This document shows positions 1 through 64,000 of a stretch of DNA of 64,000 bases, in pieces (positions within the stretch are counted from its first letter, which is position 1; every line of letters begins with the position of its first letter). Location: NCBI RefSeq assembly GCF_000284515.1, contig NC_017668.1, positions 3,720,001-3,784,000 on the forward strand. The letters run 5' to 3'. This DNA comes from Halobacillus halophilus DSM 2266. GTDB taxonomy: Bacteria > Bacillota > Bacilli > Bacillales > Halobacillaceae. The notes beneath the pieces are model-generated. The model made no database searches and was not told the origin of the DNA. It saw only the letters and a program-made list of their open reading frames with translations. Made by a program: the position numbers and the translations under genes.

Positions 1-204
1 TTGAAGGAAGTGGACTTAGCCCGGCACTTCTGAGGTAGTTGTCGTTCTTACCACCAGGCATGCTAACTATTTTCAAAAACCATAAAAACCTCTCTCTTGT
101 AAGGGTATCCATCGATCGCTCGTGGATACCCTTTTTTTATTGTTCTGTAACAAAAAAAACCACTGGCCTGCGGGGCAGCGGTTTATATGACTTCACACTT
201 CTTC
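1..204. other. Left edge with no recognisable gene
   Basis: No gene could be identified here. Two plus-strand frames close early (stops ending at 33 and 38), so the 3' end of an upstream plus-strand gene may lie at the edge. The strong plus-strand terminator at 101-138 fits that. The frame and product cannot be decided from so few codons. Confidence 0.4.
101..138 (+). terminator. Rho-independent terminator of an upstream plus-strand unit
   Basis: An 11-bp perfect stem (101-111 with 123-133, AAGGGTATCCA / TGGATACCCTT) is followed by a T run on the plus strand. There is no T run on the minus-strand side, so it does not serve the convergent gene at 205-903. Confidence 0.85.
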
Positions 205-903
205 TTATTTTCTTACTCGAATTCGCACTTCACTCATTAGCTCATCTTCATTAGAAGTGATGAATGCATCCACAATCTGACGGATAAGAAAGGGACCTTC
301 GGGATGATACCCTCTCGTTTTCACATACTCTAATAATTCCTCATATAAGGAGGTTTTAATACTATTTCTAGTATAAAGAGCTGCATACATTCCTTCTTTT
401 AGTAACATTGTTCGGTCAGCGGTGATTTGCGGTTCTTCTGCAATGATGGTGTATATCCCTTCATATTCGGGAGGGTCTTCAACTCCCAGGTTTTCCAAAG
501 ACCTTATCAATCCAATACTCCCTGCCATTGAAGGAGAAAGTCCAGCTTCATATATTCTATTTTGAATGATCGCATTCATGTCATCGCTGGTCTTAATTTT
601 GCCTTCATTTTCAATGAGTTTTGTTTCAGAAAAATATTGAATCCTTGGCTGGTTTATATAATTAGTACGTGCTGCTTGCTTTAAGGATTGAATTTTTCTA
701 TGCAGCTGTTCATTTCTTCTGGAAAGTTCATTGATTTTGTCACAATTCACCTGTTCTTGTCTTTTTAACCCGTTTATATAATCCTCTAATGTATGTTTCC
801 TACCTGATGCGGGCATCGTCTCGGGTTCTTCTTCGTTTGAAGAAAAGGGTTTAATAGGATTGTTATAGAATTCTGAATTATGATCTATACTGCGTTTCTC
901 CAC
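205..903 (-). CDS. GyrI-like effector-binding protein lacking a DNA-binding domain
   Basis: Protein of 232 residues. Residues 38-80 are a charged, coiled-coil-like helix, and residues about 85-232 resemble the GyrI-like ligand-binding domain found at the C terminus of MerR-type regulators such as BmrR (late motif GYHPEGPFLIR, then an acidic stretch and a terminal beta strand). The usual N-terminal MerR helix-turn-helix is absent: the first 35 residues are polar and low-complexity. The GTG start has a good AAAGGGGGTGG ribosome site, so this is not simply a 5'-truncated gene. It may bind a small hydrophobic ligand or a partner protein, but the function is unknown. Repeat element A begins about 180 bp upstream. 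Confidence 0.6.
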   Translation of the reverse strand: MEKRSIDHNSEFYNNPIKPFSSNEEEPETMPASGRKHTLEDYINGLKRQEQVNCDKINELSRRNEQLHRKIQSLKQAARTNYINQPRIQYFSETKLIENEGKIKTSDDMNAIIQNRIYEAGLSPSMAGSIGLIRSLENLGVEDPPEYEGIYTIIAEEPQITADRTMLLKEGMYAALYTRNSIKTSLYEELLEYVKTRGYHPEGPFLIRQIVDAFITSNEDELMSEVRIRVRK

Positions 904-1080
904 AATTCCACCCCCTTTAGGTTAGTATTCTCACTCTCTACTATATCCATAATCTAGTACCATTTATACGGACCACATCTAAAAAACACTAACAATTTAC
1001 AATTGCTACACTTCACTAACTTAGACCAGCTTTCCTTAAATATAGGCCTGGTTATATCTCCATATTGATAGTTACACTAA

Positions 1081-1828
1081 AGCTCCCATTACTTGAAGAC
1101 TCAGTTTCGAGATAAATCGGGTCCTTTGCCAAAAAAGGGGAAGGCGGCTACGGAAACAACTCGCTTTCCTGCGGGGGAACTGGCAAGCCTCCGCGGTCGT
1201 TTCACTCCCTGTGGGGTCTCGCCTAGCTCCTTCTCCCGCGGGAGTCTCGTCGTTTCCTCCGCCACCCCAACGACCTCTAGTGAACGGACCCTTACAATAG
1301 GAGACAGGAACCATACTGTATCTGCCTCAAATGCTTCTAGTAAGGGTTGCTACACGCAAACAAACAACCAAAACCAGGGGTGGATTATAGATGCTCCTTG
1401 GTCATTGGAAGGCGATTATGCAGAGATTTCGGACTCTCCATGATTGCAAAGGGGCGGAAGGGAACGGCGAAGACTCCTAGGTTAAAAGCGGAAGCACCTT
1501 GGTTAGCGGCGTATGGACTGGACTGAGCTGGCGGAGATAAAGAAAACACGAAGAGCGGAGCGATTCGATGTTGCCTTATCGTACAGAAGTGAGGGAAGTC
1601 TCACTAGACGCTAGGTGCTGGAGCTGGATAGCACTCCATATCGTTTATGTTCTGATATTTGATTAAGATTAAAAAAGTGTAAGAACGGGATGAACATGAT
1701 CGGTGAGATCCCGGAAGGCGTAGCCTGAGGAAGCTCACCACATGCCCACGGAAAGCGAGCCGTTCCCTGGAGCCACTTCTCCATCCAATTTCTCGAAACT
1801 GAGTCTTCAACTAAACGGCCCTATAGCT
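1081..1828 (-). repeat. Repeat element A (large modular non-coding repeat, reversed)
   Basis: About 750 bp bounded by inverted ends carrying GAAGACTCAGTTTCGAGA (left) and its complement (right). The outer flanks differ: an R end (AGCTCCCATTA) at 1081 and an L end (GGCCCTATAGCT) near 1816-1828. No credible coding sequence lies inside; open frames exist but have no homology or ribosome sites. It carries module M3 (about 1478-1686), which is also present in elements C and D. It has empty versions of sites filled elsewhere: palindrome CTCCCGCGGGAG at 1233-1244 and GGAAACAACTCGCTTTCC at 1152-1169. Read from its L end it runs on the minus strand, opposite to C and D. The L end lies about 55 bp from the cls terminator. 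Confidence 0.85.
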
Positions 1829-1875
1829 TAATAAGTATTTTATGAAAAATCAGCCATAACGTTTATTGGAAAGAA

Positions 1876-1915
1876 ATAAAAAACCAACAGCCCCTCGCAT
1901 GCAAGGGGCTGTTGG
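1876..1915 (-). terminator. Terminator of cls
   Basis: A 12-bp stem (1884-1895 with 1904-1915, CCAACAGCCCCT / AGGGGCTGTTGG) is followed on the minus strand by TTTTTTATTTC. It lies 30 bp past the cls stop codon. Confidence 0.9.
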
Positions 1916-1945
1916 TCGATTCTTATCTATATAATCCGTGCAGAC

Positions 1946-3388
1946 TTATAATATTGGGGAAAGCAGCCTCGCAATAGCCTCCTTGAAGCGAATCCATTTG
2001 GAGCGCGATTGATATAACTTACTCGTAAGCTCGGTAGATTCGGTTAAATCTTCATGAAAACGATCGCTTAAAGCCTTGGCAATATTCGGATGGTAAACAA
2101 AAGCATTCGCTTCAAAGTTCAAACGGAAACTTCGCACATCAATATTAGCGGTACCGACAGAAGCAATATTACCATCCACTACAATAGTTTTAGCGTGTAA
2201 AAAGCCTTTTTGATAAATATAGATTTTTGCGCCTGCATTCAGCATGTCCCCTATATTAGAAAATGTAGCCCAATAAACAAAAGGATGATCTGGCTTATTT
2301 GGGATCATAATTCGAACATCCACACCTGAAAGCACCGCTATTCTAAGGGCATCGAGAAGACTGTCATCTGGTATGAAATAAGGGGTCTGGACGTACACAT
2401 ACTCTTTTGCGGACAAAATCATTTTAATGTATCCGTGTTTAATCTGTTCCCATTCCGAGTCAGGTCCGCTGGAAACGATCTGAACTCCCGTGCTTCCCTT
2501 TGGTTCCGCCTGATAATATCGATCTTCGTAAACAATGTCTTTTCTTGAAGCCTGGTTCCAGTCAAGAATAAATCTGGTCTGCATGTTACTGACCGCATTC
2601 CCTTCGACCCTCAAATGGGTGTCTCTCCAGTAACCGAACCTTTTGTTAAAACCTAAATATTCATCCCCGATATTAAATCCGCCAATATAACCTATTTTCC
2701 CGTCTATTATGGCTAATTTACGATGATTACGGTAATTTATTTTCAGGTTCACTTTTGGAATAAAAGAAGGAAAAAAAGATTCTACTTCAACCCCGGCATC
2801 CCTTAGTCTTTTTACGAACTTCCTTTTAAGTAATCTAGAGCCCATGTCATCATACAGAAGCTTCACTTCTACATTCTCTTGAGCTTTTCGTATCAATACG
2901 TCGGCCAGGCGGGTACCCAGTTTATCATCCCTCACAATATAATAAAGCAAGTGAATATGGTCTTGAGCACTTTCAATATCCTGAATCAGAGCATGGAACT
3001 TTTTTTGTCCATCCGTAAATACTTCTACTTCATTATTATCTGAATAAAGAGCATCATTATTTTTTAAATGTAAGTAAATAAGATCTTCATATGGAACAAT
3101 ATCCGGATGGTTGATTTCTAAACGGCCTTCTTTTATAGCTTGCAGCTGATCCTGTACAGCGGCTAACAACCCCAAACGGCTCTTCTTATCCCATGTAAAT
3201 ATTTCTTTATTACTTAAGCGTCTTCCAAAAATTAAATAAAATATAAATCCTGCTATAGGTAAAAACAAAAGCACCATCAACCAGGCCCATGTGGCACTTG
3301 CATCCCTGCGCTCTAAAAAGATGATGGCTAAAGCCAAGAGGACGTTTAAACCTAATATAATACTTAAAATATATGGGATAATATTCAC
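1946..3388 (-). CDS. cls: Cardiolipin synthase
   Basis: Condenses two phosphatidylglycerol molecules to cardiolipin at the membrane. The protein has about 480 residues, normal for the bacterial ClsA type. Two N-terminal membrane helices (residues about 5-60) precede two phospholipase-D HKD motifs: HRKLAIIDG near residue 222 and HAKTIVVDG near residue 400, each followed by a conserved Gly/Asn region. I chose the GTG at 3388 because AAGGTGG sits 8 bases before it; GTG codons at 3397 and 3400 overlap that ribosome site. Cardiolipin synthases matter in salt-stressed Bacillaceae, so this fits a halotolerant host, but that link is inference. The terminator is at 1876-1915. niaR lies upstream on the same strand after 130 bp. 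Confidence 0.95.
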   Translation of the reverse strand: MNIIPYILSIILGLNVLLALAIIFLERRDASATWAWLMVLLFLPIAGFIFYLIFGRRLSNKEIFTWDKKSRLGLLAAVQDQLQAIKEGRLEINHPDIVPYEDLIYLHLKNNDALYSDNNEVEVFTDGQKKFHALIQDIESAQDHIHLLYYIVRDDKLGTRLADVLIRKAQENVEVKLLYDDMGSRLLKRKFVKRLRDAGVEVESFFPSFIPKVNLKINYRNHRKLAIIDGKIGYIGGFNIGDEYLGFNKRFGYWRDTHLRVEGNAVSNMQTRFILDWNQASRKDIVYEDRYYQAEPKGSTGVQIVSSGPDSEWEQIKHGYIKMILSAKEYVYVQTPYFIPDDSLLDALRIAVLSGVDVRIMIPNKPDHPFVYWATFSNIGDMLNAGAKIYIYQKGFLHAKTIVVDGNIASVGTANIDVRSFRLNFEANAFVYHPNIAKALSDRFHEDLTESTELTSKLYQSRSKWIRFKEAIARLLSPIL

Positions 3389-3517
3389 TTGGTTCACCAC
3401 CTTTTTTCGTCAAAAACCATTGCTCATCAACTATATCATATTTGGATTTATTCACTATACGAAAAAGAGATATGCTGATCACACTCTAAGCATACCTCTT
3501 TTCCTTGTATATCCACA

Positions 3518-4081
3518 TTAATTTTTCATTAAAATGCCCGCTTGCCATAGAGCCTCTTCAGCTTCATCTAGTGCTTCCCTGCTGTCTGCTGAGATCGTGT
3601 GGGTATGAATGCCATCGGTCAATTCCAACAGAAATGAGGCATTTGTAGATTGGACCTCGTCAATAAATTTCTTAACATCACGCCGATTTGAAATTCTAAG
3701 CTGGGCAGTTAAATCTCCGTAGATGGGATGCTCTACTACGACTTCGTATACATGCACTCCATGATCTACAAGAATATTAAGCTCCTCTTCCGTTTGCTCT
3801 GCGTTATGCTGACATACAATGGTCCTTTGATAAGCCAGACTTTCCTTGTTATCGGTCATATACATATAGCCCTGACTCGTAGCTACTATGGGTTCATTCC
3901 TTGCTTTAAGTAAAGAAACGTCCCCTACAATGACTTGCCTTGTAACGTTCATCTCTTCTGCAAGAGAACTACCAGTAATGGGCTCTTTTGTCTGCTTCAA
4001 TAAGGATAAAATATGCTCTCTTCTCTCACTTGCTTTCATTTTCTTAGAGGATGGGCTCATATAGACGGCTCCTTCATGCAA
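3518..4081 (-). CDS. niaR: NiaR-type niacin-responsive transcriptional repressor
   Basis: Protein of 187 residues, close to the family length (about 180 in B. subtilis NiaR/YrxA). An N-terminal helix-turn-helix (residues about 18-75, with VTRQVIVGDVSLL) is followed by a 3H domain with spaced histidines in the motifs VEHPIYGDL and DGIHTHTIS. Known members repress NAD biosynthesis and niacin uptake genes when nicotinate is bound. An ATG eight codons in is a possible alternative start. It lies 54 bp after sacA on the same strand. The only NAD-related gene seen in this window is the nicotinamidase at 63116-63664. Confidence 0.85.
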   Translation of the reverse strand: MHEGAVYMSPSSKKMKASERREHILSLLKQTKEPITGSSLAEEMNVTRQVIVGDVSLLKARNEPIVATSQGYMYMTDNKESLAYQRTIVCQHNAEQTEEELNILVDHGVHVYEVVVEHPIYGDLTAQLRISNRRDVKKFIDEVQSTNASFLLELTDGIHTHTISADSREALDEAEEALWQAGILMKN

Positions 4082-4135
4082 TCTTCGTTTTCTTATTGTA
4101 GCATAAGTTAAACTTTCACTGGTAGAGCTTCAAAA

Positions 4136-5596
4136 TTATGAAAATGTAAAGCCGCTCAGCTTCCATTGCTCAATGGAAAAGCTGCTTTCTCCAAGTGAAG
4201 TGAAGAGAATATCTTCTTCTTCAGGCTGAGGAAATATCCTTGAAGTGAAAACTTCCTCTCCATTATTCACAAAGATTTCAAGGGCAGACTGATCAATAAA
4301 TAAATGTAGATTTCTTAGTCCTTGTGGAAGCTCTACTCTGCGGAATTCCGTCTTTTCCCTATTTTCCAGATGCGGTCTGGATAAGGTAAGGATTCCATCT
4401 TTATAACTAATAGCAGCATACTGAAATAATTCAACAGCAAATTGATCTTCAATCTGTTCAAATTCGAGATTCAGTTCTGTTGCTCTTCCTCCAATACCTC
4501 GCACGGCTTTTTGATCATTTTCAATCGTAATAGAAGCATGGATAAGAGCCGGTCCTCTCATCTCCTTCAGCTCATTAACTGGTTTCTGGATAATTTGCTC
4601 CCCATTCCAGGTCAGTTCCCTCGGCAGTGTTAAACAATGAACCCACTGCTTCTCTACAGTAGGGTGTGCTTGTTCATACTGGTCAGGGACACCCATCCAG
4701 CCAATAAGAATTCGGCGGCCCTGCTCATCCAAAGTTGTCTGGGGAGCATAGAATTCAAAACCACGGTCCAGTTCATGGAAAGAACCATGTTCAAGCTTAG
4801 GCTTTTCATAATTAAGTTTCCCAGCGAAGTATCCACTTTGATACGTATTGGCGTAGTTCATTCCTTCCTCTTCTAAGCCTTGAGGAGAAACCATTAATAT
4901 ATCCTGATCTCCGAGCTCAAAAATGTCGGGGCATTCCCACATAAAACCGAATTCATCAAGGTTGTTTTCCAAACTTCCTGTAACAGGGCCGAGGTGTTTC
5001 CAGTCGTATAAATTTTCTGATTGAAATAAGACAGCTTTTCCTTGGAGGTCTTTACTTTGAGCTCCAATTACCATGTACCAGTGCTCTCCATTTTTCCACA
5101 CTTTAGGATCTCTAAAATGAGCTGTGTACCCTTCTGGAAGTTCAGCAATTACTCCCTGCTTTTCAAAGTTTACACCATCATCTGACACGGCAAGACATTG
5201 ATAAGCCTCACGATTTCCTTCTTCATCCTTTACATTCCCTGTATAGAATAAATAGAGCCGATCATTGTGAGAAACTGCACTGCCTGAATAGACACCATTT
5301 TTGTCATACCAGTCAGAAGGAGTTAAAGCTATATCTTCATGTACCCAGTTAACAAAGTCTTTCGAAGTGTAATGTCCCCAAAATTTCGCTCCATGGCCTG
5401 TATCAAAAGGCATCCACTGATAAAATAAATGATACGTCCCCTTCCATTGAACAAACCCGTTTGGATCATTCAGAAGCCCAACCGGCGGCATGTGATGGAA
5501 GAGCAGACGGTATGGATCAGACTCTACCTCTTCTTTATACTTATCTATTTCTGCTGCTGCTGCCTGGCGCAGTTCCTGATCTCTTTCAGCCATCAA
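4136..5596 (-). CDS. sacA: Sucrose-6-phosphate hydrolase (GH32)
   Basis: Cleaves sucrose-6-phosphate to glucose-6-phosphate and fructose in the cytoplasm. The 486 residues match the family length. The five-bladed propeller begins near residue 34 with LLNDPNGFVQW, whose Asp44 is the nucleophile. FRDPKVW (stabilising Asp) and WECPDIF (acid/base Glu) follow near residues 160 and 220. The C-terminal beta-sandwich ends in the FTSRIFP region. No signal peptide is present, as expected for the phosphorylated substrate. The start lies 9 bp downstream of fructokinase, so the two are almost certainly co-transcribed. No sucrose-specific EIIBC is present in this window. Confidence 0.95.
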   Translation of the reverse strand: MMAERDQELRQAAAAEIDKYKEEVESDPYRLLFHHMPPVGLLNDPNGFVQWKGTYHLFYQWMPFDTGHGAKFWGHYTSKDFVNWVHEDIALTPSDWYDKNGVYSGSAVSHNDRLYLFYTGNVKDEEGNREAYQCLAVSDDGVNFEKQGVIAELPEGYTAHFRDPKVWKNGEHWYMVIGAQSKDLQGKAVLFQSENLYDWKHLGPVTGSLENNLDEFGFMWECPDIFELGDQDILMVSPQGLEEEGMNYANTYQSGYFAGKLNYEKPKLEHGSFHELDRGFEFYAPQTTLDEQGRRILIGWMGVPDQYEQAHPTVEKQWVHCLTLPRELTWNGEQIIQKPVNELKEMRGPALIHASITIENDQKAVRGIGGRATELNLEFEQIEDQFAVELFQYAAISYKDGILTLSRPHLENREKTEFRRVELPQGLRNLHLFIDQSALEIFVNNGEEVFTSRIFPQPEEEDILFTSLGESSFSIEQWKLSGFTFS

Positions 5597-5605
5597 AAAA
5601 TCCTC

Positions 5606-6547
5606 CTAATTCAAATAATCCTCAACTTCTTTTTTTGTAGGTAAAGCGGTCATTGCTCCTTTTGTTGAAGCAGCCAAAGCTCCTGATACGCTTGCAAAAC
5701 GAGTGATGTCTTCCAATTCTTTTAACGACAGCTGTTCAACCGTACCATGCTCACTCAGTTGGTACAGCAATCCAGAAACAAAGGCATCTCCAGCTCCTGT
5801 CGTATCTACTGATTCGACTTTCATAGCAGGGACCTGAGTATGACCTTCCGCTATATAAACGTGACTTCCCAGCGCTCCAAGTGTTACGTAAAGGACAGGA
5901 ATATCATACTTTTGTAATTTTTCCACACCCATTTCAATATCAGATTCCCCAGTTAGAAACTCCAGTTCTTCTTCTGATATTTTAACGAGGTCTGCTTCAC
6001 CCATCATGGATAGAATGGTTTCTCTTGCTTTTTCTTCTGAACTCCATAACCCCAGTCGCAGATTGGGATCATAAGAAACCATCAATCCTTTTTCTCTCGC
6101 CTTCTTTACCGCAGTTTTGGTTGCTGTTTTAGAAGGTTCATCTATCATGGAGATCGAACCAAAGTGAAGCACATTGTGGTTCTCAAATATTGCTTCATCT
6201 ACTTCCGACTCTTCAAGAAAACGATCAGCGCTCGGATTGATATAAAAATCAAAGCTGCGTTCGCCTGACTGGTCCAGTGTAACAAAAACGACGCCCGTAC
6301 GCGTATCTTGTGTTAAATACATATATTCTGTACTGACCCCGTAATCATTCAGGGTCTTTTTCAGGAACTTACCGAGTACATCATCTCCTACTTTACCTAG
6401 AAATGAAGATCTAGCTCCTAAACGGGCTAGTCCAACGGCTACGTTTGCTGGAGCTCCTCCGGGACTCTTTTGAAAGTTAATATTTTCATTATCTAGTGGT
6501 ATGAAGTCGATTAAAGCTTCTCCAAGAGTAATAACACCTTTATTCAA
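5606..6547 (-). CDS. scrK: Fructokinase (PfkB family)
   Basis: Phosphorylates the fructose released from sucrose-6-phosphate by the neighbouring SacA. PfkB signatures are the N-terminal ITLGEALIDFIP, the substrate-binding GGAPANVAVGLARLG near residue 35, and DTTGAGDAFVSGLLY near residue 245 with the catalytic Asp. I chose the TTG at 6547, about 7 bases after AAAGGGCG, giving 313 residues as usual. A longer open frame to 6610 lacks a ribosome site and adds non-conserved sequence. sacA follows after 9 bp. A terminator at 6686-6712 separates this gene from the EIIA gene upstream. Confidence 0.92.
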   Translation of the reverse strand: MNKGVITLGEALIDFIPLDNENINFQKSPGGAPANVAVGLARLGARSSFLGKVGDDVLGKFLKKTLNDYGVSTEYMYLTQDTRTGVVFVTLDQSGERSFDFYINPSADRFLEESEVDEAIFENHNVLHFGSISMIDEPSKTATKTAVKKAREKGLMVSYDPNLRLGLWSSEEKARETILSMMGEADLVKISEEELEFLTGESDIEMGVEKLQKYDIPVLYVTLGALGSHVYIAEGHTQVPAMKVESVDTTGAGDAFVSGLLYQLSEHGTVEQLSLKELEDITRFASVSGALAASTKGAMTALPTKKEVEDYLN

Positions 6548-6685
6548 TATAAGCACGCCCTTTCTGTATATAAAAAAGACCAGGTTCTTCCATTCACTCC
6601 CCTGATCCAATCTTTTAATTATTATACCTTCAATTCTGCCTTTCTTTCCATTCTCTCATTAATAAATTCAAGTATATACATAAAA

Positions 6686-6712
6686 AAACCTAAAGCAAAG
6701 TGCTTTAGGTTT
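6686..6712 (-). terminator. Terminator of the EIIA gene
   Basis: Perfect 12-bp stem (6686-6697 with 6701-6712, AAACCTAAAGCA / TGCTTTAGGTTT) followed by TTTTATG on the minus strand, 13 bp past the EIIA stop. Confidence 0.9.
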
Positions 6713-6724
6713 TAGTCGATGTTC

Positions 6725-7219
6725 TTATTTTGTTTGAAGAGTTGCTATTTTTGTTTCTCCTGCACTTGCCGTGTCAGAATAAGAAGGATCAAAGCTCTCA
6801 ACAGCATCATCAAAGTTCGTAATAATTACGGGTGTGATAGAACTTTTGGCTTTCTCCTCTACAAGTTGAGGGTCGAATGTGATGAGGTGATCTCCAGCAT
6901 TCACTTTGTCACCAGTTTTTACATGACCTTCGAAGCCTTCACCTTCCATACTAACGGTTTCCAGTCCAATATGAACTAACACTTCCACACCTGATTTCGT
7001 TTTAATTCCAACGGCGTGGTTGGTAGGGAAGATTTGTACGATCTCCCCACTAATTGGGCTGACTACTTTTCCATCTGTAGGCTGAATCGCAACACCATCA
7101 CCCATCATGCGCTGACTGAATACAGGATCATCTACTTCGTCCAATGAAACAACTTTTCCGTTCAATGGAGCAACTAATTCTTCCTCTACACTTTTTTTAC
7201 CAAATAAATTCTTTAACAA
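6725..7219 (-). CDS. PTS glucose-family EIIA protein, stand-alone
   Basis: Soluble phosphocarrier of the PTS glucose superfamily, passing phosphate from HPr to an EIIB domain. The 164 residues form one EIIA-Glc domain. The two active-site histidines are present: His68 in FPTNHAVGIK and His83 in LVHIGLETVSMEG. I chose the TTG at 7219 because GGAAGGGTG lies just upstream. Its context, ahead of scrK-sacA, suggests service to sucrose uptake, but it has its own terminator. It could also serve the trehalose permease at 60380-61789, whose operon EIIA is broken; cross-service by a glucose-type EIIA is known for B. subtilis TreP. Confidence 0.9.
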   Translation of the reverse strand: MLKNLFGKKSVEEELVAPLNGKVVSLDEVDDPVFSQRMMGDGVAIQPTDGKVVSPISGEIVQIFPTNHAVGIKTKSGVEVLVHIGLETVSMEGEGFEGHVKTGDKVNAGDHLITFDPQLVEEKAKSSITPVIITNFDDAVESFDPSYSDTASAGETKIATLQTK

Positions 7220-7396
7220 TATCTTCACCCTTCCTTTACCGAATAAAAATACTTTCTCATTATACAATTGGTAGTCTACTATTGAAAGTGAAGCTAATTG
7301 TATTTTTCCCTAGATTACTATCAATAAACTCATCATTGAACTTTCATCAAAAAAAAGCTTTTAAAACTTTAATATAATAAGCGAATTAATAAACTA

Positions 7397-8178
7397 AAGG
7401 GCTGGATTGTGGAAGACTCGATTTCGAGATGATTGATTATGCTGAAGGTCCTGCGGGGGACGATTCGCTTTCCGGCCCTGCACGACGCAGGGTCGTTCGA
7501 CGTTGCCACACGACGTGGCGATCTTAGTCGAACATCCCATGTGCTGAGCCTCCTCGAGCAAGCTCTCCGGGGTCTCACCGATCATGTTTATCCCACAGGA
7601 GTCTTCATCGTCCCCCTCCGGACCTTGCCAAATCAGAAGCTCGAAACCCCTCCAAACACCACCTGCGTGATGAGGAATTAGACCATGTGGTTCTGTACCT
7701 ATTTCAGGATATAACGATCCGCAATAGCCTGTCATAAAAGCATTTAATACAGATTAAGGAAGAGAATCTTTCTCTTCTGGAAGGGTACGTTTTTATTAAT
7801 CATGTTGGGTTGGTGGGGAGATGGCGAGACTCCCATAGGAGAAGGGACTAGGTGAGATCCCGCAGGAAGTGAAACGAGCGAGGAAGCTCATGGTAAAAAG
7901 GAGGATCGACTAAAGTCGCCACATCCTGTGGCAACGTCGATCGACCCTACGTCGTGTAGGGCCATAGGAAAGTGTCCAAATGTGGAATCACCCCGATAGA
8001 CACGAACAGCATAAGCCGAGCATCAAAAGGACGGTGGTCTTTCCGTCCGTTGATGAACGGCTTATGTCTCGAGTGTCTGGGTGATGGAACAAGACGAGTT
8101 ATTTCCCCACCAACCCTTATCCACCTAAGGTAACGGACCCATTTATCTCGAAATCAATTCTTCAACTAACGGGAGCTT
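7397..8178 (+). repeat. Repeat element B (large modular non-coding repeat)
   Basis: About 780 bp. The left end (AAGGGCTGGATTGTGGAAGACTC...) and right end (...ATTCTTCAACTAACGGGAGCTTA) match the L and R ends of elements A, C and D with a few changes. It holds two inverted copies of module M4 (7474-7533 and 7904-7963), each made of short GC-rich hairpins with five-base loops. It also holds module M2 (about 7968-8115), a long imperfect hairpin. The M3 site is empty here (CCCACAGGAGTC near 7592-7603). No convincing gene lies inside. The right end is about 35 bp from the terminator of the methionine gamma-lyase gene. Confidence 0.85.
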
Positions 8179-8206
8179 AGCTGGAAGATTAACTGGGGAT
8201 TTGAAA

Positions 8207-8240
8207 CAAAAAAAGAAACGGAGTATTACGTCCGCTTCTT
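8207..8240 (-). terminator. Terminator overlapping the methionine gamma-lyase stop
   Basis: Stem 8213-8222 with 8231-8240 (AAGAAACGGA / TCCGCTTCTT) and a T run on the minus strand. The right arm lies inside the last codons of the gene. Confidence 0.8.
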
Positions 8241-9419
8241 TTTTCCTGCTCCTGCATTCAGGGCCTGTTCTAAGTCCTCCCAAATGTCGTCTACTGATTC
8301 AAGACCTACAGATAATCGAATGAGATTATCTCCAATCCCCATCTTCTTCCTTTCTTCTTCGGGAACCACAGCGTGTGTCATCGATGCAGGGTGTTGAATA
8401 AGGGTTTCTGCATCTCCGAGGCTTACCGCGATCTTAATCAATTTTAACTGATCCATGACCTGGTGTGCTTCTTCTTTTCCACCTTCAATATCAAAAGCAA
8501 GCACCCCTCCTCCATCCGACATTTGCCCCTTCAGATTAGGACTTTCAATATCTGGATAATAAACTTCATTCACTAAAGGATGATGCTTTAAATATTTAGC
8601 TATCTTTCCCGCGCTTGAACTATGCCGATCTAAACGAATATGAAGGGTTTTTAAGCCTCTGATCAAAAGCCAGGCATCAAATGGAGAAAGTACCCCTCCT
8701 ATATCCTTCTGTTCATTCATTGCTAATTCATCCATAAAGTCTTTTTTTCCTACAACAAGTCCGGCAATCACGTCTCCGTGACCCCCTATATATTTTGTAG
8801 CGCTGTGAATAACGATATCGCAGCCTAACTCCAGCGGCCGCTGCAAGTAAGGTGTGCAAAAAGTGTTATCCACTACTACAGGAATATTATATTCTCCAGC
8901 AACTTTAGCAACCATCCGTAAATCAATGACTTTCATCGTTGGATTAATAGGAGTCTCTATAAATAGGCATGCAGTAGAGTCAGTAATTCTATCTCTCAGC
9001 TCCTCTTCTGTCTCCATTAAGCTGAAATCATGCTGAATATTATATTTTTCTTTGAGTGTCGTCAGTAAACCATATGTGCATCCATATAGACCATTGGAAC
9101 ATAAGATATGGTCATTGGCTTTCGTTAAGGCAATAAGAACGGCAGAAACAGCTGCCATTCCAGACGCAAAAGCCAATCCCTTTTCTCCTCCCTCAAGCAC
9201 TGCCATTCTCTCTTCCAAAGCTTTCACAGTAGGATTTCCTAGTCTCGTGTAGATATAACCCTCTTCTTCTCCTGAAAAGCGGCGCTCCCCCTCAGAAGCG
9301 TTCTGAAATGAAAAAGTGGATGTTTGAAATATAGGCATGGATAAGCTTCTTAAGAACTCATCGGAATGCTTGCCTCCATGAATCATAGAGGTCTCCATAC
9401 GTTTCTCTTTTCTATTCAC
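8226..9419 (-). CDS. Methionine gamma-lyase (PLP-dependent)
   Basis: Cys/Met-metabolism PLP enzyme of 397 residues. The PLP lysine is Lys209 in SATKYIGGHGD. LYGCTYG near residue 112 supplies the PLP-phosphate tyrosine plus a cysteine (Cys114) that is typical of methionine gamma-lyases and absent from most cystathionine enzymes. The likely reaction is L-methionine to methanethiol, 2-oxobutyrate and ammonia. Cystathionine gamma-lyase activity is the main alternative. The GTG start follows AGGGGGAG by five bases. A cre site at 9459-9474, 40 bp upstream, predicts CcpA control. Its terminator abuts repeat element B. Confidence 0.85.
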   Translation of the reverse strand: MNRKEKRMETSMIHGGKHSDEFLRSLSMPIFQTSTFSFQNASEGERRFSGEEEGYIYTRLGNPTVKALEERMAVLEGGEKGLAFASGMAAVSAVLIALTKANDHILCSNGLYGCTYGLLTTLKEKYNIQHDFSLMETEEELRDRITDSTACLFIETPINPTMKVIDLRMVAKVAGEYNIPVVVDNTFCTPYLQRPLELGCDIVIHSATKYIGGHGDVIAGLVVGKKDFMDELAMNEQKDIGGVLSPFDAWLLIRGLKTLHIRLDRHSSSAGKIAKYLKHHPLVNEVYYPDIESPNLKGQMSDGGGVLAFDIEGGKEEAHQVMDQLKLIKIAVSLGDAETLIQHPASMTHAVVPEEERKKMGIGDNLIRLSVGLESVDDIWEDLEQALNAGAGKKKRT

Positions 9420-9458
9420 TTTTACTCCCCCTATTTCTTCAACTTATACCCCTCAAAT

Positions 9459-9474
9459 TTGTAAGCGTTTTCAA
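9459..9474 (-). promoter_or_regulatory. cre site (CcpA operator) upstream of methionine gamma-lyase
   Basis: TTGTAAGCGTTTTCAA matches the cre consensus WTGNNARCGNWWWCAW at every position. It lies 40 bp upstream of the GTG start, a position expected for repression. Confidence 0.75.
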
Positions 9475-9547
9475 TTAATTCTAACAAAAAGGAAGGTGTT
9501 TCGCCCTCCTCCTTAATTACCATATTTCCATTTATCCAGATGGGTGT

Positions 9548-10819
9548 TCATTTTATTACTTTGTCACTTTCATTGTCAGAAAAGTGTTCCTGATACAATC
9601 GATCTGCCCAGGCGATAGCCTGTCCGTATATCTCAAATATTTCACTAAAGTCAATCCCTAATTCCTCCAGAGAACGGTCAAGAATCTCAAACTCAGCCGT
9701 TTCCATGGCTATCGCTATATCTAGAATCCTTCTATATAAATTCCGCTCTCCGTTCAAAGCATCTTTTATTTCTACATCAAGCGGCAGGGATTGAATAGCT
9801 TCTGAAGTGGTCTGCTTCGTTCCTACATCTACAAGTGACATAAACCCCGTTAAGAAACATCCATCTGATAAGGTGCCACAGCGCAGCTTAATGGCGACCT
9901 GCTCACACATCTTAGCTCTAAGTAAGCTCGTTTTAACCAAAAATTGAGAAGCGGTGGAAGCTGCCCTTTCCGTTTGCTCAATAGAAAGCACATACATCCA
10001 CTTTTTTAATGCGTCGGCCCCTAGAAGCATTACTGCCTGTTTAATGGACTGGATGGGAACATGGGAGTGTTGATGATTGGAGGAATTGATCAGCCGTAAT
10101 AATTTATAAGTTAGAGCCAGATCCTGCTCTAAGATATCAACCACTTTTTCTACATCTACTTCTCTGCCTGACACAGATAGTTCCTCAATAATTTGAAAAT
10201 ATGTCGCTGTAAAAAAAGGAATATCTATTCCTGAAACGACAACCGGCTTGCTATAATAATACCCTTGAAAGAGCTTGAAACCCTCCAGGACACAAGCCTG
10301 ATGTTCTTCTCTCGTCTCTACTTTTTCAGCTAGCAGGGTAAGATCATAGGCTTTAGCTAAATGGATGATGTCTGCACGAAGTTTTGCTGGCACCACTCGT
10401 ATATCCACCTTAATAATATCTATGTAATGAAGCAGATGCGGATTTGAGAGCTGCTCCAGGGAAATGACGTCATCCAGAGCAATCGTGTACCCTTTTTCTT
10501 TTAAATCACGGCATTCTCCAATAAGGTCCTCTGAAAAGCAAACATCTTCCAGGATCTCTACAATTAACTGACCAGGGTTAAAATGCTTTGGTATCTGGTC
10601 TAAAAGTAATTTTTCCGTAAAATTAATAAAACAAGGTTTATTTTGGGAAAGTCGATCCAGCCCTATCGTTAGGAAGCTGTTCACTAACACCTCTGTCGTT
10701 GCTCGACTGGCATCGATCGCAGTGAACTGATTCACGTGACTGTCACGGTATAAAAGTTCATAAGCATACACTTCTTCGTTCAAATTCAAGATTGGCTGCC
10801 GCGCCACGAAAACTTCCAT
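9548..10819 (-). CDS. EAL/HDOD signalling protein (YuxH-like)
   Basis: About 423 residues with an N-terminal EAL-fold domain (residues about 1-200, starting EVFVARQPIL) and a C-terminal HDOD domain (about 200-400). The EAL signature reads VEILEDV and the later metal motif reads ALDDVISLEQL, so catalytic residues for cyclic-di-GMP hydrolysis appear degenerate and it probably signals by binding. B. subtilis YuxH has this architecture. I chose the ATG at 10819, preceded by GGGAAGAAAGCAG. It is divergent from the YhfW-like gene at 10967. Confidence 0.85.
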   Translation of the reverse strand: MEVFVARQPILNLNEEVYAYELLYRDSHVNQFTAIDASRATTEVLVNSFLTIGLDRLSQNKPCFINFTEKLLLDQIPKHFNPGQLIVEILEDVCFSEDLIGECRDLKEKGYTIALDDVISLEQLSNPHLLHYIDIIKVDIRVVPAKLRADIIHLAKAYDLTLLAEKVETREEHQACVLEGFKLFQGYYYSKPVVVSGIDIPFFTATYFQIIEELSVSGREVDVEKVVDILEQDLALTYKLLRLINSSNHQHSHVPIQSIKQAVMLLGADALKKWMYVLSIEQTERAASTASQFLVKTSLLRAKMCEQVAIKLRCGTLSDGCFLTGFMSLVDVGTKQTTSEAIQSLPLDVEIKDALNGERNLYRRILDIAIAMETAEFEILDRSLEELGIDFSEIFEIYGQAIAWADRLYQEHFSDNESDKVIK

Positions 10820-10966
10820 CTGCTTTCTTCCCTTCTTCAACACTTGAGAACACTAGGTTATGTATACTACACCTCTTCATCCACTGTCATAACGGTATGG
10901 GAAAAAATACATGAAATACGACAAGAAGGAAACACTGAAATCAAAGACTTCTTCAGGAGGGAAACC

Positions 10967-12556
10967 ATGGATAAACAACAATGGACAAAGCCCCAGCCAA
11001 TGTGGCTGGAAGATACATCACTGCCTTCGTTTAATGAATTAAAAGAAGATACGTCTGCAGATGTCGCTGTTATTGGGGGAGGCATCACTGGAATTACAAC
11101 CGCTTATTTATTAGCTAAACAAGGGAAGCAAGTTATATTACTCGATTCTGATCACTTGTTAAATGGAACAACAGGTCACACCACAGCTAAAGTAACCGCT
11201 CAGCATGGGTTGATATATTATGAATTAATGAAGCATTTCGGCACTGAGGATGCCTCTCTCTACTATCAAGCTCAGATGAGCGCGTTTTCCTTAATTGAAG
11301 AATTGATTCAAAAATATGATATCTCCTGTGATTGGAAAAAGGAAGACGCGCTGTTATATGCCACTACCAATAAAGGAGCGCTTAAGCTTGATCAGGAATA
11401 TGAAGCTTATAGAAAAATTGGTATTGAAGGATCCCTTAATGAGTCGCTTCCTTTTGATGTTGAAGCCAAAAAAGCACTTGTTATGCATAATCAGGCGCGC
11501 TTTCATCCTCTAAAATACTTATCCGCTTTAATAGAAGAGTTTACCAAGCTGGGGGGAGAAATCTACGAAAACACAAAAGCCATCGATCTTAAAGAAGGTG
11601 CCAAGCTTGAAATTCATACGGGTTCAGGGGCAACCGTTACCTGTGATAAAGCAGTATCCTGCAGTCACTTCCCATTCTATGACGGGAAAGGATTTTATTT
11701 CAGCCGAATGTACGCAGAACGTTCTTACCTCATGGCTATCGAACCCGAACGTGAAATACCTGATGGCATGTACCTTTCAGTTGATGAACCAAAACGCACG
11801 ATTCGTACAGCTGAATACAACGGCAAACCCATTTTGCTTGTAGGAGGAGAAAGCCATAAAACAGGAATGGGAGTAAATACATCCTTTCACTATAACGCGA
11901 TTGAAGAATTTGCTGCTCAGACCTTTGGAATTAAGAAGAAATTATTCCAATGGTCCGCCCAGGATTTGACGACGCTTGATAAGGTTCCTTATATCGGACC
12001 AATCACCCGGAGGAACGATCGTGTGTTTATAGCTACTGGGTTTAGAAAATGGGGCATGACGAATGGGACTCTTGCCGCTCAGCTTATTTCTCAATCTGTT
12101 GCAGGAGAGGATTCGCTTTTTCACTCTCTGTTCAAACCATCCCGGTTTAAAACAGATCCTAGTATGAAACAATTTCTCTCCCAGAATTTTGATGTCGCTG
12201 TTCATTTGGTAGAAGGGAAACTTGAGCTTGTCGCAGACCGTCCTCAAAATTTGAAAAAAGGTGAAGGATTAGTCGTTCAATGGAAAGGCGAACGAGCGGG
12301 AGCTTTTAAAGATGAAGAAGATCAAATTCACCTTTTGGATACCACCTGCACACATATGGGATGCGAAGTGGAATGGAATGATGCAGAACGCACTTGGGAC
12401 TGTCCGTGCCACGGTTCAAGGTTCTCGTTTGATGGTACAGTTGTGGAAGGCCCGGCTGACCAGCCGCTTATGAAAATCGCTTTTCCTTACCCTGAACAGC
12501 AGCAAATCACATCTGATGAGATAAATGCAGAAGAAGAACAACCGGATCAAATATAA
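10967..12556 (+). CDS. FAD-dependent oxidoreductase with C-terminal Rieske domain (YhfW-like)
   Basis: Protein of 529 residues. An N-terminal DAO-type FAD domain carries the dinucleotide motif VAVIGGGITGITTAYLL near residue 33. A C-terminal Rieske [2Fe-2S] domain carries CTHMGCEVEW and CPCHGSRFSFDG (residues about 455-490), with the Cys-x-His and Cys-x2-His ligands intact. The architecture matches B. subtilis YhfW. The electron donor and substrate are unknown. I chose the ATG at 10967, five bases after CAGGAGGG. It ends in a clear terminator at 12561-12590. Confidence 0.9.
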   Translation: MDKQQWTKPQPMWLEDTSLPSFNELKEDTSADVAVIGGGITGITTAYLLAKQGKQVILLDSDHLLNGTTGHTTAKVTAQHGLIYYELMKHFGTEDASLYYQAQMSAFSLIEELIQKYDISCDWKKEDALLYATTNKGALKLDQEYEAYRKIGIEGSLNESLPFDVEAKKALVMHNQARFHPLKYLSALIEEFTKLGGEIYENTKAIDLKEGAKLEIHTGSGATVTCDKAVSCSHFPFYDGKGFYFSRMYAERSYLMAIEPEREIPDGMYLSVDEPKRTIRTAEYNGKPILLVGGESHKTGMGVNTSFHYNAIEEFAAQTFGIKKKLFQWSAQDLTTLDKVPYIGPITRRNDRVFIATGFRKWGMTNGTLAAQLISQSVAGEDSLFHSLFKPSRFKTDPSMKQFLSQNFDVAVHLVEGKLELVADRPQNLKKGEGLVVQWKGERAGAFKDEEDQIHLLDTTCTHMGCEVEWNDAERTWDCPCHGSRFSFDGTVVEGPADQPLMKIAFPYPEQQQITSDEINAEEEQPDQI

Positions 12557-12560
12557 CGTC

Positions 12561-12590
12561 AAAGCGCTGCCTGATAAGAGGCAGCGCTTT
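12561..12590 (+). terminator. Terminator after the YhfW-like gene
   Basis: AAAGCGCTGCCT pairs with AGGCAGCGCTTT around a short loop, followed by TCTATTTTTT. Confidence 0.85.
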
Positions 12591-12682
12591 TCTATTTTTT
12601 CATCATAAAGGGTGATATACTATACGAGTTGGAAAAGTTTATCAATTTCGCCTGTAATACTCACAGAGAGGATCTATTATGT

Positions 12683-13588
12683 ATGATCAGCGATCAAAAA
12701 TTAGGAATTATCTATACAGCAGGAGCTTACATTCTATGGGGGTTCCTCCCCATCTACTGGAAACTGATTCAACAGATTCCAGCCTTTGAGATTCTCGCCC
12801 ACAGGATTGTATGGTCTTTCGTTTTCATGGCATTTCTAGTCATAGTCATAAATAAACGGAAGCCCTTTATGAAAGAGCTTCGTGCCATCGTAAATAATAA
12901 ACTCCGTTTGATTGGTATAACACTCGCTTCCATAACCATCAGCATAAACTGGGTCACCTACATATGGGCAGTAAATACCGATCATGTTGTTGAAGCCAGT
13001 CTCGGTTATTATATTAATCCGCTTGTCAGCATTCTTCTCGGAATGATTGTATTAAAAGAGACCTTTTCCAGAGCTCAATGGCTTGCTTTCTTTCTTGCGG
13101 GATGCGGTGTATTGTTTATGACCATTAACTTTGGTTCCGTGCCCTGGATTGCACTACTGCTTGCCTTCAGCTTCGGTTCTTATGGGTTACTGAAAAAGTT
13201 GGTTCCCCTTAACGCTATGTATGGATTAACCATTGAAACGCTTATTGTGTCACCTGTTGCACTTATCTATCTCTTAAACCAGCAAAGCGGTCACTGGATG
13301 CAGGTGGACTGGCTTTCTCTTACTACAGTGCTTGTATTCGGAGCTGGAATTGTCACCGCAATCCCTCTGTTACTGTTCTCAGCAGGAGCAAAACGGATTC
13401 CGCTTTCCATGGTTGGTTTTCTGCAGTATTTTGCCCCGACCATCATGCTGATCATTGGGGTTTTCCTATACAATGAACCATTTACACACATCCACGCCAT
13501 CTCATTTACTCTAATATGGGCCGGTCTTGCTGTTTATACCGTGACTCGCGTGAAGCGTCTAAGAAAATATGAAGCAAAAGCGAGTTAA
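12683..13588 (+). CDS. rarD: RarD-family EamA transporter
   Basis: Inner-membrane protein of 301 residues with ten predicted hydrophobic helices in two EamA repeats; the start motif GIIYTAGAYILWGFLPIYWK is typical of RarD. The family name comes from a chloramphenicol-sensitivity phenotype and the natural substrate is not established. I chose the ATG at 12683, after AGAGAGGATC. The stop codon (13586-13588) lies inside the sequence that the adjacent tnpB element would use as its guide. Confidence 0.85.
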   Translation: MISDQKLGIIYTAGAYILWGFLPIYWKLIQQIPAFEILAHRIVWSFVFMAFLVIVINKRKPFMKELRAIVNNKLRLIGITLASITISINWVTYIWAVNTDHVVEASLGYYINPLVSILLGMIVLKETFSRAQWLAFFLAGCGVLFMTINFGSVPWIALLLAFSFGSYGLLKKLVPLNAMYGLTIETLIVSPVALIYLLNQQSGHWMQVDWLSLTTVLVFGAGIVTAIPLLLFSAGAKRIPLSMVGFLQYFAPTIMLIIGVFLYNEPFTHIHAISFTLIWAGLAVYTVTRVKRLRKYEAKAS

Positions 13589-13760
13589 TTAAAGGCTTTG
13601 GTGAACTACCCACCACTTAATTTCTAACGAAATTTGAAGTGGGGGCTTCTCGGGTCGTAGTTGCTTCTAGTAGCCAACCAAATTTGCCGAGCTAACCCCA
13701 TTGTCCCAACGGTTTATATTATGGAAATTAGGATTACTGATGCTCCGAAAGGAGCCTTTT
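13581..13760 (-). ncRNA. Predicted omega RNA (guide RNA) at the tnpB right end
   Basis: Just 3' of tnpB on the minus strand lies the structured right end typical of IS200/IS605-group tnpB elements. It includes GGGACAATGGGGTTAGC, a GGCTACTAGAAGC segment, CGACCCGAGAAGCCCCCACTT, and a terminal hairpin ending GTGGTGGGTAGTTCAC at 13601. In characterised TnpB systems this end plus adjoining genomic bases is the guide RNA. By that rule the guide would be the 20 bases from 13600 down to 13581, starting CAAAGCC. The 5' boundary is approximate because such RNAs overlap the tnpB 3' end. Confidence 0.65.
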
Positions 13761-15016
13761 TCCTTCTACTTTTATGTTAATAGCCGCGTTCACATCGCGG
13801 TCTTGAATGTGGCCACAAGCGCATTTGTAAGTTCGTATGCTCATTGTTAGTTGTTTATCAATACTACCGCATTTGGAGCACGTTTTAGAGGATGGGAACC
13901 ATTTGCCGACCTTGACAAGCTTCTTTCCAAGCTCTTCGAGCTTGTAAGAAAGAAATGAGGAGAACATTCCCCATCCGTTATCGTGCACGCTTTTGCCGAA
14001 TTTAAGAGCCTTAGACATATCTTTCATGTTAAGGTCTTCAATAGCTATGGCATCAAAGTTATCAGCTAAATCACGGCTCCACTTGTGGCAGAAATCTTTG
14101 CGTTGGTTTGCTACTTTTTCATGTAGCTTCGCTACTTTATTTTTCTGCTTGAACCAACGGTTCGAGCCTTTCTTTCTGCGTGATAACACGCGCTGCTCTT
14201 TGGCTAGTCTATCCTCTGATTGACGGTAGAAACGAGGGTACTTGGCTCTCGTGCCTTCGTTTGCTACAAACAATTCCTTCATAGAATAATCTAGACCAAT
14301 AATATTTTCTGGTTGAACCTCTTTAGGTTCAACTTCGTATTCAGTAAGAATAGAAACATAAATTTTACCTGTCGCAGACATTGAAACCGTGACCGATTTC
14401 AACTTGCTTCCTTCGGGTATTTGTCTATGTTGTTTCAACTTCACCCATTTGAGTTTCGGTAATTTGATATAGCCATCCTGGACCATAATATTTCCGTTAA
14501 CCACATTTGTCGTATAGCTCTTACGAGCTTTACGGCTTTTGTGTTTTGGGAATTTATTTTGACCAGTAAAAAAAGCCTTATAAGCTTTATCCAGGTTCAT
14601 TTGAGTGTTGGCCAAAGCAAGACTATCCACTTCTTTCAAAAAAGGATATTCTTTTTTGTATTTCGCTGGCGTTGGAAACTTCATTTTCTTCAGTTCGCTT
14701 TGGTCATTTTTGTAATCTTCATAAGCTAAAATGCGGTCATCCAGCATTTTGTTGAATATAAAGCGGGCAGAACCGAAGGTTCTTTTAATTAAGTTTAGTT
14801 GCTCAAAATTTGGTTCTGTTTTGAATTTGAAAGCTTTGTTCTTTTTGACCATATCAAATTACCCCCTCTCAACAGAATGTTTGTTCGTAATTCAATAGTA
14901 CCAAAAAATTCTTTGAAAGTCTTTTATTATCAAAAGAAAAACAAAAAAAGAAGCAATTCATCCCCCACCTAAAATGCTAACGCATTTTTGAGGAAGGGGA
15001 CTTCTTGCTAATTTCG
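13601..15016 (-). mobile_element. IS605/IS1341-type element carrying tnpB only
   Basis: A tnpB gene is flanked by an inferred right end at 13601 and a left end near 15016. The left end carries the hairpin pair CCCCTTCCTC...GGTGGGGGATG (about 14961-15005) and a T run. No tnpA is present, so the copy cannot excise unaided unless TnpA is supplied in trans. The five bases outside the left end on the minus strand read TTTAA (15021-15017), plausible as the target-adjacent motif. The boundaries are inferred from family patterns. Confidence 0.7.
13734..14852 (-). CDS. tnpB: TnpB RNA-guided nuclease (IS1341 family)
   Basis: Protein of 372 residues, full family length. The RuvC-like catalytic residues are all present: Asp188 in IIGLDYS, Glu272 in AIEDLNM and Asp353 in DRDVNAAINI. 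The zinc ribbon has Cys325, Cys328, Cys344 and Cys346 (CSKCGS, CACG). No frameshift is visible, so the nuclease looks intact. Known TnpB proteins use the adjoining omega RNA to cut DNA next to a short motif, which favours element retention. It sits between rarD and repeat element C. Confidence 0.93.
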   Translation of the reverse strand: MVKKNKAFKFKTEPNFEQLNLIKRTFGSARFIFNKMLDDRILAYEDYKNDQSELKKMKFPTPAKYKKEYPFLKEVDSLALANTQMNLDKAYKAFFTGQNKFPKHKSRKARKSYTTNVVNGNIMVQDGYIKLPKLKWVKLKQHRQIPEGSKLKSVTVSMSATGKIYVSILTEYEVEPKEVQPENIIGLDYSMKELFVANEGTRAKYPRFYRQSEDRLAKEQRVLSRRKKGSNRWFKQKNKVAKLHEKVANQRKDFCHKWSRDLADNFDAIAIEDLNMKDMSKALKFGKSVHDNGWGMFSSFLSYKLEELGKKLVKVGKWFPSSKTCSKCGSIDKQLTMSIRTYKCACGHIQDRDVNAAINIKVEGKRLLSEHQ

Positions 15017-15058
15017 TTAAATTTTATAATTAATTTTTCATAAGAGACTTATTACACA

Positions 15059-15783
15059 ATAGGGCCGAATAGTTGAAGACTCAGTTTCGAGATATTGATT
15101 TGTAGTTAAGGTCCTGCGGGGGATGATTCGCTTTCCGGGGTCTCACCGATCATGTCTATCCCATTCTTACACTTTTTTAGTCTTACTTGGAAATCAGAAC
15201 ATAAACGACAACGAGAGCTATCCAGCTCCAGCACCTAGCGTCTAGTGAGACTTCCCTCACTTCTGTACGATAAGTCAACATCGAATCGCTACGCTCTTCG
15301 TGTTTCCTTTATCTCCACCAGCTCAGTCCAGTCCATACGCCGCTGACCAAGGTGCTTCCGCTTTTAACCTAGGAGTCTTCATCCTCCCCTCCGGACCTTG
15401 CTGAAATGAGAGGCTCGAAACATTGGCAAAAATAACTTGGATTGGAAATTTAAAAATCGTGCCATGAGTCCTGTTTTCTCGAGGTATTGTTAGAAAAGGC
15501 CTGGTACCACTGGATAAAAAAAAGGATCAAGTCCAACACCTGTACTTCTAAAGAAGGGCCCGTTCCCCCATAGGAAAGTGTTCAAATGTGGAATCACCCC
15601 GAAAGACACGACCAGCATAAGCCGAGCATCAAAAGGATGGTGGTTTTTCCGTCCGTTGATGAACGGCTTATGCTGGTCGTGTCTGGGTGATGGAACAAGA
15701 CGAGTTATTTCCCCACCAGCCCTCTTCGACATAGAGTAATGGACCCAATTTATCTCGAAACTGAGTCTTCAAGTAATGGGAGA
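15059..15783 (+). repeat. Repeat element C (large modular non-coding repeat)
   Basis: About 725 bp with L end (AGGGCCGAATAGTTGAAGACTC) at left and R end (GAGTCTTCAAGTAATGGGAG) at right. It contains module M3 in inverted orientation (about 15163-15372) and module M2 (15569-15720). M2 here has its most complete stem: 20 perfect pairs between the segments starting GACACGACCAGC (15605) and ending GGTCGTGTC (15683). No gene is evident; the one long open frame lies within M2. The R end is about 35 bp from the terminator of the gene at 15884, and the L end is about 40 bp from the tnpB element. Confidence 0.85.
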
Positions 15784-15819
15784 TTAACCTTAAAATCAAC
15801 TCGGAAGTTTAACAGATCC

Positions 15820-15872
15820 AATCATAAAAAAGACGGTACCTCAAATTTGCAGGTGCCGTCTTTTTTATGATT
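15820..15872 (-). terminator. Long terminator after the 15884-16849 gene
   Basis: A 21-bp stem (15820-15840 with 15852-15872) with one mismatch, A-rich on one arm and T-rich on the other, so it could act in both directions. Confidence 0.9.
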
Positions 15873-15883
15873 ATTCACATGGC

Positions 15884-16849
15884 TTACCAGCTGAAATAAG
15901 CAGCTGCATCTTTCCCGGATAAGTAAGCACTCTCCAAGCGGGTACGCTTGGCTTCATCATTTTCTCTAAGAAATGCATCTCCCGCAGCTACTAATGTGCC
16001 TTCACCAGATAGATCTAAAAAGGAAGATTGAACAACATTTTTCGCCTGAGCGTAACGCCAGCGTTTCAACTGTTCGGACTCGAGGTCTTTCCAATCTAAG
16101 TAAGAAGCCGCCTTTTCTTTAATTAAAGAAAGTACATAGTCTTCCCCGTAGTATTTCCTGGACCAGTCTGATTTCATATAGATACTGACTGTGGTTTCCT
16201 TTGAAATCCCTTTTTTCTCGTGGTCCACCATTCGTTCCATTCCTTCTGGAAGATCAGTATCCACATGACCGTCTTCAGGAAGATTTGTAGGATGATTAAA
16301 CTTATAAATTCCTACATAAGTTGGTTCAAACACAACTTTCTTCAACTGATTATAAACAGATGAATCCACACGTACTTCACTGTCTTTTAACAGCTCTATT
16401 ATTTGAGGAACAGGCATAGTCAACAATACTTTTTCTGACTGCCACTCGTTCCCATTCTCATCGTATAAGCGAAACCCACTTGTATTCTGGACGATTCGGG
16501 TCACCGTGGTATGTAGTGACGTTGGAATGCCTTTAGCCAGGTGTTTTGCCAGGCTGTTCATACCGTCTACAGCTGTATAACGAGGGTACTCATCACCAAA
16601 CCATCGCTTAATTCGTCCTTGGTCAAGCCATCCTTCAACCTCTTCTTCAAATTCCTTCGTTCTTACCGTGAAAAATTGAGCCCCATGGTCGGCTTTACCG
16701 CCGGCTACTCGTCTTGTTGCGAGACGCCCCCCGACACTCTTGCTTTTATCGACTAACAGGAGATCTTTTCTTCCTTGCTTTAAAAATCGATTGGCAGCTG
16801 TGATCCCGGAGAAGCCCGCGCCCACAATCGTAATCTCATAATTATTCAT
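15884..16849 (-). CDS. FAD-dependent amine-oxidase-like (renalase-type) oxidoreductase
   Basis: About 321 residues. The N-terminal dinucleotide motif EITIVGAGFSGITAANRF is followed by the second FAD motif GGRLATRR and DHGAQFFTVR near residue 60, a pattern of the NAD(P)/FAD renalase-like family. The C-terminal GEGTLVAAGDAF region closes the FAD site. The substrate is unknown. The ATG at 16849 follows GGAGGTGGAAG; a longer frame to 16888 lacks conserved sequence. It stands alone, with a strong terminator downstream. Confidence 0.8.
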   Translation of the reverse strand: MNNYEITIVGAGFSGITAANRFLKQGRKDLLLVDKSKSVGGRLATRRVAGGKADHGAQFFTVRTKEFEEEVEGWLDQGRIKRWFGDEYPRYTAVDGMNSLAKHLAKGIPTSLHTTVTRIVQNTSGFRLYDENGNEWQSEKVLLTMPVPQIIELLKDSEVRVDSSVYNQLKKVVFEPTYVGIYKFNHPTNLPEDGHVDTDLPEGMERMVDHEKKGISKETTVSIYMKSDWSRKYYGEDYVLSLIKEKAASYLDWKDLESEQLKRWRYAQAKNVVQSSFLDLSGEGTLVAAGDAFLRENDEAKRTRLESAYLSGKDAAAYFSW

Positions 16850-17113
16850 TCTTCCACCTCCATGTCTATTATAATTAATTTTCCACAAATATAGATATAG
16901 AACACATCCGAAAATATATTTGGAGATGTTCTTATTCTAACAGAAAATGTTTAAGCTACTTTAACCTTTTTACTTTTGCTGACCCCACCCAGCTGTTTAC
17001 AAACTATTGGTATAATTAAAGTTATGCCTTCACTAAAATCCCAAATAGAAACCCTTGGGTTCCTGTAGAGACTGAATACTAGATTTTATCCCCATTCCAC
17101 TGCCTTCAAACAG

Positions 17114-17503
17114 CTAATGAATCTCTATAGCTGCAACCTTAATAAACCCAAGCTGTTTCAGCTCTTCTAAAATGGTATCATTTCTTTCTACCACCATAAA
17201 TTCCTGCATTTCATCGAATAAGTGTAGATCGGATGAAAAAACAGATGAACCTATATTTCCAACAATTTTAACACTTTGTTCAGCCATCGCTTTTTCATCC
17301 AACTCTGTGCGCACTTCTTCTTTACGCTTCATCCTCTCTTTCTTGACTCGGAGACTTTTGAGAAGAAATACGTTAGAATATAGTCGGGATACAGAAGAGT
17401 TTGCAGTCGAATCTAATACCTGTACCGCTGTTCCTTCAATCCGACATCCGGACAGCCTATAGTTATGATTAGGCATTAACCAGGTTTCGATTTTTATGTT
17501 CAA
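17114..17503 (-). CDS. Hypothetical protein, 129 residues
   Basis: I do not recognise this protein. It has a polar N-terminal half, a basic stretch (KSLRVKKERMKRKEEVR, residues about 49-65) and an acidic C-terminal half ending QLGFIKVAAIEIH. There is no signal peptide or membrane helix. The proposed TTG start at 17503 has a poorly spaced AAGG, and an ATG at residue 10 has no ribosome site, so translation is uncertain. It may be a decayed gene. Confidence 0.4.
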   Translation of the reverse strand: MNIKIETWLMPNHNYRLSGCRIEGTAVQVLDSTANSSVSRLYSNVFLLKSLRVKKERMKRKEEVRTELDEKAMAEQSVKIVGNIGSSVFSSDLHLFDEMQEFMVVERNDTILEELKQLGFIKVAAIEIH

Positions 17504-17694
17504 ACCTTAATATAGACCAGCTATCGTTGGCGACTGGTCATTGGTCCTACGAGAAATTCTTTTTAATCAAAGAATTCAACGTAGATTTCACTGGCCTTGT
17601 CTAAATCGCCTAAGGTGCAAGTCATCATTTCCAGACGAAACTACTCAAATTCCTATACAGTTAAACCCCCACAAACAGCCAAGGAGCAGTGAAA

Positions 17695-18540
17695 ATGGAT
17701 CAGAAATCAATTCACATCATTGAACACTCAATAAAGTTATTTGCAAAAAAAGGTTTTAGCTCCACTTCCGTTCAGGAAATAGCTAATGAATGCGGCATTT
17801 CAAAAGGTGCTTTTTATTTACACTTCAAATCAAAAGATGCTCTTTTACTGGAAATATTTAATTATTACTTCCAAAATATACAGAAAAAGACGGACGCTAT
17901 CCAGTCCCTTGATTTAGAACCAAGAGCTAAGTTTATGAAACAAATGACCGTCACATTTCAGGAAATTGCCGAACATAGAGAGTTTATTATTATGCAGATC
18001 AGAGAGCAGGCAATCCCTTTTAATGACAACATAGAAGCTTTCCTCACTCAAATGCGCTTCAATTCATACTTGTTTTACAAAAGGCATCTTCTTTCCATTT
18101 ACGGTAAAGAAATCGATTCAGCTATCTGGGAAGTAAGCCTTCTGCTTCAAGGTATATTTAAAGCATTTTTAGATTTAATTATTATTGAGAATGTCCAAAT
18201 GGACGTAGAAGAGCTATCTCACGCCATGCTAAGGCGAATGGATTTTATTGTGGACGGGTTTAAACATAGCGGGGATGAGCCGATCATTACTGAAGAACTT
18301 ATGAGCGGTCTTATTCCTAAAGAATTTTTTCATCATGAACTAGATGAAATTATCGATACCCTGGTTCAATTAAGAGAGTCATCAGATGGAGACATTGAAG
18401 TAACCATTTCCGTTCTACTGGATGAAATACAGAAAATGGAGCCACGACCGGCTATCCTAAAAGGAATGTTAGCTAATTTAGAAGGACTGCAACCCTACCA
18501 GGGAATTGCTGGACAAATCCGAACGTTTTTTCAACTATAG
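17695..18540 (+). CDS. TetR-family transcriptional regulator
   Basis: Protein of 281 residues. The N-terminal TetR helix-turn-helix (residues about 5-55) contains SVQEIANECGISKGAFYLHFKSKDALL. The C-terminal ligand domain of about 220 residues is longer than the usual 130-150, with an extra acidic tail after residue 200. The ATG at 17695 follows AAGGAG by eight bases. The ligand and targets cannot be told from sequence. The convergent operon at 18588-20306 shares its bidirectional terminator. Confidence 0.88.
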   Translation: MDQKSIHIIEHSIKLFAKKGFSSTSVQEIANECGISKGAFYLHFKSKDALLLEIFNYYFQNIQKKTDAIQSLDLEPRAKFMKQMTVTFQEIAEHREFIIMQIREQAIPFNDNIEAFLTQMRFNSYLFYKRHLLSIYGKEIDSAIWEVSLLLQGIFKAFLDLIIIENVQMDVEELSHAMLRRMDFIVDGFKHSGDEPIITEELMSGLIPKEFFHHELDEIIDTLVQLRESSDGDIEVTISVLLDEIQKMEPRPAILKGMLANLEGLQPYQGIAGQIRTFFQL

Positions 18541-18556
18541 CTTCTTCCCGTATAAG

Positions 18557-18584
18557 AAGACGCCTTCCTGATAGAAGGCGTCTT
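18557..18584. terminator. Bidirectional terminator between convergent genes
   Basis: Perfect 11-bp stem (AAGACGCCTTC 18557-18567 / GAAGGCGTCTT 18574-18584) followed by TATTTA on the plus strand. Confidence 0.85.
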
Positions 18585-18587
18585 TAT

Positions 18588-19052
18588 TTAATGACTTTCA
18601 AATGCTTCGGCTTCTATCACTTCATCCAGAACAGGATAAACAGACTCTACACCATCTTCCGCAACGGAGCAAGCTACACCGAGCGGAGTTTTCCAAAAGG
18701 ATTCCGGAATATAAGGATTTTTAAGTCCTGCCGGTTGAAATAGAGCGCGGTAAATTCGCGACAGATGTTGACTGGTTTCTTGAGGTTCCCTTTCTCTTTC
18801 ACCACGAGCTAATAGAAAAACATAGCGCATGGACTGAAACAAATTGTCGCCAGGCATAAATGTATATTCCTTAAAAAATTTTAACTGTTTCAGAGATTCC
18901 TCTTTTAAACCCGACTTAACAGCAAGATCATCCAAGTGTTCATGCAGATGGTTATAAACCTGCTGAAAGATCCGTCGCTTCTCATCCTGCATCACTTTGT
19001 CCGTGTAAATCTCCTGCAACTTTTCATAAGCCTTATCTTTTGTCCAGCTCAC
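18588..19052 (-). CDS. Hypothetical protein, 154 residues, paired with a flavin monooxygenase-like gene
   Basis: A soluble, helical, charged protein with no family I recognise. It lies 24 bp downstream of the FAD-dependent gene at 19077-20306 on the same strand, and both read into the terminator at 18557-18584, so they form a two-gene operon. The GTG start has AGGTGAT six bases upstream. A role tied to the oxidoreductase partner is inference from position only. Confidence 0.7.
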   Translation of the reverse strand: MSWTKDKAYEKLQEIYTDKVMQDEKRRIFQQVYNHLHEHLDDLAVKSGLKEESLKQLKFFKEYTFMPGDNLFQSMRYVFLLARGEREREPQETSQHLSRIYRALFQPAGLKNPYIPESFWKTPLGVACSVAEDGVESVYPVLDEVIEAEAFESH

Positions 19053-19076
19053 GGCTGCATCACCTCATATTATTAA

Positions 19077-20306
19077 TTATTCCTCTCTTCTTTCCTTCTC
19101 AAATCCAAATTGCACAGCTTCGAGTTCAATCGATTGATGTAAGAGTGGAATATCATCAGAGTCTTCCTTTAAATGGTCAGCGATTTTAGGAACCAGCTTA
19201 TTCCATACCATTGGATTTGCGGCCATAGCTTGAAACAAGGCCATTTCATTACTCGTCCAGCTCCGTAAGCTTTGAATGTAATTCAGAGTTAACTGGAACC
19301 CGGGAAGCAGCTGGGCATCTCTCTTTTCCTGAAAAATTCTCATGACTTCTTCCCAGCTTTCACCTTCTTCATAAAGCTCAATAGACTCTGCTAAAAGAAA
19401 AGCCTGCATAAATGCATCGTTAATGCCAAGGCCTGTACTAGGATCTTTACTGTGGCCGGCATCCCCAAGGAGCGCCCACCCCTTACCGTAGGCCTGTCTA
19501 AAGAAATTCGGCATGCCGGAGGTGCCTATGATTTTCCCTTGTAAAGAAGCTCCTGCTAAGCGCCTTTCCATTCCATAAAGCTGTTTGTACATGGATTCAA
19601 AGTGTGCCTGCGGATCCTTCATCATTGTTTTAAATTCATCTGGATGCACTTCCAGACCAAGACAATCTCTTCCCTGCTCCATTGGAAACAGAAAGCCAAT
19701 TCTTCCTTCGTGTAGAAATATCTCTGTGACAGGTTCGGCAAGTGGCTCTACCCCTTCATAATACCCGTAAAGAACAGGCCGCAGCGCTCCCTGATTGTGA
19801 TACTTCTCTGCAGCTGCCCATTTTGCGACATTGGAGTATTTACCATCCGCACCTACCACTAAATCTCCATAATAAGAAGAACTTCCAAGTTTATGATCCA
19901 CAGAGACTCCGACCACCTTATCACCTTCCCATAGAAGATTGCGAACAGTGGTGGATGGTTGAAAGGAAACACCCTCATATCTTTCCGCTTCTTCTAGAAG
20001 AATGTGATCTAAATGATCGCGTTTAGGAATAATCGTGTAAGAGGATCTGGGTCCTTCGACAAAACTTTGCCCAATGTATGTACGCATCCGGTTAATTTGT
20101 CGTAAACCTTTCGATTCCACTTTATCCAGTACACCGAGCTTCTTTAAATAATCTACATGCGACATGTGATGAGTGGAAAGCGTATCGCTGGGAAATGAGT
20201 TTTTATCCAGGATTAACACGGTTTTCCCAAGCTTACCTAGTTGGATGGCCAGGCTTGAACCGGCCACTCTTGCCCCTACAATGATAACATCAAATCGATC
20301 GTTCAT
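19077..20306 (-). CDS. FAD-dependent monooxygenase/geranylgeranyl-reductase-like oxidoreductase
   Basis: Protein of 409 residues of the PHBH-like flavoprotein fold. It has the N-terminal dinucleotide motif DVIIVGARVAGSSLAIQLGK, the middle DG motif VVGADGKYSNVAKWA near residue 150, and GWALLGDAGHSKDPSTGLG near residue 280, which binds the FAD ribityl chain. The family includes aromatic hydroxylases and polyprenyl reductases and the substrate is unknown. ATG with GGTGAG upstream. It heads an operon with the 154-residue protein. Confidence 0.8.
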   Translation of the reverse strand: MNDRFDVIIVGARVAGSSLAIQLGKLGKTVLILDKNSFPSDTLSTHHMSHVDYLKKLGVLDKVESKGLRQINRMRTYIGQSFVEGPRSSYTIIPKRDHLDHILLEEAERYEGVSFQPSTTVRNLLWEGDKVVGVSVDHKLGSSSYYGDLVVGADGKYSNVAKWAAAEKYHNQGALRPVLYGYYEGVEPLAEPVTEIFLHEGRIGFLFPMEQGRDCLGLEVHPDEFKTMMKDPQAHFESMYKQLYGMERRLAGASLQGKIIGTSGMPNFFRQAYGKGWALLGDAGHSKDPSTGLGINDAFMQAFLLAESIELYEEGESWEEVMRIFQEKRDAQLLPGFQLTLNYIQSLRSWTSNEMALFQAMAANPMVWNKLVPKIADHLKEDSDDIPLLHQSIELEAVQFGFEKERREE

Positions 20307-20471
20307 TATTTCAACTCACCTTTAATTAGTCATTTATTTCATCGTAACGGATACTCACTCAAAAACTCTAGTTTCAGCTTTTGAGAAGATCCTATTCTCT
20401 AGTAAAAGTAGAGGGTGAGAGGGGAAAATGAAATAAGACAGCGCTTATTTCATTAATCTGTACACATCCTA

Positions 20472-21389
20472 TTAAGGCAGCTCATTCCCAGTTGCAGTAT
20501 AGAGTTCATACCATTCTTGTCTGGTTAACTCTATATCAGAGGCCTTTGCTATGTTTCTCATACGCTCTGTGTTCATCGTGCCTACTACAGGCTGAATATT
20601 AGCCGGATGGCGAAGAATCCACGCAATAGCGATGGCTGAATCTGTGACTCCATACTTTTCTGCCAGCTCTTTCAGCTTCGCATTGACTTGTGGGAATTCC
20701 TTATTCCCAACAAATGGACCTTCAATCATCCCGTGTTGAAACGGAGACCAGGCCTGAATGGATATGTCATGTAAACGACAGTACTCTATGATACTTCCAT
20801 CACGCATAATAGCTGGATCGTTTTGCATATTCACATTGAACCCAGCATCAATCATAGGTGTATGTACGACACTTAACTGCATCTGATTCACAATTAAATC
20901 TTCCTTCAAATACTTTTTCAATAGTTCGATCTGCATCGGATTTTGATTACTCACCCCAAAATAGCGTACTTTCCCACTTTCTTTTAACACAGCGAAGGCT
21001 TCAGCCACTTCTTCTGGCTCAAACAAAGCATCCGGGCGGTGCAGTAATAAACTGTCTACATAATCTGTTTTCAGCCGTTTCAGACTGCCTTCCACAGATT
21101 CAAGAATGTGATCTTTGGAAAAATCAAAATATCCATCACGAATGCCGCATTTTGTCTGCAGCTTCATTTTTTCACGAACATCATCATTCATGTCGATCGC
21201 TTCTGCAAAAACAGACTCGGATTCTCCTGCTCCGTAAATATCTGCGTGGTCGAATAAATCGACTCCTGTATCCATCGCATTTTCAATCACATATCGGGCA
21301 TCTTTCTTTTCAAGTTTATTAATCCTCATACAGCCTAAAGAAATTTCCCCAACTTCTAATTCACTTTTACCAAGCTTAAGCTTTTTCAA
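20472..21389 (-). CDS. Aldo/keto reductase (YdhF-like)
   Basis: NAD(P)H-dependent reductase of 305 residues with the TIM-barrel signature. The catalytic tetrad is visible: Asp in DLFDHADIYG near residue 46, Tyr in the same motif, Lys in LQTKCGI near residue 79 and His in LLLHRPD near residue 115. SNQNPMQIELLKK and WILRHPANIQPVVGTMN match the E. coli YdhF-type subgroup. The physiological substrate is unknown. A cre-like site lies about 60 bp upstream. Confidence 0.88.
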   Translation of the reverse strand: MKKLKLGKSELEVGEISLGCMRINKLEKKDARYVIENAMDTGVDLFDHADIYGAGESESVFAEAIDMNDDVREKMKLQTKCGIRDGYFDFSKDHILESVEGSLKRLKTDYVDSLLLHRPDALFEPEEVAEAFAVLKESGKVRYFGVSNQNPMQIELLKKYLKEDLIVNQMQLSVVHTPMIDAGFNVNMQNDPAIMRDGSIIEYCRLHDISIQAWSPFQHGMIEGPFVGNKEFPQVNAKLKELAEKYGVTDSAIAIAWILRHPANIQPVVGTMNTERMRNIAKASDIELTRQEWYELYTATGNELP

Positions 21390-21448
21390 ACTCCCACCTC
21401 TTCCTCATTGAATGGTTTCATCCTAACATTATATTGAAAATAAAGTAA

Positions 21449-21464
21449 TTGAAAACGCTTGTAT
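21449..21464 (-). promoter_or_regulatory. cre-like site upstream of the aldo/keto reductase
   Basis: On the minus strand, ATACAAGCGTTTTCAA matches the cre consensus at 15 of 16 positions; the third base is A instead of G. It lies 60 bp upstream of the start codon. Confidence 0.55.
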
Positions 21465-21495
21465 ATAAGAACCTTAAATCCCCATCATCCAATAA

Positions 21496-21527
21496 AAACC
21501 CCGCTCTAAAAATTTAGAGCGGGGTTT
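21496..21527 (-). terminator. Terminator after the 87-residue protein gene
   Basis: A 15-bp perfect stem (AAACCCCGCTCTAAA / TTTAGAGCGGGGTTT) with a T run (TTTTTATT) on the minus strand. Confidence 0.9.
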
Positions 21528-21539
21528 CATCTTCATCGT

Positions 21540-21803
21540 TTAGCTTTTTTCTTCAATAGGTTCATCAAATAAGTCCGTAAATTTAGCCACATTTTCGTAG
21601 CTGAATTCAAACGCCATTCTTACCTCGCCAAAGCCAGGCTGAAAGAAGTAGCCTTGCACTTCATAACTGCTTTTATTCTCTCTGACTTTAGTAAGATGAA
21701 AATAGCGCTGGATATATTGAGCCATTTCTTCCAGTTTTTTGTTTCGCACCTTTATCCACTGTTCTTTCAGTTCATCTGTGGGAAAGTCCGATTCCTTTAA
21801 CAC
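21540..21803 (-). CDS. Small hypothetical protein, 87 residues, behind a Fur-like box
   Basis: A soluble protein with a predicted helix (residues about 8-35) then beta-rich sequence (YEVQGYFFQPGFGEVRMAFEFSYE). I do not recognise the family. Reading frame, own terminator and a spaced ribosome site (GAGTGATCAAG region) support a real gene. A near-consensus Fur box at 21843-21857 lies 40 bp upstream, which suggests iron or metal control. Confidence 0.7.
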   Translation of the reverse strand: MLKESDFPTDELKEQWIKVRNKKLEEMAQYIQRYFHLTKVRENKSSYEVQGYFFQPGFGEVRMAFEFSYENVAKFTDLFDEPIEEKS

Positions 21804-21842
21804 TTGATCACTCCTCTACGGAAATCAAAGCTCTGAAACTGT

Positions 21843-21857
21843 ATATAATCATTATCA
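21843..21857 (-). promoter_or_regulatory. Fur-box-like operator
   Basis: ATATAATCATTATCA matches the TGATAATNATTATCA Fur core at 13 of 15 positions. It lies 40 bp upstream of the 87-residue protein. PerR or Zur boxes are related alternatives. Confidence 0.5.
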
Positions 21858-22046
21858 TATAAGAGCTTACAGATATTTTCAACTGCTATTCAAGAATAAA
21901 ATTTTGATATACCACGCATTCCTTTCTTATATTTAACACAAATAAAAATGACGGGCAAACTGGATAAGCAGGGAACGGCTATTTTATTCATAGGATACCG
22001 GGCATAAATCTTCTCACCAGTTCTTATATCGGGAGCTGCATGTTGG

Positions 22047-22838
22047 TCATCCGGAAGTTCCCTGTACTTTAGAAAGAAAAGGACGATCGTTGTGCCAGCG
22101 TACTTCTACGTCCAATCCAAAAAAGGAGGAAAGCTGCTGACTGGTAATTATTTTAGTTGTGTCTCCTGCGTTGAAGACTTCTCCTTCTTTAAGCAGTAAA
22201 GTTTTGTGGAAAACCGGAAGAATTTCTTCTACATGATGAGTCACATAAATCATGGTGGGAGCACCTGGTTTTTTTGCAATCTCTTCGATGGATTCTAGTA
22301 ACTTTTCGCGTGCAATAAAATCCAGGCCGTTAGTGGGTTCATCTAGAATTAAGAGAGAAGGATCCGCCATTAATGCTCGTGCAATTAAAACCCGCTGTTT
22401 TTCCCCGCTTGAAAGAGTTTCATAGTTTCGATTAGCATAGTCAATACATCCTAGGTCTTCAAGCAGTGAAATAGCTTTCTGTCTCATGGGGTCCGTAGGG
22501 GTTTCGTAAAGTCCTATGGAAGCAAACGCTCCGCTCAGCACCACTTCAAAAGCATTATCTTCCTGGTGAATCTTCTGCTGAATGGCTGAAGATACAAAAC
22601 CAATCTGTTTACGCAGTCGTTCTGCAAGATAAGTCTTCCCAAATTGCATACCTAATACATTAACTTCGCCCTTTGTTGCAAAGGTGTACGCATTTAGTAA
22701 ATTAAGGATAAACGTTTTCCCAGAACCGTTCAGCCCCAAAAGGACCCAGTGCTGACCTTCTTCAATTTGCCAATTAATATTTTTTAGAATCCATCTGTCT
22801 CCGCGTCTTAAAGATACGTTTTCCATCTCCAGCACCAT
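22047..22838 (-). CDS. ABC transporter ATP-binding protein (YlmA-like)
   Basis: Single nucleotide-binding domain of 263 residues. It has Walker A GLNGSGKT at about 35-42, signature LSSGEKQ, Walker B LLILDEPTNGLD and the switch histidine in YVTHHVEE. No permease gene adjoins it, as with B. subtilis YlmA, so its partner is unknown. ATG with GGGAGTCACATCT upstream. The 296 bp between its start and repeat D are A+T-rich and held no gene or clear signal. Confidence 0.88.
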   Translation of the reverse strand: MVLEMENVSLRRGDRWILKNINWQIEEGQHWVLLGLNGSGKTFILNLLNAYTFATKGEVNVLGMQFGKTYLAERLRKQIGFVSSAIQQKIHQEDNAFEVVLSGAFASIGLYETPTDPMRQKAISLLEDLGCIDYANRNYETLSSGEKQRVLIARALMADPSLLILDEPTNGLDFIAREKLLESIEEIAKKPGAPTMIYVTHHVEEILPVFHKTLLLKEGEVFNAGDTTKIITSQQLSSFFGLDVEVRWHNDRPFLSKVQGTSG

Positions 22839-23134
22839 AGATGTGACTCCCTTCTATCCGACTACTATTTATATGAATTTATGTACGCATAATACCCTGG
22901 CAGGAATTAAATTTCTTTCCTTTTTAACAAAGTCGTTACTCCTTGTTCTGACTGACCTTTTACATAGAGAGACGATTTTCCCAATGGGAAATTTGTAATC
23001 ATAATTATTTCAAAATTCTTTAAAATTAACAAGTCATACCCATACACCAGAATCCCCGATAAGACTCGCCCTCTTCACACATCCTTCACTGATCTAATAA
23101 ATTTAGTTGACGATTTATAATAAAGAGGTTATTG

Positions 23135-24059
23135 AGCTATAGGGCAGTTATCTGTAAAACTCAGGTTCGAGATATTTTGTAGAGAAAGGGTCTCCAGGGA
23201 ACGGCTCGCTTTCCGCGGCCCTGCACGACGCAGGGTCGTTCGACGTTGCCACAGGACGTGGCGGTCTTAGTCGAACATCCCTTGTGGTGAGCTTCCTCAG
23301 GCTTCGCCCTCCGGGATCTCACCGATCATGTTTATCCCGCAGGAGTCTTCGCCGTTCCCTTACGCCCCTTTGCGATCATGGAGAGCTCGAAATTCTATGA
23401 ATAAACACCTTCCAATGAACAAGGATAATCTATAATCTACCCTGATTGTTTACGTGTAGGAACTCTGTTATAGAAGCATTTGAGGCAGATGCAATATGGT
23501 TCCTGTCTCCTATAGCAGGGTCCGTTTACTAGATATCGTTTGGGCGGCGAAGGAAACGACGAGACTCCCAGGTTAAAAGCGGAAGCACCTTGGTCAGCGT
23601 CGTATGGACTGGACTGAGCTGGCGGAGATAAAGAAAACACGAAGAGCGGAGCGATTCGATGTTGCCTTATCGTACAGAAGTGAGGGAAGTCTCACTAGAC
23701 GCTAGGTGCTGGAGCTGGATAGCACTCCACGCCGTTTAGGCATTGGTTTATGATACACCTATCCTGAGTGTAAGAACGGGAGAAGGAGCTAGGAGAGACC
23801 CCACAGGGAGTGAAGCGACCGAGGAGGCTTGCCAGTTCCCCCGTAGGAAAGTGTTCAAATGTGGAATCACCCCGAAAGACACGACCAGCATAAGCCGACC
23901 ATCAAAAGGATTGTGGTTTTTCAATCCGTTGATGAGCGGCTTATGTCTCGAGTGTCTGGGTGATGGAACAAGACGAGTTGTTTTCCGTAGCCGCCCTCAT
24001 CCTTTTTCGGCAACGGACCCGAGTTGTCTCGAAACTGAGTCTTACAGAAACGGGAGCTT
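23135..24059 (+). repeat. Repeat element D (largest modular repeat)
   Basis: About 925 bp from L end (AGCTATAGGGCAGTT) to R end (GAAACTGAGTCTTACAGAAACGGGAGC). It carries M4 (23217-23280), M3 in direct orientation (about 23570-23777) and M2 (23847-23990). Backbone segments between the modules align with element A read in reverse. M3 sits between CTCCC (23565-23569) and GGGAG (23778-23782), exactly where A has an uninterrupted palindrome. The other M3 site, filled in A and C, is empty here (CCCGCAGGAGTC, 23336-23347). No gene is supported inside. Confidence 0.88.
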
Positions 24060-24105
24060 ATCTTTAAGAATGTTACACGGGAATTTAAAAGAGCCACTCA
24101 TAAAA

Positions 24106-24130
24106 AAAGACCCCCTCTTTAGGGAGTCTT
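24106..24130 (-). terminator. Terminator after the DUF2188 gene
   Basis: Stem AAAGACCCCCT / AGGGAGTCTT with a T run on the minus strand. Repeat D ends about 45 bp further on. Confidence 0.85.
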
Positions 24131-24135
24131 CTTAA

Positions 24136-24333
24136 TTAATAACTTCTTTCTTCTTCAACTTCGTGATTCTGATCTAAAATATAGAGTCTGCTTGGTTTGT
24201 TATCTTGAGCCATTTCTTCAGCTTTTGCTACTGCCGTATCACGCTCATCATACAAATCCGTAGGGGCAACATCTTCTATTTTGATCAACCAGCCTGTTAC
24301 GTCTTTATTAGGTGCTACTGTGTATTCCTTCAT
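24136..24333 (-). CDS. Small DUF2188-type protein
   Basis: Protein of 65 residues with the DUF2188 pattern: EYTVAPNKDVTGWLIK, an acidic middle with YDERDTAVAKAEEMAQDNKPS, then LYILDQNHEVEEERSY. The family has no firm function. It is monocistronic, with the terminator at 24106-24130. The divergent S-box leader lies upstream. Confidence 0.75.
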   Translation of the reverse strand: MKEYTVAPNKDVTGWLIKIEDVAPTDLYDERDTAVAKAEEMAQDNKPSRLYILDQNHEVEEERSY

Positions 24334-24417
24334 GTCTATTCACTCCTTTTGCTGTACTTGCTAAACCATTCCCACCCCACTGTGATCTCAAACGTATTTG
24401 GTTTTTGCACAAATAGT

Positions 24418-24447
24418 TTGACAATTAAGCATAAAACAATTTATAAT
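24418..24447 (+). promoter_or_regulatory. Sigma-A promoter of the S-box metYX operon
   Basis: Consensus -35 TTGACA (24418-24423), 18-bp spacer, consensus -10 TATAAT (24442-24447). Transcription should begin near 24454, about 30 bases before the riboswitch. Confidence 0.8.
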
Positions 24448-24482
24448 TCCATACAAGTTAATAAATAGCTGAATATTAAAAA

Positions 24483-24590
24483 CTCTTATCGAGAGTGGCA
24501 GAGGGACTAGGCCCTGTGACGCCCGGCAACCTTCAAGTAGATACTTGAAAAGGTGCTAATTCCTACAGATCTATGGATCTGGAAGATAAG
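24483..24590 (+). ncRNA. SAM-I (S-box) riboswitch
   Basis: Carries the S-box core: CTTATCGAGAGTGGCAGAGG, GGCCCTGTGACGCCCGGCAA, the P3 hairpin CAAGTAGATACTTG, the AAGGTGCTAATTCC segment and a closing GATAAG (24585-24590) that pairs with CTTATC (24485-24490) to form P1. S-adenosylmethionine binding stabilises P1 and lets the downstream terminator form, so metY-metX is expressed when methionine is scarce. Confidence 0.97.
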
Positions 24591-24609
24591 TGGAGGAACT
24601 GATTGCTAC

Positions 24610-24640
24610 GCCCTCTTCTTACTTAAGAAGGGGGCTTTTT
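24610..24640 (+). terminator. S-box intrinsic terminator
   Basis: GCCCTCTTCTTA / TAAGAAGGGGGC followed by TTTTTAATTTT; this is the regulated terminator of the riboswitch, 45 bp before metY. Confidence 0.9.
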
Positions 24641-24682
24641 AATTTTAGAATTAATGAATGATAAATTTAGGGAGGATTATTA

Positions 24683-26386
24683 ATGACATTACCTTTTCAC
24701 AAATTTGGACCTGAAACTTTATTACTGCATGGAGGTCAGCAGCCCGACCCGACTACTGGATCACGTGCTGTTCCGATTTATCAGACCACTTCTTACGTTT
24801 TTAATGACACTGACCATGCCCAGAACTTATTTTCATTAGCAGAGCCTGGAAACATTTACACGCGTATTATGAACCCAACTGTCGACGTATTAGAGCAGCG
24901 CATTGCTTTACTGGAAGATGGTGCTGCGGCTGTAGCTACCGCTTCAGGCATGTCTGCCATAACGATGGCCATTTTGAATATTGCCAGCGCTGGAGATGAA
25001 ATTGTAGCCTCTTCCCATTTATATGGGGGGACCTATAACTTGTTCGTACACACTCTTCCTAAATATGGAATTACTGTTCATTTTATTGAAGGAACCAGCC
25101 CAGAAGATTTCCAAAAAGCGGTTACCCCTAAAACGAAAGCTATTTTTGCTGAAACGATCGGTAACCCGAGCTTAAATGTGCTGGATATTGAAGCGGTTGC
25201 TGATGTAGCTCATGAACATCACATTCCTCTTATCATCGATAACACGTTTGCTACTCCTTACATTTGCAAGCCAATCAGCTGGGGAGCGGATATTGTCATT
25301 CACTCGGCTACAAAATGGATTGGCGGGCACGGAACGACAATCGGCGGGCTCGTGGTAGACAGTGGGCGCTTCGACTGGAATCATGAAAAATTCCCAGGAT
25401 TCACGGAACCTGATGAAAGTTACCACGGCGTCCGCTTTGGTCTTGATGTAGGTCCGGCCGGATTCGCTGTTAAGTTAAGAGTGCAGCTGCTCCGTGACAC
25501 GGGCGCCTGCTTAAGTCCTCATAACGCATTCTTGCTGCTTCAAGGTCTTGAGACCCTTCATTTAAGAATCACTAAACACTCTGATCAGGCTCTTGAAATT
25601 GCTGAATACCTGCAGTCTCATGAAGGCGTTGAATGGGTGAATTTCCCCGGACTCTCTGAGCACCCAACGCATCCGCTTACTAAGAAATACTTCAGTTATG
25701 GATATGGATCGATCGTCGTATTCGGCATTAAAGGTGGGCGTGAAGCAGGGAAAAAATTGATTGATCAAGCGAACCTCTGGTCTCACGTAGCCAATGTTGG
25801 AGATGCGAAATCACTAATTATTCACCCTGCTTCTACCACGCACCAGCAGTTAAGTGATGAGAATCTCGAAAAATCCGGGGTAACGGAAGAATTAGTACGT
25901 TTGTCTGTAGGGCTTGAATCAATAGAAGATCTAATAGCTGAGCTGGATGCAGGCCTTAAAGAAGCCACCGGTTTTTCAAAACCTTATCATCACGCTAAAA
26001 CCCTTGTAGAAGAAACACTGACGTCATCGTTGGATCGTTCAAATAATGAACTGCGTCAGAGAGTTATCGCCATTACGGGAACTGCTTCCAACGATGAACT
26101 TTCAAGCGAAGCGAAGAAGCTTTCACGTTTAGGTTTTCAGGTTGTGGAAACGGAAAACCTTGAAGACCTTAAGGCTTCCTCCCTGCCTGTGGTTGATGTT
26201 CTTTATGCAAAAGAGATCGATCAAGAGTTGATCCATTCAGCTCAAGAGATTAATCCTGGCTTGTTATGGTCAAGAGAATCGGTACCAGAAGATCAGGATA
26301 ATCTCGTTAAAGGACTCAGTCTTTATGAATCTATAATAGCATTACGTTCCGGGCAGTCTTACACGGAAACACCACTCTCTGTCTAA
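24683..26386 (+). CDS. metY: O-acetylhomoserine sulfhydrylase with an extra C-terminal domain
   Basis: Converts O-acetylhomoserine plus sulfide to homocysteine (PLP enzyme). Residues 1-430 are a full-length MetY: PLP lysine Lys211 in [22 protein letters not shown] near 110, and the late [12 protein letters not shown] further 137 residues (430-567) follow in the same frame. The segment [20 protein letters not shown]...GFQVVE...VVDVLYAKE...NPGLLWS has the alternating strand/helix order of a CoA-binding-2 (Rossmann-like) domain, which is a tentative match. ATG with GGGAGGATT. It lies 14 bp upstream of metX under the S-box. Confidence 0.92.
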
Positions 26387-26406
26387 ACTGGAAAGGAGGC
26401 ATGAAC

Positions 26407-27459
26407 ATGTCTGTAAAAAATCCCACCAGCTATCAGTCTCAGAATAAAACTATCTCAATTGGTTCTTTTACATTTGAATCTGGCGATCAATTGCCAAATG
26501 TGGAACTGGCTTATGAACGATTCGGACCACCTGGTGCTCCAACTATCTTAATTTGCCATGCGTTAACAGGAAACCAGTATGCGGTCGGTTCTGAGGAACA
26601 GCCTGGCTGGTGGGCCGGATTGATTGGCAGAGGACTACCCATTGATACCTCTCAGTTTCAGGTTATAACATTTAATGTATTAGGTGGATGCCACGGGTCT
26701 ACTGGTCCAGCCAGTTTAGACCCGCAAACTGGTGAACCATACCGATTAAGCTTTCCGCCGGTAACCGTTCGTGACATCGTCCATTCACAGCGGAAGGCTT
26801 TACGTGAACTTGGGATCAATCGTCTCCATGCTGTCGCTGGTGGATCTCTAGGGGGCATGCAAGCCTATGAATGGGGACTGCTCTACCCGACTTTTATGAA
26901 ACAGCTCTTTATTCTTGCTGCGACTCCTTATTTAAGTGACTATGGAATTGCTTTTAATCACATCGGAGCACGTGCCATTAAGGATGACCCCTCATTTAAC
27001 CATGGAAACTACCCTTCGAACCAACACCTCAAAGGATTCGAAATTGCAAGAATGGCGGGGATGATCACTTACCGGAGCCAAACCCTTTTCCAAAAGCGGT
27101 TTGATCGGAATCAAAAAGAAGATGCATCCTATGATATTCAGTCCTATCTAGACTATCAAGGCGATAAAATTAAAGATCGCTTTGATGCTAACAGTTATCT
27201 ATATTTACTGGAAGCCATGAATCACCATGATATTGGACGGGGACGAGGCGGCTGGAAGCAGGCGTCTCAGCATTATGAAGCGGAAGTATACACACTAAGT
27301 TTCGAACACGATCTGCTTTACCCATTTGATTTTATTAAAAGTTTCAGCGACCATGTCCCAGGGAGTGAACACTTTCACTCCGATACCGACTATGGACATG
27401 ATGGATTTTTAGTTGAGTTCAATGGCTGGGCTTCCTGGATTGGAAATAAAATTAACTGA
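26407..27459 (+). CDS. metX: Homoserine O-acetyltransferase
   Basis: Alpha/beta-hydrolase-fold acyltransferase of 350 residues that makes the O-acetylhomoserine used by MetY. The nucleophile lies in AVAGGSLGGMQAYEWG near residue 140, the catalytic Asp in FEHDLLYPF near residue 302, and the His in YGHDGFLVE near residue 332. I chose the ATG at 26407 because AGGAGG ends seven bases before it; the ATG at 26401 is too close. Acetyl rather than succinyl specificity is inferred from the MetY partner. Confidence 0.93.
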   Translation: MSVKNPTSYQSQNKTISIGSFTFESGDQLPNVELAYERFGPPGAPTILICHALTGNQYAVGSEEQPGWWAGLIGRGLPIDTSQFQVITFNVLGGCHGSTGPASLDPQTGEPYRLSFPPVTVRDIVHSQRKALRELGINRLHAVAGGSLGGMQAYEWGLLYPTFMKQLFILAATPYLSDYGIAFNHIGARAIKDDPSFNHGNYPSNQHLKGFEIARMAGMITYRSQTLFQKRFDRNQKEDASYDIQSYLDYQGDKIKDRFDANSYLYLLEAMNHHDIGRGRGGWKQASQHYEAEVYTLSFEHDLLYPFDFIKSFSDHVPGSEHFHSDTDYGHDGFLVEFNGWASWIGNKIN

Positions 27460-27477
27460 GCTTGATTCAATATACGA

Positions 27478-27520
27478 AATAAAGCAGCATGGCGATAGGA
27501 TACGCCCAGGCTGCTTTATT
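27478..27520. terminator. Bidirectional terminator between metX and the deacetylase gene
   Basis: AATAAAGCAGC (27478-27488) pairs with GCTGCTTTATT (27510-27520), with T-rich sequence beyond the right arm. Confidence 0.8.
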
Positions 27521-27525
27521 TTTAC

Positions 27526-28872
27526 TTAATTTAATTCACTGACCGTTACAAATGTATAGCCTTCCTGCTTTAATGACTTCACAATTAATTCTACAGCTTC
27601 CTCCATAGACGGTTGAAGATCATGAAGTAAAATAATAGAACCATCCTCCACTTGAGATAAAACATTCTCTGCTACTTGAGAAGGCTCAAGTTTTTGCCAT
27701 CCTTTTACTTCTACAGTCCAAGGCACAGTGCCGATCTCTTTTTTGAAGGTAACAGGAGGATGATCTCCAAATGGCAGACGGATAATATCAGGCTTTTGTC
27801 CAGTCACCTGTTTGATAATCTGTTGAGTTGAATCAATTTGCTGCGTCACTTCTTTTTGCGGTAAGCGGGATAAACGAGGGTGATCCCAAGTATGATTTCC
27901 AATTTCGTGACCCTCTTTAGCTACTTGCTTGGCAACTTCAGGATAGTAGCTAATCCGTTTTCCTATCATAAAAAAAGTAGCACGAGCTTCGTACTCGCTT
28001 AATGTTTCAAGGATATTGGCGGTCACCTCAGGATGAGGACCATCGTCAAATGTGAGAGCAACCTCTTTGCCTCCCGAACGTCCATGTTTTGAACGATAAT
28101 CTTCAGCAGAGAAAGTTGAGTCTTCTTCTTTATATACTGACTCTTCCTTTTTGATGTTTCCAGTCAATTCTAATGCATTTGCATATTCAGGACGCAACAA
28201 TTCATTTACAGCTTTCTCCCCAAGAACAATCTTTTGAGGAAAATCTGCTACACTATTGATATAAACAGCAATTCCTTCCCCGGTCAAAGCAATATGAAGA
28301 TTGTTATTAAAAATCGTTTTTAACGCGCTTTCCATATTTTCCGAATAGTCCCCATCTTTCTTCAGGACACCAGCCGTAAATTCCACCAGTCGATCAATAT
28401 AAGGAAGATCTTCCTTAAACAAGTCTTTCAATTCGATGCGTTTTCCGTTCTTTTTATCGAAATTTATAGTGGTTTTTTTAATGACCGGCTCCCCTGGTAC
28501 TACATCCATTGTTTCTTCAAACTGCACTACGAAAAAACGATGATCCTGGTGCAGTACTTCATAATCGATGTGCAATTCATGGGAAGATTTAACTTCATTT
28601 TCCTGTAAGGACTTATAGCTCTCTTTTTTAAAAGCTGCCTTTTTCTGGTTTACATAGTCTATTATGGTTTGATTAATTTGATTATTCGGCGTGTCAGGGT
28701 AATGGACTGTGATATGATATTCTTCAAATTCTACAATTTCCGTTTGTATATTTACGTCATAGATGGGCTCTGCCTGACTGGTTTTGGAATCCTCATTAGC
28801 ATTCGCAATGAAGGAACAGCCTGCCATTAACAGTAAGCTAAAAAGAGCCATGTATATAATAATAGGTTTCAT
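27526..28872 (-). CDS. Lipoprotein polysaccharide deacetylase (PdaC-like)
   Basis: About 448 residues. A lipoprotein signal (LLMAGC, Cys about 19) precedes a DUF4163/DUF3298-like extracellular region (about 40-240) and a NodB deacetylase domain (about 260-448). NodB motifs are visible: TFDDGPHPEVT (metal/catalytic Asp), HEIGNHTWDHPRLS (metal His), RLPFGDH and ILLHDL. Order and length match B. subtilis PdaC, which acts on peptidoglycan N-acetylmuramic acid; substrate here is inferred. The ATG at 28872 is chosen because it begins the signal peptide. Confidence 0.88.
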   Translation of the reverse strand: MKPIIIYMALFSLLLMAGCSFIANANEDSKTSQAEPIYDVNIQTEIVEFEEYHITVHYPDTPNNQINQTIIDYVNQKKAAFKKESYKSLQENEVKSSHELHIDYEVLHQDHRFFVVQFEETMDVVPGEPVIKKTTINFDKKNGKRIELKDLFKEDLPYIDRLVEFTAGVLKKDGDYSENMESALKTIFNNNLHIALTGEGIAVYINSVADFPQKIVLGEKAVNELLRPEYANALELTGNIKKEESVYKEEDSTFSAEDYRSKHGRSGGKEVALTFDDGPHPEVTANILETLSEYEARATFFMIGKRISYYPEVAKQVAKEGHEIGNHTWDHPRLSRLPQKEVTQQIDSTQQIIKQVTGQKPDIIRLPFGDHPPVTFKKEIGTVPWTVEVKGWQKLEPSQVAENVLSQVEDGSIILLHDLQPSMEEAVELIVKSLKQEGYTFVTVSELN

Positions 28873-28968
28873 TAGTCGTACCTCTTTGTTAGTTTTTTGG
28901 CACCACCTATTGTAACACAAATGTAATGTTGTATTAATGTATTTGTTATTTTCAGATTAATCCGTCAG

Positions 28969-29805
28969 CTATAGGCTTGTACGAACATCCCATAATTCGG
29001 GAAAGAATCTGTGGTCCAGCACTTTTTTCAAATACCCGACTCCTGAGGAGCCCCCTGTACCAGTTTTATGGCCAATGATTCTCTCCACGGTTTTCATATG
29101 GCGGAAACGCCATTGCTGTAGGCGGTCTTCAATATCAACCAGTTTCTCAGCTAACTGGTATAAATCCCAATACTGATCTACATCTTTATATACTCTCATC
29201 CACGCTTTTTCTACAGTAGGGTCTTTTTCGTATAACTTCGTATAGTCGCGATGGAGAACATCTGAACTAATATCCAGACCCGCTTCTGCTAATTTTTGTA
29301 TAGCGGCATCATAAATTCCTGGAGATTCGTAAGCTCGAGTAAGTTCTTCATGGAGCTCAGGCGATTTCTGATAAATTTTCAGTACATGAGGGGTTTTATA
29401 GCCTAAGGCAAATTCAACCATTCTGTATTGATAGGACTGAAACCCAGAAGCCTGTCCCAGCTTGTCCCGAAATTCTATATATTCAGCAGGAGTCAGAGTG
29501 GAAAGAACATCCCATGCATGAATAATCTGCACTTGAATATTAGAAACCCTGGCAAGCATCTTAAACGCAGAAGCCAATTCACCTTTCTGAATAGCATAGA
29601 TCGATTCTGTTAGCTCATGAAGGATCAGCTTCATCCATAATTCACTTACCTGATGAATGATGATGAACAGCATTTCATCATGATGAGAGGACAAACGCTT
29701 TTGAGCAGACAGCAATTCGTCTAAATGCAGGTATTCTCCATAGGTCATGCGTTCTTTAAAATCCGTATGAACCTTTTCATTCTCTTTAGAGTCCTTATCA
29801 CTCAC
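28969..29805 (-). CDS. kynA: Tryptophan 2,3-dioxygenase
   Basis: Haem enzyme opening tryptophan to N-formylkynurenine. With the GTG at 29805 it has 278 residues, the usual bacterial length. Motifs include [30 protein letters not shown] (substrate pocket) and the haem-ligand region [25 protein letters not shown] near the C terminus. The start is supported by AGGAG eight bases upstream. The kynureninase and formamidase partners are not in this window. The upstream DUF4166-like gene ends 19 bp away on the same strand. Confidence 0.93.
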
Positions 29806-29824
29806 AGTCCTTGCTCCTCTCCAT

Positions 29825-30469
29825 TTATTCCAGGATTCCACGCTCTGGGATGTTCTTATAAGTCATCGGCAGAAACTCAGTATGGACCATACCTTCATAC
29901 ATTAACAGCGTTCCTAACATGCCGTATTCAACATGGACATGCACCCGGTAAGCTTCATGATCTTCATCATAATGTTCGTACACAGAGGTTGTCGGTCCTG
30001 GCACTTGAAACTTATTTTGATAAGAGGTTTGTACGGATTCCATGTACAATCCCCCTTCTGCCGTTACATGAAGATCAAGCTCCGTTTGAAGAAGGGCAGA
30101 CTTCCCTAAATCATCAATAATTTTCTGCTTTTCTTCATCAAAGCGCATCGCTGCATCAAATCCCCGAATGGAATAAGGAAAGAAAAAACGCCGTATCCAA
30201 CTCATAGTTTCTCTGCCTTGATCATCTCGATAGGCATAGTTTTCCAGAGTAAAAGGAACTTGCTTCCCTCTTTCAGCAAACACAAGGTGATCAAAGTTTC
30301 CTAAAAGGAAAAATGGCCGGAGGATAGGATGGGCTCCGCGAATTTCTGTCATTCTTCCCTGTCCGAGCATCATTAAATTATCCTCGCTTGTGATGCCGTA
30401 TTTTTTCTGCATCGCAGGATGTAATTGATAAAACTGCTCTCCTAGAGCTTTTTGGTAAATGGATTTCAT
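29825..30469 (-). CDS. DUF4166-like protein, upstream partner of kynA
   Basis: Protein of 214 residues. It resembles DUF4166: [10 protein letters not shown] at the start, [18 protein letters not shown], a central [21 protein letters not shown], and late beta-rich [18 protein letters not shown]. The function is unknown. ATG with GGAGG upstream. It is the first gene of a two-gene unit with kynA. Confidence 0.65.
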
Positions 30470-30635
30470 TGTTTATGACCTCCTTCAAACATTATGTATA
30501 CCTTGGTGTGTTGTTAACATACTTTTCAACATTATTGAATACAATTTTATTTAGAGAAGCCCTCATGGCTGCGGTCAATTGTCGGGCTATATTAGCATTA
30601 TAGCACAAGGAAGCGGATACACGATGGATGCAAAT

Positions 30636-30657
30636 AAGACCTGCCAAGGCAGGTCTT
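30636..30657 (-). terminator. Terminator after the RQC-like gene
   Basis: AAGACCTGCC (30636-30645) pairs with GGCAGGTCTT (30648-30657), followed by ATTT on the minus strand. Confidence 0.75.
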
Positions 30658-30717
30658 TATCATGAATTCAGTGCACTAAAACAGCTTTTCTATAGTAATA
30701 TCGGCCAAGAACGCTTT

Positions 30718-32244
30718 TTACATAACCTCTTCAGCAAAATCACTGACTGAATATCCTTTTCGCTGTTTCATAATCCAGCCTTGTTTTTGAAGCTGATTAA
30801 ACAATTTCTGAATATGTTTCTCTGGCCACTCGGAAAGTAAGCCAAACCATCTGGTTTCATGCAAGTTAAGGGTCCTGAGTTTGTTTGTAGCCTTTCCGGC
30901 CAGCACATGAACAAGGATATGAGCGGGATAATCCGTACCATAGTAATAGATTAAGTCCAGAATTTGCTGGGTGTAAGCATAGGTTACCGGTCTTCCTTTA
31001 ATTGTAATAATGACATCGTCTTCTCCATAACGAACCTCTTCCAATTTTCCTTTAAGCTCTTCCAGGACATGACTGGTCATGGGGTAAACGTTCTCAGGTA
31101 CCAGCTGCAGCCATTCCGGAAGTTCTTTCAGCATCCGTACATCACCAAGTTCGACTCTTGAGAGCCAGCACAGTTCTGAAGAAGATGTGCGTTCTGGAAT
31201 ATTTGTTCGGCTCAGCTTATCATACATATATAAGAGTGGATAGGCGGAAAGATTAGCTTCCTCCGGTTGATAAAGTTCGATCTGATGCACCAGCTGCATA
31301 CTTTCTTCAAGTTTTTTACGGGCAGCTCCCAATTGCTTTTTTAAGGCTCTTAATTGGAGAAGCTGTTCAAGCAGCGTTTCATTCTGCTTAGCTATTCTGT
31401 TGAATTGCTCCTCAATCGTAACCATGCGCTTCCGGGCACGTTCTTCATCAAATTCCTCTTCAAAATAAACCCGGTCCTCGTCTACTTGATAATAAAGACA
31501 TAAATCACATGTTTCACAATAACAGCAGATGGTACGGTTAGCTGAATCGAATTGCAACTGCTTTTCGTGTGGACAGCTACTGTTTGAATTCTGAAGCCAC
31601 TTTTCTGGCAGTGATCGGAAAGGACGCATCACAATCCCTACTCGGTGACGCCAATAAGCGATATCTTCAGGGTATTTGATTACAGATAGAAGCGCTGATT
31701 GGTTCATGACTTCAACAGCGTCCATGACTTCCCTCTTTTCATGGATAAGCTTAACGATCGGGTGGCTGTGAAAAGCTATTGTGATTTTTGTGAGCCAGTA
31801 ATCGCGTGGATATTCGCTTATATCTGCCAAGAATCTGTAGTCTTCCAGCACCTCTGCAATATGATCATTCAACTTTTCAGAAGACAATTGGGTGAAATCC
31901 GTTTTATAAATATAGGAGTCTTTTAAAGGCAGTCCATGTTCTTCAGACAATGGGCTCCATAAGAAAAGCTCTGGGCGCAATAAATGTGGATATACAGTTT
32001 CGTCTTTTTGCAGTGATACAGGCAGAACCGCTTCACCTGAAATACTCAAATAACGACGAATCGGGGTAGCATCTATATTCATGTGCTCCATTTGATCGAG
32101 AATCGTATCATTCAGTCTTGATAATAACCCCCGTTCAAATTTATGACCGACCGATCGAATAAACTTGTTTTTCTTTCCAATCGGTGCAAGCACAATGAAT
32201 GGATAACGTTCATCCTGATAAATAATCGTCTCTGGCAGTCCCAT
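30718..32244 (-). CDS. RQC-like winged-helix protein with a cysteine cluster
   Basis: About 508 residues. The N-terminal 270 residues are unfamiliar. A cysteine-rich knot, CCYCETCDLC near residue 270, probably binds zinc. A coiled coil follows (about 300-345), then a C-terminal region (about 430-505) with YYGTDYPAHILVHVLAGK...ETRWFGLLSEWPEKHIQKLFNQL that resembles the RecQ C-terminal (RQC) winged helix. Bacillaceae have RQC-minor proteins without a helicase motor, and I infer membership. No Walker A or DEAD-like box is present. The ATG at 32244 follows AAGGGGA. Confidence 0.6.
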   Translation of the reverse strand: MGLPETIIYQDERYPFIVLAPIGKKNKFIRSVGHKFERGLLSRLNDTILDQMEHMNIDATPIRRYLSISGEAVLPVSLQKDETVYPHLLRPELFLWSPLSEEHGLPLKDSYIYKTDFTQLSSEKLNDHIAEVLEDYRFLADISEYPRDYWLTKITIAFHSHPIVKLIHEKREVMDAVEVMNQSALLSVIKYPEDIAYWRHRVGIVMRPFRSLPEKWLQNSNSSCPHEKQLQFDSANRTICCYCETCDLCLYYQVDEDRVYFEEEFDEERARKRMVTIEEQFNRIAKQNETLLEQLLQLRALKKQLGAARKKLEESMQLVHQIELYQPEEANLSAYPLLYMYDKLSRTNIPERTSSSELCWLSRVELGDVRMLKELPEWLQLVPENVYPMTSHVLEELKGKLEEVRYGEDDVIITIKGRPVTYAYTQQILDLIYYYGTDYPAHILVHVLAGKATNKLRTLNLHETRWFGLLSEWPEKHIQKLFNQLQKQGWIMKQRKGYSVSDFAEEVM

Positions 32245-32327
32245 AATGATTCCCCTTTTGAATGAAGGATTTACTACTATTATAGAAAAAGTATTACAGA
32301 GTACCAACAATTATTAGTAAAATGGGC

Positions 32328-33029
32328 TCAAACTGTTAATATTTCCACGGGATACCCAATAAATAAGCCTGTCTCTATAACTCCAGGAATGGAACGAAGT
32401 CGATTTTCAAGATCATTATCCACCGTCTCCTCTAATGTCATATCCAAAATCAAATTTCCCGATTCAGTAATAACAGGGCCATCTTTCCCTTTAGCCATTC
32501 TCAATTTAAGTTTTGTCTTCATCATATCTTTAAGTTTTGTTTCTACCAGGTGAAGCGCTCTTGGATCCACCTCAATCGGCAAAGCAAATTTTTCACCCAG
32601 TCTAGAAACGAATTTACTTCCATCTACTAAAATGTACGTTTTTGGAGAGCTCGCCATCACTAGTTTTTCTGCAAACATAGCTCCGCCTCTCCCTTTAATT
32701 AACCTGTTCTCGGCATCAACCTCATCCGCTCCGTCAAAACCCCAATCTGGACGCCTGTTTATTAGATCAGTCGTCTTAATTCCTAATGTAGCACAGTTTA
32801 ATGAAGCTTCATGAGATGTTGGGATTGCTAATATATCAAGTCCTTCCTTCTGCACTCTGGCAGCAATTGCTTTTAGGGCCAGATAAGAAGTGGAGCCGGA
32901 GCCTACTCCGATCACATCTCCATTCTTCACCATCTCACTCACTTGGCGAGCTGCTTTTTCTTTCTGTTCTTTATTTGAAATTTCTCCAGACCAGCTCTCT
33001 TGAACTGCTGATTGATTCTTCCATTTCAC
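32328..33029 (-). CDS. rpiA: Ribose-5-phosphate isomerase A
   Basis: Interconverts ribose-5-phosphate and ribulose-5-phosphate. The 233 residues carry the RpiA motifs GVGSGSTSYLAL, PTSHEA, WGFDGADEVD (catalytic Asp) and KGRGGAMFAEK. The GTG at 33029 follows GAGGTGATATCT and gives the normal family length; a longer frame to 33104 has no ribosome site. The 296 bp upstream held no gene or recognisable signal. Confidence 0.93.
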   Translation of the reverse strand: MKWKNQSAVQESWSGEISNKEQKEKAARQVSEMVKNGDVIGVGSGSTSYLALKAIAARVQKEGLDILAIPTSHEASLNCATLGIKTTDLINRRPDWGFDGADEVDAENRLIKGRGGAMFAEKLVMASSPKTYILVDGSKFVSRLGEKFALPIEVDPRALHLVETKLKDMMKTKLKLRMAKGKDGPVITESGNLILDMTLEETVDNDLENRLRSIPGVIETGLFIGYPVEILTV

Positions 33030-33325
33030 AGATATCACCTCTTCCACTTGGTATTCCCGAAAATATGGATAAACAAGCATTAGACTCTGGTCAAAGTGTA
33101 ACAAATATGTAGCCTTCTAAAGCATAATTAAAGAGAATAATTACAAAATCATGTAATCTTTTACTTTAAATTTACATACGTTTTTAAAAAACTCCAGTTT
33201 TTTCAGTAACAAAGGATAATAAAATTGAAAAGAGTGTACGTGAAGCTGATTATTTTTCACCTTATTCTATTACTACTGTTTCTTTTATTTTGAATAAACC
33301 GCAGGCTACGATTTAGAGAACAAAT

Positions 33326-33958
33326 TTAATTAACGAGGTCATGCTTAAAAGCATAGATCACCGCCTGGGTTCTGTCGTGAACTTCAAGCTTCCCGAGAAT
33401 ATTACTCACGTGAACCTTCACTGTTTTCAGGGCTATAAACAGCTGATCAGAAATTTCCTGATTCGTTTTCCCCTCAGTCATAAGCAGTAGAATTTCCATT
33501 TCTCGTGCCGTGAGCTGCTCATAGAGGTGATTGGATTGAGGAGTTCTCATCTTATTCATAATTTTCCCCGTCACTTCAGGCTCAAGAATCGACTGTCCTT
33601 TATAGGTAGCCCGGATTGCTTTAGCAATTTCCTCAGCCTTTGAGGTTTTCAGCATATAACTGACCGCTCCGGCTTCCAGTGCCGGGTAAACTTTTTCATC
33701 ATCTAAGAAACTGGTAACAATAATGATTTTAGCCTCGGGCCATTGCTCAACAATAAGCCTGGTCGCTTCTATTCCATCCATTTCTTTCATCACCAGATCC
33801 ATGAGGATAATGTCGGGACGATGTTGCAGGGCTAATTCGACTGCCTCGCTTCCATCACTCGCTTCCGCGATCACCTCAATATCTGCCTGTGCTGTTAAAT
33901 AGGCTGACACTCCAATTCTGACCATTTCATGATCATCCGCAAACAAAACCGTTATCAT
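33326..33958 (-). CDS. liaR: Response regulator LiaR (NarL family)
   Basis: Receiver domain (residues 1-120) with the phosphoacceptor Asp54 in IILMDLVMKEMDG and Lys in the MLKTSKAEE region, followed by a LuxR-type helix-turn-helix (about 145-205, LTAREMEILLLMTEGKTNQEIS). It is the last gene of the lia operon and overlaps liaS by 4 bp. LiaFSR/VraSR systems answer lipid II cycle antibiotics and envelope stress. Confidence 0.93.
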   Translation of the reverse strand: MITVLFADDHEMVRIGVSAYLTAQADIEVIAEASDGSEAVELALQHRPDIILMDLVMKEMDGIEATRLIVEQWPEAKIIIVTSFLDDEKVYPALEAGAVSYMLKTSKAEEIAKAIRATYKGQSILEPEVTGKIMNKMRTPQSNHLYEQLTAREMEILLLMTEGKTNQEISDQLFIALKTVKVHVSNILGKLEVHDRTQAVIYAFKHDLVN

Positions 33959-34995
33959 TGCGTCTCCCCTCCGTCTTTACGATAAGGAATTTTAACCTCA
34001 AGCCTTGTGCCTTCCTCTTTTAAACTGACGATCTTTAAAGTTCCACCCACCTCGAAAGCACGCTCCTGCATCGTTTGTAGTCCATAGGAACTTGTTTTTT
34101 TATCTTCTACTACAAAACCTATCCCATCATCTACGACTCTCAAAATGATATTCCCATCCCGTTCGATCAACATGACGGTTAAAGTATTTGCTTTCGCATG
34201 CCTAAGCGTATTTGATACAGATTCCTGAAGAATCCGAAATAACTGATCCTCTATGCCTTTGTCTACTTCAAGTGACTCTACGGTCCACTCAATATCCATA
34301 GGAACTTTTTGAGTCAGCTCATACAGAAGTTCTTCTGCCCCTTCTGATAATGTTTTATTGTTCAATGCTGCCGGCCTCAAATGGAGCAGCAGAGCTCTCA
34401 TTTCCAGCTGAGATTGATGAATCATTTTTTCTACCATTTGCATCTGTTTTCGCACAGTCCCATCCTCAGGTGGATTTACATCGTTTATGGCAGACATCAT
34501 CATGGAAGCGGCAAACAATTGCTGGCTTACAGAATCATGCAGTTCTCTAGCCAAACGATTCCGCTCCTGAACCACCACCTCCTGAAGACTTTTTTCTCTC
34601 TCTTCAGCCCGTTCTGTCGATAACCTTTGAGCTAGCTTAGCTTGTTTTGCAAATTTATCTTCGATTTGTGCGATTTTATTTTCAATTTCCTTCATTTCAT
34701 ATATATCTGATTCTTCATTGGTGACAGGATTTCCTCTTACAAGCTCATCTAATTGATGATCAACAGCATGGAAACGCCTTCGCCACGTCCATCCCTGTAC
34801 AATACCAACCAACAAACCTGAAATGGTGGATATGGTAATGATCAACAAACCATAAGGTAAATCCATGACTCGGCGGTTCCATAGATCAGCCCAGGTGTCC
34901 AATGGGAAAGCAACGAAGGTAAACCCTGATAAAACAATCGCGAATAGGAAAAATGTAAGGAAGCTGCTTAGAATTTGACGCTGCCATATCGTCAT
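33955..34995 (-). CDS. liaS: Sensor histidine kinase LiaS
   Basis: Protein of 346 residues with two N-terminal membrane helices (about 10-30 and 48-68), a coiled linker, a HisKA_3 dimerisation domain with the phosphohistidine His153 in LARELHDSVSQQLFA, and an ATPase domain with DDGIGF and YGLQTMQERA motifs. The short extracytoplasmic loop is typical of intramembrane-sensing kinases. It overlaps liaF and liaR by 4 bp each. Confidence 0.93.
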   Translation of the reverse strand: MTIWQRQILSSFLTFFLFAIVLSGFTFVAFPLDTWADLWNRRVMDLPYGLLIITISTISGLLVGIVQGWTWRRRFHAVDHQLDELVRGNPVTNEESDIYEMKEIENKIAQIEDKFAKQAKLAQRLSTERAEEREKSLQEVVVQERNRLARELHDSVSQQLFAASMMMSAINDVNPPEDGTVRKQMQMVEKMIHQSQLEMRALLLHLRPAALNNKTLSEGAEELLYELTQKVPMDIEWTVESLEVDKGIEDQLFRILQESVSNTLRHAKANTLTVMLIERDGNIILRVVDDGIGFVVEDKKTSSYGLQTMQERAFEVGGTLKIVSLKEEGTRLEVKIPYRKDGGETQ

Positions 34996-35711
34996 ATGCG
35001 CTTCACCTCAAGATCTCCGGAAAATATGGACGTAATGATTTTCACCCTCGGTTTTGCCACCGCGTAATCAGAGGTGCGAAAGGATACATACTGGTTCAGA
35101 ACCTTCGTTTTTTTATATTGAAAAATAGCTGCACGACCAATGACAGCGCTGTGCTGGATACTTACTTCTACTTCATAAGGCACATAAATAAAAATGTTAC
35201 CTGCCAGGTGACGTATCGATATCACAGCTTCATCATGAGGCAGTACAGTTTGACTTAAATCTATAATGCGGTCCCCAAACCCTCCATGAATATTTACGTC
35301 CTGCCATTTATACGATTGATGTGGAGTGGATTGATCTGCAAAGAATTTCTGCGCCAATAATGGCTCATTGTAAGGAATTTCCTCATTGGTATCTATAATT
35401 TCCAGCTGCAGTTGTTCAGGTTCTTTTTTGGATTTGTAATAGTTATGAATAAACAATAGGAGGGCTGCTAAGATAAGGAATCTGACCGCAATCATACTCA
35501 ACACGGTTAACACTAAGCTTACGACACCAATCCAAAAGAAGATTTTTCTCCAGAAAACATGATACTTTTTCCAGCCTATATAGATGAGAAGACTGGAAAA
35601 TAAAACAGAAAATACGAGTCCCCCATTGAAAAAAACTACTTCAATAACAAGGAGGATCACCCCTATGATTAATAAAGTATTGATTGCATCCGTTGATAAA
35701 CGTTTAAACAT
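34992..35711 (-). CDS. liaF: LiaF, inhibitor of LiaRS signalling
   Basis: About 239 residues, close to B. subtilis LiaF. There are four hydrophobic helices in the first 110 residues, then a soluble beta-rich C-terminal domain (GGFGDRIIDLSQTVLPHDEAVISIRHLAGNI). I chose the ATG at 35711, nine bases after GGAGG; an ATG at 35720 overlaps that site. In characterised systems LiaF keeps LiaS inactive without stress. Confidence 0.88.
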   Translation of the reverse strand: MFKRLSTDAINTLLIIGVILLVIEVVFFNGGLVFSVLFSSLLIYIGWKKYHVFWRKIFFWIGVVSLVLTVLSMIAVRFLILAALLLFIHNYYKSKKEPEQLQLEIIDTNEEIPYNEPLLAQKFFADQSTPHQSYKWQDVNIHGGFGDRIIDLSQTVLPHDEAVISIRHLAGNIFIYVPYEVEVSIQHSAVIGRAAIFQYKKTKVLNQYVSFRTSDYAVAKPRVKIITSIFSGDLEVKRI

Positions 35712-35787
35712 AAAGGTCATCCTCCTTTTCTCCCCCGAGATTATGAAAAAGACGCAGTGATCTGCGCCTTTTATCATATCACGATTC

Positions 35788-36429
35788 TTATTTGGCCGTA
35801 ACTTCCTCTGTATCCTTCATATCTTTTTCAATCTGCGAGATTTTACTATCAAACGTATTGCGGTAATGAGAACTATTTACTTTGTACTCCAGGTCTTCCA
35901 TATAGCGTTCCATTTCTGAGAATTTAGAGTATGGCTTGTCCGCCGTATCTTCCATAACCTGATTCATCCGGTGGTGAGCTCTTGCAATATTTTCACGGCC
36001 CATAAGCTCCATTCGTTTCAAGTGCATGTCCTTTAATTTATGTTTCATCTGTTCATATTTTCGTTCAAGCGACTCGAGTTGCTCGATGGCCTCCTGGCGT
36101 GCGGATTCTAACCGTTGTGCTCGATTTTCATACTCTTCCTGCTCTTTCTTTGCAAACTCATACATCTCTGTTTCCTGAGCTTTCCCAGCAATTTCAGCCT
36201 GGCCCCTGCGTTTTTCTGCCATCTCTTGAGCTTTTTGATATTCCCTTGCAAACTCGTCTTTCAAACGATATTGACGTTCTACAAGCTTACGTACTTTTTC
36301 AGTCTCTTTCTCACTTTCGCGCAAATAGTGGTTAAGCATCGAAATTGGATTCTTTTGTTCTTTTTGATCAAGTACCTCATGCAAATCTGCCGTTATGGAA
36401 TCTTTCATGCGAGTAAATAAATTTCCCAT
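35788..36429 (-). CDS. liaH: LiaH, PspA/IM30-family envelope-stress protein
   Basis: Protein of 213 residues, almost entirely coiled coil with heptads of charged residues, as in PspA/LiaH (start MGNLFTRMKDSITADLHEVLD). Family members form large oligomeric rings on the inner membrane and protect it under antibiotic stress. It is second in the operon, between liaI and liaF. ATG with AGGAGAGG upstream. Confidence 0.92.
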   Translation of the reverse strand: MGNLFTRMKDSITADLHEVLDQKEQKNPISMLNHYLRESEKETEKVRKLVERQYRLKDEFAREYQKAQEMAEKRRGQAEIAGKAQETEMYEFAKKEQEEYENRAQRLESARQEAIEQLESLERKYEQMKHKLKDMHLKRMELMGRENIARAHHRMNQVMEDTADKPYSKFSEMERYMEDLEYKVNSSHYRNTFDSKISQIEKDMKDTEEVTAK

Positions 36430-36450
36430 TTTATAACCTCTCCTTATAGT

Positions 36451-36801
36451 TTACTTTTTTAATTCGGCCCATTGCCTTTCAAAATTTGTGAATGGATCAT
36501 TAGATGTAAAGACCTCTGTCTCACTGTCTCCCTTGTTATTCCAATGTTTGTAAACTAAGTAAAGGACATAGGCGGCTGCTAGTCCAATCACGGCGTACAC
36601 ATTGGAGACGGCTACACTTGTAATAATCAACCCGAGAACGACCCATCCAATTTTCCCTGCTGTCGTCTCACTTTTCATAAACTTCTTAAACACCACATAT
36701 AGAAGCCAGACACTAATACCAAGTAGAATCATCGGCCCCAAGTTGGCCAGCAGAATCCCAAGAGCAACCAGCGCTGCTACGAACAACAAAAACTTTTTCA
36801 T
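36451..36801 (-). CDS. liaI: LiaI-like small membrane protein
   Basis: 116 residues with three to four hydrophobic segments in the first 90 and a charged C-terminal tail ending FERQWAELKK. It is the first gene of the lia operon, where B. subtilis has liaI, the membrane anchor for LiaH. Similarity is by topology and place rather than strong motif identity. liaG, present in B. subtilis, is missing here. Confidence 0.7.
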   Translation of the reverse strand: MKKFLLFVAALVALGILLANLGPMILLGISVWLLYVVFKKFMKSETTAGKIGWVVLGLIITSVAVSNVYAVIGLAAAYVLYLVYKHWNNKGDSETEVFTSNDPFTNFERQWAELKK

Positions 36802-36833
36802 TTATTTTCCCTCCTTGTTGTTTTGTTATTTCT

Positions 36834-36894
36834 ATCATATCCAGAATTAAGCACTGTCGTAATGAGCCTGAGATATATTCTGTTCTAAGACCAG
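36834..36894 (-). promoter_or_regulatory. lia promoter with upstream dyad (candidate LiaR site)
   Basis: On the minus strand there is -35 TTACGA (36862-36857), a 17-bp spacer and -10 TATGAT (36839-36834). Seventeen bases upstream of the -35 lies an imperfect dyad, CTGGTCTTAGAACAG (36894-36880), positioned for an activator such as LiaR. LiaR binding is inferred. Confidence 0.55.
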
Positions 36895-36913
36895 AGGCTT
36901 ATATTAAATAAAA

Positions 36914-36942
36914 AAAGATCAGACTTCGTATGTCTGATCTTT
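36914..36942 (-). terminator. Terminator after the M24 peptidase gene
   Basis: AAAGATCAGAC / GTCTGATCTTT stem with a long T run on the minus strand. Confidence 0.88.
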
Positions 36943-36969
36943 AGCATTATGTTGCCTGCTGTTCTAATT

Positions 36970-38070
36970 TTATTGAATAACCTGCAAATCTCTCGAAGTT
37001 TTGGTTAATGTTTCGTATCCATCTTTTGTAACGAGTACATCATCTTCAAGTCGAACCCCGCCAAGCTCCGGATCATAAATACCGGGTTCGATGGTATAGG
37101 TCATTCCTTCCCGTAACACTCCATCATTCAGGTGACTCATAGAAGGAAACTCATGTACATTAATTCCTAATCCATGACCAATTCGATGAGGAAATAACTT
37201 TCCATAGCCTGCCTTCGTAATAATATCTCTTGCGGTCTGGTCAAGATCACCAATTCGCGTGCCTGGCTTGCTAATTGAAAGGGAAGCTTCCAATGCTTCT
37301 TGTACCTTTTTATATATTTTTTCCTGTTCCTCGGAAACGGATTGATAAGCAAACGTTCTTGTAATATCAGATGTATAGCCTTTCCAAACAACTCCGAGGT
37401 CGAAAAGCACAAAGTCCCCTGCTTTTAACTTGCGGTCGCCAGGGTTTCCATGAGGTTGTCCAGACTTCTCCCCAAACAATACCATAGTTGAAAAAGACAT
37501 CTCAGCGACCCCTTTTTTCTTCAACTCATATTCAATAGCTGCGAGAACTTCCATTTCGGTAATACCTTCCTGTAAAGTCTCAACCCCAACCTTTACTCCA
37601 TAATCCGCCAATTCAGCGGCTTCACGCATAATAGCGATTTCTTCAGCATCTTTCACCACGCGCATTTCATTTAATTGAGGCTCAATGTCCATAACTTCCA
37701 GCTCATTAAATAATCCAAAAAAAGACTCACTCCGGCCGTAAGATAACACCTGTTTCTCAATTCCTGCCGTTTGTATATGGCCAATCCCTTTTTTCTTCAT
37801 GGACCGATTAATTAAATCCCATGGATCTTCGTGGTCCGCATATCCAATTACTTCATATGTCCATCCCGCTTCACGTATTTGCCCCTCTTCCATGCCCGGG
37901 AGCACCGCGATCGGTTCAGCATCAGGAAATACCACAAGTCCTAGAAGTCTTTCATGAGGATCGGTTTGAAACCCTGTTAAGTAAAAAAAGTTTTCTGTAG
38001 AGTTAATAAAAGCAGCATCTATTTGTTTATTCCTTAAATAATTTGCAAACTTGTCTAATCTACCTTCCAT
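36970..38070 (-). CDS. M24 Xaa-Pro peptidase (YkvY-like)
   Basis: Metallopeptidase of about 366 residues with a creatinase-like N-terminal domain (1-125) and a pita-bread catalytic domain. The five metal ligands are recognisable: Asp in LFDLGVVW, Asp in TSDITRTF, His in RIGHGLGINVHE, Glu in YTIEPGIY and Glu in VRLEDDV. It probably releases N-terminal residues from X-Pro peptides. I chose the ATG at 38070, eight bases after GAGGAG. Confidence 0.88.
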   Translation of the reverse strand: MEGRLDKFANYLRNKQIDAAFINSTENFFYLTGFQTDPHERLLGLVVFPDAEPIAVLPGMEEGQIREAGWTYEVIGYADHEDPWDLINRSMKKKGIGHIQTAGIEKQVLSYGRSESFFGLFNELEVMDIEPQLNEMRVVKDAEEIAIMREAAELADYGVKVGVETLQEGITEMEVLAAIEYELKKKGVAEMSFSTMVLFGEKSGQPHGNPGDRKLKAGDFVLFDLGVVWKGYTSDITRTFAYQSVSEEQEKIYKKVQEALEASLSISKPGTRIGDLDQTARDIITKAGYGKLFPHRIGHGLGINVHEFPSMSHLNDGVLREGMTYTIEPGIYDPELGGVRLEDDVLVTKDGYETLTKTSRDLQVIQ

Positions 38071-38251
38071 ACATCCCACTCCTCTTTCTATTTCATTTAA
38101 CATGCCTATGATATATCAATCATGTTCATAATCCAAATCGTGTCTCATTGTTTGAAGGTTTTGCGACATTAGACTGATTATTATTTTAATTTGGCAAGGG
38201 TTTCGATATAATAGCGAAAGATTGATAGATTTATCATTGGAGGTCATTATA

Positions 38252-38650
38252 TTGGATCGAACACGCTTTTTCGTCCGTGTATCAGCAATCTATGCTCTAA
38301 TTGGAGCTTTCATGGGGTCCCATATGGCTGGAGGCGGTGGCTTGGAGCTAAGTGCCATTCACGCCCACATTCTGGTGGTCGGCTGGTTATCCCTTTTCGC
38401 TTTTGCTATATATTATAAAGTCTTTTCTATCCCGAAGGATTCCAAGCTCTCGCTTATTCATGTATGGAGTTCATTTGTCGGTGTGCTGGGTCTTACTCTT
38501 GGCATGTTTCTCTATTACACCCAGCCGATTGAAGGCATGCGCACGTTTAACACCGTATTCTTTATTGTTGGAGGTACCATTCTCCTGATTGCTTTTGCAG
38601 TCTTTGCTATTATGGCGTTTGTTCATGGAAAAGCAATATCTGAAGATTGA
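38252..38650 (+). CDS. Small membrane protein of the heme-copper oxidase subunit I-like group
   Basis: 132 residues with four hydrophobic helices. The motif AIHAHILVVGWLSLFAFAIYYK resembles a histidine-bearing helix of haem-copper oxidase/NorB subunit I, and short proteins of this kind are annotated in Bacillaceae. It is far too short to be an oxidase, so the role is unknown. The TTG at 38252 is preferred because GGAGGT lies upstream of it. Confidence 0.6.
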   Translation: MDRTRFFVRVSAIYALIGAFMGSHMAGGGGLELSAIHAHILVVGWLSLFAFAIYYKVFSIPKDSKLSLIHVWSSFVGVLGLTLGMFLYYTQPIEGMRTFNTVFFIVGGTILLIAFAVFAIMAFVHGKAISED

Positions 38651-38724
38651 ACGATCCCCCGCTTACTTTTTAACAAAGACCGAAACAAAACATAAGGGGT
38701 TGCGAGCCAGTTCTCCCAACAGTT

Positions 38725-38750
38725 AAAGCAGGCACCAGGCCTGCTTTTTT
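38725..38750 (+). terminator. Terminator between convergent genes
   Basis: AAAGCAGGC (38725-38733) pairs with GCCTGCTTT (38739-38747), followed by TTT on the plus strand. Confidence 0.8.
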
Positions 38751-39800
38751 CTATGGAGAATATCTCACCAGCTGGTCATCTTCAGAATCAGGACTCCCTC
38801 TTCCATCCGTATTATTGGTAATAAAATAAAGTCTATCCTCCACGACTTCCACATCTCTTATCCTGCCGTATTGTTCGGTAAGTGCTTCAGGATCCCCTTC
38901 TGAAGGAGACAATTTCATAACCGCTTCCCCCCGTAAAGAGGCAATAATTAGTTCATCTCGATAAAATACAACTCCTGATGGCGCCCAAGTATTTCTTCCT
39001 GTTTCAAAGAGTGGAGTAACCATCCCATCCCTCTCTTCGTCTCCAACAATCTCCGGCCACCCATAGTTTTGTCCAGGCTGGATCAGATTAACTTCATCAT
39101 GATTATCAGGACCATGCTCTGTAGCATAGAGCTCCCCTTCTTCATTCCAAGTTAATCCTTGCGGGTTCCGATGGCCATAGCTATAGACATATGAGGAGTC
39201 AAAGGGGTTATCCTCGGCTGCAGCCCCATCAGTGCTCAACCTTAAAATTTTTCCTGCCAGACTTTCCGGGTCTTGAGCCAGAGATTCATTCAGAGAATCA
39301 CCTGTAGTCACATAAATCTGATCGTCAGGGCCAATTTCTATCCTGCCGCCATTATGGAATTGTGCTCCTGGAATATCCTCCAGCAGGACAGAGGTCTCTT
39401 CCCACTGCTCGGAGTTCCTTTCAATTTCAATGATCCTGTTCATAATTGAGCCTTCCTCTTCATACGTATGGTAGGCCACAGCACGGTGATGGTCCTTGAA
39501 ACCAGGGAGTAATTTAAAGCCAAGCAGGCCGCCTTCCCCCTGTTGTATTATTTCTTTTTGGGTTTGAACAGGAGTTCGTACAGGCTCTTCTCCCTCTGTC
39601 CATGAAGTGATCGTTCCTTCTCTCTCTGAAATATAAAATCTCTCCTGATCGTATTCAATGTCCCACGGAGACTTCAAATCAGTGACCACCGTCTGGAAAG
39701 ACTCATCTTTAGAAGCAGGAGATCCATCATCTTGCTGTACTTGATTCGATGAGCATGCAGCAAGCCAAAACAAAATAATAACTATTCCTGCATTCTTCAT
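38751..39800 (-). CDS. PQQ-type glucose/sorbosone dehydrogenase-like lipoprotein
   Basis: 349 residues with a lipoprotein signal (LFWLAACSS, Cys about 16) and a six-bladed propeller of the GSDH family. Motifs include LKSPWDIEYD, GEGGLLGFKLLPGF, FHNGGRIEIGPDDQIYVTTGD, YSYGHRNPQGLTW and HGPDNHDEVNLI. The relative YliI is a PQQ-dependent aldose dehydrogenase. Since many Bacillaceae do not make PQQ, the cofactor and substrate here are uncertain. Confidence 0.85.
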   Translation of the reverse strand: MKNAGIVIILFWLAACSSNQVQQDDGSPASKDESFQTVVTDLKSPWDIEYDQERFYISEREGTITSWTEGEEPVRTPVQTQKEIIQQGEGGLLGFKLLPGFKDHHRAVAYHTYEEEGSIMNRIIEIERNSEQWEETSVLLEDIPGAQFHNGGRIEIGPDDQIYVTTGDSLNESLAQDPESLAGKILRLSTDGAAAEDNPFDSSYVYSYGHRNPQGLTWNEEGELYATEHGPDNHDEVNLIQPGQNYGWPEIVGDEERDGMVTPLFETGRNTWAPSGVVFYRDELIIASLRGEAVMKLSPSEGDPEALTEQYGRIRDVEVVEDRLYFITNNTDGRGSPDSEDDQLVRYSP

Positions 39801-39867
39801 ATAAGACCACCACTCTTTTCTATAAGATTACTACTAATGTAGCAGAGCGAATCGATTACACACAAAA

Positions 39868-39897
39868 AAAGCTGCTCCCAGAACAGGGAGCAGCTTT
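39868..39897 (-). terminator. Terminator after bioY
   Basis: A 12-bp stem (AAAGCTGCTCCC / GGGAGCAGCTTT) with a T run on the minus strand. Confidence 0.9.
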
Positions 39898-39900
39898 AAG

Positions 39901-40488
39901 TCAGGCTGCCTGACGAAGCTGCGTACGATGAAGCACCGTTCTTTCTAAACGATGAGCAAATAGAGCAGCTAGTATGCATATGGCAACATCTTTGATTAAG
40001 AAAGGACCCATACTCGTCCACGCAAGTGTATAACTAATCGGATCGCCCGGAGCCCAAAAGTTTAACGCAGCATAAAACCAAGTAACTCCGATGATGTAGT
40101 TAACGGCTACTCCTATAAATGCTGCAGTTATATACATCGAAATTTTTCTTGAAGACTCTACTAATTTACCAGCAATAAAAGCTAAAACAATATAGGAAAG
40201 TATAAATCCAAATGACGTTTTAAATAAGACGGCGGGCCCCCCTGAAAATCCAGCAAATATCGGAGCTCCAATCAATCCTAGCACCATATATACAAGCATG
40301 GAGAAAAAACCTAGACGGCTGCCGAGAATCAGTCCTGATAAAACAGCAAAAAAAGTTTGAAGAGTTAAAGGCACTCCTAAAATCATTAAAAATGGCACGA
40401 ATGAAGTAATATTAGCCCCAATTGCCATAAGAGCGACAAATAAAGCTCCTATTGTTATTTCATAAGCTGACCAGCGTGAACGTTTCAT
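39901..40488 (-). CDS. bioY: Biotin transporter BioY
   Basis: S-component of biotin uptake, 195 residues with six hydrophobic helices. The BioY signature is visible: GVPLTLQTFFAVLSGLILG, YMVLGLIGAPIFAGFSGG and YIIGVTWFYAALN. No ecfAT genes are adjacent, so it either works alone or shares the general ECF module. A BirA-type operator overlaps its promoter. ATG with GGGAGGATT. Confidence 0.95.
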   Translation of the reverse strand: MKRSRWSAYEITIGALFVALMAIGANITSFVPFLMILGVPLTLQTFFAVLSGLILGSRLGFFSMLVYMVLGLIGAPIFAGFSGGPAVLFKTSFGFILSYIVLAFIAGKLVESSRKISMYITAAFIGVAVNYIIGVTWFYAALNFWAPGDPISYTLAWTSMGPFLIKDVAICILAALFAHRLERTVLHRTQLRQAA

Positions 40489-40520
40489 CTGAAATCCTCC
40501 CGTATCTTATCGTTATCTTA

Positions 40521-40574
40521 AAGATAATGGAAGAACACACGTAATGTCAACATTATATTTTTTAGGTTAACATT
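40521..40574 (-). promoter_or_regulatory. bioY promoter with BirA-type operator
   Basis: Half-sites AATGTCAAC (40543-40551) and GTTAACATT (40566-40574) are inverted and separated by 14 bp, matching the firmicute BirA box layout. On the minus strand -35 TTGACA (40550-40545) lies inside one half-site and -10 TATCTT lies at 40526-40521 with an 18-bp spacer, so bound biotin-BirA would block RNA polymerase. Confidence 0.8.
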
Positions 40575-40748
40575 GCGAATTGAAAGTTACTCTACTCTAC
40601 ACTTTCCAATTATACATTATGGTTAATTCCATTTTCAGAGGACTTATTATCTATAATTCCAGTAAGATATCAATACTATTTAACTATTAATTGGTGACTT
40701 TTTCCTTTTCGTATAGTAAAGTATAGTCAAAAAGATTGGAGTGATTTT

Positions 40749-42209
40749 ATGTTATCTCCGAAAAGAACGATGGGGCAATACAGTACCCCGCAAGAAACCG
40801 TTACCTATATGACTAAGAACCTTTTAAAGTATTTACCTTCCGATGTTCAGGAGTCAAAGATTCTTGATCCCTGTACTGGTGACGGCATATTCATAAAGTC
40901 CCTTCTTCAATCTGGGGTTTCTGCTGATCATTTATTCGCTTTTGATATCGATCCCCTTACCCCGCCACCTGATGAAAAGATACATTTTATTCAGACAGAC
41001 TTTCTAAAAGAATCTAACGCAGAAAAATTTGATGCCATTATTGGTAACCCGCCTTATAAATCCAAAAGACAAAGCTCCTATCTTTTAGAAAACAAAAAGT
41101 ATTTATCAGAGGAATTTCAAGAAGTAGGCATACATAATTTATATACTTTGTTCATCTATAAAGGAATTCAAAAGTTAAAGGATGGAGGAATTCTGACTAT
41201 GATTGTTCAAGATTCCTTTCTCTCCAATGTCTATTATAAGAATTTCCGAAAATATGTGCTGGACCACACAGAAATTAAGGAAATTATCCTTGCACCACGC
41301 CGCCTATTCCACAAAGGAAAGGCAGATGTAAGAACGTGTATTCTTACTCTAAAAAAGAGACCCTCCTTACTCATTGATAGGAACCATACTCATACTATGA
41401 GATTAATCGACAGATTAGCAGATCAGGAATACACGAACCCTCCCAATAAAAGCGTACAATACATGAACCAAATCCACTTTGAAAATAATCCAAATTACAA
41501 CTATTCGATTAACGTACCGATTGAGATTCTTAGTTTATTTCATACTCCCTATGTACCTTTAGGTGATGTTGTGAAAATCGTTACAGGCATTTCTACCGGA
41601 AACGATAAATATTTCCTTCGTGAGCAAAGTGAAGTCATTAATTATGAAGATTGGCTGCCTTTTTACAAAAATGGAGGTTCAAAAGATGCCTGGTACTATG
41701 AACCCAAATATTACATTCATAAGAATTGGCCCCAATACAAAAATGTCCATTCTAACTTCATGGTTCGAAACCCCTCCTATTATTATAAAGAAGGAATCAC
41801 GTGTTCTTCTATGGGAGTGGAGTTTTCAGCCGCCTATCTCCCGCCGGGAAGTTTATTTGGCGTGAACGCAAACTTGTTTCCCAAAAACCAGGAAGACCTT
41901 TTTTATTTCCTTGGTTTACTCAACAGTCTGCTTGTGAAATACATGTTGCGGAAGTTTTTAAACCGGACAAATATGATTACGGCGGGTTATCTAAAAAAAC
42001 TTCCTTACGTCGAGCCTTCTGAATCGCTTAAAGAAGTGGTAGTCGAGAGCACTATCTCCCTTATTGAAGGAAAGAAAAAAGACCCTTCTTTCAATACTCA
42101 AAAACTGCAGCGTAAAGTTGATCAGGCCATTTTTGAAAGTTATGGCATACCGGAAGCTACTCAATCGCATGTGAAACGATTTTGCAAAGATTTACTAGAA
42201 AATATTTAG
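40749..42209 (+). CDS. Orphan N6-adenine DNA methyltransferase (type II/IIG-like, TaqI-type C terminus)
   Basis: 486 residues. SAM motif I DPCTGDGIF (40-48) and catalytic motif IV NPPY (100-103) identify a gamma-class adenine-N6 methyltransferase. Residues about 260-430 look like a TaqI-type target-recognition region (VPLGDVVKIVTGISTGNDKYFL, LPPGSLFGVNANLFP, YFLGLLNSLLVKYML). No nuclease motif or partner restriction gene is next to it. It may be a solitary epigenetic methyltransferase or half of a lost restriction system. ATG with GGAGTG. A perfect 28-bp palindrome overlaps its stop codon. Confidence 0.82.
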   Translation: MLSPKRTMGQYSTPQETVTYMTKNLLKYLPSDVQESKILDPCTGDGIFIKSLLQSGVSADHLFAFDIDPLTPPPDEKIHFIQTDFLKESNAEKFDAIIGNPPYKSKRQSSYLLENKKYLSEEFQEVGIHNLYTLFIYKGIQKLKDGGILTMIVQDSFLSNVYYKNFRKYVLDHTEIKEIILAPRRLFHKGKADVRTCILTLKKRPSLLIDRNHTHTMRLIDRLADQEYTNPPNKSVQYMNQIHFENNPNYNYSINVPIEILSLFHTPYVPLGDVVKIVTGISTGNDKYFLREQSEVINYEDWLPFYKNGGSKDAWYYEPKYYIHKNWPQYKNVHSNFMVRNPSYYYKEGITCSSMGVEFSAAYLPPGSLFGVNANLFPKNQEDLFYFLGLLNSLLVKYMLRKFLNRTNMITAGYLKKLPYVEPSESLKEVVVESTISLIEGKKKDPSFNTQKLQRKVDQAIFESYGIPEATQSHVKRFCKDLLENI

Positions 42210-42235
42210 GGGATCAGCACTAGTGCTGATCCCCT
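42208..42235. repeat. Perfect 28-bp palindrome at the methyltransferase stop codon
   Basis: The sequence from AGGGGATCAGCACT (42208-42221) to its exact complement (42222-42235) is fully self-complementary with no loop and no T run. It could be a protein-binding dyad or an inefficient terminator. Confidence 0.8.
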
Positions 42236-42306
42236 GCCATTTAATTGTACTTATTGTCGAAAACATCTAAACATAATTCTCCAAAACTATTTCCCAGGAA
42301 ATCATA

Positions 42307-44583
42307 TTATTTCTTTATTCGATAATTTCCCCAATCTTCTGGAAACAAGCTTTGGTATTTAGGTGAAAGGAAGCGGTCATCAATCAGTTGAATCGATCCA
42401 TAGTCTGTTTCTGAACGTATCAATCTACCACCGGCTTGAAGTACTTTATTCATACCTGGATAAACGTAAGCATAATCATAGCCATTTCTTCCGCGATTAG
42501 AAAAATACTCTTTAATTAATTCTTTTTCAAAGCTCCTTGGAGCCAGGCCAATTCCTACTACAGCCACACCATTTAAGCGATCTCCTCTTAGATCGACGCC
42601 TTCCGAAAAGACACCTCCAAGAACCGCAAATCCTGCCAAATTACCTCCAGAGACAAACTGAGCAAGAAACTCATCTCTTCTAATCTCGTCCATCCCTTGT
42701 TCCTGTACGATTGTAGTAATGTCTTCGTAGTTTCGGAAATGATTGTACACCAGTTCCAAATAGTGATAAGAAGGAAAGAAAAACAAGTGATTCCCCGGAT
42801 TTTCAGTGACTTGCTGGTAAAGAGAGTGAGCAAGATTTTCTGCCGTTTCTTCCCTGTTTTTATAACGAGTAGAGAGCGGTGTCACCATCACATCGATCTG
42901 GGAAGAATCGTACGGTGATGGAAGCTTCAAGATATAATCGTCCTTTTTTCCGCCAAGCATGTCTTTATAGTAGCCAAATGGGGATAAGGTTGCCGAGAAA
43001 AACACACTTGACCGAAATGACTTGGCTGTTTTCTCAAGGACATGGGAAGGGTCCATACAGAAAAGCTTCAGAGTGAACTCCCTGCCGCTTTTGGAGGCTG
43101 TAAATCGATAATGGTCATCTGCAAGAGGAATAATTTTCAAGAAATTTTGTACAGAAAAATATAGTTCCAGTAATTCTTCGCTCTGGTCATACTCTGTGGA
43201 TTCTTGAAGTTCAACCTCTGCTGTTTCAATAAACCTTTCTAGACTCTCTTCCAATTCGCCTGGTATCTCTTCTAAAACAAAATCTTTCTCTCCCTGTTCA
43301 CTAAGGTTCTTCAAATCTTTATAAATCGCACTTGCAGCTTTATTTAAGGGGTGCTCTGCTCCATGCCAAATATCCGCTATTACAGCAAAATCATTCATTC
43401 GAATAGAAGCGGAAAACATCTCCCTGGCACGTTCTACCAGATTATGAGCTTCATCAATCAACAGAGCGGTTCTTTTCTTATATTCGGGCAGGAGCCTCTT
43501 CAAAGAAACACGGGGGTCAAAAATATAATTATAATCCCCTATGACAACGTCAGCCACATTTGTTAAATCTAAAGAAAACTCAAATGGACATACTTTATGC
43601 TTTCTTGCATACGCTTCAATAACCGAGCGAGTTAAACGTGTTTCGTTCCATAAGATATCGGTAAGAGCTCCATTGATCTTATCGTAATATCCATCGGCAA
43701 ATTCACAATAATCGGGCTGACAAATCGTTTCTTCCTTGAAACAGATTTTGTCTTTTGCGGTCAGTGTGACTGATCGCAATGACAGCCCTTTATCTTCCAT
43801 GAGACCTAAAGCTTCTTCAGCAGTAGCTCTTGTAACTGTTTTAGCTGTTAAATAATAAATACGATCTACTTGATCAACAGCCATTGCTTTTATAGCAGGA
43901 AAGAGCGTTGATATGGTTTTCCCTATGCCAGTTGGCGCTTGAGCAAATAAATTACGCTTTTCTTCAATCGTTCGATAGACACTTCCTGCAAGTTTTCTCT
44001 GTCCTTTACGATACTCTGAAAACGGAAAAGATAGATCTGGTACCGATTTTTGTTTTTGCTCTCGAATATGTAGAAGGACTCTGGCATAGGAGGAATACTC
44101 CTTCATCGTATACTTCAGAAAAAGCTCGAGATCCTGGAATGAGAATTTTTGTCTTAACCGTTTCTTTTCTTTTGACTTCTTCTGCACATAGGTCAATTGA
44201 ACTTGAATTTCTTCAAGACCTTCTTGTTCAGCATACATGTAAGCATAACCTTTAGCCTGAGCCCAATATACTGGGTGAGTCGTTTCCGTGATCTCATCCA
44301 GCTCTCTTGCTGTGGACTTGATTTCATCAATTACAGGTCCATCCTTCGTCTCCAATATACCATCACACCGGCCTTGAATCTTGATATCCATTCCGTCTTC
44401 CTGATATAAATATTCTAAAAAGGTTTCTTTCTTATCATTTTCTTTATACGTGCTCTGCACTTCCTGATGAATAGCTGTACCTTCTGTTAATGCCGTACTT
44501 GAACGAAACCGGTTGTCAATGCTTCCGCCCCTGTAAACGTAGGCCACCAATTCACGTACTGAAATTGTGACTTGTTCCGCCAT
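42307..44583 (-). CDS. Nuclease-helicase fusion of the DinG/XPD family
   Basis: About 758 residues. The N-terminal part (about 10-180) is a RecB/Cas4-like PD-(D/E)XK nuclease: CDGIL then PVIDEIKST gives the Asp...Glu-x-Lys triad. The rest is an XPD/DinG superfamily-2 helicase with Walker A QAPTGIGKT, DEAH box LLIDEAH, FeS-type cysteines (CFKEETICQPDYC, VCPF) and late motif GGRLIRSETDYG. It probably acts on damaged or branched DNA. The ATG at 44583 is favoured by AAGGGTG; a GTG at 44592 is possible. A 16-bp dyad lies 45 bp upstream. Confidence 0.85.
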   Translation of the reverse strand: MAEQVTISVRELVAYVYRGGSIDNRFRSSTALTEGTAIHQEVQSTYKENDKKETFLEYLYQEDGMDIKIQGRCDGILETKDGPVIDEIKSTARELDEITETTHPVYWAQAKGYAYMYAEQEGLEEIQVQLTYVQKKSKEKKRLRQKFSFQDLELFLKYTMKEYSSYARVLLHIREQKQKSVPDLSFPFSEYRKGQRKLAGSVYRTIEEKRNLFAQAPTGIGKTISTLFPAIKAMAVDQVDRIYYLTAKTVTRATAEEALGLMEDKGLSLRSVTLTAKDKICFKEETICQPDYCEFADGYYDKINGALTDILWNETRLTRSVIEAYARKHKVCPFEFSLDLTNVADVVIGDYNYIFDPRVSLKRLLPEYKKRTALLIDEAHNLVERAREMFSASIRMNDFAVIADIWHGAEHPLNKAASAIYKDLKNLSEQGEKDFVLEEIPGELEESLERFIETAEVELQESTEYDQSEELLELYFSVQNFLKIIPLADDHYRFTASKSGREFTLKLFCMDPSHVLEKTAKSFRSSVFFSATLSPFGYYKDMLGGKKDDYILKLPSPYDSSQIDVMVTPLSTRYKNREETAENLAHSLYQQVTENPGNHLFFFPSYHYLELVYNHFRNYEDITTIVQEQGMDEIRRDEFLAQFVSGGNLAGFAVLGGVFSEGVDLRGDRLNGVAVVGIGLAPRSFEKELIKEYFSNRGRNGYDYAYVYPGMNKVLQAGGRLIRSETDYGSIQLIDDRFLSPKYQSLFPEDWGNYRIKK

Positions 44584-44627
44584 CTTCCGCACCCTTTCAT
44601 TAGATCCCTTTGCTTACCCTCAAATTA

Positions 44628-44643
44628 ACGTAAGCACTTACGT
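44628..44643. promoter_or_regulatory. 16-bp dyad in the divergent promoter region
   Basis: ACGTAAGCACTTACGT is a 7-2-7 inverted repeat 45 bp upstream of the helicase gene and 115 bp upstream of the GDSL gene. It is a likely repressor operator; it is not the Bacillus LexA box (CGAAC-N4-GTTCG). Confidence 0.5.
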
Positions 44644-44758
44644 ATGTCTATTGTAAATCTTTTCGTGATATAATTGTGGGAAAAACTTTTCAATTTCCCA
44701 TTAGATGGATACAACATATAATAGGAGATAGGAACACAAAAAATCGGGGTGATCTTAA

Positions 44759-45697
44759 TTGAAAATTTGGAGATGGGTAGCATCCGTTTTGCTAACCTTT
44801 ACGATCGCCTTTTTCATCATAGCAGCATTTATATATACGCCAGATAATCAAGAGAGCGAGCAGTCCCCTCCCCCGCAAACCGAACCAGAGGGGATAGAAA
44901 AGGAACATCAATCAAATGATGAAAAAGAAAGTGATATAAATGAATCGGATAGCGAAAACGGGGTGGATGAAGCTGAAGAAACTCTAAGCGGTGAACTTCG
45001 TGAGGTATTTACCAGTGTCATTGAAAGTGCCCGCGGACTCTTCGTCCGGCAGAACCTTGATATTGTAGCCATAGGTGATTCACTGACTCAAGGGGTTGGT
45101 GATTCTACTGATAATGACGGTTATGTGGGCATAATAGAAGACACAATTAATAGTAACCAGCCACTAGAAACACTTGACATAGCTAATTATGGGGTCCGCG
45201 GCAACCGTACTGATCAGCTTTTAGAACGGATGGAAACGGAAGAAATCTCCCAATCATTGCGTGAGGCGGATGTAGTGATCATTACAATCGGAGCCAACGA
45301 TGTTATGAAAGTGGTGAAAAATAATTTTTCCAGTTTGAATTACGAGCAATTCCAAGAAGCTCAAAAAGGTTATAAGGAACGCTTAAACGAGATATTTCAA
45401 AGAGTGGAAAACCTTAACCCGGATGTTCCCATTTATTTGGTGGGTCTCTATAATCCTTTTGAATATTATTTTAATAATATTCCGGAACTGGGACAGATTA
45501 TGAGTGACTGGAACCGTGTAAGTAAAGAAGTGATTTCAAACTATGAACAAGCCGAATTCATCCCTATTAAAGATATCTTTCTGGGAGCTGAAGAGGAGCT
45601 TCTGTGGAAAGAAGACTACTTCCATCCAAATGAAAAAGGTTATAAAAGAATTGCAGAGCGCGTGTTAGAATATATAAGACCGGATATCGAACAATAA
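44759..45697 (+). CDS. ypmR: GDSL/SGNH hydrolase (YpmR-like)
   Basis: 312 residues with an N-terminal membrane anchor (about 5-28), an acidic low-complexity linker (30-80), and an SGNH lipase/esterase domain. Catalytic blocks are GDSLTQGVGDS (Ser near 109), NYGVRGNRTDQL, TIGANDVM and DYFHPNEKGYKRIAE (Asp-x-x-His). It probably works outside the membrane. TTG start with GGGGTGATC. ypmS follows after 17 bp, as in B. subtilis. Confidence 0.85.
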   Translation: MKIWRWVASVLLTFTIAFFIIAAFIYTPDNQESEQSPPPQTEPEGIEKEHQSNDEKESDINESDSENGVDEAEETLSGELREVFTSVIESARGLFVRQNLDIVAIGDSLTQGVGDSTDNDGYVGIIEDTINSNQPLETLDIANYGVRGNRTDQLLERMETEEISQSLREADVVIITIGANDVMKVVKNNFSSLNYEQFQEAQKGYKERLNEIFQRVENLNPDVPIYLVGLYNPFEYYFNNIPELGQIMSDWNRVSKEVISNYEQAEFIPIKDIFLGAEEELLWKEDYFHPNEKGYKRIAERVLEYIRPDIEQ

Positions 45698-45714
45698 ACA
45701 GGTGGAATGTTCAT

Positions 45715-46347
45715 ATGAAACGATTTTTCCTAAATAATAGGTGGCGCACTTCTTTTTGGCTATTAGCACTTTTAAATATTATAGTCTTATTAGTGGTGCT
45801 CTCCCTTGTTTTTTTACCGAGCACCTATACGCTCGTCAACGTAGATAAAGAAAAGCAAAGTTCAGATGCAGAATTTACAATCGTATCGACCAAGGAAAAC
45901 ATGGAACAGCTGGCTAATGAATATTTAAAAGAATTATCAACACAGACCGTATTTGATTATTCCATTACCCTGGATAGAAATGTAACGCTCACAGGTAACA
46001 TTAAAGCATTTGAGCAGGTCATCCCCATTAAAGTGGAATTAAATCCGATCGTCCAGGAAAACGGAGACCTTGTTCTTGAGCAGGAGCGTATATCACTGGG
46101 GCAGCTTCCCTTGCCGAATAAAAAAGTCTTAGGTTTCGTGAAGGATAACTATAAACTTCCCGAATGGGTAATGGTAAATCCTAATGAAGAAAATATTTAT
46201 GTAGCTGTCACTCAAATGGACACAGCCAGTAACTTTAATATCCGGGTTGATCGCTTTAACTTAAACTCAAATCAGTTAGCCTTTAAAATATCCGTCCCGC
46301 AGGATTCGTTCCAGTTTGCTCAGAAGATGGTACAGAAAAACTTTTAA
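45715..46347 (+). CDS. ypmS: YpmS-family (DUF2140) protein
   Basis: 210 residues: one N-terminal membrane helix (about 15-38), then a soluble extracytoplasmic domain with MEQLANEYLKELS and the late NPNEENIYVAV and FKISVP motifs of DUF2140. Function is not established. The conserved ypmR-ypmS order is the main support for the name. ATG with GGTGGAATG. Confidence 0.83.
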   Translation: MKRFFLNNRWRTSFWLLALLNIIVLLVVLSLVFLPSTYTLVNVDKEKQSSDAEFTIVSTKENMEQLANEYLKELSTQTVFDYSITLDRNVTLTGNIKAFEQVIPIKVELNPIVQENGDLVLEQERISLGQLPLPNKKVLGFVKDNYKLPEWVMVNPNEENIYVAVTQMDTASNFNIRVDRFNLNSNQLAFKISVPQDSFQFAQKMVQKNF

Positions 46348-46378
46348 TAACCGCTCGCATATCACTAGAGGGGTTATT
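46346..46378 (+). terminator. Weak terminator after ypmS
   Basis: AATAACC (46346-46352) pairs with GGTTATT (46372-46378) across a large loop, with T-rich sequence beyond. Strength is doubtful. Confidence 0.45.
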
Positions 46379-46470
46379 TCTACTTTTCTCGGGAGTCCTC
46401 GAGAGATGAAGGTTATAGAAGAACATGATAAAATGAAGTACAAACCCTTGTATAAAAAGGAAGTGACCGT

Positions 46471-47400
46471 ATGCGTGTGGTAAATAATATTGCTGATTTG
46501 ATTGGAGATACTCCTCTTGTTAAATTAAATCGGTTAGCTCCAAAAGACGGAGCAGACATTTATATGAAACTTGAAAAGTACAACCCGAGCGGAAGCGTTA
46601 AAGATCGTGCTGCCTACAATATGATGGCTCAGGCTGAACAGGACGGACTGCTAAAAGAAGGTTCTACACTTGTCGAGCCTACTAGCGGAAACACGGGAAT
46701 AGGTATTGCCATGAATGCTGCTGCTAAAGGTTACCGTGCTATTCTTGTCATGCCTGATACGATGACTCAGGAACGGATCAACCTTCTGAAAGCTTATGGA
46801 GCAGAGATCGTTTTAACTCCAGGTGATGAAAAAATGCCTGGGGCTATTAAAAAAGCGAAGGAACTTGTAGAAGAAATCGATAATAGTTTTATGCCCATGC
46901 AATTTGAAAATATGGCTAATCCGGATGCCCACCGTCACACAACAGCTTCTGAAATTATTGAGGCAATGGATGAGTTAGGAAAACCGCTAAGTGCGTTCGT
47001 TTCAACTGCCGGCACGGGAGGAACGATTACAGGTACAGGCGAAGAACTTAAGAAGCGATTTGAAGATATGACGATACATGTTGCCGAGCCATCCGGCTCT
47101 CCTGTTCTTTCCGGTGGAAAGCCGGGAAAACACAAGCTGGTTGGCACTAGCCCAGGCTTCATTCCAAGCATTTTAAACCAGGAAATCTATGATGAAATCT
47201 TCCAAGTAACAGATGAAGATGCGTACGATATTACGAGAAGGTTAGCACGAGAAGAAGGTCTTCTATTAGGTACATCCTGCGGTGCTGCCTGTTGGGCCGC
47301 CATGCAGGTAGCCTCAAAAAAACAGCCCGGAGAAATCGTGGTCTGCATTGCTCCTGACACTGGGGAGAGGTACCTGTCCGGCGACTTATTCCGATACTAA
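46471..47400 (+). CDS. cysK: Cysteine synthase
   Basis: PLP enzyme of 309 residues making cysteine from O-acetylserine and sulfide. The PLP lysine is Lys44 in NPSGSVKDRAA, and the acetylserine loop is EPTSGNTGIGIA near residue 70. STAGTGGTITGTGEEL (phosphate loop) and TSPGFIPSIL near residue 225 are typical of CysK. ATG with AAGGAAGTG. The terminator follows immediately. Confidence 0.93.
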   Translation: MRVVNNIADLIGDTPLVKLNRLAPKDGADIYMKLEKYNPSGSVKDRAAYNMMAQAEQDGLLKEGSTLVEPTSGNTGIGIAMNAAAKGYRAILVMPDTMTQERINLLKAYGAEIVLTPGDEKMPGAIKKAKELVEEIDNSFMPMQFENMANPDAHRHTTASEIIEAMDELGKPLSAFVSTAGTGGTITGTGEELKKRFEDMTIHVAEPSGSPVLSGGKPGKHKLVGTSPGFIPSILNQEIYDEIFQVTDEDAYDITRRLAREEGLLLGTSCGAACWAAMQVASKKQPGEIVVCIAPDTGERYLSGDLFRY

Positions 47401-47402
47401 TG

Positions 47403-47440
47403 AAAAAGAGTTCGTCCTTGGTAGAGGTCGAACTCTTTTT
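47403..47440. terminator. Bidirectional terminator between cysK and the TRIC gene
   Basis: Perfect 12-bp stem AAAAAGAGTTCG / CGAACTCTTTTT. Confidence 0.88.
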
Positions 47441-48051
47441 TAAAGTCTATATAAATCTCTAAATCTTAGATGCCAGCCTAAATGATAGGACAAAACACGG
47501 CAGGTAATCACTAAGAAGAATAAAAAGTATGTTTGAGAAGCGCTTTGTACATCTATTATACCCACACCGATAAGCAAACCTGCCATTAAAGCCCAAACAG
47601 CATAGATTTCCTGGTGAAGAACCATCGGCCTCCGCTGAGCGAGAACATCTCTTGTAACTCCCCCTCCCACCCCAGTCAATATAGCAGCAAAGATAACTCC
47701 TCCCAGAGGGAAGTTATGTGCGGTAGCAAATGAGGCTCCTTGTAAAGCAAATGCGGATAAACCAATCGCGTCCGGATAAATGTTCCATCGATCCCAGGAA
47801 AGTACCCATGTCTTAGGAAAGAAATAGACCACAGCAATGGTTCCAAACGCCACATAAAGTAGATAACCCTGCTCCCACACATGAACTACAGGAACGTCCA
47901 ATGCTATATTGCGGATTATTCCACCTGCGAAAGGCGTAGCAATACCTAATATGAATGTACCAAATATATCATAGCGCTCATTGAGTGCCACAATGGCTCC
48001 ACTGAAAGCAAAAGCACTGACCGCCAAAATATTTAATATTTCCCAACTCAT
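47440..48051 (-). CDS. TRIC-family (UPF0126) cation channel
   Basis: 203 residues with seven hydrophobic helices in two repeats. Each repeat carries the glycine-rich kink GIATPFAGGIIRNIAL and GVGGGVTRDVLAQRRP. Bacterial relatives form homotrimeric monovalent-cation channels. ATG with AGAGGGGGTC upstream. Confidence 0.88.
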   Translation of the reverse strand: MSWEILNILAVSAFAFSGAIVALNERYDIFGTFILGIATPFAGGIIRNIALDVPVVHVWEQGYLLYVAFGTIAVVYFFPKTWVLSWDRWNIYPDAIGLSAFALQGASFATAHNFPLGGVIFAAILTGVGGGVTRDVLAQRRPMVLHQEIYAVWALMAGLLIGVGIIDVQSASQTYFLFFLVITCRVLSYHLGWHLRFRDLYRL

Positions 48052-48301
48052 GAAAGACCCCCTCTCTCATCCACCAGTTTCTAATCTTTAAATAAACAAC
48101 CTGAATGATTATAACAGAAACATCTGTAAAAATAATAATAATATTCAAAAAAACTAAAACATAACCAAAATCATCCATTTTATAGATTTCCGTTGCTACT
48201 TATGCATCAAATCAAGTAAACTTGTTGCAAACTGCCACAAGGAATATTAAAAGATAATGCGAATTATTTTATATTAGAATAGAAAGTAGGATGTGGAAAA
48301 A

Positions 48302-48829
48302 ATGAGAAGATGGCTGACTCAGCTCCGAAAGGAACAACAATTGACTCAACAGCAAATTGCTGAAGGTGCTCATATTGATCGCGCCTATTATGCTCAAATT
48401 GAGAATGGGACTAGAAACCCCAGTATGGCCGTGGCATCTCAAATAGCTTCATTCCTCCATATTAACCCTTCTTTATTTTTTACAGAGCACCTGAGCGAAC
48501 CTTTTCAGACTGCTTTAGCTAATTCCCCTATCACACTAGCTCATTGTGACCTTTCACTTCGATACACCTGGATGTTTAATCCCCACCCTGACTTTAAGAT
48601 GAGTCATATACTTGGAAAGCGTGACGATGAACTTGATTATAATGAAGGCACCCTTGCTTTAATGGACCTAAAAAAAAGAGTGATCGAAACAAAGAAAACT
48701 CAACGAGAACGAATTTATTTCCCTTTGTCAGATGGGCTACTTTATTATGATGTATTTGCGCAGCCCCTCTATAACCAGAAAGGCGAAATCATAGGAGCAG
48801 CTACAGCTTCAACTGAGCTCCCATCCTAA
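48302..48829 (+). CDS. XRE-type helix-turn-helix regulator with a PAS-like domain
   Basis: About 175 residues. The N-terminal Cro/C1-type HTH (about 3-58, TQQQIAEGAHIDRAYYAQIENGTRNPS) is followed by a PAS-like sensor region (about 80-175: RYTWMFNPHPDFKMSHILGKRDDEL...YYDVFAQPLYNQKGEIIGA). The ligand is unknown. I chose the ATG at 48302 over a GTG at 48293 for ribosome-site spacing. The Sda-like gene starts 18 bp downstream, so they are probably co-transcribed. Confidence 0.82.
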   Translation: MRRWLTQLRKEQQLTQQQIAEGAHIDRAYYAQIENGTRNPSMAVASQIASFLHINPSLFFTEHLSEPFQTALANSPITLAHCDLSLRYTWMFNPHPDFKMSHILGKRDDELDYNEGTLALMDLKKRVIETKKTQRERIYFPLSDGLLYYDVFAQPLYNQKGEIIGAATASTELPS

Positions 48830-48847
48830 CGAAAGGGGCCATATTAT

Positions 48848-49000
48848 ATGATCGTTAAAAAATTGTCACACCGTCTGCTTATACATTCACTTCATACAGC
48901 GGTGGAGATGAAATTAGATCATTCTTTTATTCACCTGCTTGAAGATGAGCTTCAGAAGAGGAAACAAGAAAAAACATATTCTGCCCATAAGGCAGAGTGA
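48848..49000 (+). CDS. sda: Sda-like sporulation histidine kinase inhibitor
   Basis: A 50-residue protein not obvious by length. The sequence KKLSHRLLIHSLHTAVEMK, then LDHSFIHLLEDELQKRK, aligns with the Sda helical hairpin (KLSDELLIESY...LNRDFIELIENEIKRR). Sda binds KinA/KinB and blocks phosphorelay entry into sporulation when replication is impaired. A GAAAGGGG ribosome site lies nine bases before the ATG. It follows the XRE/PAS gene. No DnaA-box array was evident in the short gap, so regulation may differ from B. subtilis. Confidence 0.82.
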   Translation: MIVKKLSHRLLIHSLHTAVEMKLDHSFIHLLEDELQKRKQEKTYSAHKAE

Positions 49001-49084
49001 ACGTCTGTACTTAGGGAAGCCTATCAGGGTGAATGTTTACTCCAGAAGAGGGAATAACATAAGAAAAAAGAGGTGAATCTCCGC

Positions 49085-49783
49085 GTGTCAACTTCACCAT
49101 GGATTATACGGCAGTCGTGGGAAGACCTTATTTTTATGCATTGGCCTGTCCCGGAAACGGATTTGCGTCCCTTTGTACCCAGTGAATTAGAATTGGATTT
49201 GTATAATGGTATGGCCTGGATTGCAATCGTTCCCTTTCATATGAAAGATATCCAGTTTAGAGGCCTTCCTCGCATCCCTTTCGGTAATCAATTATTAGAA
49301 CTAAATGTGAGAACTTACGTCACATTTAAAGGAGAACCAGGTGTTTATTTTATATCCCTTGACGCTAACCACAGTCTTGGGGTTTTTTTAGCGCGTACAT
49401 TATTTGGCTTACGCTACTTAAACGCTCAAATAAGGTTAGATAAGCAGGGAAATGACCTTCACTTTTCAAGTCGGCGAACACATTACGGAATGTCTCCCTC
49501 TCACTTTCATGCTCGCTTTAAAATATCCAATTCCATCCACACCTATAACCCAGGATCTCTGATGAACTGGTTAACGGAGCGATATATGTTATGGACTGTG
49601 CGCGGATCTTCTATTTATAAAGGTCCTATTGAGCACAAACACTGGGAACTTCAACCTGCAGAAAGTAATGTAGTTATTAATGAAATTGTGGATTTCCTGC
49701 CTAACTTAATCTTTCTGCAACAGCCAATCACTTGCTATTCAAGATCTTTAGAAGTTTACCTTTACCCTTTTCTTAAGGTATAA
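49085..49783 (+). CDS. YqjF-like DUF2071 protein
   Basis: About 232 residues. DUF2071 features include the start RQSWEDLIFMHWPVPETDLRPFVP, LDLYNGMAWIAIVPFHM, and ELNVRTYVTFKGEPGVYFISLDA. The function is unknown. I chose the GTG at 49085, nine bases after AGAGGTG. It is followed by an MhqR-type operator and a ring-cleaving dioxygenase, so a link to quinone or electrophile stress is possible but only positional. Confidence 0.8.
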   Translation: MSTSPWIIRQSWEDLIFMHWPVPETDLRPFVPSELELDLYNGMAWIAIVPFHMKDIQFRGLPRIPFGNQLLELNVRTYVTFKGEPGVYFISLDANHSLGVFLARTLFGLRYLNAQIRLDKQGNDLHFSSRRTHYGMSPSHFHARFKISNSIHTYNPGSLMNWLTERYMLWTVRGSSIYKGPIEHKHWELQPAESNVVINEIVDFLPNLIFLQQPITCYSRSLEVYLYPFLKV

Positions 49784-49822
49784 ACCTGTAAATTGACATG
49801 AGGAACAAATAACGATAACATT

Positions 49823-49840
49823 TATCTTGAATTCGAGATT
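49823..49840. promoter_or_regulatory. MhqR-type operator
   Basis: TATCTTGAATTCGAGATT is a near-palindrome matching the B. subtilis MhqR box (TATCTCGAATTCGAGATA) at 16 of 18 positions. It lies 40 bp upstream of the dioxygenase start. Confidence 0.7.
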
Positions 49841-49879
49841 GTAGTTCGTAATGTCCCACTATTAGAGGAGGCCGCTTCA

Positions 49880-50839
49880 ATGAACATTAAAGGAATCCAC
49901 CACGTTTCAGCAATCACAGCGAACGCAAGTGCAAATTATGACTTTTATACAAAGGTACTGGGGATGCGCCTAGTCAAAAAAACCGTCAATCAGGATGACC
50001 CTTCCATGTACCACTTGTTCTACGCGGATGGAGCTGGATCACCGGGTACGGATTTAACCTTTTTTGAAATTAAACGTGCAGGTCATACGTATCCTGGTTC
50101 TCAGAGCATTTCTACCACCTCTCTTCGAGTGCCAACTGATGAATCATTAAACTATTGGCAAGAGAGACTCGATCAATATGAGGTCGACCGCGGTTCTATC
50201 GAAGAACAAGCAGGCAGAAAAGAGCTCACCTTCCGAGATCATGAAGGCCAGCGTTTAAAGCTGGTTTCAGATGAATTCAACCAAGGGGTCCCTGGAGGAA
50301 TTCCCTGGTCCAAAGGCCCTGTCCCTATACAGCACGGAATACTCGGTCTTGGTCCCGTACATCTGACCGTTACCGATGCGGACCTTACTAAAGCAGTATT
50401 GATGGACACTTTGGGCTTTCGTAAACTGGAGCACCCAGTGCCAGATTGGCAGGCTTTTGAAACTGGAGAAGGTGGGAACGGTGCTCGTGTTTACGTAGAG
50501 GAGCAACCTGAATGGAAACGTGAAAAACCTGGACGTGGCAGTGTTCACCATGTGGCTTTTAGAGTAGAAGATGAGCAAGAGTTGGAGAAATGGAAAGCAA
50601 AAATCCAGGATGCGGGCTTCCCTAATTCAGGTATCGTAGATCGTCACTATTTTAAATCCCTTTATTTTAGAGATCCAAATCATATATTATTTGAGCTGGC
50701 TACAGATGGTCCAGGTTTTGACACGGATGAAGATAAAGAACATTTAGGAGAAAATCTGGCTCTGCCACCTTTCCTTGAGGAAAAGCGCAGGGAAATAGAA
50801 GACCGCTTAACACCTCTCCACACTTCTAATCCTAAATAA
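49880..50839 (+). CDS. Ring-cleaving dioxygenase/glyoxalase-family protein (MhqO-like)
   Basis: 319 residues made of two vicinal-oxygen-chelate domains. Putative metal ligands: His in GIHHVSAIT (residue about 8), a second His in LGPVHLTVTD (about 160), a third in SVHHVAFRVED (about 222) and Glu in HILFELATDG (about 273). The family (MhqA/E/O in B. subtilis) is induced by quinones and thiol-reactive electrophiles through MhqR. The upstream MhqR-like box supports the same role here. ATG with AGAGGAGG. Confidence 0.88.
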   Translation: MNIKGIHHVSAITANASANYDFYTKVLGMRLVKKTVNQDDPSMYHLFYADGAGSPGTDLTFFEIKRAGHTYPGSQSISTTSLRVPTDESLNYWQERLDQYEVDRGSIEEQAGRKELTFRDHEGQRLKLVSDEFNQGVPGGIPWSKGPVPIQHGILGLGPVHLTVTDADLTKAVLMDTLGFRKLEHPVPDWQAFETGEGGNGARVYVEEQPEWKREKPGRGSVHHVAFRVEDEQELEKWKAKIQDAGFPNSGIVDRHYFKSLYFRDPNHILFELATDGPGFDTDEDKEHLGENLALPPFLEEKRREIEDRLTPLHTSNPK

Positions 50840-50843
50840 ACGT

Positions 50844-50878
50844 AAAAGACGGCCATCCTTTTAGGATCGCCGTCTTTT
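50844..50878. terminator. Bidirectional terminator
   Basis: AAAAGACGGC (50844-50853) pairs with GCCGTCTTTT (50869-50878), separating the dioxygenase from the convergent aconitase gene. Confidence 0.88.
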
Positions 50879-50885
50879 TTACTTA

Positions 50886-52835
50886 TTATTTTTCTAAGCG
50901 GTTTTTAACCCAGTTAATTAGACCGCCCATTTGCATGATTTCGATTTGACGTTCAGATAGCGCATGTTCTAATTTTAAGGTCTTGTCCTTGCCTTTCACT
51001 TCTACTTCTACCTGGTTGGATTGTTTAATACCATCTCTCAATCCTTTAAATAACAGGACATCGCCTTGTTCCAAATCATCTAAGTCCTCTTCATTCACAA
51101 ATGTTAATGGGAGAACGCCAAAGTTGGCCAGGTTTTGCCAGTGGATGCGGGCAAAGTCTTTCACAATGGCTACTTTAAGACCTAAATATTTTGGTGCAAG
51201 CGCGGCATGTTCACGGCTCGAACCCTGACCATAGTTCATGCCAGCAACTACTGCATGACCACCTTGATCCCGGATTTCCATGGCACGGTCATGATAAGTT
51301 TCATCTACGATTTCGAACGTGAACTTACTGATCTCAGGCAGATTACTGCGGTATGGTAATACTCTGGCACCGCCTGCTAAAATTTCATCTGTAGAAATGT
51401 CATTGCCCATTTTCAGTAAGATTGGAAGCTCCATGTCATTCGGAAGCTCATCCATCTCAGGTATAGACGCAATGTTTGGTCCTTTTACAAGTTCTACTTC
51501 TTTCGCTTCTTCATAAGGCAGTGGCTTATCTAGTAGCCGCGTGTCAATAGTAGGCTCTTCCAGCTCTTTAATAGTTGGATAATCAAAGTCTGACTTTCTA
51601 GGGTCCGTAATTTTTCCTGTCAACGCTGACACGGCCGCTACTTCCGGACTGCATAAGAATACACTATCTTCTTTTGTACCTGAGCGGCCCGGGAAGTTCC
51701 TTGGTGTCGTACGTAAGCTGTTACGTCCTGTTGCGGGTGCCTGTCCCATTCCAATACAACCATTACAGCCCGCCTGGTGCAAGCGGCCTCCAGATTGCAG
51801 GAAGTTAGCTATATGCCCTTCTTGAGAAAGGTCAACCAGCATTTGTCTTGAAGTTGGGTTCAAGTCAAAAGATACACCGTCTGCAATTCGACGTCCCTCT
51901 ACTATCTTGGAAGCAACGGCGAAATCACGGTAGCCTGGATTAGCTGATGAACCAATGTAGGACTGATAAATAGATTCGCCTTCTACTTCTTCAATAGGTA
52001 CTACGTTTCCTGGGCTGGACGGTTTAGCAATCATTGGCCCAAGTTCAGATAAGTTCAGTTCATCATGAACATCATAAGAAGCTCCATCATCCGCTTTCAA
52101 CTCGATCCAGTCATCCTCACGACCTTGCAGTTTCATGAATCGCTTCGTCTCTTCATCGGATGGGAAGACTGTGCCCGTAGCTCCAAGTTCCGCACCCATG
52201 TTTGCAATCACGTGACGATCCATGGCAGTTAGATTTTTGAGACCTGGACCGTAGTATTCAAATACATGGTTAGTAGCGCCTTTCACACCATGCCTTCTCA
52301 GCATTTCAAGAATAGCATCTTTAGCACTTACCCAATCAGGGAATTCTCCTGTTACTTTAACGCCCCACACTTTAGGCATTTTCACATAGAAAGGTTCTCC
52401 TGCAATAGCCATCGCAACATCGATTCCGCCTGCTCCCATGGCAAGCATGCCCATACATCCATTTGCACAAGTGTGACTGTCAGAACCAAGTAATGTTTTA
52501 CCTGGGGTAGCCAGGCGCTGCATGTGTACCGGGTGGCTCACTCCGTTACCAGGACGGCTGAAGTGAAGACCGAATCGTTTAGCTGCACTTTCTAAGAATA
52601 AGTGGTCATCAGGGTTCTTACTGTCTTCCTGAATTAAGTTATGGTCTACGTATTGAGCAGAAGCCTCTGTCTGGGCACGTTCAATCCCCATAGCTTCCAG
52701 TTCAAGCATGACCATTGTACCTGTAGCATCTTGTGTTAAAGTCTGATCGATTTTCAATCCAATTTCAGTTCCCGGGGTCATCTCCCCTTTGACTAAATGA
52801 TCTTTAATCAGCTTTTGTGTGACATTATAACTCAC
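50886..52835 (-). CDS. Aconitate hydratase, short (Aquifex-type) form
   Basis: 649 residues, against about 900 for the Bacillus CitB/AcnA form. It has the [4Fe-4S] ligands in LGSDSHTCANGCMG and QAGCNGCIGMG and the swivelling domain with GMNYGQGSSREHAAL. Isomerises citrate and isocitrate in the TCA cycle; homoaconitase-like activity cannot be excluded. ATG with AGGAGGAATT upstream. It is single-gene, with the shared terminator downstream. Whether a long CitB also exists lies outside the window. Confidence 0.9.
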   Translation of the reverse strand: MSYNVTQKLIKDHLVKGEMTPGTEIGLKIDQTLTQDATGTMVMLELEAMGIERAQTEASAQYVDHNLIQEDSKNPDDHLFLESAAKRFGLHFSRPGNGVSHPVHMQRLATPGKTLLGSDSHTCANGCMGMLAMGAGGIDVAMAIAGEPFYVKMPKVWGVKVTGEFPDWVSAKDAILEMLRRHGVKGATNHVFEYYGPGLKNLTAMDRHVIANMGAELGATGTVFPSDEETKRFMKLQGREDDWIELKADDGASYDVHDELNLSELGPMIAKPSSPGNVVPIEEVEGESIYQSYIGSSANPGYRDFAVASKIVEGRRIADGVSFDLNPTSRQMLVDLSQEGHIANFLQSGGRLHQAGCNGCIGMGQAPATGRNSLRTTPRNFPGRSGTKEDSVFLCSPEVAAVSALTGKITDPRKSDFDYPTIKELEEPTIDTRLLDKPLPYEEAKEVELVKGPNIASIPEMDELPNDMELPILLKMGNDISTDEILAGGARVLPYRSNLPEISKFTFEIVDETYHDRAMEIRDQGGHAVVAGMNYGQGSSREHAALAPKYLGLKVAIVKDFARIHWQNLANFGVLPLTFVNEEDLDDLEQGDVLLFKGLRDGIKQSNQVEVEVKGKDKTLKLEHALSERQIEIMQMGGLINWVKNRLEK

Positions 52836-53148
52836 ACTTAATTCCTCCTTCTCACCAAATTAATAGGTAGTTTCTTGAGGTATCTAAGTAATCCTATACT
52901 TTTTATACCCTAAATCCTGGTCCTTTACTCGTAGAATTGGTCGTCTACTGGTTAAAAATAGAATATTCTCTACTATTCATAATCATATGACTGGGTTTTT
53001 TAATCGAGTTCGAGGGAAATGTCCCTGGTTAATTTTAGTAAAAGCTTGCTGCTATGGCAGAGTCGTGATCTGAAAAACTTGCTGGATAGTGTGAAGAAAA
53101 GTTCCCGGGGGAAAACGACTATAATTACTATTGTAACTAATTAAAAAA
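52836..53148. other. Intergenic stretch without a gene
   Basis: About 310 bp upstream of aconitase and downstream of nprA. Beyond the aconitase ribosome site no open frame or recognisable operator was found. Confidence 0.5.
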
Positions 53149-53179
53149 AGAAAGGAGCTTATTCAACTCCTCCCTTTCT
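53149..53179 (-). terminator. Terminator after nprA
   Basis: AGAAAGGAG pairs with CTCCCTTTCT, followed by TTTTTTTAATT on the minus strand. Confidence 0.82.
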
Positions 53180-53188
53180 GCTGTTGGT

Positions 53189-54775
53189 TTAATTTACCCC
53201 CACATTGCTCCAGGCATTCGAAACAGCGTTCGCTGCCTGAGACCCATAAAGGTCTTGAGCTGACTGAATGAGAGCCTGACGCGCGCTTGAGAAATTACTG
53301 CTTGGCGTCAAATAAACGGTTAAAGCCCGGTAATAAATATCTTCCGCTTTGGATATTCCTATGCTGTTAATCGTATAATAAGCTGCTTTATTTGGGATCC
53401 CACTATTAATATGAACTCCGCCCCAGTCTCCGGATTCTGTATTAGGAAGGTTACGGTATTCATCCATATGGTCCGGCTGATTGTACGCATTTGGATTGGA
53501 AAGAGAACGCAGGGCATCCCCTGAGGTTCCTGGAGTGTACACATCCTCTCCCATTAACCAATCTTCTGAATCTACAAAGAAACCGAACACATCAGAGAAT
53601 GATTCATTTAGTGCACCGGACTGATTTTCATATACCAGTTCCGCTGTTGTATCGGTTACAGCATGAGTTAATTCGTGAGCTACAATATCATCAGCGCCAG
53701 ACAAATAGGTAAACGTCGAACCATCACCATCGCCGTAAATCATTTGATTTCCAGTCCAAGCCGCATTATTGTAATTTGATCCATAATGAACGGTGGAACG
53801 AATATCAGCTCCTTGATTGTCGTAGCTGACCCTTCCAAATGTATCATAGTAGTAATCAAAAACTTCTCCTGCATAATAATGAGCATCTACCGCTGCTTTT
53901 TGCCTTTCACTGTAAAATGTATTACCAGAATCCGTAACATAATAACCAGGCAGGCTGCTATATTGCCCTCCGTAATTATCGAACGTTTCAATAACCCCAT
54001 TCATAGGTTTTGTTGTATCAAATAAGTAGTAAGTGTTATTGTAAACGTAAGTGTTCAGCGTTTTAGAATCACCTAGCACTCCCGTACCTGTACCAGAAGC
54101 TTCATGAACAACATTCGCCGCTTTTAACACTTCTCCATTTTCTGCATTAATATAAATCTGCCAATTCGCAGGGTATGGCTGAGAAAATTGGAGCTCCACG
54201 TGATAAGCTAACGTGTACTCCCCATCTTGGTGGTGCACGACAAGATTAGAGTTTTCCGTTAGTGTTTCAAAATCCTTACCAAGTTTGCTTTTTTGAACTT
54301 TATCAGCTTCTTTCCTCGTAACATCAATATGGTTCCATGCTAGATTAATAGATTCTTTATGATTCAACTCCTTCAACTGCTTCACTTTTTCTGGAGCATC
54401 CTCATGTAATTCGCCATTGACTGCCGTAACGGTCCCGTTCGAATTTGTATGTACCATAACTTTTGCATTAGCTATCGGGACATTTCCAACGGTTCTTTGA
54501 TAAGTATAGTGAGTCATGCCGACATCATCTTTTTCCTTTTTAACTAAATGTAAATCTTTATTTGGGTTAAAATTAAACTCCTGACGCTTCTGTTTAAAAA
54601 ATTCTTTTACGGCTTTATCGCTCTTAACCTTAGATCCTTTCAGGTTCTCTGTTATAAATTCCGAAGAAGCCCCTTTGTTTTTAATACCTGAACTATCCTC
54701 GGCATTAGCTAATGTCCCGCCAGACACTAAGCTTGTCCCTAGTACAAATGCAGCTGTTACTGTTTTCCAACTCAT
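53189..54775 (-). CDS. nprA: Secreted neutral metalloprotease (thermolysin/bacillolysin, M4)
   Basis: Preproenzyme of 528 residues. Signal peptide about 1-27 (ends GGTLANA), FTP and PepSY propeptide domains (about 50-210), mature protease from about residue 222. The zinc site is VAHELTHAVT with the third ligand in GALNESFSDVFG, and the catalytic His is in GGVHINSGIPNKAAYY. I chose the ATG at 54775 after GGGAGGGATTCG. It is divergent from nprR-nprX, the peptide-sensing pair that activates nprA in the B. cereus group. Confidence 0.94.
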   Translation of the reverse strand: MSWKTVTAAFVLGTSLVSGGTLANAEDSSGIKNKGASSEFITENLKGSKVKSDKAVKEFFKQKRQEFNFNPNKDLHLVKKEKDDVGMTHYTYQRTVGNVPIANAKVMVHTNSNGTVTAVNGELHEDAPEKVKQLKELNHKESINLAWNHIDVTRKEADKVQKSKLGKDFETLTENSNLVVHHQDGEYTLAYHVELQFSQPYPANWQIYINAENGEVLKAANVVHEASGTGTGVLGDSKTLNTYVYNNTYYLFDTTKPMNGVIETFDNYGGQYSSLPGYYVTDSGNTFYSERQKAAVDAHYYAGEVFDYYYDTFGRVSYDNQGADIRSTVHYGSNYNNAAWTGNQMIYGDGDGSTFTYLSGADDIVAHELTHAVTDTTAELVYENQSGALNESFSDVFGFFVDSEDWLMGEDVYTPGTSGDALRSLSNPNAYNQPDHMDEYRNLPNTESGDWGGVHINSGIPNKAAYYTINSIGISKAEDIYYRALTVYLTPSSNFSSARQALIQSAQDLYGSQAANAVSNAWSNVGVN

Positions 54776-54817
54776 CGAATCCCTCCCATATTTGTAATAC
54801 AATCCCAATGTATCACA

Positions 54818-54833
54818 ATATTCAGACGAATAT
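54818..54833. promoter_or_regulatory. Dyad upstream of nprA (candidate NprR site)
   Basis: ATATTCAGACGAATAT is a 6-4-6 inverted repeat 43 bp upstream of the nprA start, in the divergent nprA/nprR promoter region. Assignment to NprR is inference. Confidence 0.4.
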
Positions 54834-55000
54834 CCTGTGAAAGTCAGGGGTCAAAATCCCCCTTAAAGCCTCTTTTTTTTTACGACTTGGGAAACCCGTG
54901 ATTATTGTTGAAAATTCCTAATCGAACATGTATTCTAAATATAGATTTGAAAGAGGCACACTCTTCCAAATCAACAGTTGATCAACTAGGTGTGTGGCCA

Positions 55001-56284
55001 ATGGAATATGGTAAAGTACTTCGATTTCATCGAGTCAAGCAGGGGTTAACTCAAAACCAGCTGGCAGATGGAATTATCTCACCGGCGTATCTTTCCAAAA
55101 TTGAGAATGATCAAACCGTTCCCGCGTTTGAAGTATTAGAATTACTTTACGAGCGGCTCGGTCTTGATTTCCTTGAGACTTCATACAACCATCCATCAAA
55201 GGAAAAATTGAAGGAATGGTATGAAGCCATCATCACTGGAAATTTTGAAGAAGCTCAAAATTTAAAATTAGAGTTACTTCAAATAAGGGATACGCAGGAT
55301 AATCATCATTTGTATATCTTCTTTGAGTTATTTTTTATCCGTCACCTTCTTTTAAACAATGAAGTGAAGAAGGCTTATGAAGTATGGGATCATATAAAAC
55401 AACATAGGGATACTTTTGATGAAGAGATGGAGTTCTATTATCATTTAAGTTCAGGGGTACTAAATTATTATGTGGGAAACTATGAGGATGCTTTTCAAGA
55501 ATTAATGGAAGCTAAGAATTATAGTCCCTCTTTGAGCATTGGAGATTTAGAAGTTAGCGATCTTTATTATCATTTAGCTCTTAGTTCCAGTCAAGCGCAT
55601 CATGTTTCAGCAACAGTTTTTTACGCTGACCAGGCATTGGAAATATATAAGAGCAATTATGATTTAGCTAAAAGTGCAGATTGCCATATTATTTTAGGCA
55701 TAAGTTATAGTAGGTTAAAAAACTATGCGAAATCCCTTGAAAATTACCATTTAGCTCGTAAAATAGCTACGCAGACTAAGGATAATCAACAACTAAAATT
55801 AGTTTATATTAATCTTGCAGTACTTGAATCAAGAATAGAAAACCATGAAGCTGCTATTCTTCATTATCAAAAGAGTTTAAACTATGCAGAAGAAAATGAT
55901 TCTACTTTTGATCTATATGAGTTTTTAAACATAATTCATGGACTTATAATAGAATCTTATCGCTTAGAAGATACTAAAGAATGTCTAGAGTGGATAGAAA
56001 AAGGAAAGAAAAAGCTTGAAGAATATCCTTCAGAAGCACATGGGCATCATTTTGAAGTTTATTATAAACTCCTAAACGAGAGCTCAGATATTATTGATTA
56101 CCTCGAAGAAATAGTAATACCTTTCTTTAAAGAGAATAAGGAACAAGTTTACATTATTCGTTACGCGAAGTTTCTAGCAGATTTGTTGGAACAACAGCGG
56201 ATGTATAAAAAATCTTCAAAATATTTAAGGTTAGCAATTCAATTGTTAAATAAACATTCTCATTTAGGAGGGATCATGTTATGA
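55001..56284 (+). CDS. nprR: NprR-like RRNPP quorum-sensing regulator
   Basis: 427 residues, near the 423 of B. cereus-group NprR. N-terminal XRE-type HTH (about 4-60: TQNQLADGIISPAYLSKIENDQTVP), then tetratricopeptide repeats to the C terminus (for example CHIILGISYSRLKNYAKSLE and LKLVYINLAVLESRIENHEA). Such proteins bind an imported peptide, switch DNA binding, and NprR can also act as a Spo0F phosphatase. The ATG at 55001 follows AGGTGTGTGG; a longer frame to 54905 has no HTH homology. The stop overlaps the signal-peptide gene by 4 bp. Confidence 0.88.
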   Translation: MEYGKVLRFHRVKQGLTQNQLADGIISPAYLSKIENDQTVPAFEVLELLYERLGLDFLETSYNHPSKEKLKEWYEAIITGNFEEAQNLKLELLQIRDTQDNHHLYIFFELFFIRHLLLNNEVKKAYEVWDHIKQHRDTFDEEMEFYYHLSSGVLNYYVGNYEDAFQELMEAKNYSPSLSIGDLEVSDLYYHLALSSSQAHHVSATVFYADQALEIYKSNYDLAKSADCHIILGISYSRLKNYAKSLENYHLARKIATQTKDNQQLKLVYINLAVLESRIENHEAAILHYQKSLNYAEENDSTFDLYEFLNIIHGLIIESYRLEDTKECLEWIEKGKKKLEEYPSEAHGHHFEVYYKLLNESSDIIDYLEEIVIPFFKENKEQVYIIRYAKFLADLLEQQRMYKKSSKYLRLAIQLLNKHSHLGGIML

Positions 56285-56403
56285 AGAAATTAATTGCATT
56301 CATAGCTGTAGTAGGTTTAGCTGTTTCCATAGTTGCACCATTGAATCATGATAGTGCAGTGGAAACACATCCTAGACCCAATTCTTTTGAATATGTTTCA
56401 TAA
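56281..56403 (+). CDS. nprX: NprX-like signalling peptide precursor
   Basis: A 40-residue protein: basic start MKKLIAF, a hydrophobic export segment to about residue 20, then a polar tail (HDSAVETHPRPNSFEYVS). The ATG overlaps the nprR stop (ATGA) and GGAGGG lies eight bases upstream, so translation is well supported. Layout and length match NprX/PapR/Phr pro-peptides, which are secreted, trimmed to 5-8 residues and re-imported. The mature segment cannot be fixed from sequence; it differs from the B. cereus SKPDIVG peptide. Confidence 0.8.
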   Translation: MKKLIAFIAVVGLAVSIVAPLNHDSAVETHPRPNSFEYVS

Positions 56404-56481
56404 ATTAATTTAATTTTTTAGTAATTTGTTTATTATGTGTAATTAGCACCTCCCCTAATCCTATACCTATACAATTTTTCG

Positions 56482-56503
56482 CCTCTGCCCCTTGTGGCAG
56501 AGG
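56482..56503 (+). terminator. Terminator after nprR-nprX
   Basis: CCTCTGCC / GGCAGAGG stem followed by TATTTTTTT. Confidence 0.9.
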
Positions 56504-56538
56504 TATTTTTTTAATATCTACGGAAAAGAGGTTCTAAT

Positions 56539-57198
56539 GTGAAAATCATCGGGATCGACCTGTCTGGACCCTCCAACCATAAAGATACAGCTGCTGTGGT
56601 TTGCCGTGAAGAACAAAATCAATTATACATAGAGGACCTTCAAACGGGATTATCGGATCAAGCCATCATCTCAATTATTTCTAAGCAAGCAAAAGAGAAT
56701 AATAAAATTTATGTCGGAATAGATGCTCCTTTATCCTACCAGGATGGCGGAGGTGATAGAGAAGCTGACCGCGAGTTAAGAAGTTACGCGAAGCACCTCG
56801 GAGTTAAATCAGGCTCTATTATGCCCCCAACCCTCACGAGGATGATTTACTTAACTGCAAGAGGTATTCACCTTGCCCATATGATTAAAAATTCATTATC
56901 TGATAAGGTTGAAATCGTCGAGGTTCATCCCGGTATAGCTCTTGCTTCCAGGTTACCTATTGAAGACAGATCCCAGGCAGTTCTTTATAAAAAAGATGAA
57001 CAAAGCAGGAAATTTGTTCATAAGTGGTTATCAGAAGTGTATTTTCAATTGGTTGACCATGTTGAGGAGTCCTCTACTCACCAATTGGATGCATGCCTGG
57101 CTGCTCTCGCCTGCTGGCATTGGTCCAGTGAAATTAAATCACCGGCTTGGCACATGCCGGAGCAGCTTCCCCACCACCCCTTCCCATTTTCCTGTTAA
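56539..57198 (+). CDS. DUF429 (predicted RNase-H-fold) protein
   Basis: 219 residues. MKIIGIDLSGP near the start, IYVGIDAPLSY near residue 60 and HQLDACLAALACWHW near residue 185 give the spaced acidic residues of the RNase-H-like DUF429 fold. Nuclease activity is predicted for the family but not shown. GTG start with AAGAGG. Confidence 0.8.
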   Translation: MKIIGIDLSGPSNHKDTAAVVCREEQNQLYIEDLQTGLSDQAIISIISKQAKENNKIYVGIDAPLSYQDGGGDREADRELRSYAKHLGVKSGSIMPPTLTRMIYLTARGIHLAHMIKNSLSDKVEIVEVHPGIALASRLPIEDRSQAVLYKKDEQSRKFVHKWLSEVYFQLVDHVEESSTHQLDACLAALACWHWSSEIKSPAWHMPEQLPHHPFPFSC

Positions 57199-57200
57199 AA

Positions 57201-57227
57201 AAAAGCAGCACATTATGTGCTGCTTTT
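57201..57227. terminator. Bidirectional terminator between convergent genes
   Basis: AAAAGCAGCACAT / ATGTGCTGCTTTT, with A and T runs on both sides. Confidence 0.9.
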
Positions 57228-57746
57228 CTACTCTTCAAAATATCTTTGGAATGTGTAAAGAGGGGTTTGGCCTTCAAGAGCCTTGAATATCATACGATTA
57301 TTCTTTTGATTAATCGTCACCGCATCGATGTCTTTATATTCTTTGTTTTTCGTTTGTTGTTCGATACTCGACTTTACTTCATTCATTAACCCTAACGTCT
57401 GACGGCTGCTCGTTTTTGTATAAACGATTTCCTGTGATGCTTCTAACATCTGTTCAGCTATCGATTCCTCAATACCAAGTGTTTGAAACAGCTGGTTCAT
57501 AGATCCTTTTATTACATTATCAATATTTTCGAACTGAGGGCTTTCCAATCCAAACAACGTGAGATTTAACGCTGTGCTATTATTCATTAAGATTAAGCAT
57601 TTGCGCCCATTCACCTTGATAATATTAGCTTGCCATTGGTAGATCTGAGGTATCTGTTCATACTCTTCTGTGATTTCAATTGTCTTATCTATTTGACTTT
57701 GTAACTTTTTCGTAGCTCCGATAACAAACAAACCGATTCTCCTCAT
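57228..57746 (-). CDS. DUF6933-like protein
   Basis: 172 residues. IGATKKLQSQI at the start, QWQANIIKVNGRKCLILMNNSTALNLTLFGL (residues about 38-68) and a late ITINQKNNRMIFKAL resemble DUF6933. The function is unknown. It is single-gene. Confidence 0.65.
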   Translation of the reverse strand: MRRIGLFVIGATKKLQSQIDKTIEITEEYEQIPQIYQWQANIIKVNGRKCLILMNNSTALNLTLFGLESPQFENIDNVIKGSMNQLFQTLGIEESIAEQMLEASQEIVYTKTSSRQTLGLMNEVKSSIEQQTKNKEYKDIDAVTINQKNNRMIFKALEGQTPLYTFQRYFEE

Positions 57747-57910
57747 CTCATTAATATACGTTAATTGTAACAGTTTCTGCTGCTATTCCCTACTGGGATC
57801 CCCTGTGTATTTAATAACTATTTCTTCCATAGATTTTCTTTTTCTCTACTGAGTCAGCAATATATCTCCTTAAAATACCCCTGCATTTATCGTCTTTATT
57901 ATAATAGACA

Positions 57911-57945
57911 AAAAAGAAGAACCGCTAAACGGCTCTTCCTTTTTA
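57911..57945 (-). terminator. Terminator after treR
   Basis: An imperfect hairpin GAAGAACCG / CGGCTCTTC with a T run on the minus strand. Confidence 0.7.
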
Positions 57946-58659
57946 AGATTTAGATCTTCTGGCAAAATCAACAAATTGAAATTTATCAGGTCTGTGCCTG
58001 GATTCAGTAAACTGAAATAATGTAGCATCAGCAAGATACACGTGGCTTCGGATTACCACCACCTGTTCATGCCCCTGTAGATCTAAATAGTTACGATCTT
58101 CCTCAGTTACTGGTTCTACAACAATTTCTTTCTTAGCAAAACTTATGGTAAGCTCCAGTTCATTTTCAATGTACTCATAGATAGAGTCCTCAGCAATTTC
58201 ACTGGTCAAGCCTGGAACGATATCTTCTCGAATATAGTCCTTATCAAGAATGATTTTTTCACCATTGATCTCTCTTGCCCGGATAATCTTCCAAAGTTTA
58301 TGATCTTGTGAACAGTTTAACTGCTCTCCGATTAACCCATCCGCCTGCCTTAAGGTGAGATTATGGACAAATGTTCGAAAATCCTTACCCAATTGATTAG
58401 ATAACTCTTTAAAACTCGTAAGACCTGAGACAGGGAACTCAAACTTGCCATGATCCAATACGACGGATCCTTTTCCCCTTACCTTTTGAATATAGCCATT
58501 TTGAGCAAGAAGATTTAAAGCTTTCCGAATGGTTTCTCTTGAAGTGCTAAAACGACTTGATAGTTCGTGTTCAGAGGGAAGCGTATCTCCTGGATGGATG
58601 CTGCCTCTTTGGATCTCTTCAACAAGATCATTATAAATGACTAAATATTTATTTTTCAT
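57943..58659 (-). CDS. treR: Trehalose operon repressor TreR (GntR family)
   Basis: About 238 residues. GntR winged helix (about 1-70: LPSEHELSSRFSTSRETIRKALNLLAQNGYIQKVRGKGS) and UTRA ligand domain (about 90-235). Known TreR is released from DNA by trehalose-6-phosphate. Three in-frame starts (58671, 58665, 58659) share one GGTGA; 58659 has the best spacing. It is the last gene of the tre operon and presumably binds the paired operators at 62237-62280. Confidence 0.9.
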   Translation of the reverse strand: MKNKYLVIYNDLVEEIQRGSIHPGDTLPSEHELSSRFSTSRETIRKALNLLAQNGYIQKVRGKGSVVLDHGKFEFPVSGLTSFKELSNQLGKDFRTFVHNLTLRQADGLIGEQLNCSQDHKLWKIIRAREINGEKIILDKDYIREDIVPGLTSEIAEDSIYEYIENELELTISFAKKEIVVEPVTEEDRNYLDLQGHEQVVVIRSHVYLADATLFQFTESRHRPDKFQFVDFARRSKS

Positions 58660-58681
58660 TTTCATCACCATTCGTATTTTA

Positions 58682-60367
58682 TCATACTTGGGTAATGTGA
58701 TAGACCACTGATTCGTAAGGACGAAGTTTTACGTTCTCCAAGTTCTGACTGACATCATTATAGTTACTGATCATAACCTCTTTTTTTCCTTTAAGTTGTA
58801 AGTTTTCAGGTAAGCTGAAGGAAGTTTCAGAACCATAAAAATTATTGATCACTAAAAGACTTTCTCCATTCCATTGACGTAGATATGCAAATATCTGTTC
58901 ATCTTCCGGAGTCAAGAGTTCATAGTCTCCGAATGTAAGGATATCATTTTCTTTTCGAAGCTGAATCAGTTTCTGATAGTAATGGAAAATAGAGTTCTCT
59001 GTGCTCCTGGCTTTTTCAGCATTTATGGATTTGTAATTATCGGCCACGGCAATCCATGGGTTACCAGAGGTGAAACCGGCGTTCGGTTCATCATTCCATT
59101 GCACGGGTGTACGAGAATTATCCCTTGATTTTTGTTTCAAGATCTCAAGAATCTTCTCTTCGCTGACACCTTTTTCACGGAACTCTTTATACATATTTAT
59201 AGATTCAACATCGCGGTACTTTTCAATGGATTCAAACCCTGGGTTTGTCATCCCGAATTCTTCTCCCTGATAAATATAAGGGGTTCCCTGCATCATATGA
59301 ATAGTGGTTGCAAGCATTTTAGCCGATTCTTCCGGATAATTGACTTCATCTCCAAAACGAGACAATACCCTTGGCTGATCATGGTTGCACCAGAATAAGG
59401 CATTCCATCCGTTTCCTTTATTCATTTCTCTCTGCCACTTAGATAGAATCTGTTTCAGCTCATGAAAATCGAAGTCAGCAACGGTCCATTTTTCACCATT
59501 TGGATAGTCTACTTTTAAATGGTGGAAATTAAATGTCATACTCAGTTCGTTACGATTAGGTGCTGTGTACTGAATACAGTGTTCAACTGTTGTAGAGGAC
59601 ATTTCACCTACTGTCATTAAATCATAAGGAGTGAAAACTTCCCTGTTCATTTCCTGCATGTACTCATGGACACGCGGACCATCTGTATAGTATTTACGAC
59701 CATCTCCTGGCGCCACACTTCCGTCGTCATTTGGGAATTTCTGATCTTTGGAAATGAGATTAATGACATCAAGTCGGAATCCATCAATCCCTTTCTCAGC
59801 CCAAAAACGCATCATTTGATACAATTCATCTCTTACTTGTTCATTCTCCCAATTTAAATCTGCTTGGGTGACATCAAATAAATGTAAATAATACTGTCCG
59901 GTCTTTTCATCATATTCCCATGCGTTGCCGCCAAATTTCGATTGCCAGTTCGTAGGCGCTTCCCCCTCTACTGGATCACGCCAAATGTAATAATCACGGT
60001 AAGGGTTATCGACTGATTTTTGAGATTCCTGAAACCACTGGTGGAAAGTGGATGTGTGGTTGACCACAAGATCCATAATAAGTTTCATTCCACGCTTGTG
60101 CGTCTCTGCAAGCAGTTGTTCAAAGTCCTGCATGGTTCCATATTCATCGTGAATGTCGTAATAGTCACTAATGTCATACCCATTATCATTTTGTGGCGAT
60201 TTATACATTGGCGTCAGCCACAGCACATCCACCCCTAGTTCATTTAAATAATCCAGCTTCTCAATGATGCCTTGGATATCTCCGACCCCATTGCCAGTTG
60301 TATCATTAAAGCTTTTTGGATAGATTTGGTACACAACAGCTTTTTTCCACCATGGTTGTTCAATCAC
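58682..60367 (-). CDS. treA: Trehalose-6-phosphate hydrolase (GH13)
   Basis: 561 residues. Splits trehalose-6-phosphate into glucose and glucose-6-phosphate. GH13 motifs: DLVVNHTS near 100, GFRLDVIN (nucleophile Asp) near 200, TVGEMSS (acid/base Glu) near 255 and FWCNHDQPR near 325. It lies 12 bp after treP and just before treR. Confidence 0.95.
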   Translation of the reverse strand: MIEQPWWKKAVVYQIYPKSFNDTTGNGVGDIQGIIEKLDYLNELGVDVLWLTPMYKSPQNDNGYDISDYYDIHDEYGTMQDFEQLLAETHKRGMKLIMDLVVNHTSTFHQWFQESQKSVDNPYRDYYIWRDPVEGEAPTNWQSKFGGNAWEYDEKTGQYYLHLFDVTQADLNWENEQVRDELYQMMRFWAEKGIDGFRLDVINLISKDQKFPNDDGSVAPGDGRKYYTDGPRVHEYMQEMNREVFTPYDLMTVGEMSSTTVEHCIQYTAPNRNELSMTFNFHHLKVDYPNGEKWTVADFDFHELKQILSKWQREMNKGNGWNALFWCNHDQPRVLSRFGDEVNYPEESAKMLATTIHMMQGTPYIYQGEEFGMTNPGFESIEKYRDVESINMYKEFREKGVSEEKILEILKQKSRDNSRTPVQWNDEPNAGFTSGNPWIAVADNYKSINAEKARSTENSIFHYYQKLIQLRKENDILTFGDYELLTPEDEQIFAYLRQWNGESLLVINNFYGSETSFSLPENLQLKGKKEVMISNYNDVSQNLENVKLRPYESVVYHITQV

Positions 60368-60379
60368 AGTAACGCCTCC

Positions 60380-61789
60380 TTACACATCTTTTTTACGTTT
60401 CGCGTATAAATACGTACCTACAAGCGGCAGTACGATAACGATAATCATCCCGATAATAAAGTCAAACCAATAATCCGATACGATGGAAAAGATACCCGGA
60501 ACACCGCCGACTCCAATGGAGTTTGCGAGTACGCCCTGAGCTGAAATATACAATCCAGCGATCGCTGATGAAGAAATAGCGATAATAAACGGATATTTGA
60601 ATCGTAAGTTAACACCAAACAACGCAGGCTCCGTAATACCTAGCCATGCGGAAACACCAGAAGATAATCCAAGACCTCTCAGCTTCTCATCTCTTGAGGC
60701 AAGCATAATCGCAAATGCAGCAGAACCCTGAGCAATGTTGGAAAGAGCTAGCATTGGCCATAAGAACGTTGTATTTGTACTGCCAATCAATTGAATATCC
60801 ACAGCTAAGAACGTATGGTGCATACCCGTAATAACAAGGACGCCATAAAGGGCACCGTAAATAAGTCCTCCAAGAGCAGCAAAATTATCAAAAATAGATA
60901 CAAGTCCGTCTGTAATGGCATTACCGATCGCAAATGTAACCGGTCCGATGAATAAGAAGGTTAAGAAACCTGTTACAAGCAAAGCAACTGGGCCGACTAC
61001 TAGTAATTGAATGCTATCTGGTACACGCTTTCTCATGAAAACTTCGATCTTAGTTAATACATAGGAAGCAACCAGCACTGGTAATACCTGTCCCTGGTAA
61101 CCAATTTTCTCAATTTCCCATCCGAAGAGATTCCATGTAGGAACCGTTCCTTCTTTTACGGCTTCCCCGTAAGCCCAAGCATTCAGTAATTCCGGATGAA
61201 CAAGAATAAGACCCATGACTATACCTAAAATTGGACTACCACCGAATTTTTTAACAGCAGACCAGCCAATCAGCCCGGGTAAAAACGTAAAGGCCGTATT
61301 CGCTATAATGATAATCATGTTGGCAATATCTGACCACTGTGGATAAACGTCAATAACAGATTGCTCGTCCCAGAATATGCCTGGAGCTGTAAGTATATTG
61401 TTTATACCGAGCAGCAAACCAGCTGTAACAATAGCTGGAAGAATCGGAATAAAGATATCGGCTAACGTTTTAATTGCTCTTTGAAGTGGATTCATCTTTT
61501 GGGAGGAAGCTTCTTTCACTTCTTCTTTAGATGATTCCCCAATTCCCGCTAAAGCCACAAATTCTTTATAGACTTTATCTACGGTACCTTGCCCTATGAC
61601 GATTTGAAATTGACCGTTAGTAGAAAAAGATCCTTTCACGGCATCAATATTGTTTAATTTTTCCTGATCGACAATACCTTCATCGTGAAGGGCTAATCGA
61701 AGTCGGGTGACACAATGAGTAGCAGCTGATAAGTTCTCTTTTCCACCTATTGCTTCCAAAATCTGCTCGGCTTGCTCTTTGTGATTCAT
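60380..61789 (-). CDS. treP: Trehalose-specific PTS EIIBC permease
   Basis: About 469 residues. An N-terminal EIIB domain with its phosphorylated Cys in THCVTRLRLAL near residue 27, and an EIIC domain of about ten helices (about 110-465) with GITEPALFGVNLRFKYP. There is no EIIA domain, so an EIIA must be supplied in trans. I chose the ATG at 61789, seven bases after GGAGG. The gene just upstream is a decayed EIIA. Confidence 0.94.
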   Translation of the reverse strand: MNHKEQAEQILEAIGGKENLSAATHCVTRLRLALHDEGIVDQEKLNNIDAVKGSFSTNGQFQIVIGQGTVDKVYKEFVALAGIGESSKEEVKEASSQKMNPLQRAIKTLADIFIPILPAIVTAGLLLGINNILTAPGIFWDEQSVIDVYPQWSDIANMIIIIANTAFTFLPGLIGWSAVKKFGGSPILGIVMGLILVHPELLNAWAYGEAVKEGTVPTWNLFGWEIEKIGYQGQVLPVLVASYVLTKIEVFMRKRVPDSIQLLVVGPVALLVTGFLTFLFIGPVTFAIGNAITDGLVSIFDNFAALGGLIYGALYGVLVITGMHHTFLAVDIQLIGSTNTTFLWPMLALSNIAQGSAAFAIMLASRDEKLRGLGLSSGVSAWLGITEPALFGVNLRFKYPFIIAISSSAIAGLYISAQGVLANSIGVGGVPGIFSIVSDYWFDFIIGMIIVIVLPLVGTYLYAKRKKDV

Positions 61790-61811
61790 TTTCATTCCTC
61801 CCGAGTGTGGG

Positions 61812-62207
61812 TTATTTTTTCTTGACGCTCAACAATGTTACTTGAGCCACTGCAGCTTGAGTTTCACTCGCAGCCCGAACCACGTAATCATCACTGTTTG
61901 TAACAATGACAGGTGTGATTGTAATTTATCTTCTTCCTTCCATACTGACATTTTCCAAACCAATTTGAATAAGGGTGTCTGCTTCTTTTTGCGCTTTAAT
62001 CCCTACCGAATACATGGTATGGAAAATTTGTACCACCTCTCCTTTCACTGGGTTAAGAAACATTCCATCAGCTGATTCGATGGCAATGCCTTCTCTCCTC
62101 ATCTTTTGGGATAACACAGGAGTCGGCACTTCTCTCAGAGCTACAACCTTGCCACTCTTAGATGCCGCTAAGTTAACCTCCTCTTTTTTATTTCCAAAAA
62201 GCTTCAT
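61812..62207 (-). pseudogene. Decayed EIIA gene at the head of the tre operon
   Basis: The first 93 codons (62207-61929) resemble the intact EIIA at 6725-7219: GKVVALREVPTPVLSQKM, GEVVQIF, IGLENVSMEG. Both active-site histidines are changed, His68 to Tyr66 (FHTMYSVGIK) and His83 to Gln81 (LIQIGLE). After SMEGRR comes a stop, then the frame continues unbroken with the expected C terminus ITPVIVTNSDDYV... to a stop at 61812. About 30 codons between these points are gone. The ribosome site (GGAGGAAG) and start remain. Confidence 0.88.
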
Positions 62208-62236
62208 GAACGTGAGTCTTCCTCCAAATCACAAAC

Positions 62237-62299
62237 TTGTATATACATCAATTACTTATGATTATAATTTGTATATACAAGTTTTGCAACCGTTAACAA
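62237..62299 (-). promoter_or_regulatory. tre promoter with two TreR operators and a cre site
   Basis: On the minus strand: -35 TTGCAA (62289-62284), 17-bp spacer, -10 TATAAT (62266-62261). Operator 1, TTGTATATACAA (62269-62280), is a perfect palindrome filling the spacer. Operator 2, TTGTATATACAT (62237-62248), lies 32 bp downstream. A cre-like site, TTGTTAACGGTTGCAA (62299-62284, 15 of 16), overlaps the -35. This predicts TreR repression plus CcpA catabolite repression. Confidence 0.82.
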
Positions 62300-62382
62300 A
62301 ACATTCATAGTAGTCATCTATCACTCTTTCATCTTTCCAAAACCTGGTGACGTAACCTTTTTTAATAGGATATTACTAATTC

Positions 62383-62650
62383 TTAATGTATAGAGTAAAT
62401 TTCCTTTTTATATAGCAGAAATTCGTGGTATATATTTAGAGTGTCGAAATATTTATTTTTTTGGAAGAAGTGAGCCATCACAAAGGTAATTTCAAAAATC
62501 CCGCCGGACCATGTTTGAACAAATGAATCTGAAAAATTACCTAATTGATCAATATATAAAGACAAAAAGGGCAAAACCATTGTGATACTTCCAGCAATAA
62601 AAAAATTGGCAAACCACATAATCCATAAATTTTTTTGTTTGATGTTTTGT
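62383..62650 (-). pseudogene. Remnant of an MFS multidrug transporter
   Basis: The segment KNLWIMWFANFFIAGS, MVLPFLSLYIDQLGNFSDSF and VQTWSGGIFEITFV reproduces the first two helices of a 12-helix drug:proton antiporter. Homology stops after about 55 residues, and no further helices follow before the stop. A likely native start (TTG near 62655) sits at the edge of repeat element E, whose sequence has replaced the region upstream. Confidence 0.65.
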
Positions 62651-62664
62651 CCCAAGGATAGAGA

Positions 62665-63004
62665 GAAGCGTCCGTTATTCTCACTCGGCTGAGCTGGTGG
62701 GGAAATGGCGAGACTCCCATGAGAGAAGGAATCAGGTGAGATCCCGCAGGGAGTGAAACGAGCGAGGAAGCTCACCTTTCCCCCATAGGAAAGTGTTCAA
62801 ATGTGGAATCACCACGAAAGACACGAACAGCATAAGCCGAGCATCAAAAGGAGGGTGATCTTTCCGTCCGTTGATGCTCGGCTTATGTCTCGAGTGTCTG
62901 GGTGATGGAACAAGACGAGTTATTTCCCCGCCATTCCCTTCCTCATAGCGTAACGGACCCAAAGTATCTCGAAACCGAATCTTCAACAATCCGGCCCTAT
63001 AGCT
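62665..63004 (-). repeat. Repeat element E (partial modular repeat)
   Basis: About 340 bp. Only one end is intact, the L end (TCTTCAACAATCCGGCCCTATAGCT, to 63004). The opposite end lacks the inverted terminal sequence. It carries module M2 (62787-62933), with a 17-bp perfect inner stem CATAAGCCGAGCATCAA / TTGATGCTCGGCTTATG, preceded by backbone shared with B (GGCGAGACTCCCATGAG...). It probably arose by deletion or recombination. Confidence 0.75.
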
Positions 63005-63084
63005 CAATAAACTACTTTCGAAAAAATCAGCAGCCCCTTTTAACAGGGCTATATTTAATGTGGAAAGCATTTCTGTCTGTTAAT

Positions 63085-63102
63085 ATATGTGTATAGACAT
63101 AT
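63085..63102. promoter_or_regulatory. Inverted repeat ahead of the nicotinamidase gene
   Basis: ATATGT-N6-ACATAT lies 13 bp before the start codon, where a repressor could block transcription or initiation. NiaR is encoded elsewhere in the window; a NiaR link is speculative. Confidence 0.35.
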
Positions 63103-63115
63103 TAGGAGGGATTGG

Positions 63116-63664
63116 ATGAAACAAGCCTTGCTCGTTATTGATTATACGAATGACTTTGTAGCTCATGAAGGGGCGTTAACCTGCGGGGAACCTGGGCAGA
63201 AGATTGAAGGAAGCCTCACTAAATTGTGTGAAGAATTCTTATCCAATGATGATTTTACGGTACTCGCGGTGGATCTTCACGAAGATAATGATCCATACCA
63301 TCCAGAAACAAAGCTTTTCCCACCTCATAATATTCGCGGTACTGAAGGCAGACGATTATACGGAGAGCTCCATCATTTGTATGAAAGAAGTCAGTTCAAA
63401 CCCAGCCTCTACTATATGGATAAAACCAGGTATAGTGCTTTCGCAGGAACAGATCTTGATATAAAACTGCGTGAAAGAGGAATTACAGATGTACATTTAT
63501 CAGGGGTCTGTACCGACATCTGTGTTCTCCACACAGCTGTTGATGCTTACAACCTTGGCTATAATCTTACAATTCATAAAGATGCTGTAGCCAGTTTTAA
63601 TCAACCTGGTCACGAATGGGCTCTTGGACATTTTGAATCCGTATTAGGAGCCACTATTAGATAA
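63116..63664 (+). CDS. pncA: Nicotinamidase-like isochorismatase-family hydrolase
   Basis: 182 residues. The family triad is visible: Asp9 in VIDYTNDF, Lys103 in MDKTRYSAF and the nucleophile Cys136 in GVCTDICVLHTA. Metal-binding Asp53/His55 lie in AVDLHEDND. It resembles B. subtilis PncA (YueJ), which turns nicotinamide into nicotinate for NAD salvage. The ATG at 63116 follows GGAGGGATTGG. Another isochorismatase-family substrate is possible. Confidence 0.83.
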   Translation: MKQALLVIDYTNDFVAHEGALTCGEPGQKIEGSLTKLCEEFLSNDDFTVLAVDLHEDNDPYHPETKLFPPHNIRGTEGRRLYGELHHLYERSQFKPSLYYMDKTRYSAFAGTDLDIKLRERGITDVHLSGVCTDICVLHTAVDAYNLGYNLTIHKDAVASFNQPGHEWALGHFESVLGATIR

Positions 63665-63668
63665 ACCT

Positions 63669-63698
63669 AAGACCGTCTTAGAAGTTCAAGGCGGTCTT
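63669..63698 (+). terminator. Terminator after the nicotinamidase gene
   Basis: AAGACCG (63669-63675) pairs with CGGTCTT (63692-63698), followed by TTTATTTTTAT. Confidence 0.8.
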
Positions 63699-63805
63699 TT
63701 TATTTTTATATTTTCAAACCGGCTTCTCTATGTTTCCTATTAAAGGATGTTATGGTATAGTATTTCGAGTGTCTAAATATTTTACGAGAAAGGAAGGGAC
63801 AAAGA

Positions 63806-64000
63806 ATGAATGAGAACCCCCTCCCTTCAAATAAACACTTCCGTACGGTGCTCATTTTGAGTGCTTCTATCCTGATAGTCGTTATGAATACCACTATGTT
63901 TAATATCGCATTACCCAATATCCTTAGAGACTTCTCTTTACAACCTTCAGAAGGGGCCTGGATTGTATCCGGATATTCAATTGTCCTTGCGATTTTTACG
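63806..64000 (+). CDS. MFS drug exporter (DHA2/EmrB type), 5' part only
   Basis: The first 65 codons run off the right edge. The first membrane helix (LILSASILIVVMNTTMFNIALPNI) and the segment EGAWIVSGYSIVLAIFT match motif positions of 14-helix EmrB/QacA exporters. AGGAAGGG precedes the ATG. Confidence 0.8.
   Translation, partial: MNENPLPSNKHFRTVLILSASILIVVMNTTMFNIALPNILRDFSLQPSEGAWIVSGYSIVLAIFT

Follow-up and report, generated by a model that had tools for sequence, protein, structure and literature searches.

Replacement of the cores of a modular, ISL3-like MITE family at fixed places in the Halobacillus halophilus genome, probably by ectopic gene conversion

In the genome of Halobacillus halophilus DSM 2266, the copies of an abundant repeat family stay put while their interiors (cores) are replaced, as seen at 22 of the 22 loci that were compared with related strains. 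The cores are exchanged at fixed genomic places, and the limits of the exchange lie no more than about 15 bp from the inner repeats that bound them. The family is probably a high-copy, non-coding MITE of the ISL3 type with a modular interior, the cores of which would be exchanged by ectopic gene conversion. Modular MITEs are already known, and it is the exchange of interiors between copies that is new. Since copies, donors, breakpoints and orientation can all be read from the sequence, ectopic exchange among bacterial repeats becomes directly measurable.

The analysed stretch of 64,000 nucleotides (the window) lies in a 4.17-Mb genome of 3 contigs, the closest named relatives of which, judged by one protein, are Halobacillus alkaliphilus FP5 (98% identity) and H. 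halophilus AcN7-4 (97%). The 18-base inner terminal repeat was matched genome-wide, with at most 3 mismatches, 212 times in the forward and 220 times in the reverse direction (432 matches), compared with 0 and 1 matches for its reversed control; the genome thus holds roughly 215 copies. Inner-repeat ends (at most 2 mismatches) were present in 42 of 44 genomes of the taxonomic family, ranging from none to 355 per genome. The elements studied first numbered 102, all from the H. halophilus genome, and the later set comprised 125 distinct cores, which are a part of the roughly 215 copies, most BLAST searches of this genome having scored 40 of about 265 candidates. These 125 cores have a median size of 570 bp (range 203-1135), 52 of them are module-free by BLAST, and cores are on average near 80% alike. 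No ORF of 120 or more amino acids was found within the window elements A, B and C, and one mechanically called ORF of 130 amino acids (23743-24135) overlaps element D. A plasmid search with the module M3 gave no match, and one with positions 1-8000 of the window returned matches to protein genes only.

Core replacement between strains and within one genome

Two relatives, G309 and G306, available as drafts of about 20 and 90 contigs, were used for the comparison; G306 is taken to be H. alkaliphilus because their lists of inner-repeat places coincide. Flanks at the 22 shared loci were 83-95% identical, about 92% overall. In G309, both flanks lay on fetched stretches for 19 loci of H. halophilus, and a complete element was present in both genomes at 14 of these; L029, L067, L278, L279 and L283, with no complete element in the relative, were excluded from the rank test. 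The flanks of the G309 loci were 82.6-94.8% identical, mostly 90-95%. The syntenic core was the best match at none of the 14 loci: 13 ranked 29-78 of 125, and one ranked 3. For the outer arms, which were ranked in G309 only, the syntenic partner ranked 1 of 120 at 13 of the 14 loci; at the remaining locus, L089, where four G309 elements were compared, the arms scored 0.79 against the true partner in one direction and 0.49-0.61 against the three other elements. The G306 test covered 8 of 9 loci (L038 had no complete element in the relative) and gave the same picture, with the syntenic core best at 0 of 8 loci and a median rank of 65.5. Over both relatives, therefore, the syntenic interior was the best match at 0 of 22 loci. 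A single locus could be compared between G309 and G306, and its core ranked 16 of 21.

The limit of the exchange was profiled on 26 arms from 13 G309 loci, L089 being excluded. Up to 15 bp from the inner repeat, identity between orthologs did not exceed that between paralogs; farther out it was higher, reaching 0.77 versus 0.41 at 26-30 bp. The orientation label of the core differed between the strains at 10 of the 14 G309 loci; the arm-orientation label itself conflicts between strains at 3 of the 14. An opposite-strand best HSP was obtained at 11 of 14 loci in G309 and at 2 of 8 in G306, but an HSP of this kind need not mean a flip, because the two rods of the core, REP1 and REP2, are inverted homologues.

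Copies of cores were also found within the H. halophilus genome. The 120 elements compared yielded 32 pairs of distinct cores with an identity of at least 90% across 90% of the core length. Eleven pairs with cores at least 96.8% identical had arms at 0.50-0.76 and flanks at 0.45-0.52, and for 8 pairs at 97.2-99.4% these values were 0.52-0.76 and 0.45-0.50; between L088 and L089, the cores show no difference over 501 bp, the arms stand at 0.60 and the flanks at 0.52. Such pairs, residing in different arms within a 3-contig genome, argue against assembly chimeras as the source of the differences between strains. About 200 similar repeats and draft assemblies would be fertile ground for such errors; however, the two assemblies G309 and G306 agree, and cores near 80% alike are distinct enough to assemble, which makes this explanation hardly credible.

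From these results, a hypothesis regarding the mechanism may be put forward: ectopic gene conversion would replace the interior of one copy with that of another, and could do so in either orientation. For breaks at the long hairpins, any other of the roughly 200 copies might serve as the repair template. Because the inner repeats are inverted, either orientation of the core would be permitted, and the outer arms, too diverged to pair with one another, would stay out of the exchange. Shuffling of module states would then occur mainly by core exchange, the first insertion of each module being older, and differences between copies in filled and empty sites can be explained by exchange of the whole interior, without fresh insertion.

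Alternatively, a dedicated site-specific system, either a recombinase or a transposase with gap repair, might swap cores at the inner repeats. Such a system would agree with the sharp exchange limits beside the inner repeats of the 26 arms and with both core orientations being common (62 '+' and 40 '-' relative to the outer arms among 102 elements). It is also consistent with the search for a core-less dock, which gave 0 matches to a strict pattern that allows no mismatches and may miss degenerate docks. However, when the breakpoints of ten recent pairs were located by eye, they were scattered: some fell within the inner repeat, others as far as 15-20 bp outside it. Copying limited by shared homology explains this scatter well, and we regard the site-specific system as unlikely; the search for a candidate enzyme covered ISL3 only. 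In a broader form of the same idea, the couple of hundred fixed 'docks' of the genome would swap folded non-coding cassettes through dedicated recombination at the inner repeats, the cassettes being built from order-wide mobile hairpin modules (Bacillaceae-1 and M3) that nest in one another; we find this quite unlikely. Gene conversion, for its part, has to accommodate the orientation of recent copies. Core orientation relative to the arms was kept in 24 of 25 pairs among the 32, so flips appear less free than the exchange model allows. Recent copies mostly keep their orientation, and flips would build up in the longer term.

Anatomy of the elements and module junctions

From the outside in, an element consists of outer arms, inner repeats (GAAGACTCAGTTTCGAGA) and a core of 0.2-1.1 kb, in which two inverted rods, REP1 and REP2, are separated by a spacer. 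The rods may carry modules: M2 (128 bp) in REP1, M3 (about 207 bp) in REP1 or REP2, the Bacillaceae-1 module at three sites (REP1, REP2 and inside M3), and M4 (123 bp), nested in M3 between its bases 45 and 46. Four copies and a truncated fifth lie in the window (Table 1).

Table 1. Copies of the MITE family in the window and their parts (positions of the window)
Feature	Position	Strand	Remarks
Element A, whole	1043..1868	+	outer ends degenerate, approximate
Core of A, bounded by the inner terminal repeats GAAGACTCAGTTTCGAGA...TCTCGAAACTGAGTCTTC	1095..1808	+	
REP1 rod of A, module-free	1143..1263	-	contains CTCCCGCGGGAG (1233-1244) and GGAAACAACTCGCTTTCC (1152-1169); structure taken from the rod alignment and REP1 of another copy
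REP2 rod of A with M3 inside	1451..1773	+	
M3 in REP2 of A	1479..1686	+	
Element B, whole	7355..8205	-	outer ends degenerate, approximate
B core	7412..8163	-	
Bacillaceae-1 module (RF01690), REP2 of B	7477..7543	-	63.5 bits
Bacillaceae-1 module (RF01690), REP1 of B	7894..7960	+	69.4 bits
M2 in REP1 of B	7969..8096	+	
Element C, whole	15003..15821	-	outer ends approximate
C core	15075..15770	-	
M3 in REP2 of C	15163..15370	-	
M2 in REP1 of C	15575..15702	+	
Element D, whole	23100..24095	-	outer ends approximate
D core	23155..24044	-	
Bacillaceae-1 module (RF01690), REP2 of D	23220..23286	-	68.4 bits
M3 in REP1 of D	23570..23777	+	
M2 in REP1 of D	23848..23975	+	
Fifth copy, truncated	62676..62995	+	REP1 with M2 at 62794-62914, one inner repeat

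A preliminary description of the window had proposed that A, read in reverse, and D share one backbone, and that M2 and M3 are nested insertions into the loops of short hairpins, with filled and empty sites side by side. The common backbone was borne out by a repeat search: the arms are 86-95% complementary, and the M3-bearing stretches are 90-93% alike. At the first M3 site, CTCCCGCGGGAG is unbroken in A, and D reads CTCCC (23565-23569), 208 bp of M3 and GGGAG (23778-23782). The second site is filled in A and C. In D it is empty (CCCGCAGGAGTC, 23336-23347), as it is in B, where CCCACAGGAGTC (7592-7603) differs from the earlier wording by one base; GGAAACAACTCGCTTTCC of A is interrupted by M2 in D. 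M3 had also been described as lying in opposite orientations at its two sites. This holds relative to the backbone, but relative to the unit M3 has the same orientation in REP1 and REP2: the two rods are inverted units of one kind, so 'opposite' applies to the backbone only.

Tabulation of filled and empty states across the genomic copies, which the preliminary description had suggested as a check, showed fixed junctions for M2 and for M3 in both rods. The counts that follow are of motif matches, not of elements. M2 lies between GGAAAG and CGAG (23 filled, 74 empty and 4 other among 101 matches). M3 follows GACTCC and one pyrimidine, precedes GGGA and replaces a dinucleotide. Its site was filled in 10, empty in 89 and other in 9 of 108 matches for REP1, and in 17, 81 and 76 of 174 matches for REP2, the rod label following core orientation and being wrong for a few cores (L017; L284 doubtful). 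Most of the 76 'other' REP2 matches are an unrelated CTTCCTC/CCTCCTC stretch also caught by the motif. The left M3 junction is identical in other genomes of the genus, where the right tail is often shorter; Bacillaceae-1 left edges are less uniform. M3 matches occur in 22 of 44 genomes of the taxonomic family. In another genus, M3-like units were seen solitary or in tandem (L246).

In a tree of 39 copies, M3 bodies from REP1 and REP2 were intermixed, and a tree with all REP1 copies in one clade was rejected (AU test, p=0.005), although support for the intermixing is weak: the starred branches require no more than 1 change, and the bootstrap had yet to converge. The tails of M3 are site-specific and the bodies common to both sites; M3 bodies therefore seem to have been exchanged between sites already filled. 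Modules are 93-96% alike, compared with 81% for their hosts, the spacers of which may be less constrained. Spread of the modules by fresh insertion only was rejected as an explanation, since conversion of modules fits shared M3 bodies with unshared tails equally well.

Rod structure and the hairpin-tip question

In the preliminary description, the module junctions were expected to fall at stem-loop tips. Consensus structures were obtained from empty rods only (51 REP1 and 46 REP2 sequences), in which 97.8% of cells are paired. The dinucleotide replaced by M3 (columns 43-44 in one rod alignment and 44-45 in the other) pairs with the far arm, and the apical loops, at columns 75-85 and 82-86, are 30-40 columns away. 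It also covaries with that arm (REP1 AT 32/GC 16 and TA 32/CG 17; REP2 CG 21/TA 21). For M2, the site is on the rod's other arm, in an internal loop. The target of M3 is thus a paired, covarying mid-rod position, and nesting at precise, reusable junctions is what stands of the proposed insertion into loops of short hairpins.

Bacillaceae-1 offered a second view of the same question, at 30 loci of other Bacillales. Its flanks pair with a mean of -8.3 kcal/mol, compared with -6.4 at random places of the same loci, and 5 of 30 loci passed the 5% quantile of random places, where 1.5 were expected. However, shuffled flanks (-9.3 kcal/mol) and flanks cross-paired between loci (-8.6) pair at least as well as the real ones, so base composition may explain the excess over random places. 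By eye, L205, L208 and L226 have the module at the apex of a hairpin or close to it. On the rod structures and these 30 loci, tip insertion as a general rule was rejected. The view that M2 and M3 are mobile pieces inserting into loops or tips of short hairpins still draws on the exact junctions with filled and empty states at one position, on the intermixing of M3 bodies in spite of host rods that are unlike as far as the junction, and on Bacillaceae-1, with its three sites here, varied contexts elsewhere and the strongly pairing flanks and apical positions just given. Set against it are the mid-rod target, the flank controls and the weakly supported tree, and the site-specific M3 tails with shared bodies fit conversion between filled sites; we consider it decidedly doubtful.

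The rods fold better than their shuffles (z -4.5 and -6.8; M2 z -12.2), and 10 (REP1) and 16 (REP2) pairs covary, compared with 0-5 in slid controls, a measure by sequence count that overstates independent events. These properties, together with RF01690 (Bacillaceae-1) matches in 147 of 299 genomes of the order, would suit a family of structured RNA, or ssDNA, under selection, in which rods and modules have a candidate function and exchange is incidental. However, the covariation mostly separates two subfamilies, and palindromes can covary through hairpin-templated correction. When the 3' letters were shuffled, 94% and 90% of cells remained paired because the columns are conserved, and M3 folds no better than its shuffles (z -0.45; its 5' part 0.23). 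Given the overstated counts and the possibility of templated correction, the covariation shows pairing rather than function, and a selected structure as the primary explanation seems rather improbable to us. Exchange of cores by gene conversion remains the preferred reading.

Known relatives of the modules and of the element

The three Bacillaceae-1 modules of the window scored 63.5-69.4 bits, the gathering threshold of RF01690 being 35. In the H. halophilus genome, RF01690 was scored at at least 97 places (150 of 515 first-look candidates scored), and an inner repeat was found within about 700-800 bp at 96 of the 97: 77 of 78 in loci fetched for the elements and 19 of 19 in other loci. The sole miss lies in the broken element L192, and in the control an inner repeat was near 2 of 300 random places in the window. 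In this genome, therefore, the Bacillaceae-1 'RNA' belongs to a mobile repeat as one of its modules and is no small RNA gene standing by itself, whereas it is listed as a non-cis-regulatory RNA candidate in Weinberg 2010 (PMC2864571).

No description of this MITE family was found among the listed matches of searches in the open-access literature, and a review of MITEs (PMC10969869) makes no mention of Halobacillus, ISL3, Bacillus, mosaic or gene conversion. Several described systems share traits with the family. BIMEs and REPs, with IS insertions in their palindromes, are likewise mosaic palindromic repeats that act as insertion targets; here, however, the rods are about 120 nt long, paired within inner repeats and MITE-borne. 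By architecture alone, and as far as the parts of PMC3049150 consulted describe them, the BOX elements of Streptococcus pneumoniae (boxA, a variable number of boxB, and boxC; 67-637 bp) come nearest. They are interspersed, MITE-like and modular, with target duplications, predicted stem-loops and repeats inserted in one another. They differ in having tandem boxB units; the modules of the present family are of different kinds, occupy separate internal sites and nest in one another. Those parts of PMC3049150 also contain no account of whole interiors being swapped between fixed places.

By their outer ends and 8-bp duplications, the elements resemble a MITE of the ISL3 type. The ISL3 family is characterised by a GGCTCT start and an 8-bp AT-rich target duplication. 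The outer ends of the elements begin with GGCTCTGTTAAA; the full form reads GGCTCTGTTAAACTTCCGTGTTGATTTT ... AAAATCAACAATAAACTTTAACAGAGCC, and the consensus of the outer terminal inverted repeat is GGCTCTGTTAAACTT.../...AACTTTAACAGAGCC. Both outer ends were recognised in 24 of the 102 elements and not in the others. Around these 24, the putative target duplications, AT-rich and 8 bp long, match at a mean of 6.5 of 8 bases, compared with 3.3 in shuffled controls (maximum 4.6), and the duplication is perfect in 11. Three resident ISL3 copies, identified by Pfam, start with GGCTCT or GGTTCT, but the remainder of their ends is unlike that of the MITE, and no transposase gene was seen inside the elements. 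A transposase with the exact outer ends of the MITE was not found among these three copies, and the resident ISL3 was rejected as its partner, the ends diverging after GGCTCT. All three copies have ATTTTTTT on both flanks, so their duplication is indistinguishable from the element. The insertion at L278 is absent from the relative, the sequence of which is continuous across the site. At L194, an IS of the IS110 family adjoins the outer arm.

IS110-family sequence beside the outer arm

At locus L194 of the H. halophilus genome (G000:C1:3963100-3964400), the outer arm of a repeat-family element is followed by a fragment of an IS110-family transposase (PF01548), and the junction between the two reads ...CCGGCCCGTTCG directly joined to TATTATAAGG. 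Another locus, L073, is bordered on its right flank by a junction sequence identical to that of L194, and this shared border suggests that the repeat arm may serve as a target of this IS110-family insertion sequence.

Bacillaceae-1 copies and M3-like units

In the cores of L194 and L196, the end of the rod-like unit REP2 is fused to the copy of the Bacillaceae-1 module (RF01690) that sits inside M3; it looks as if the intervening piece had been deleted by recombination between two Bacillaceae-1 copies. Tandem Bacillaceae-1 copies were found in L206 and L219; those of L206 lie, as judged by eye, in the part of an M3-like unit that holds the GTGAG..CTCAC hairpin. Solitary or tandem M3-like units also occur outside any rod in other genera (L246, L240, L245 and L248).

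Additional features of the window

Beside the gene around 13590, the window holds only a short end-like remnant; at loci L111 and L112, an element is present at that gene.

Further features located in the window
Feature	Position	Description
SAM riboswitch	24483-24592	downstream of element D
Fifth repeat-family copy	62676-62995	truncated: REP1 with M2, one inner repeat and outer arm
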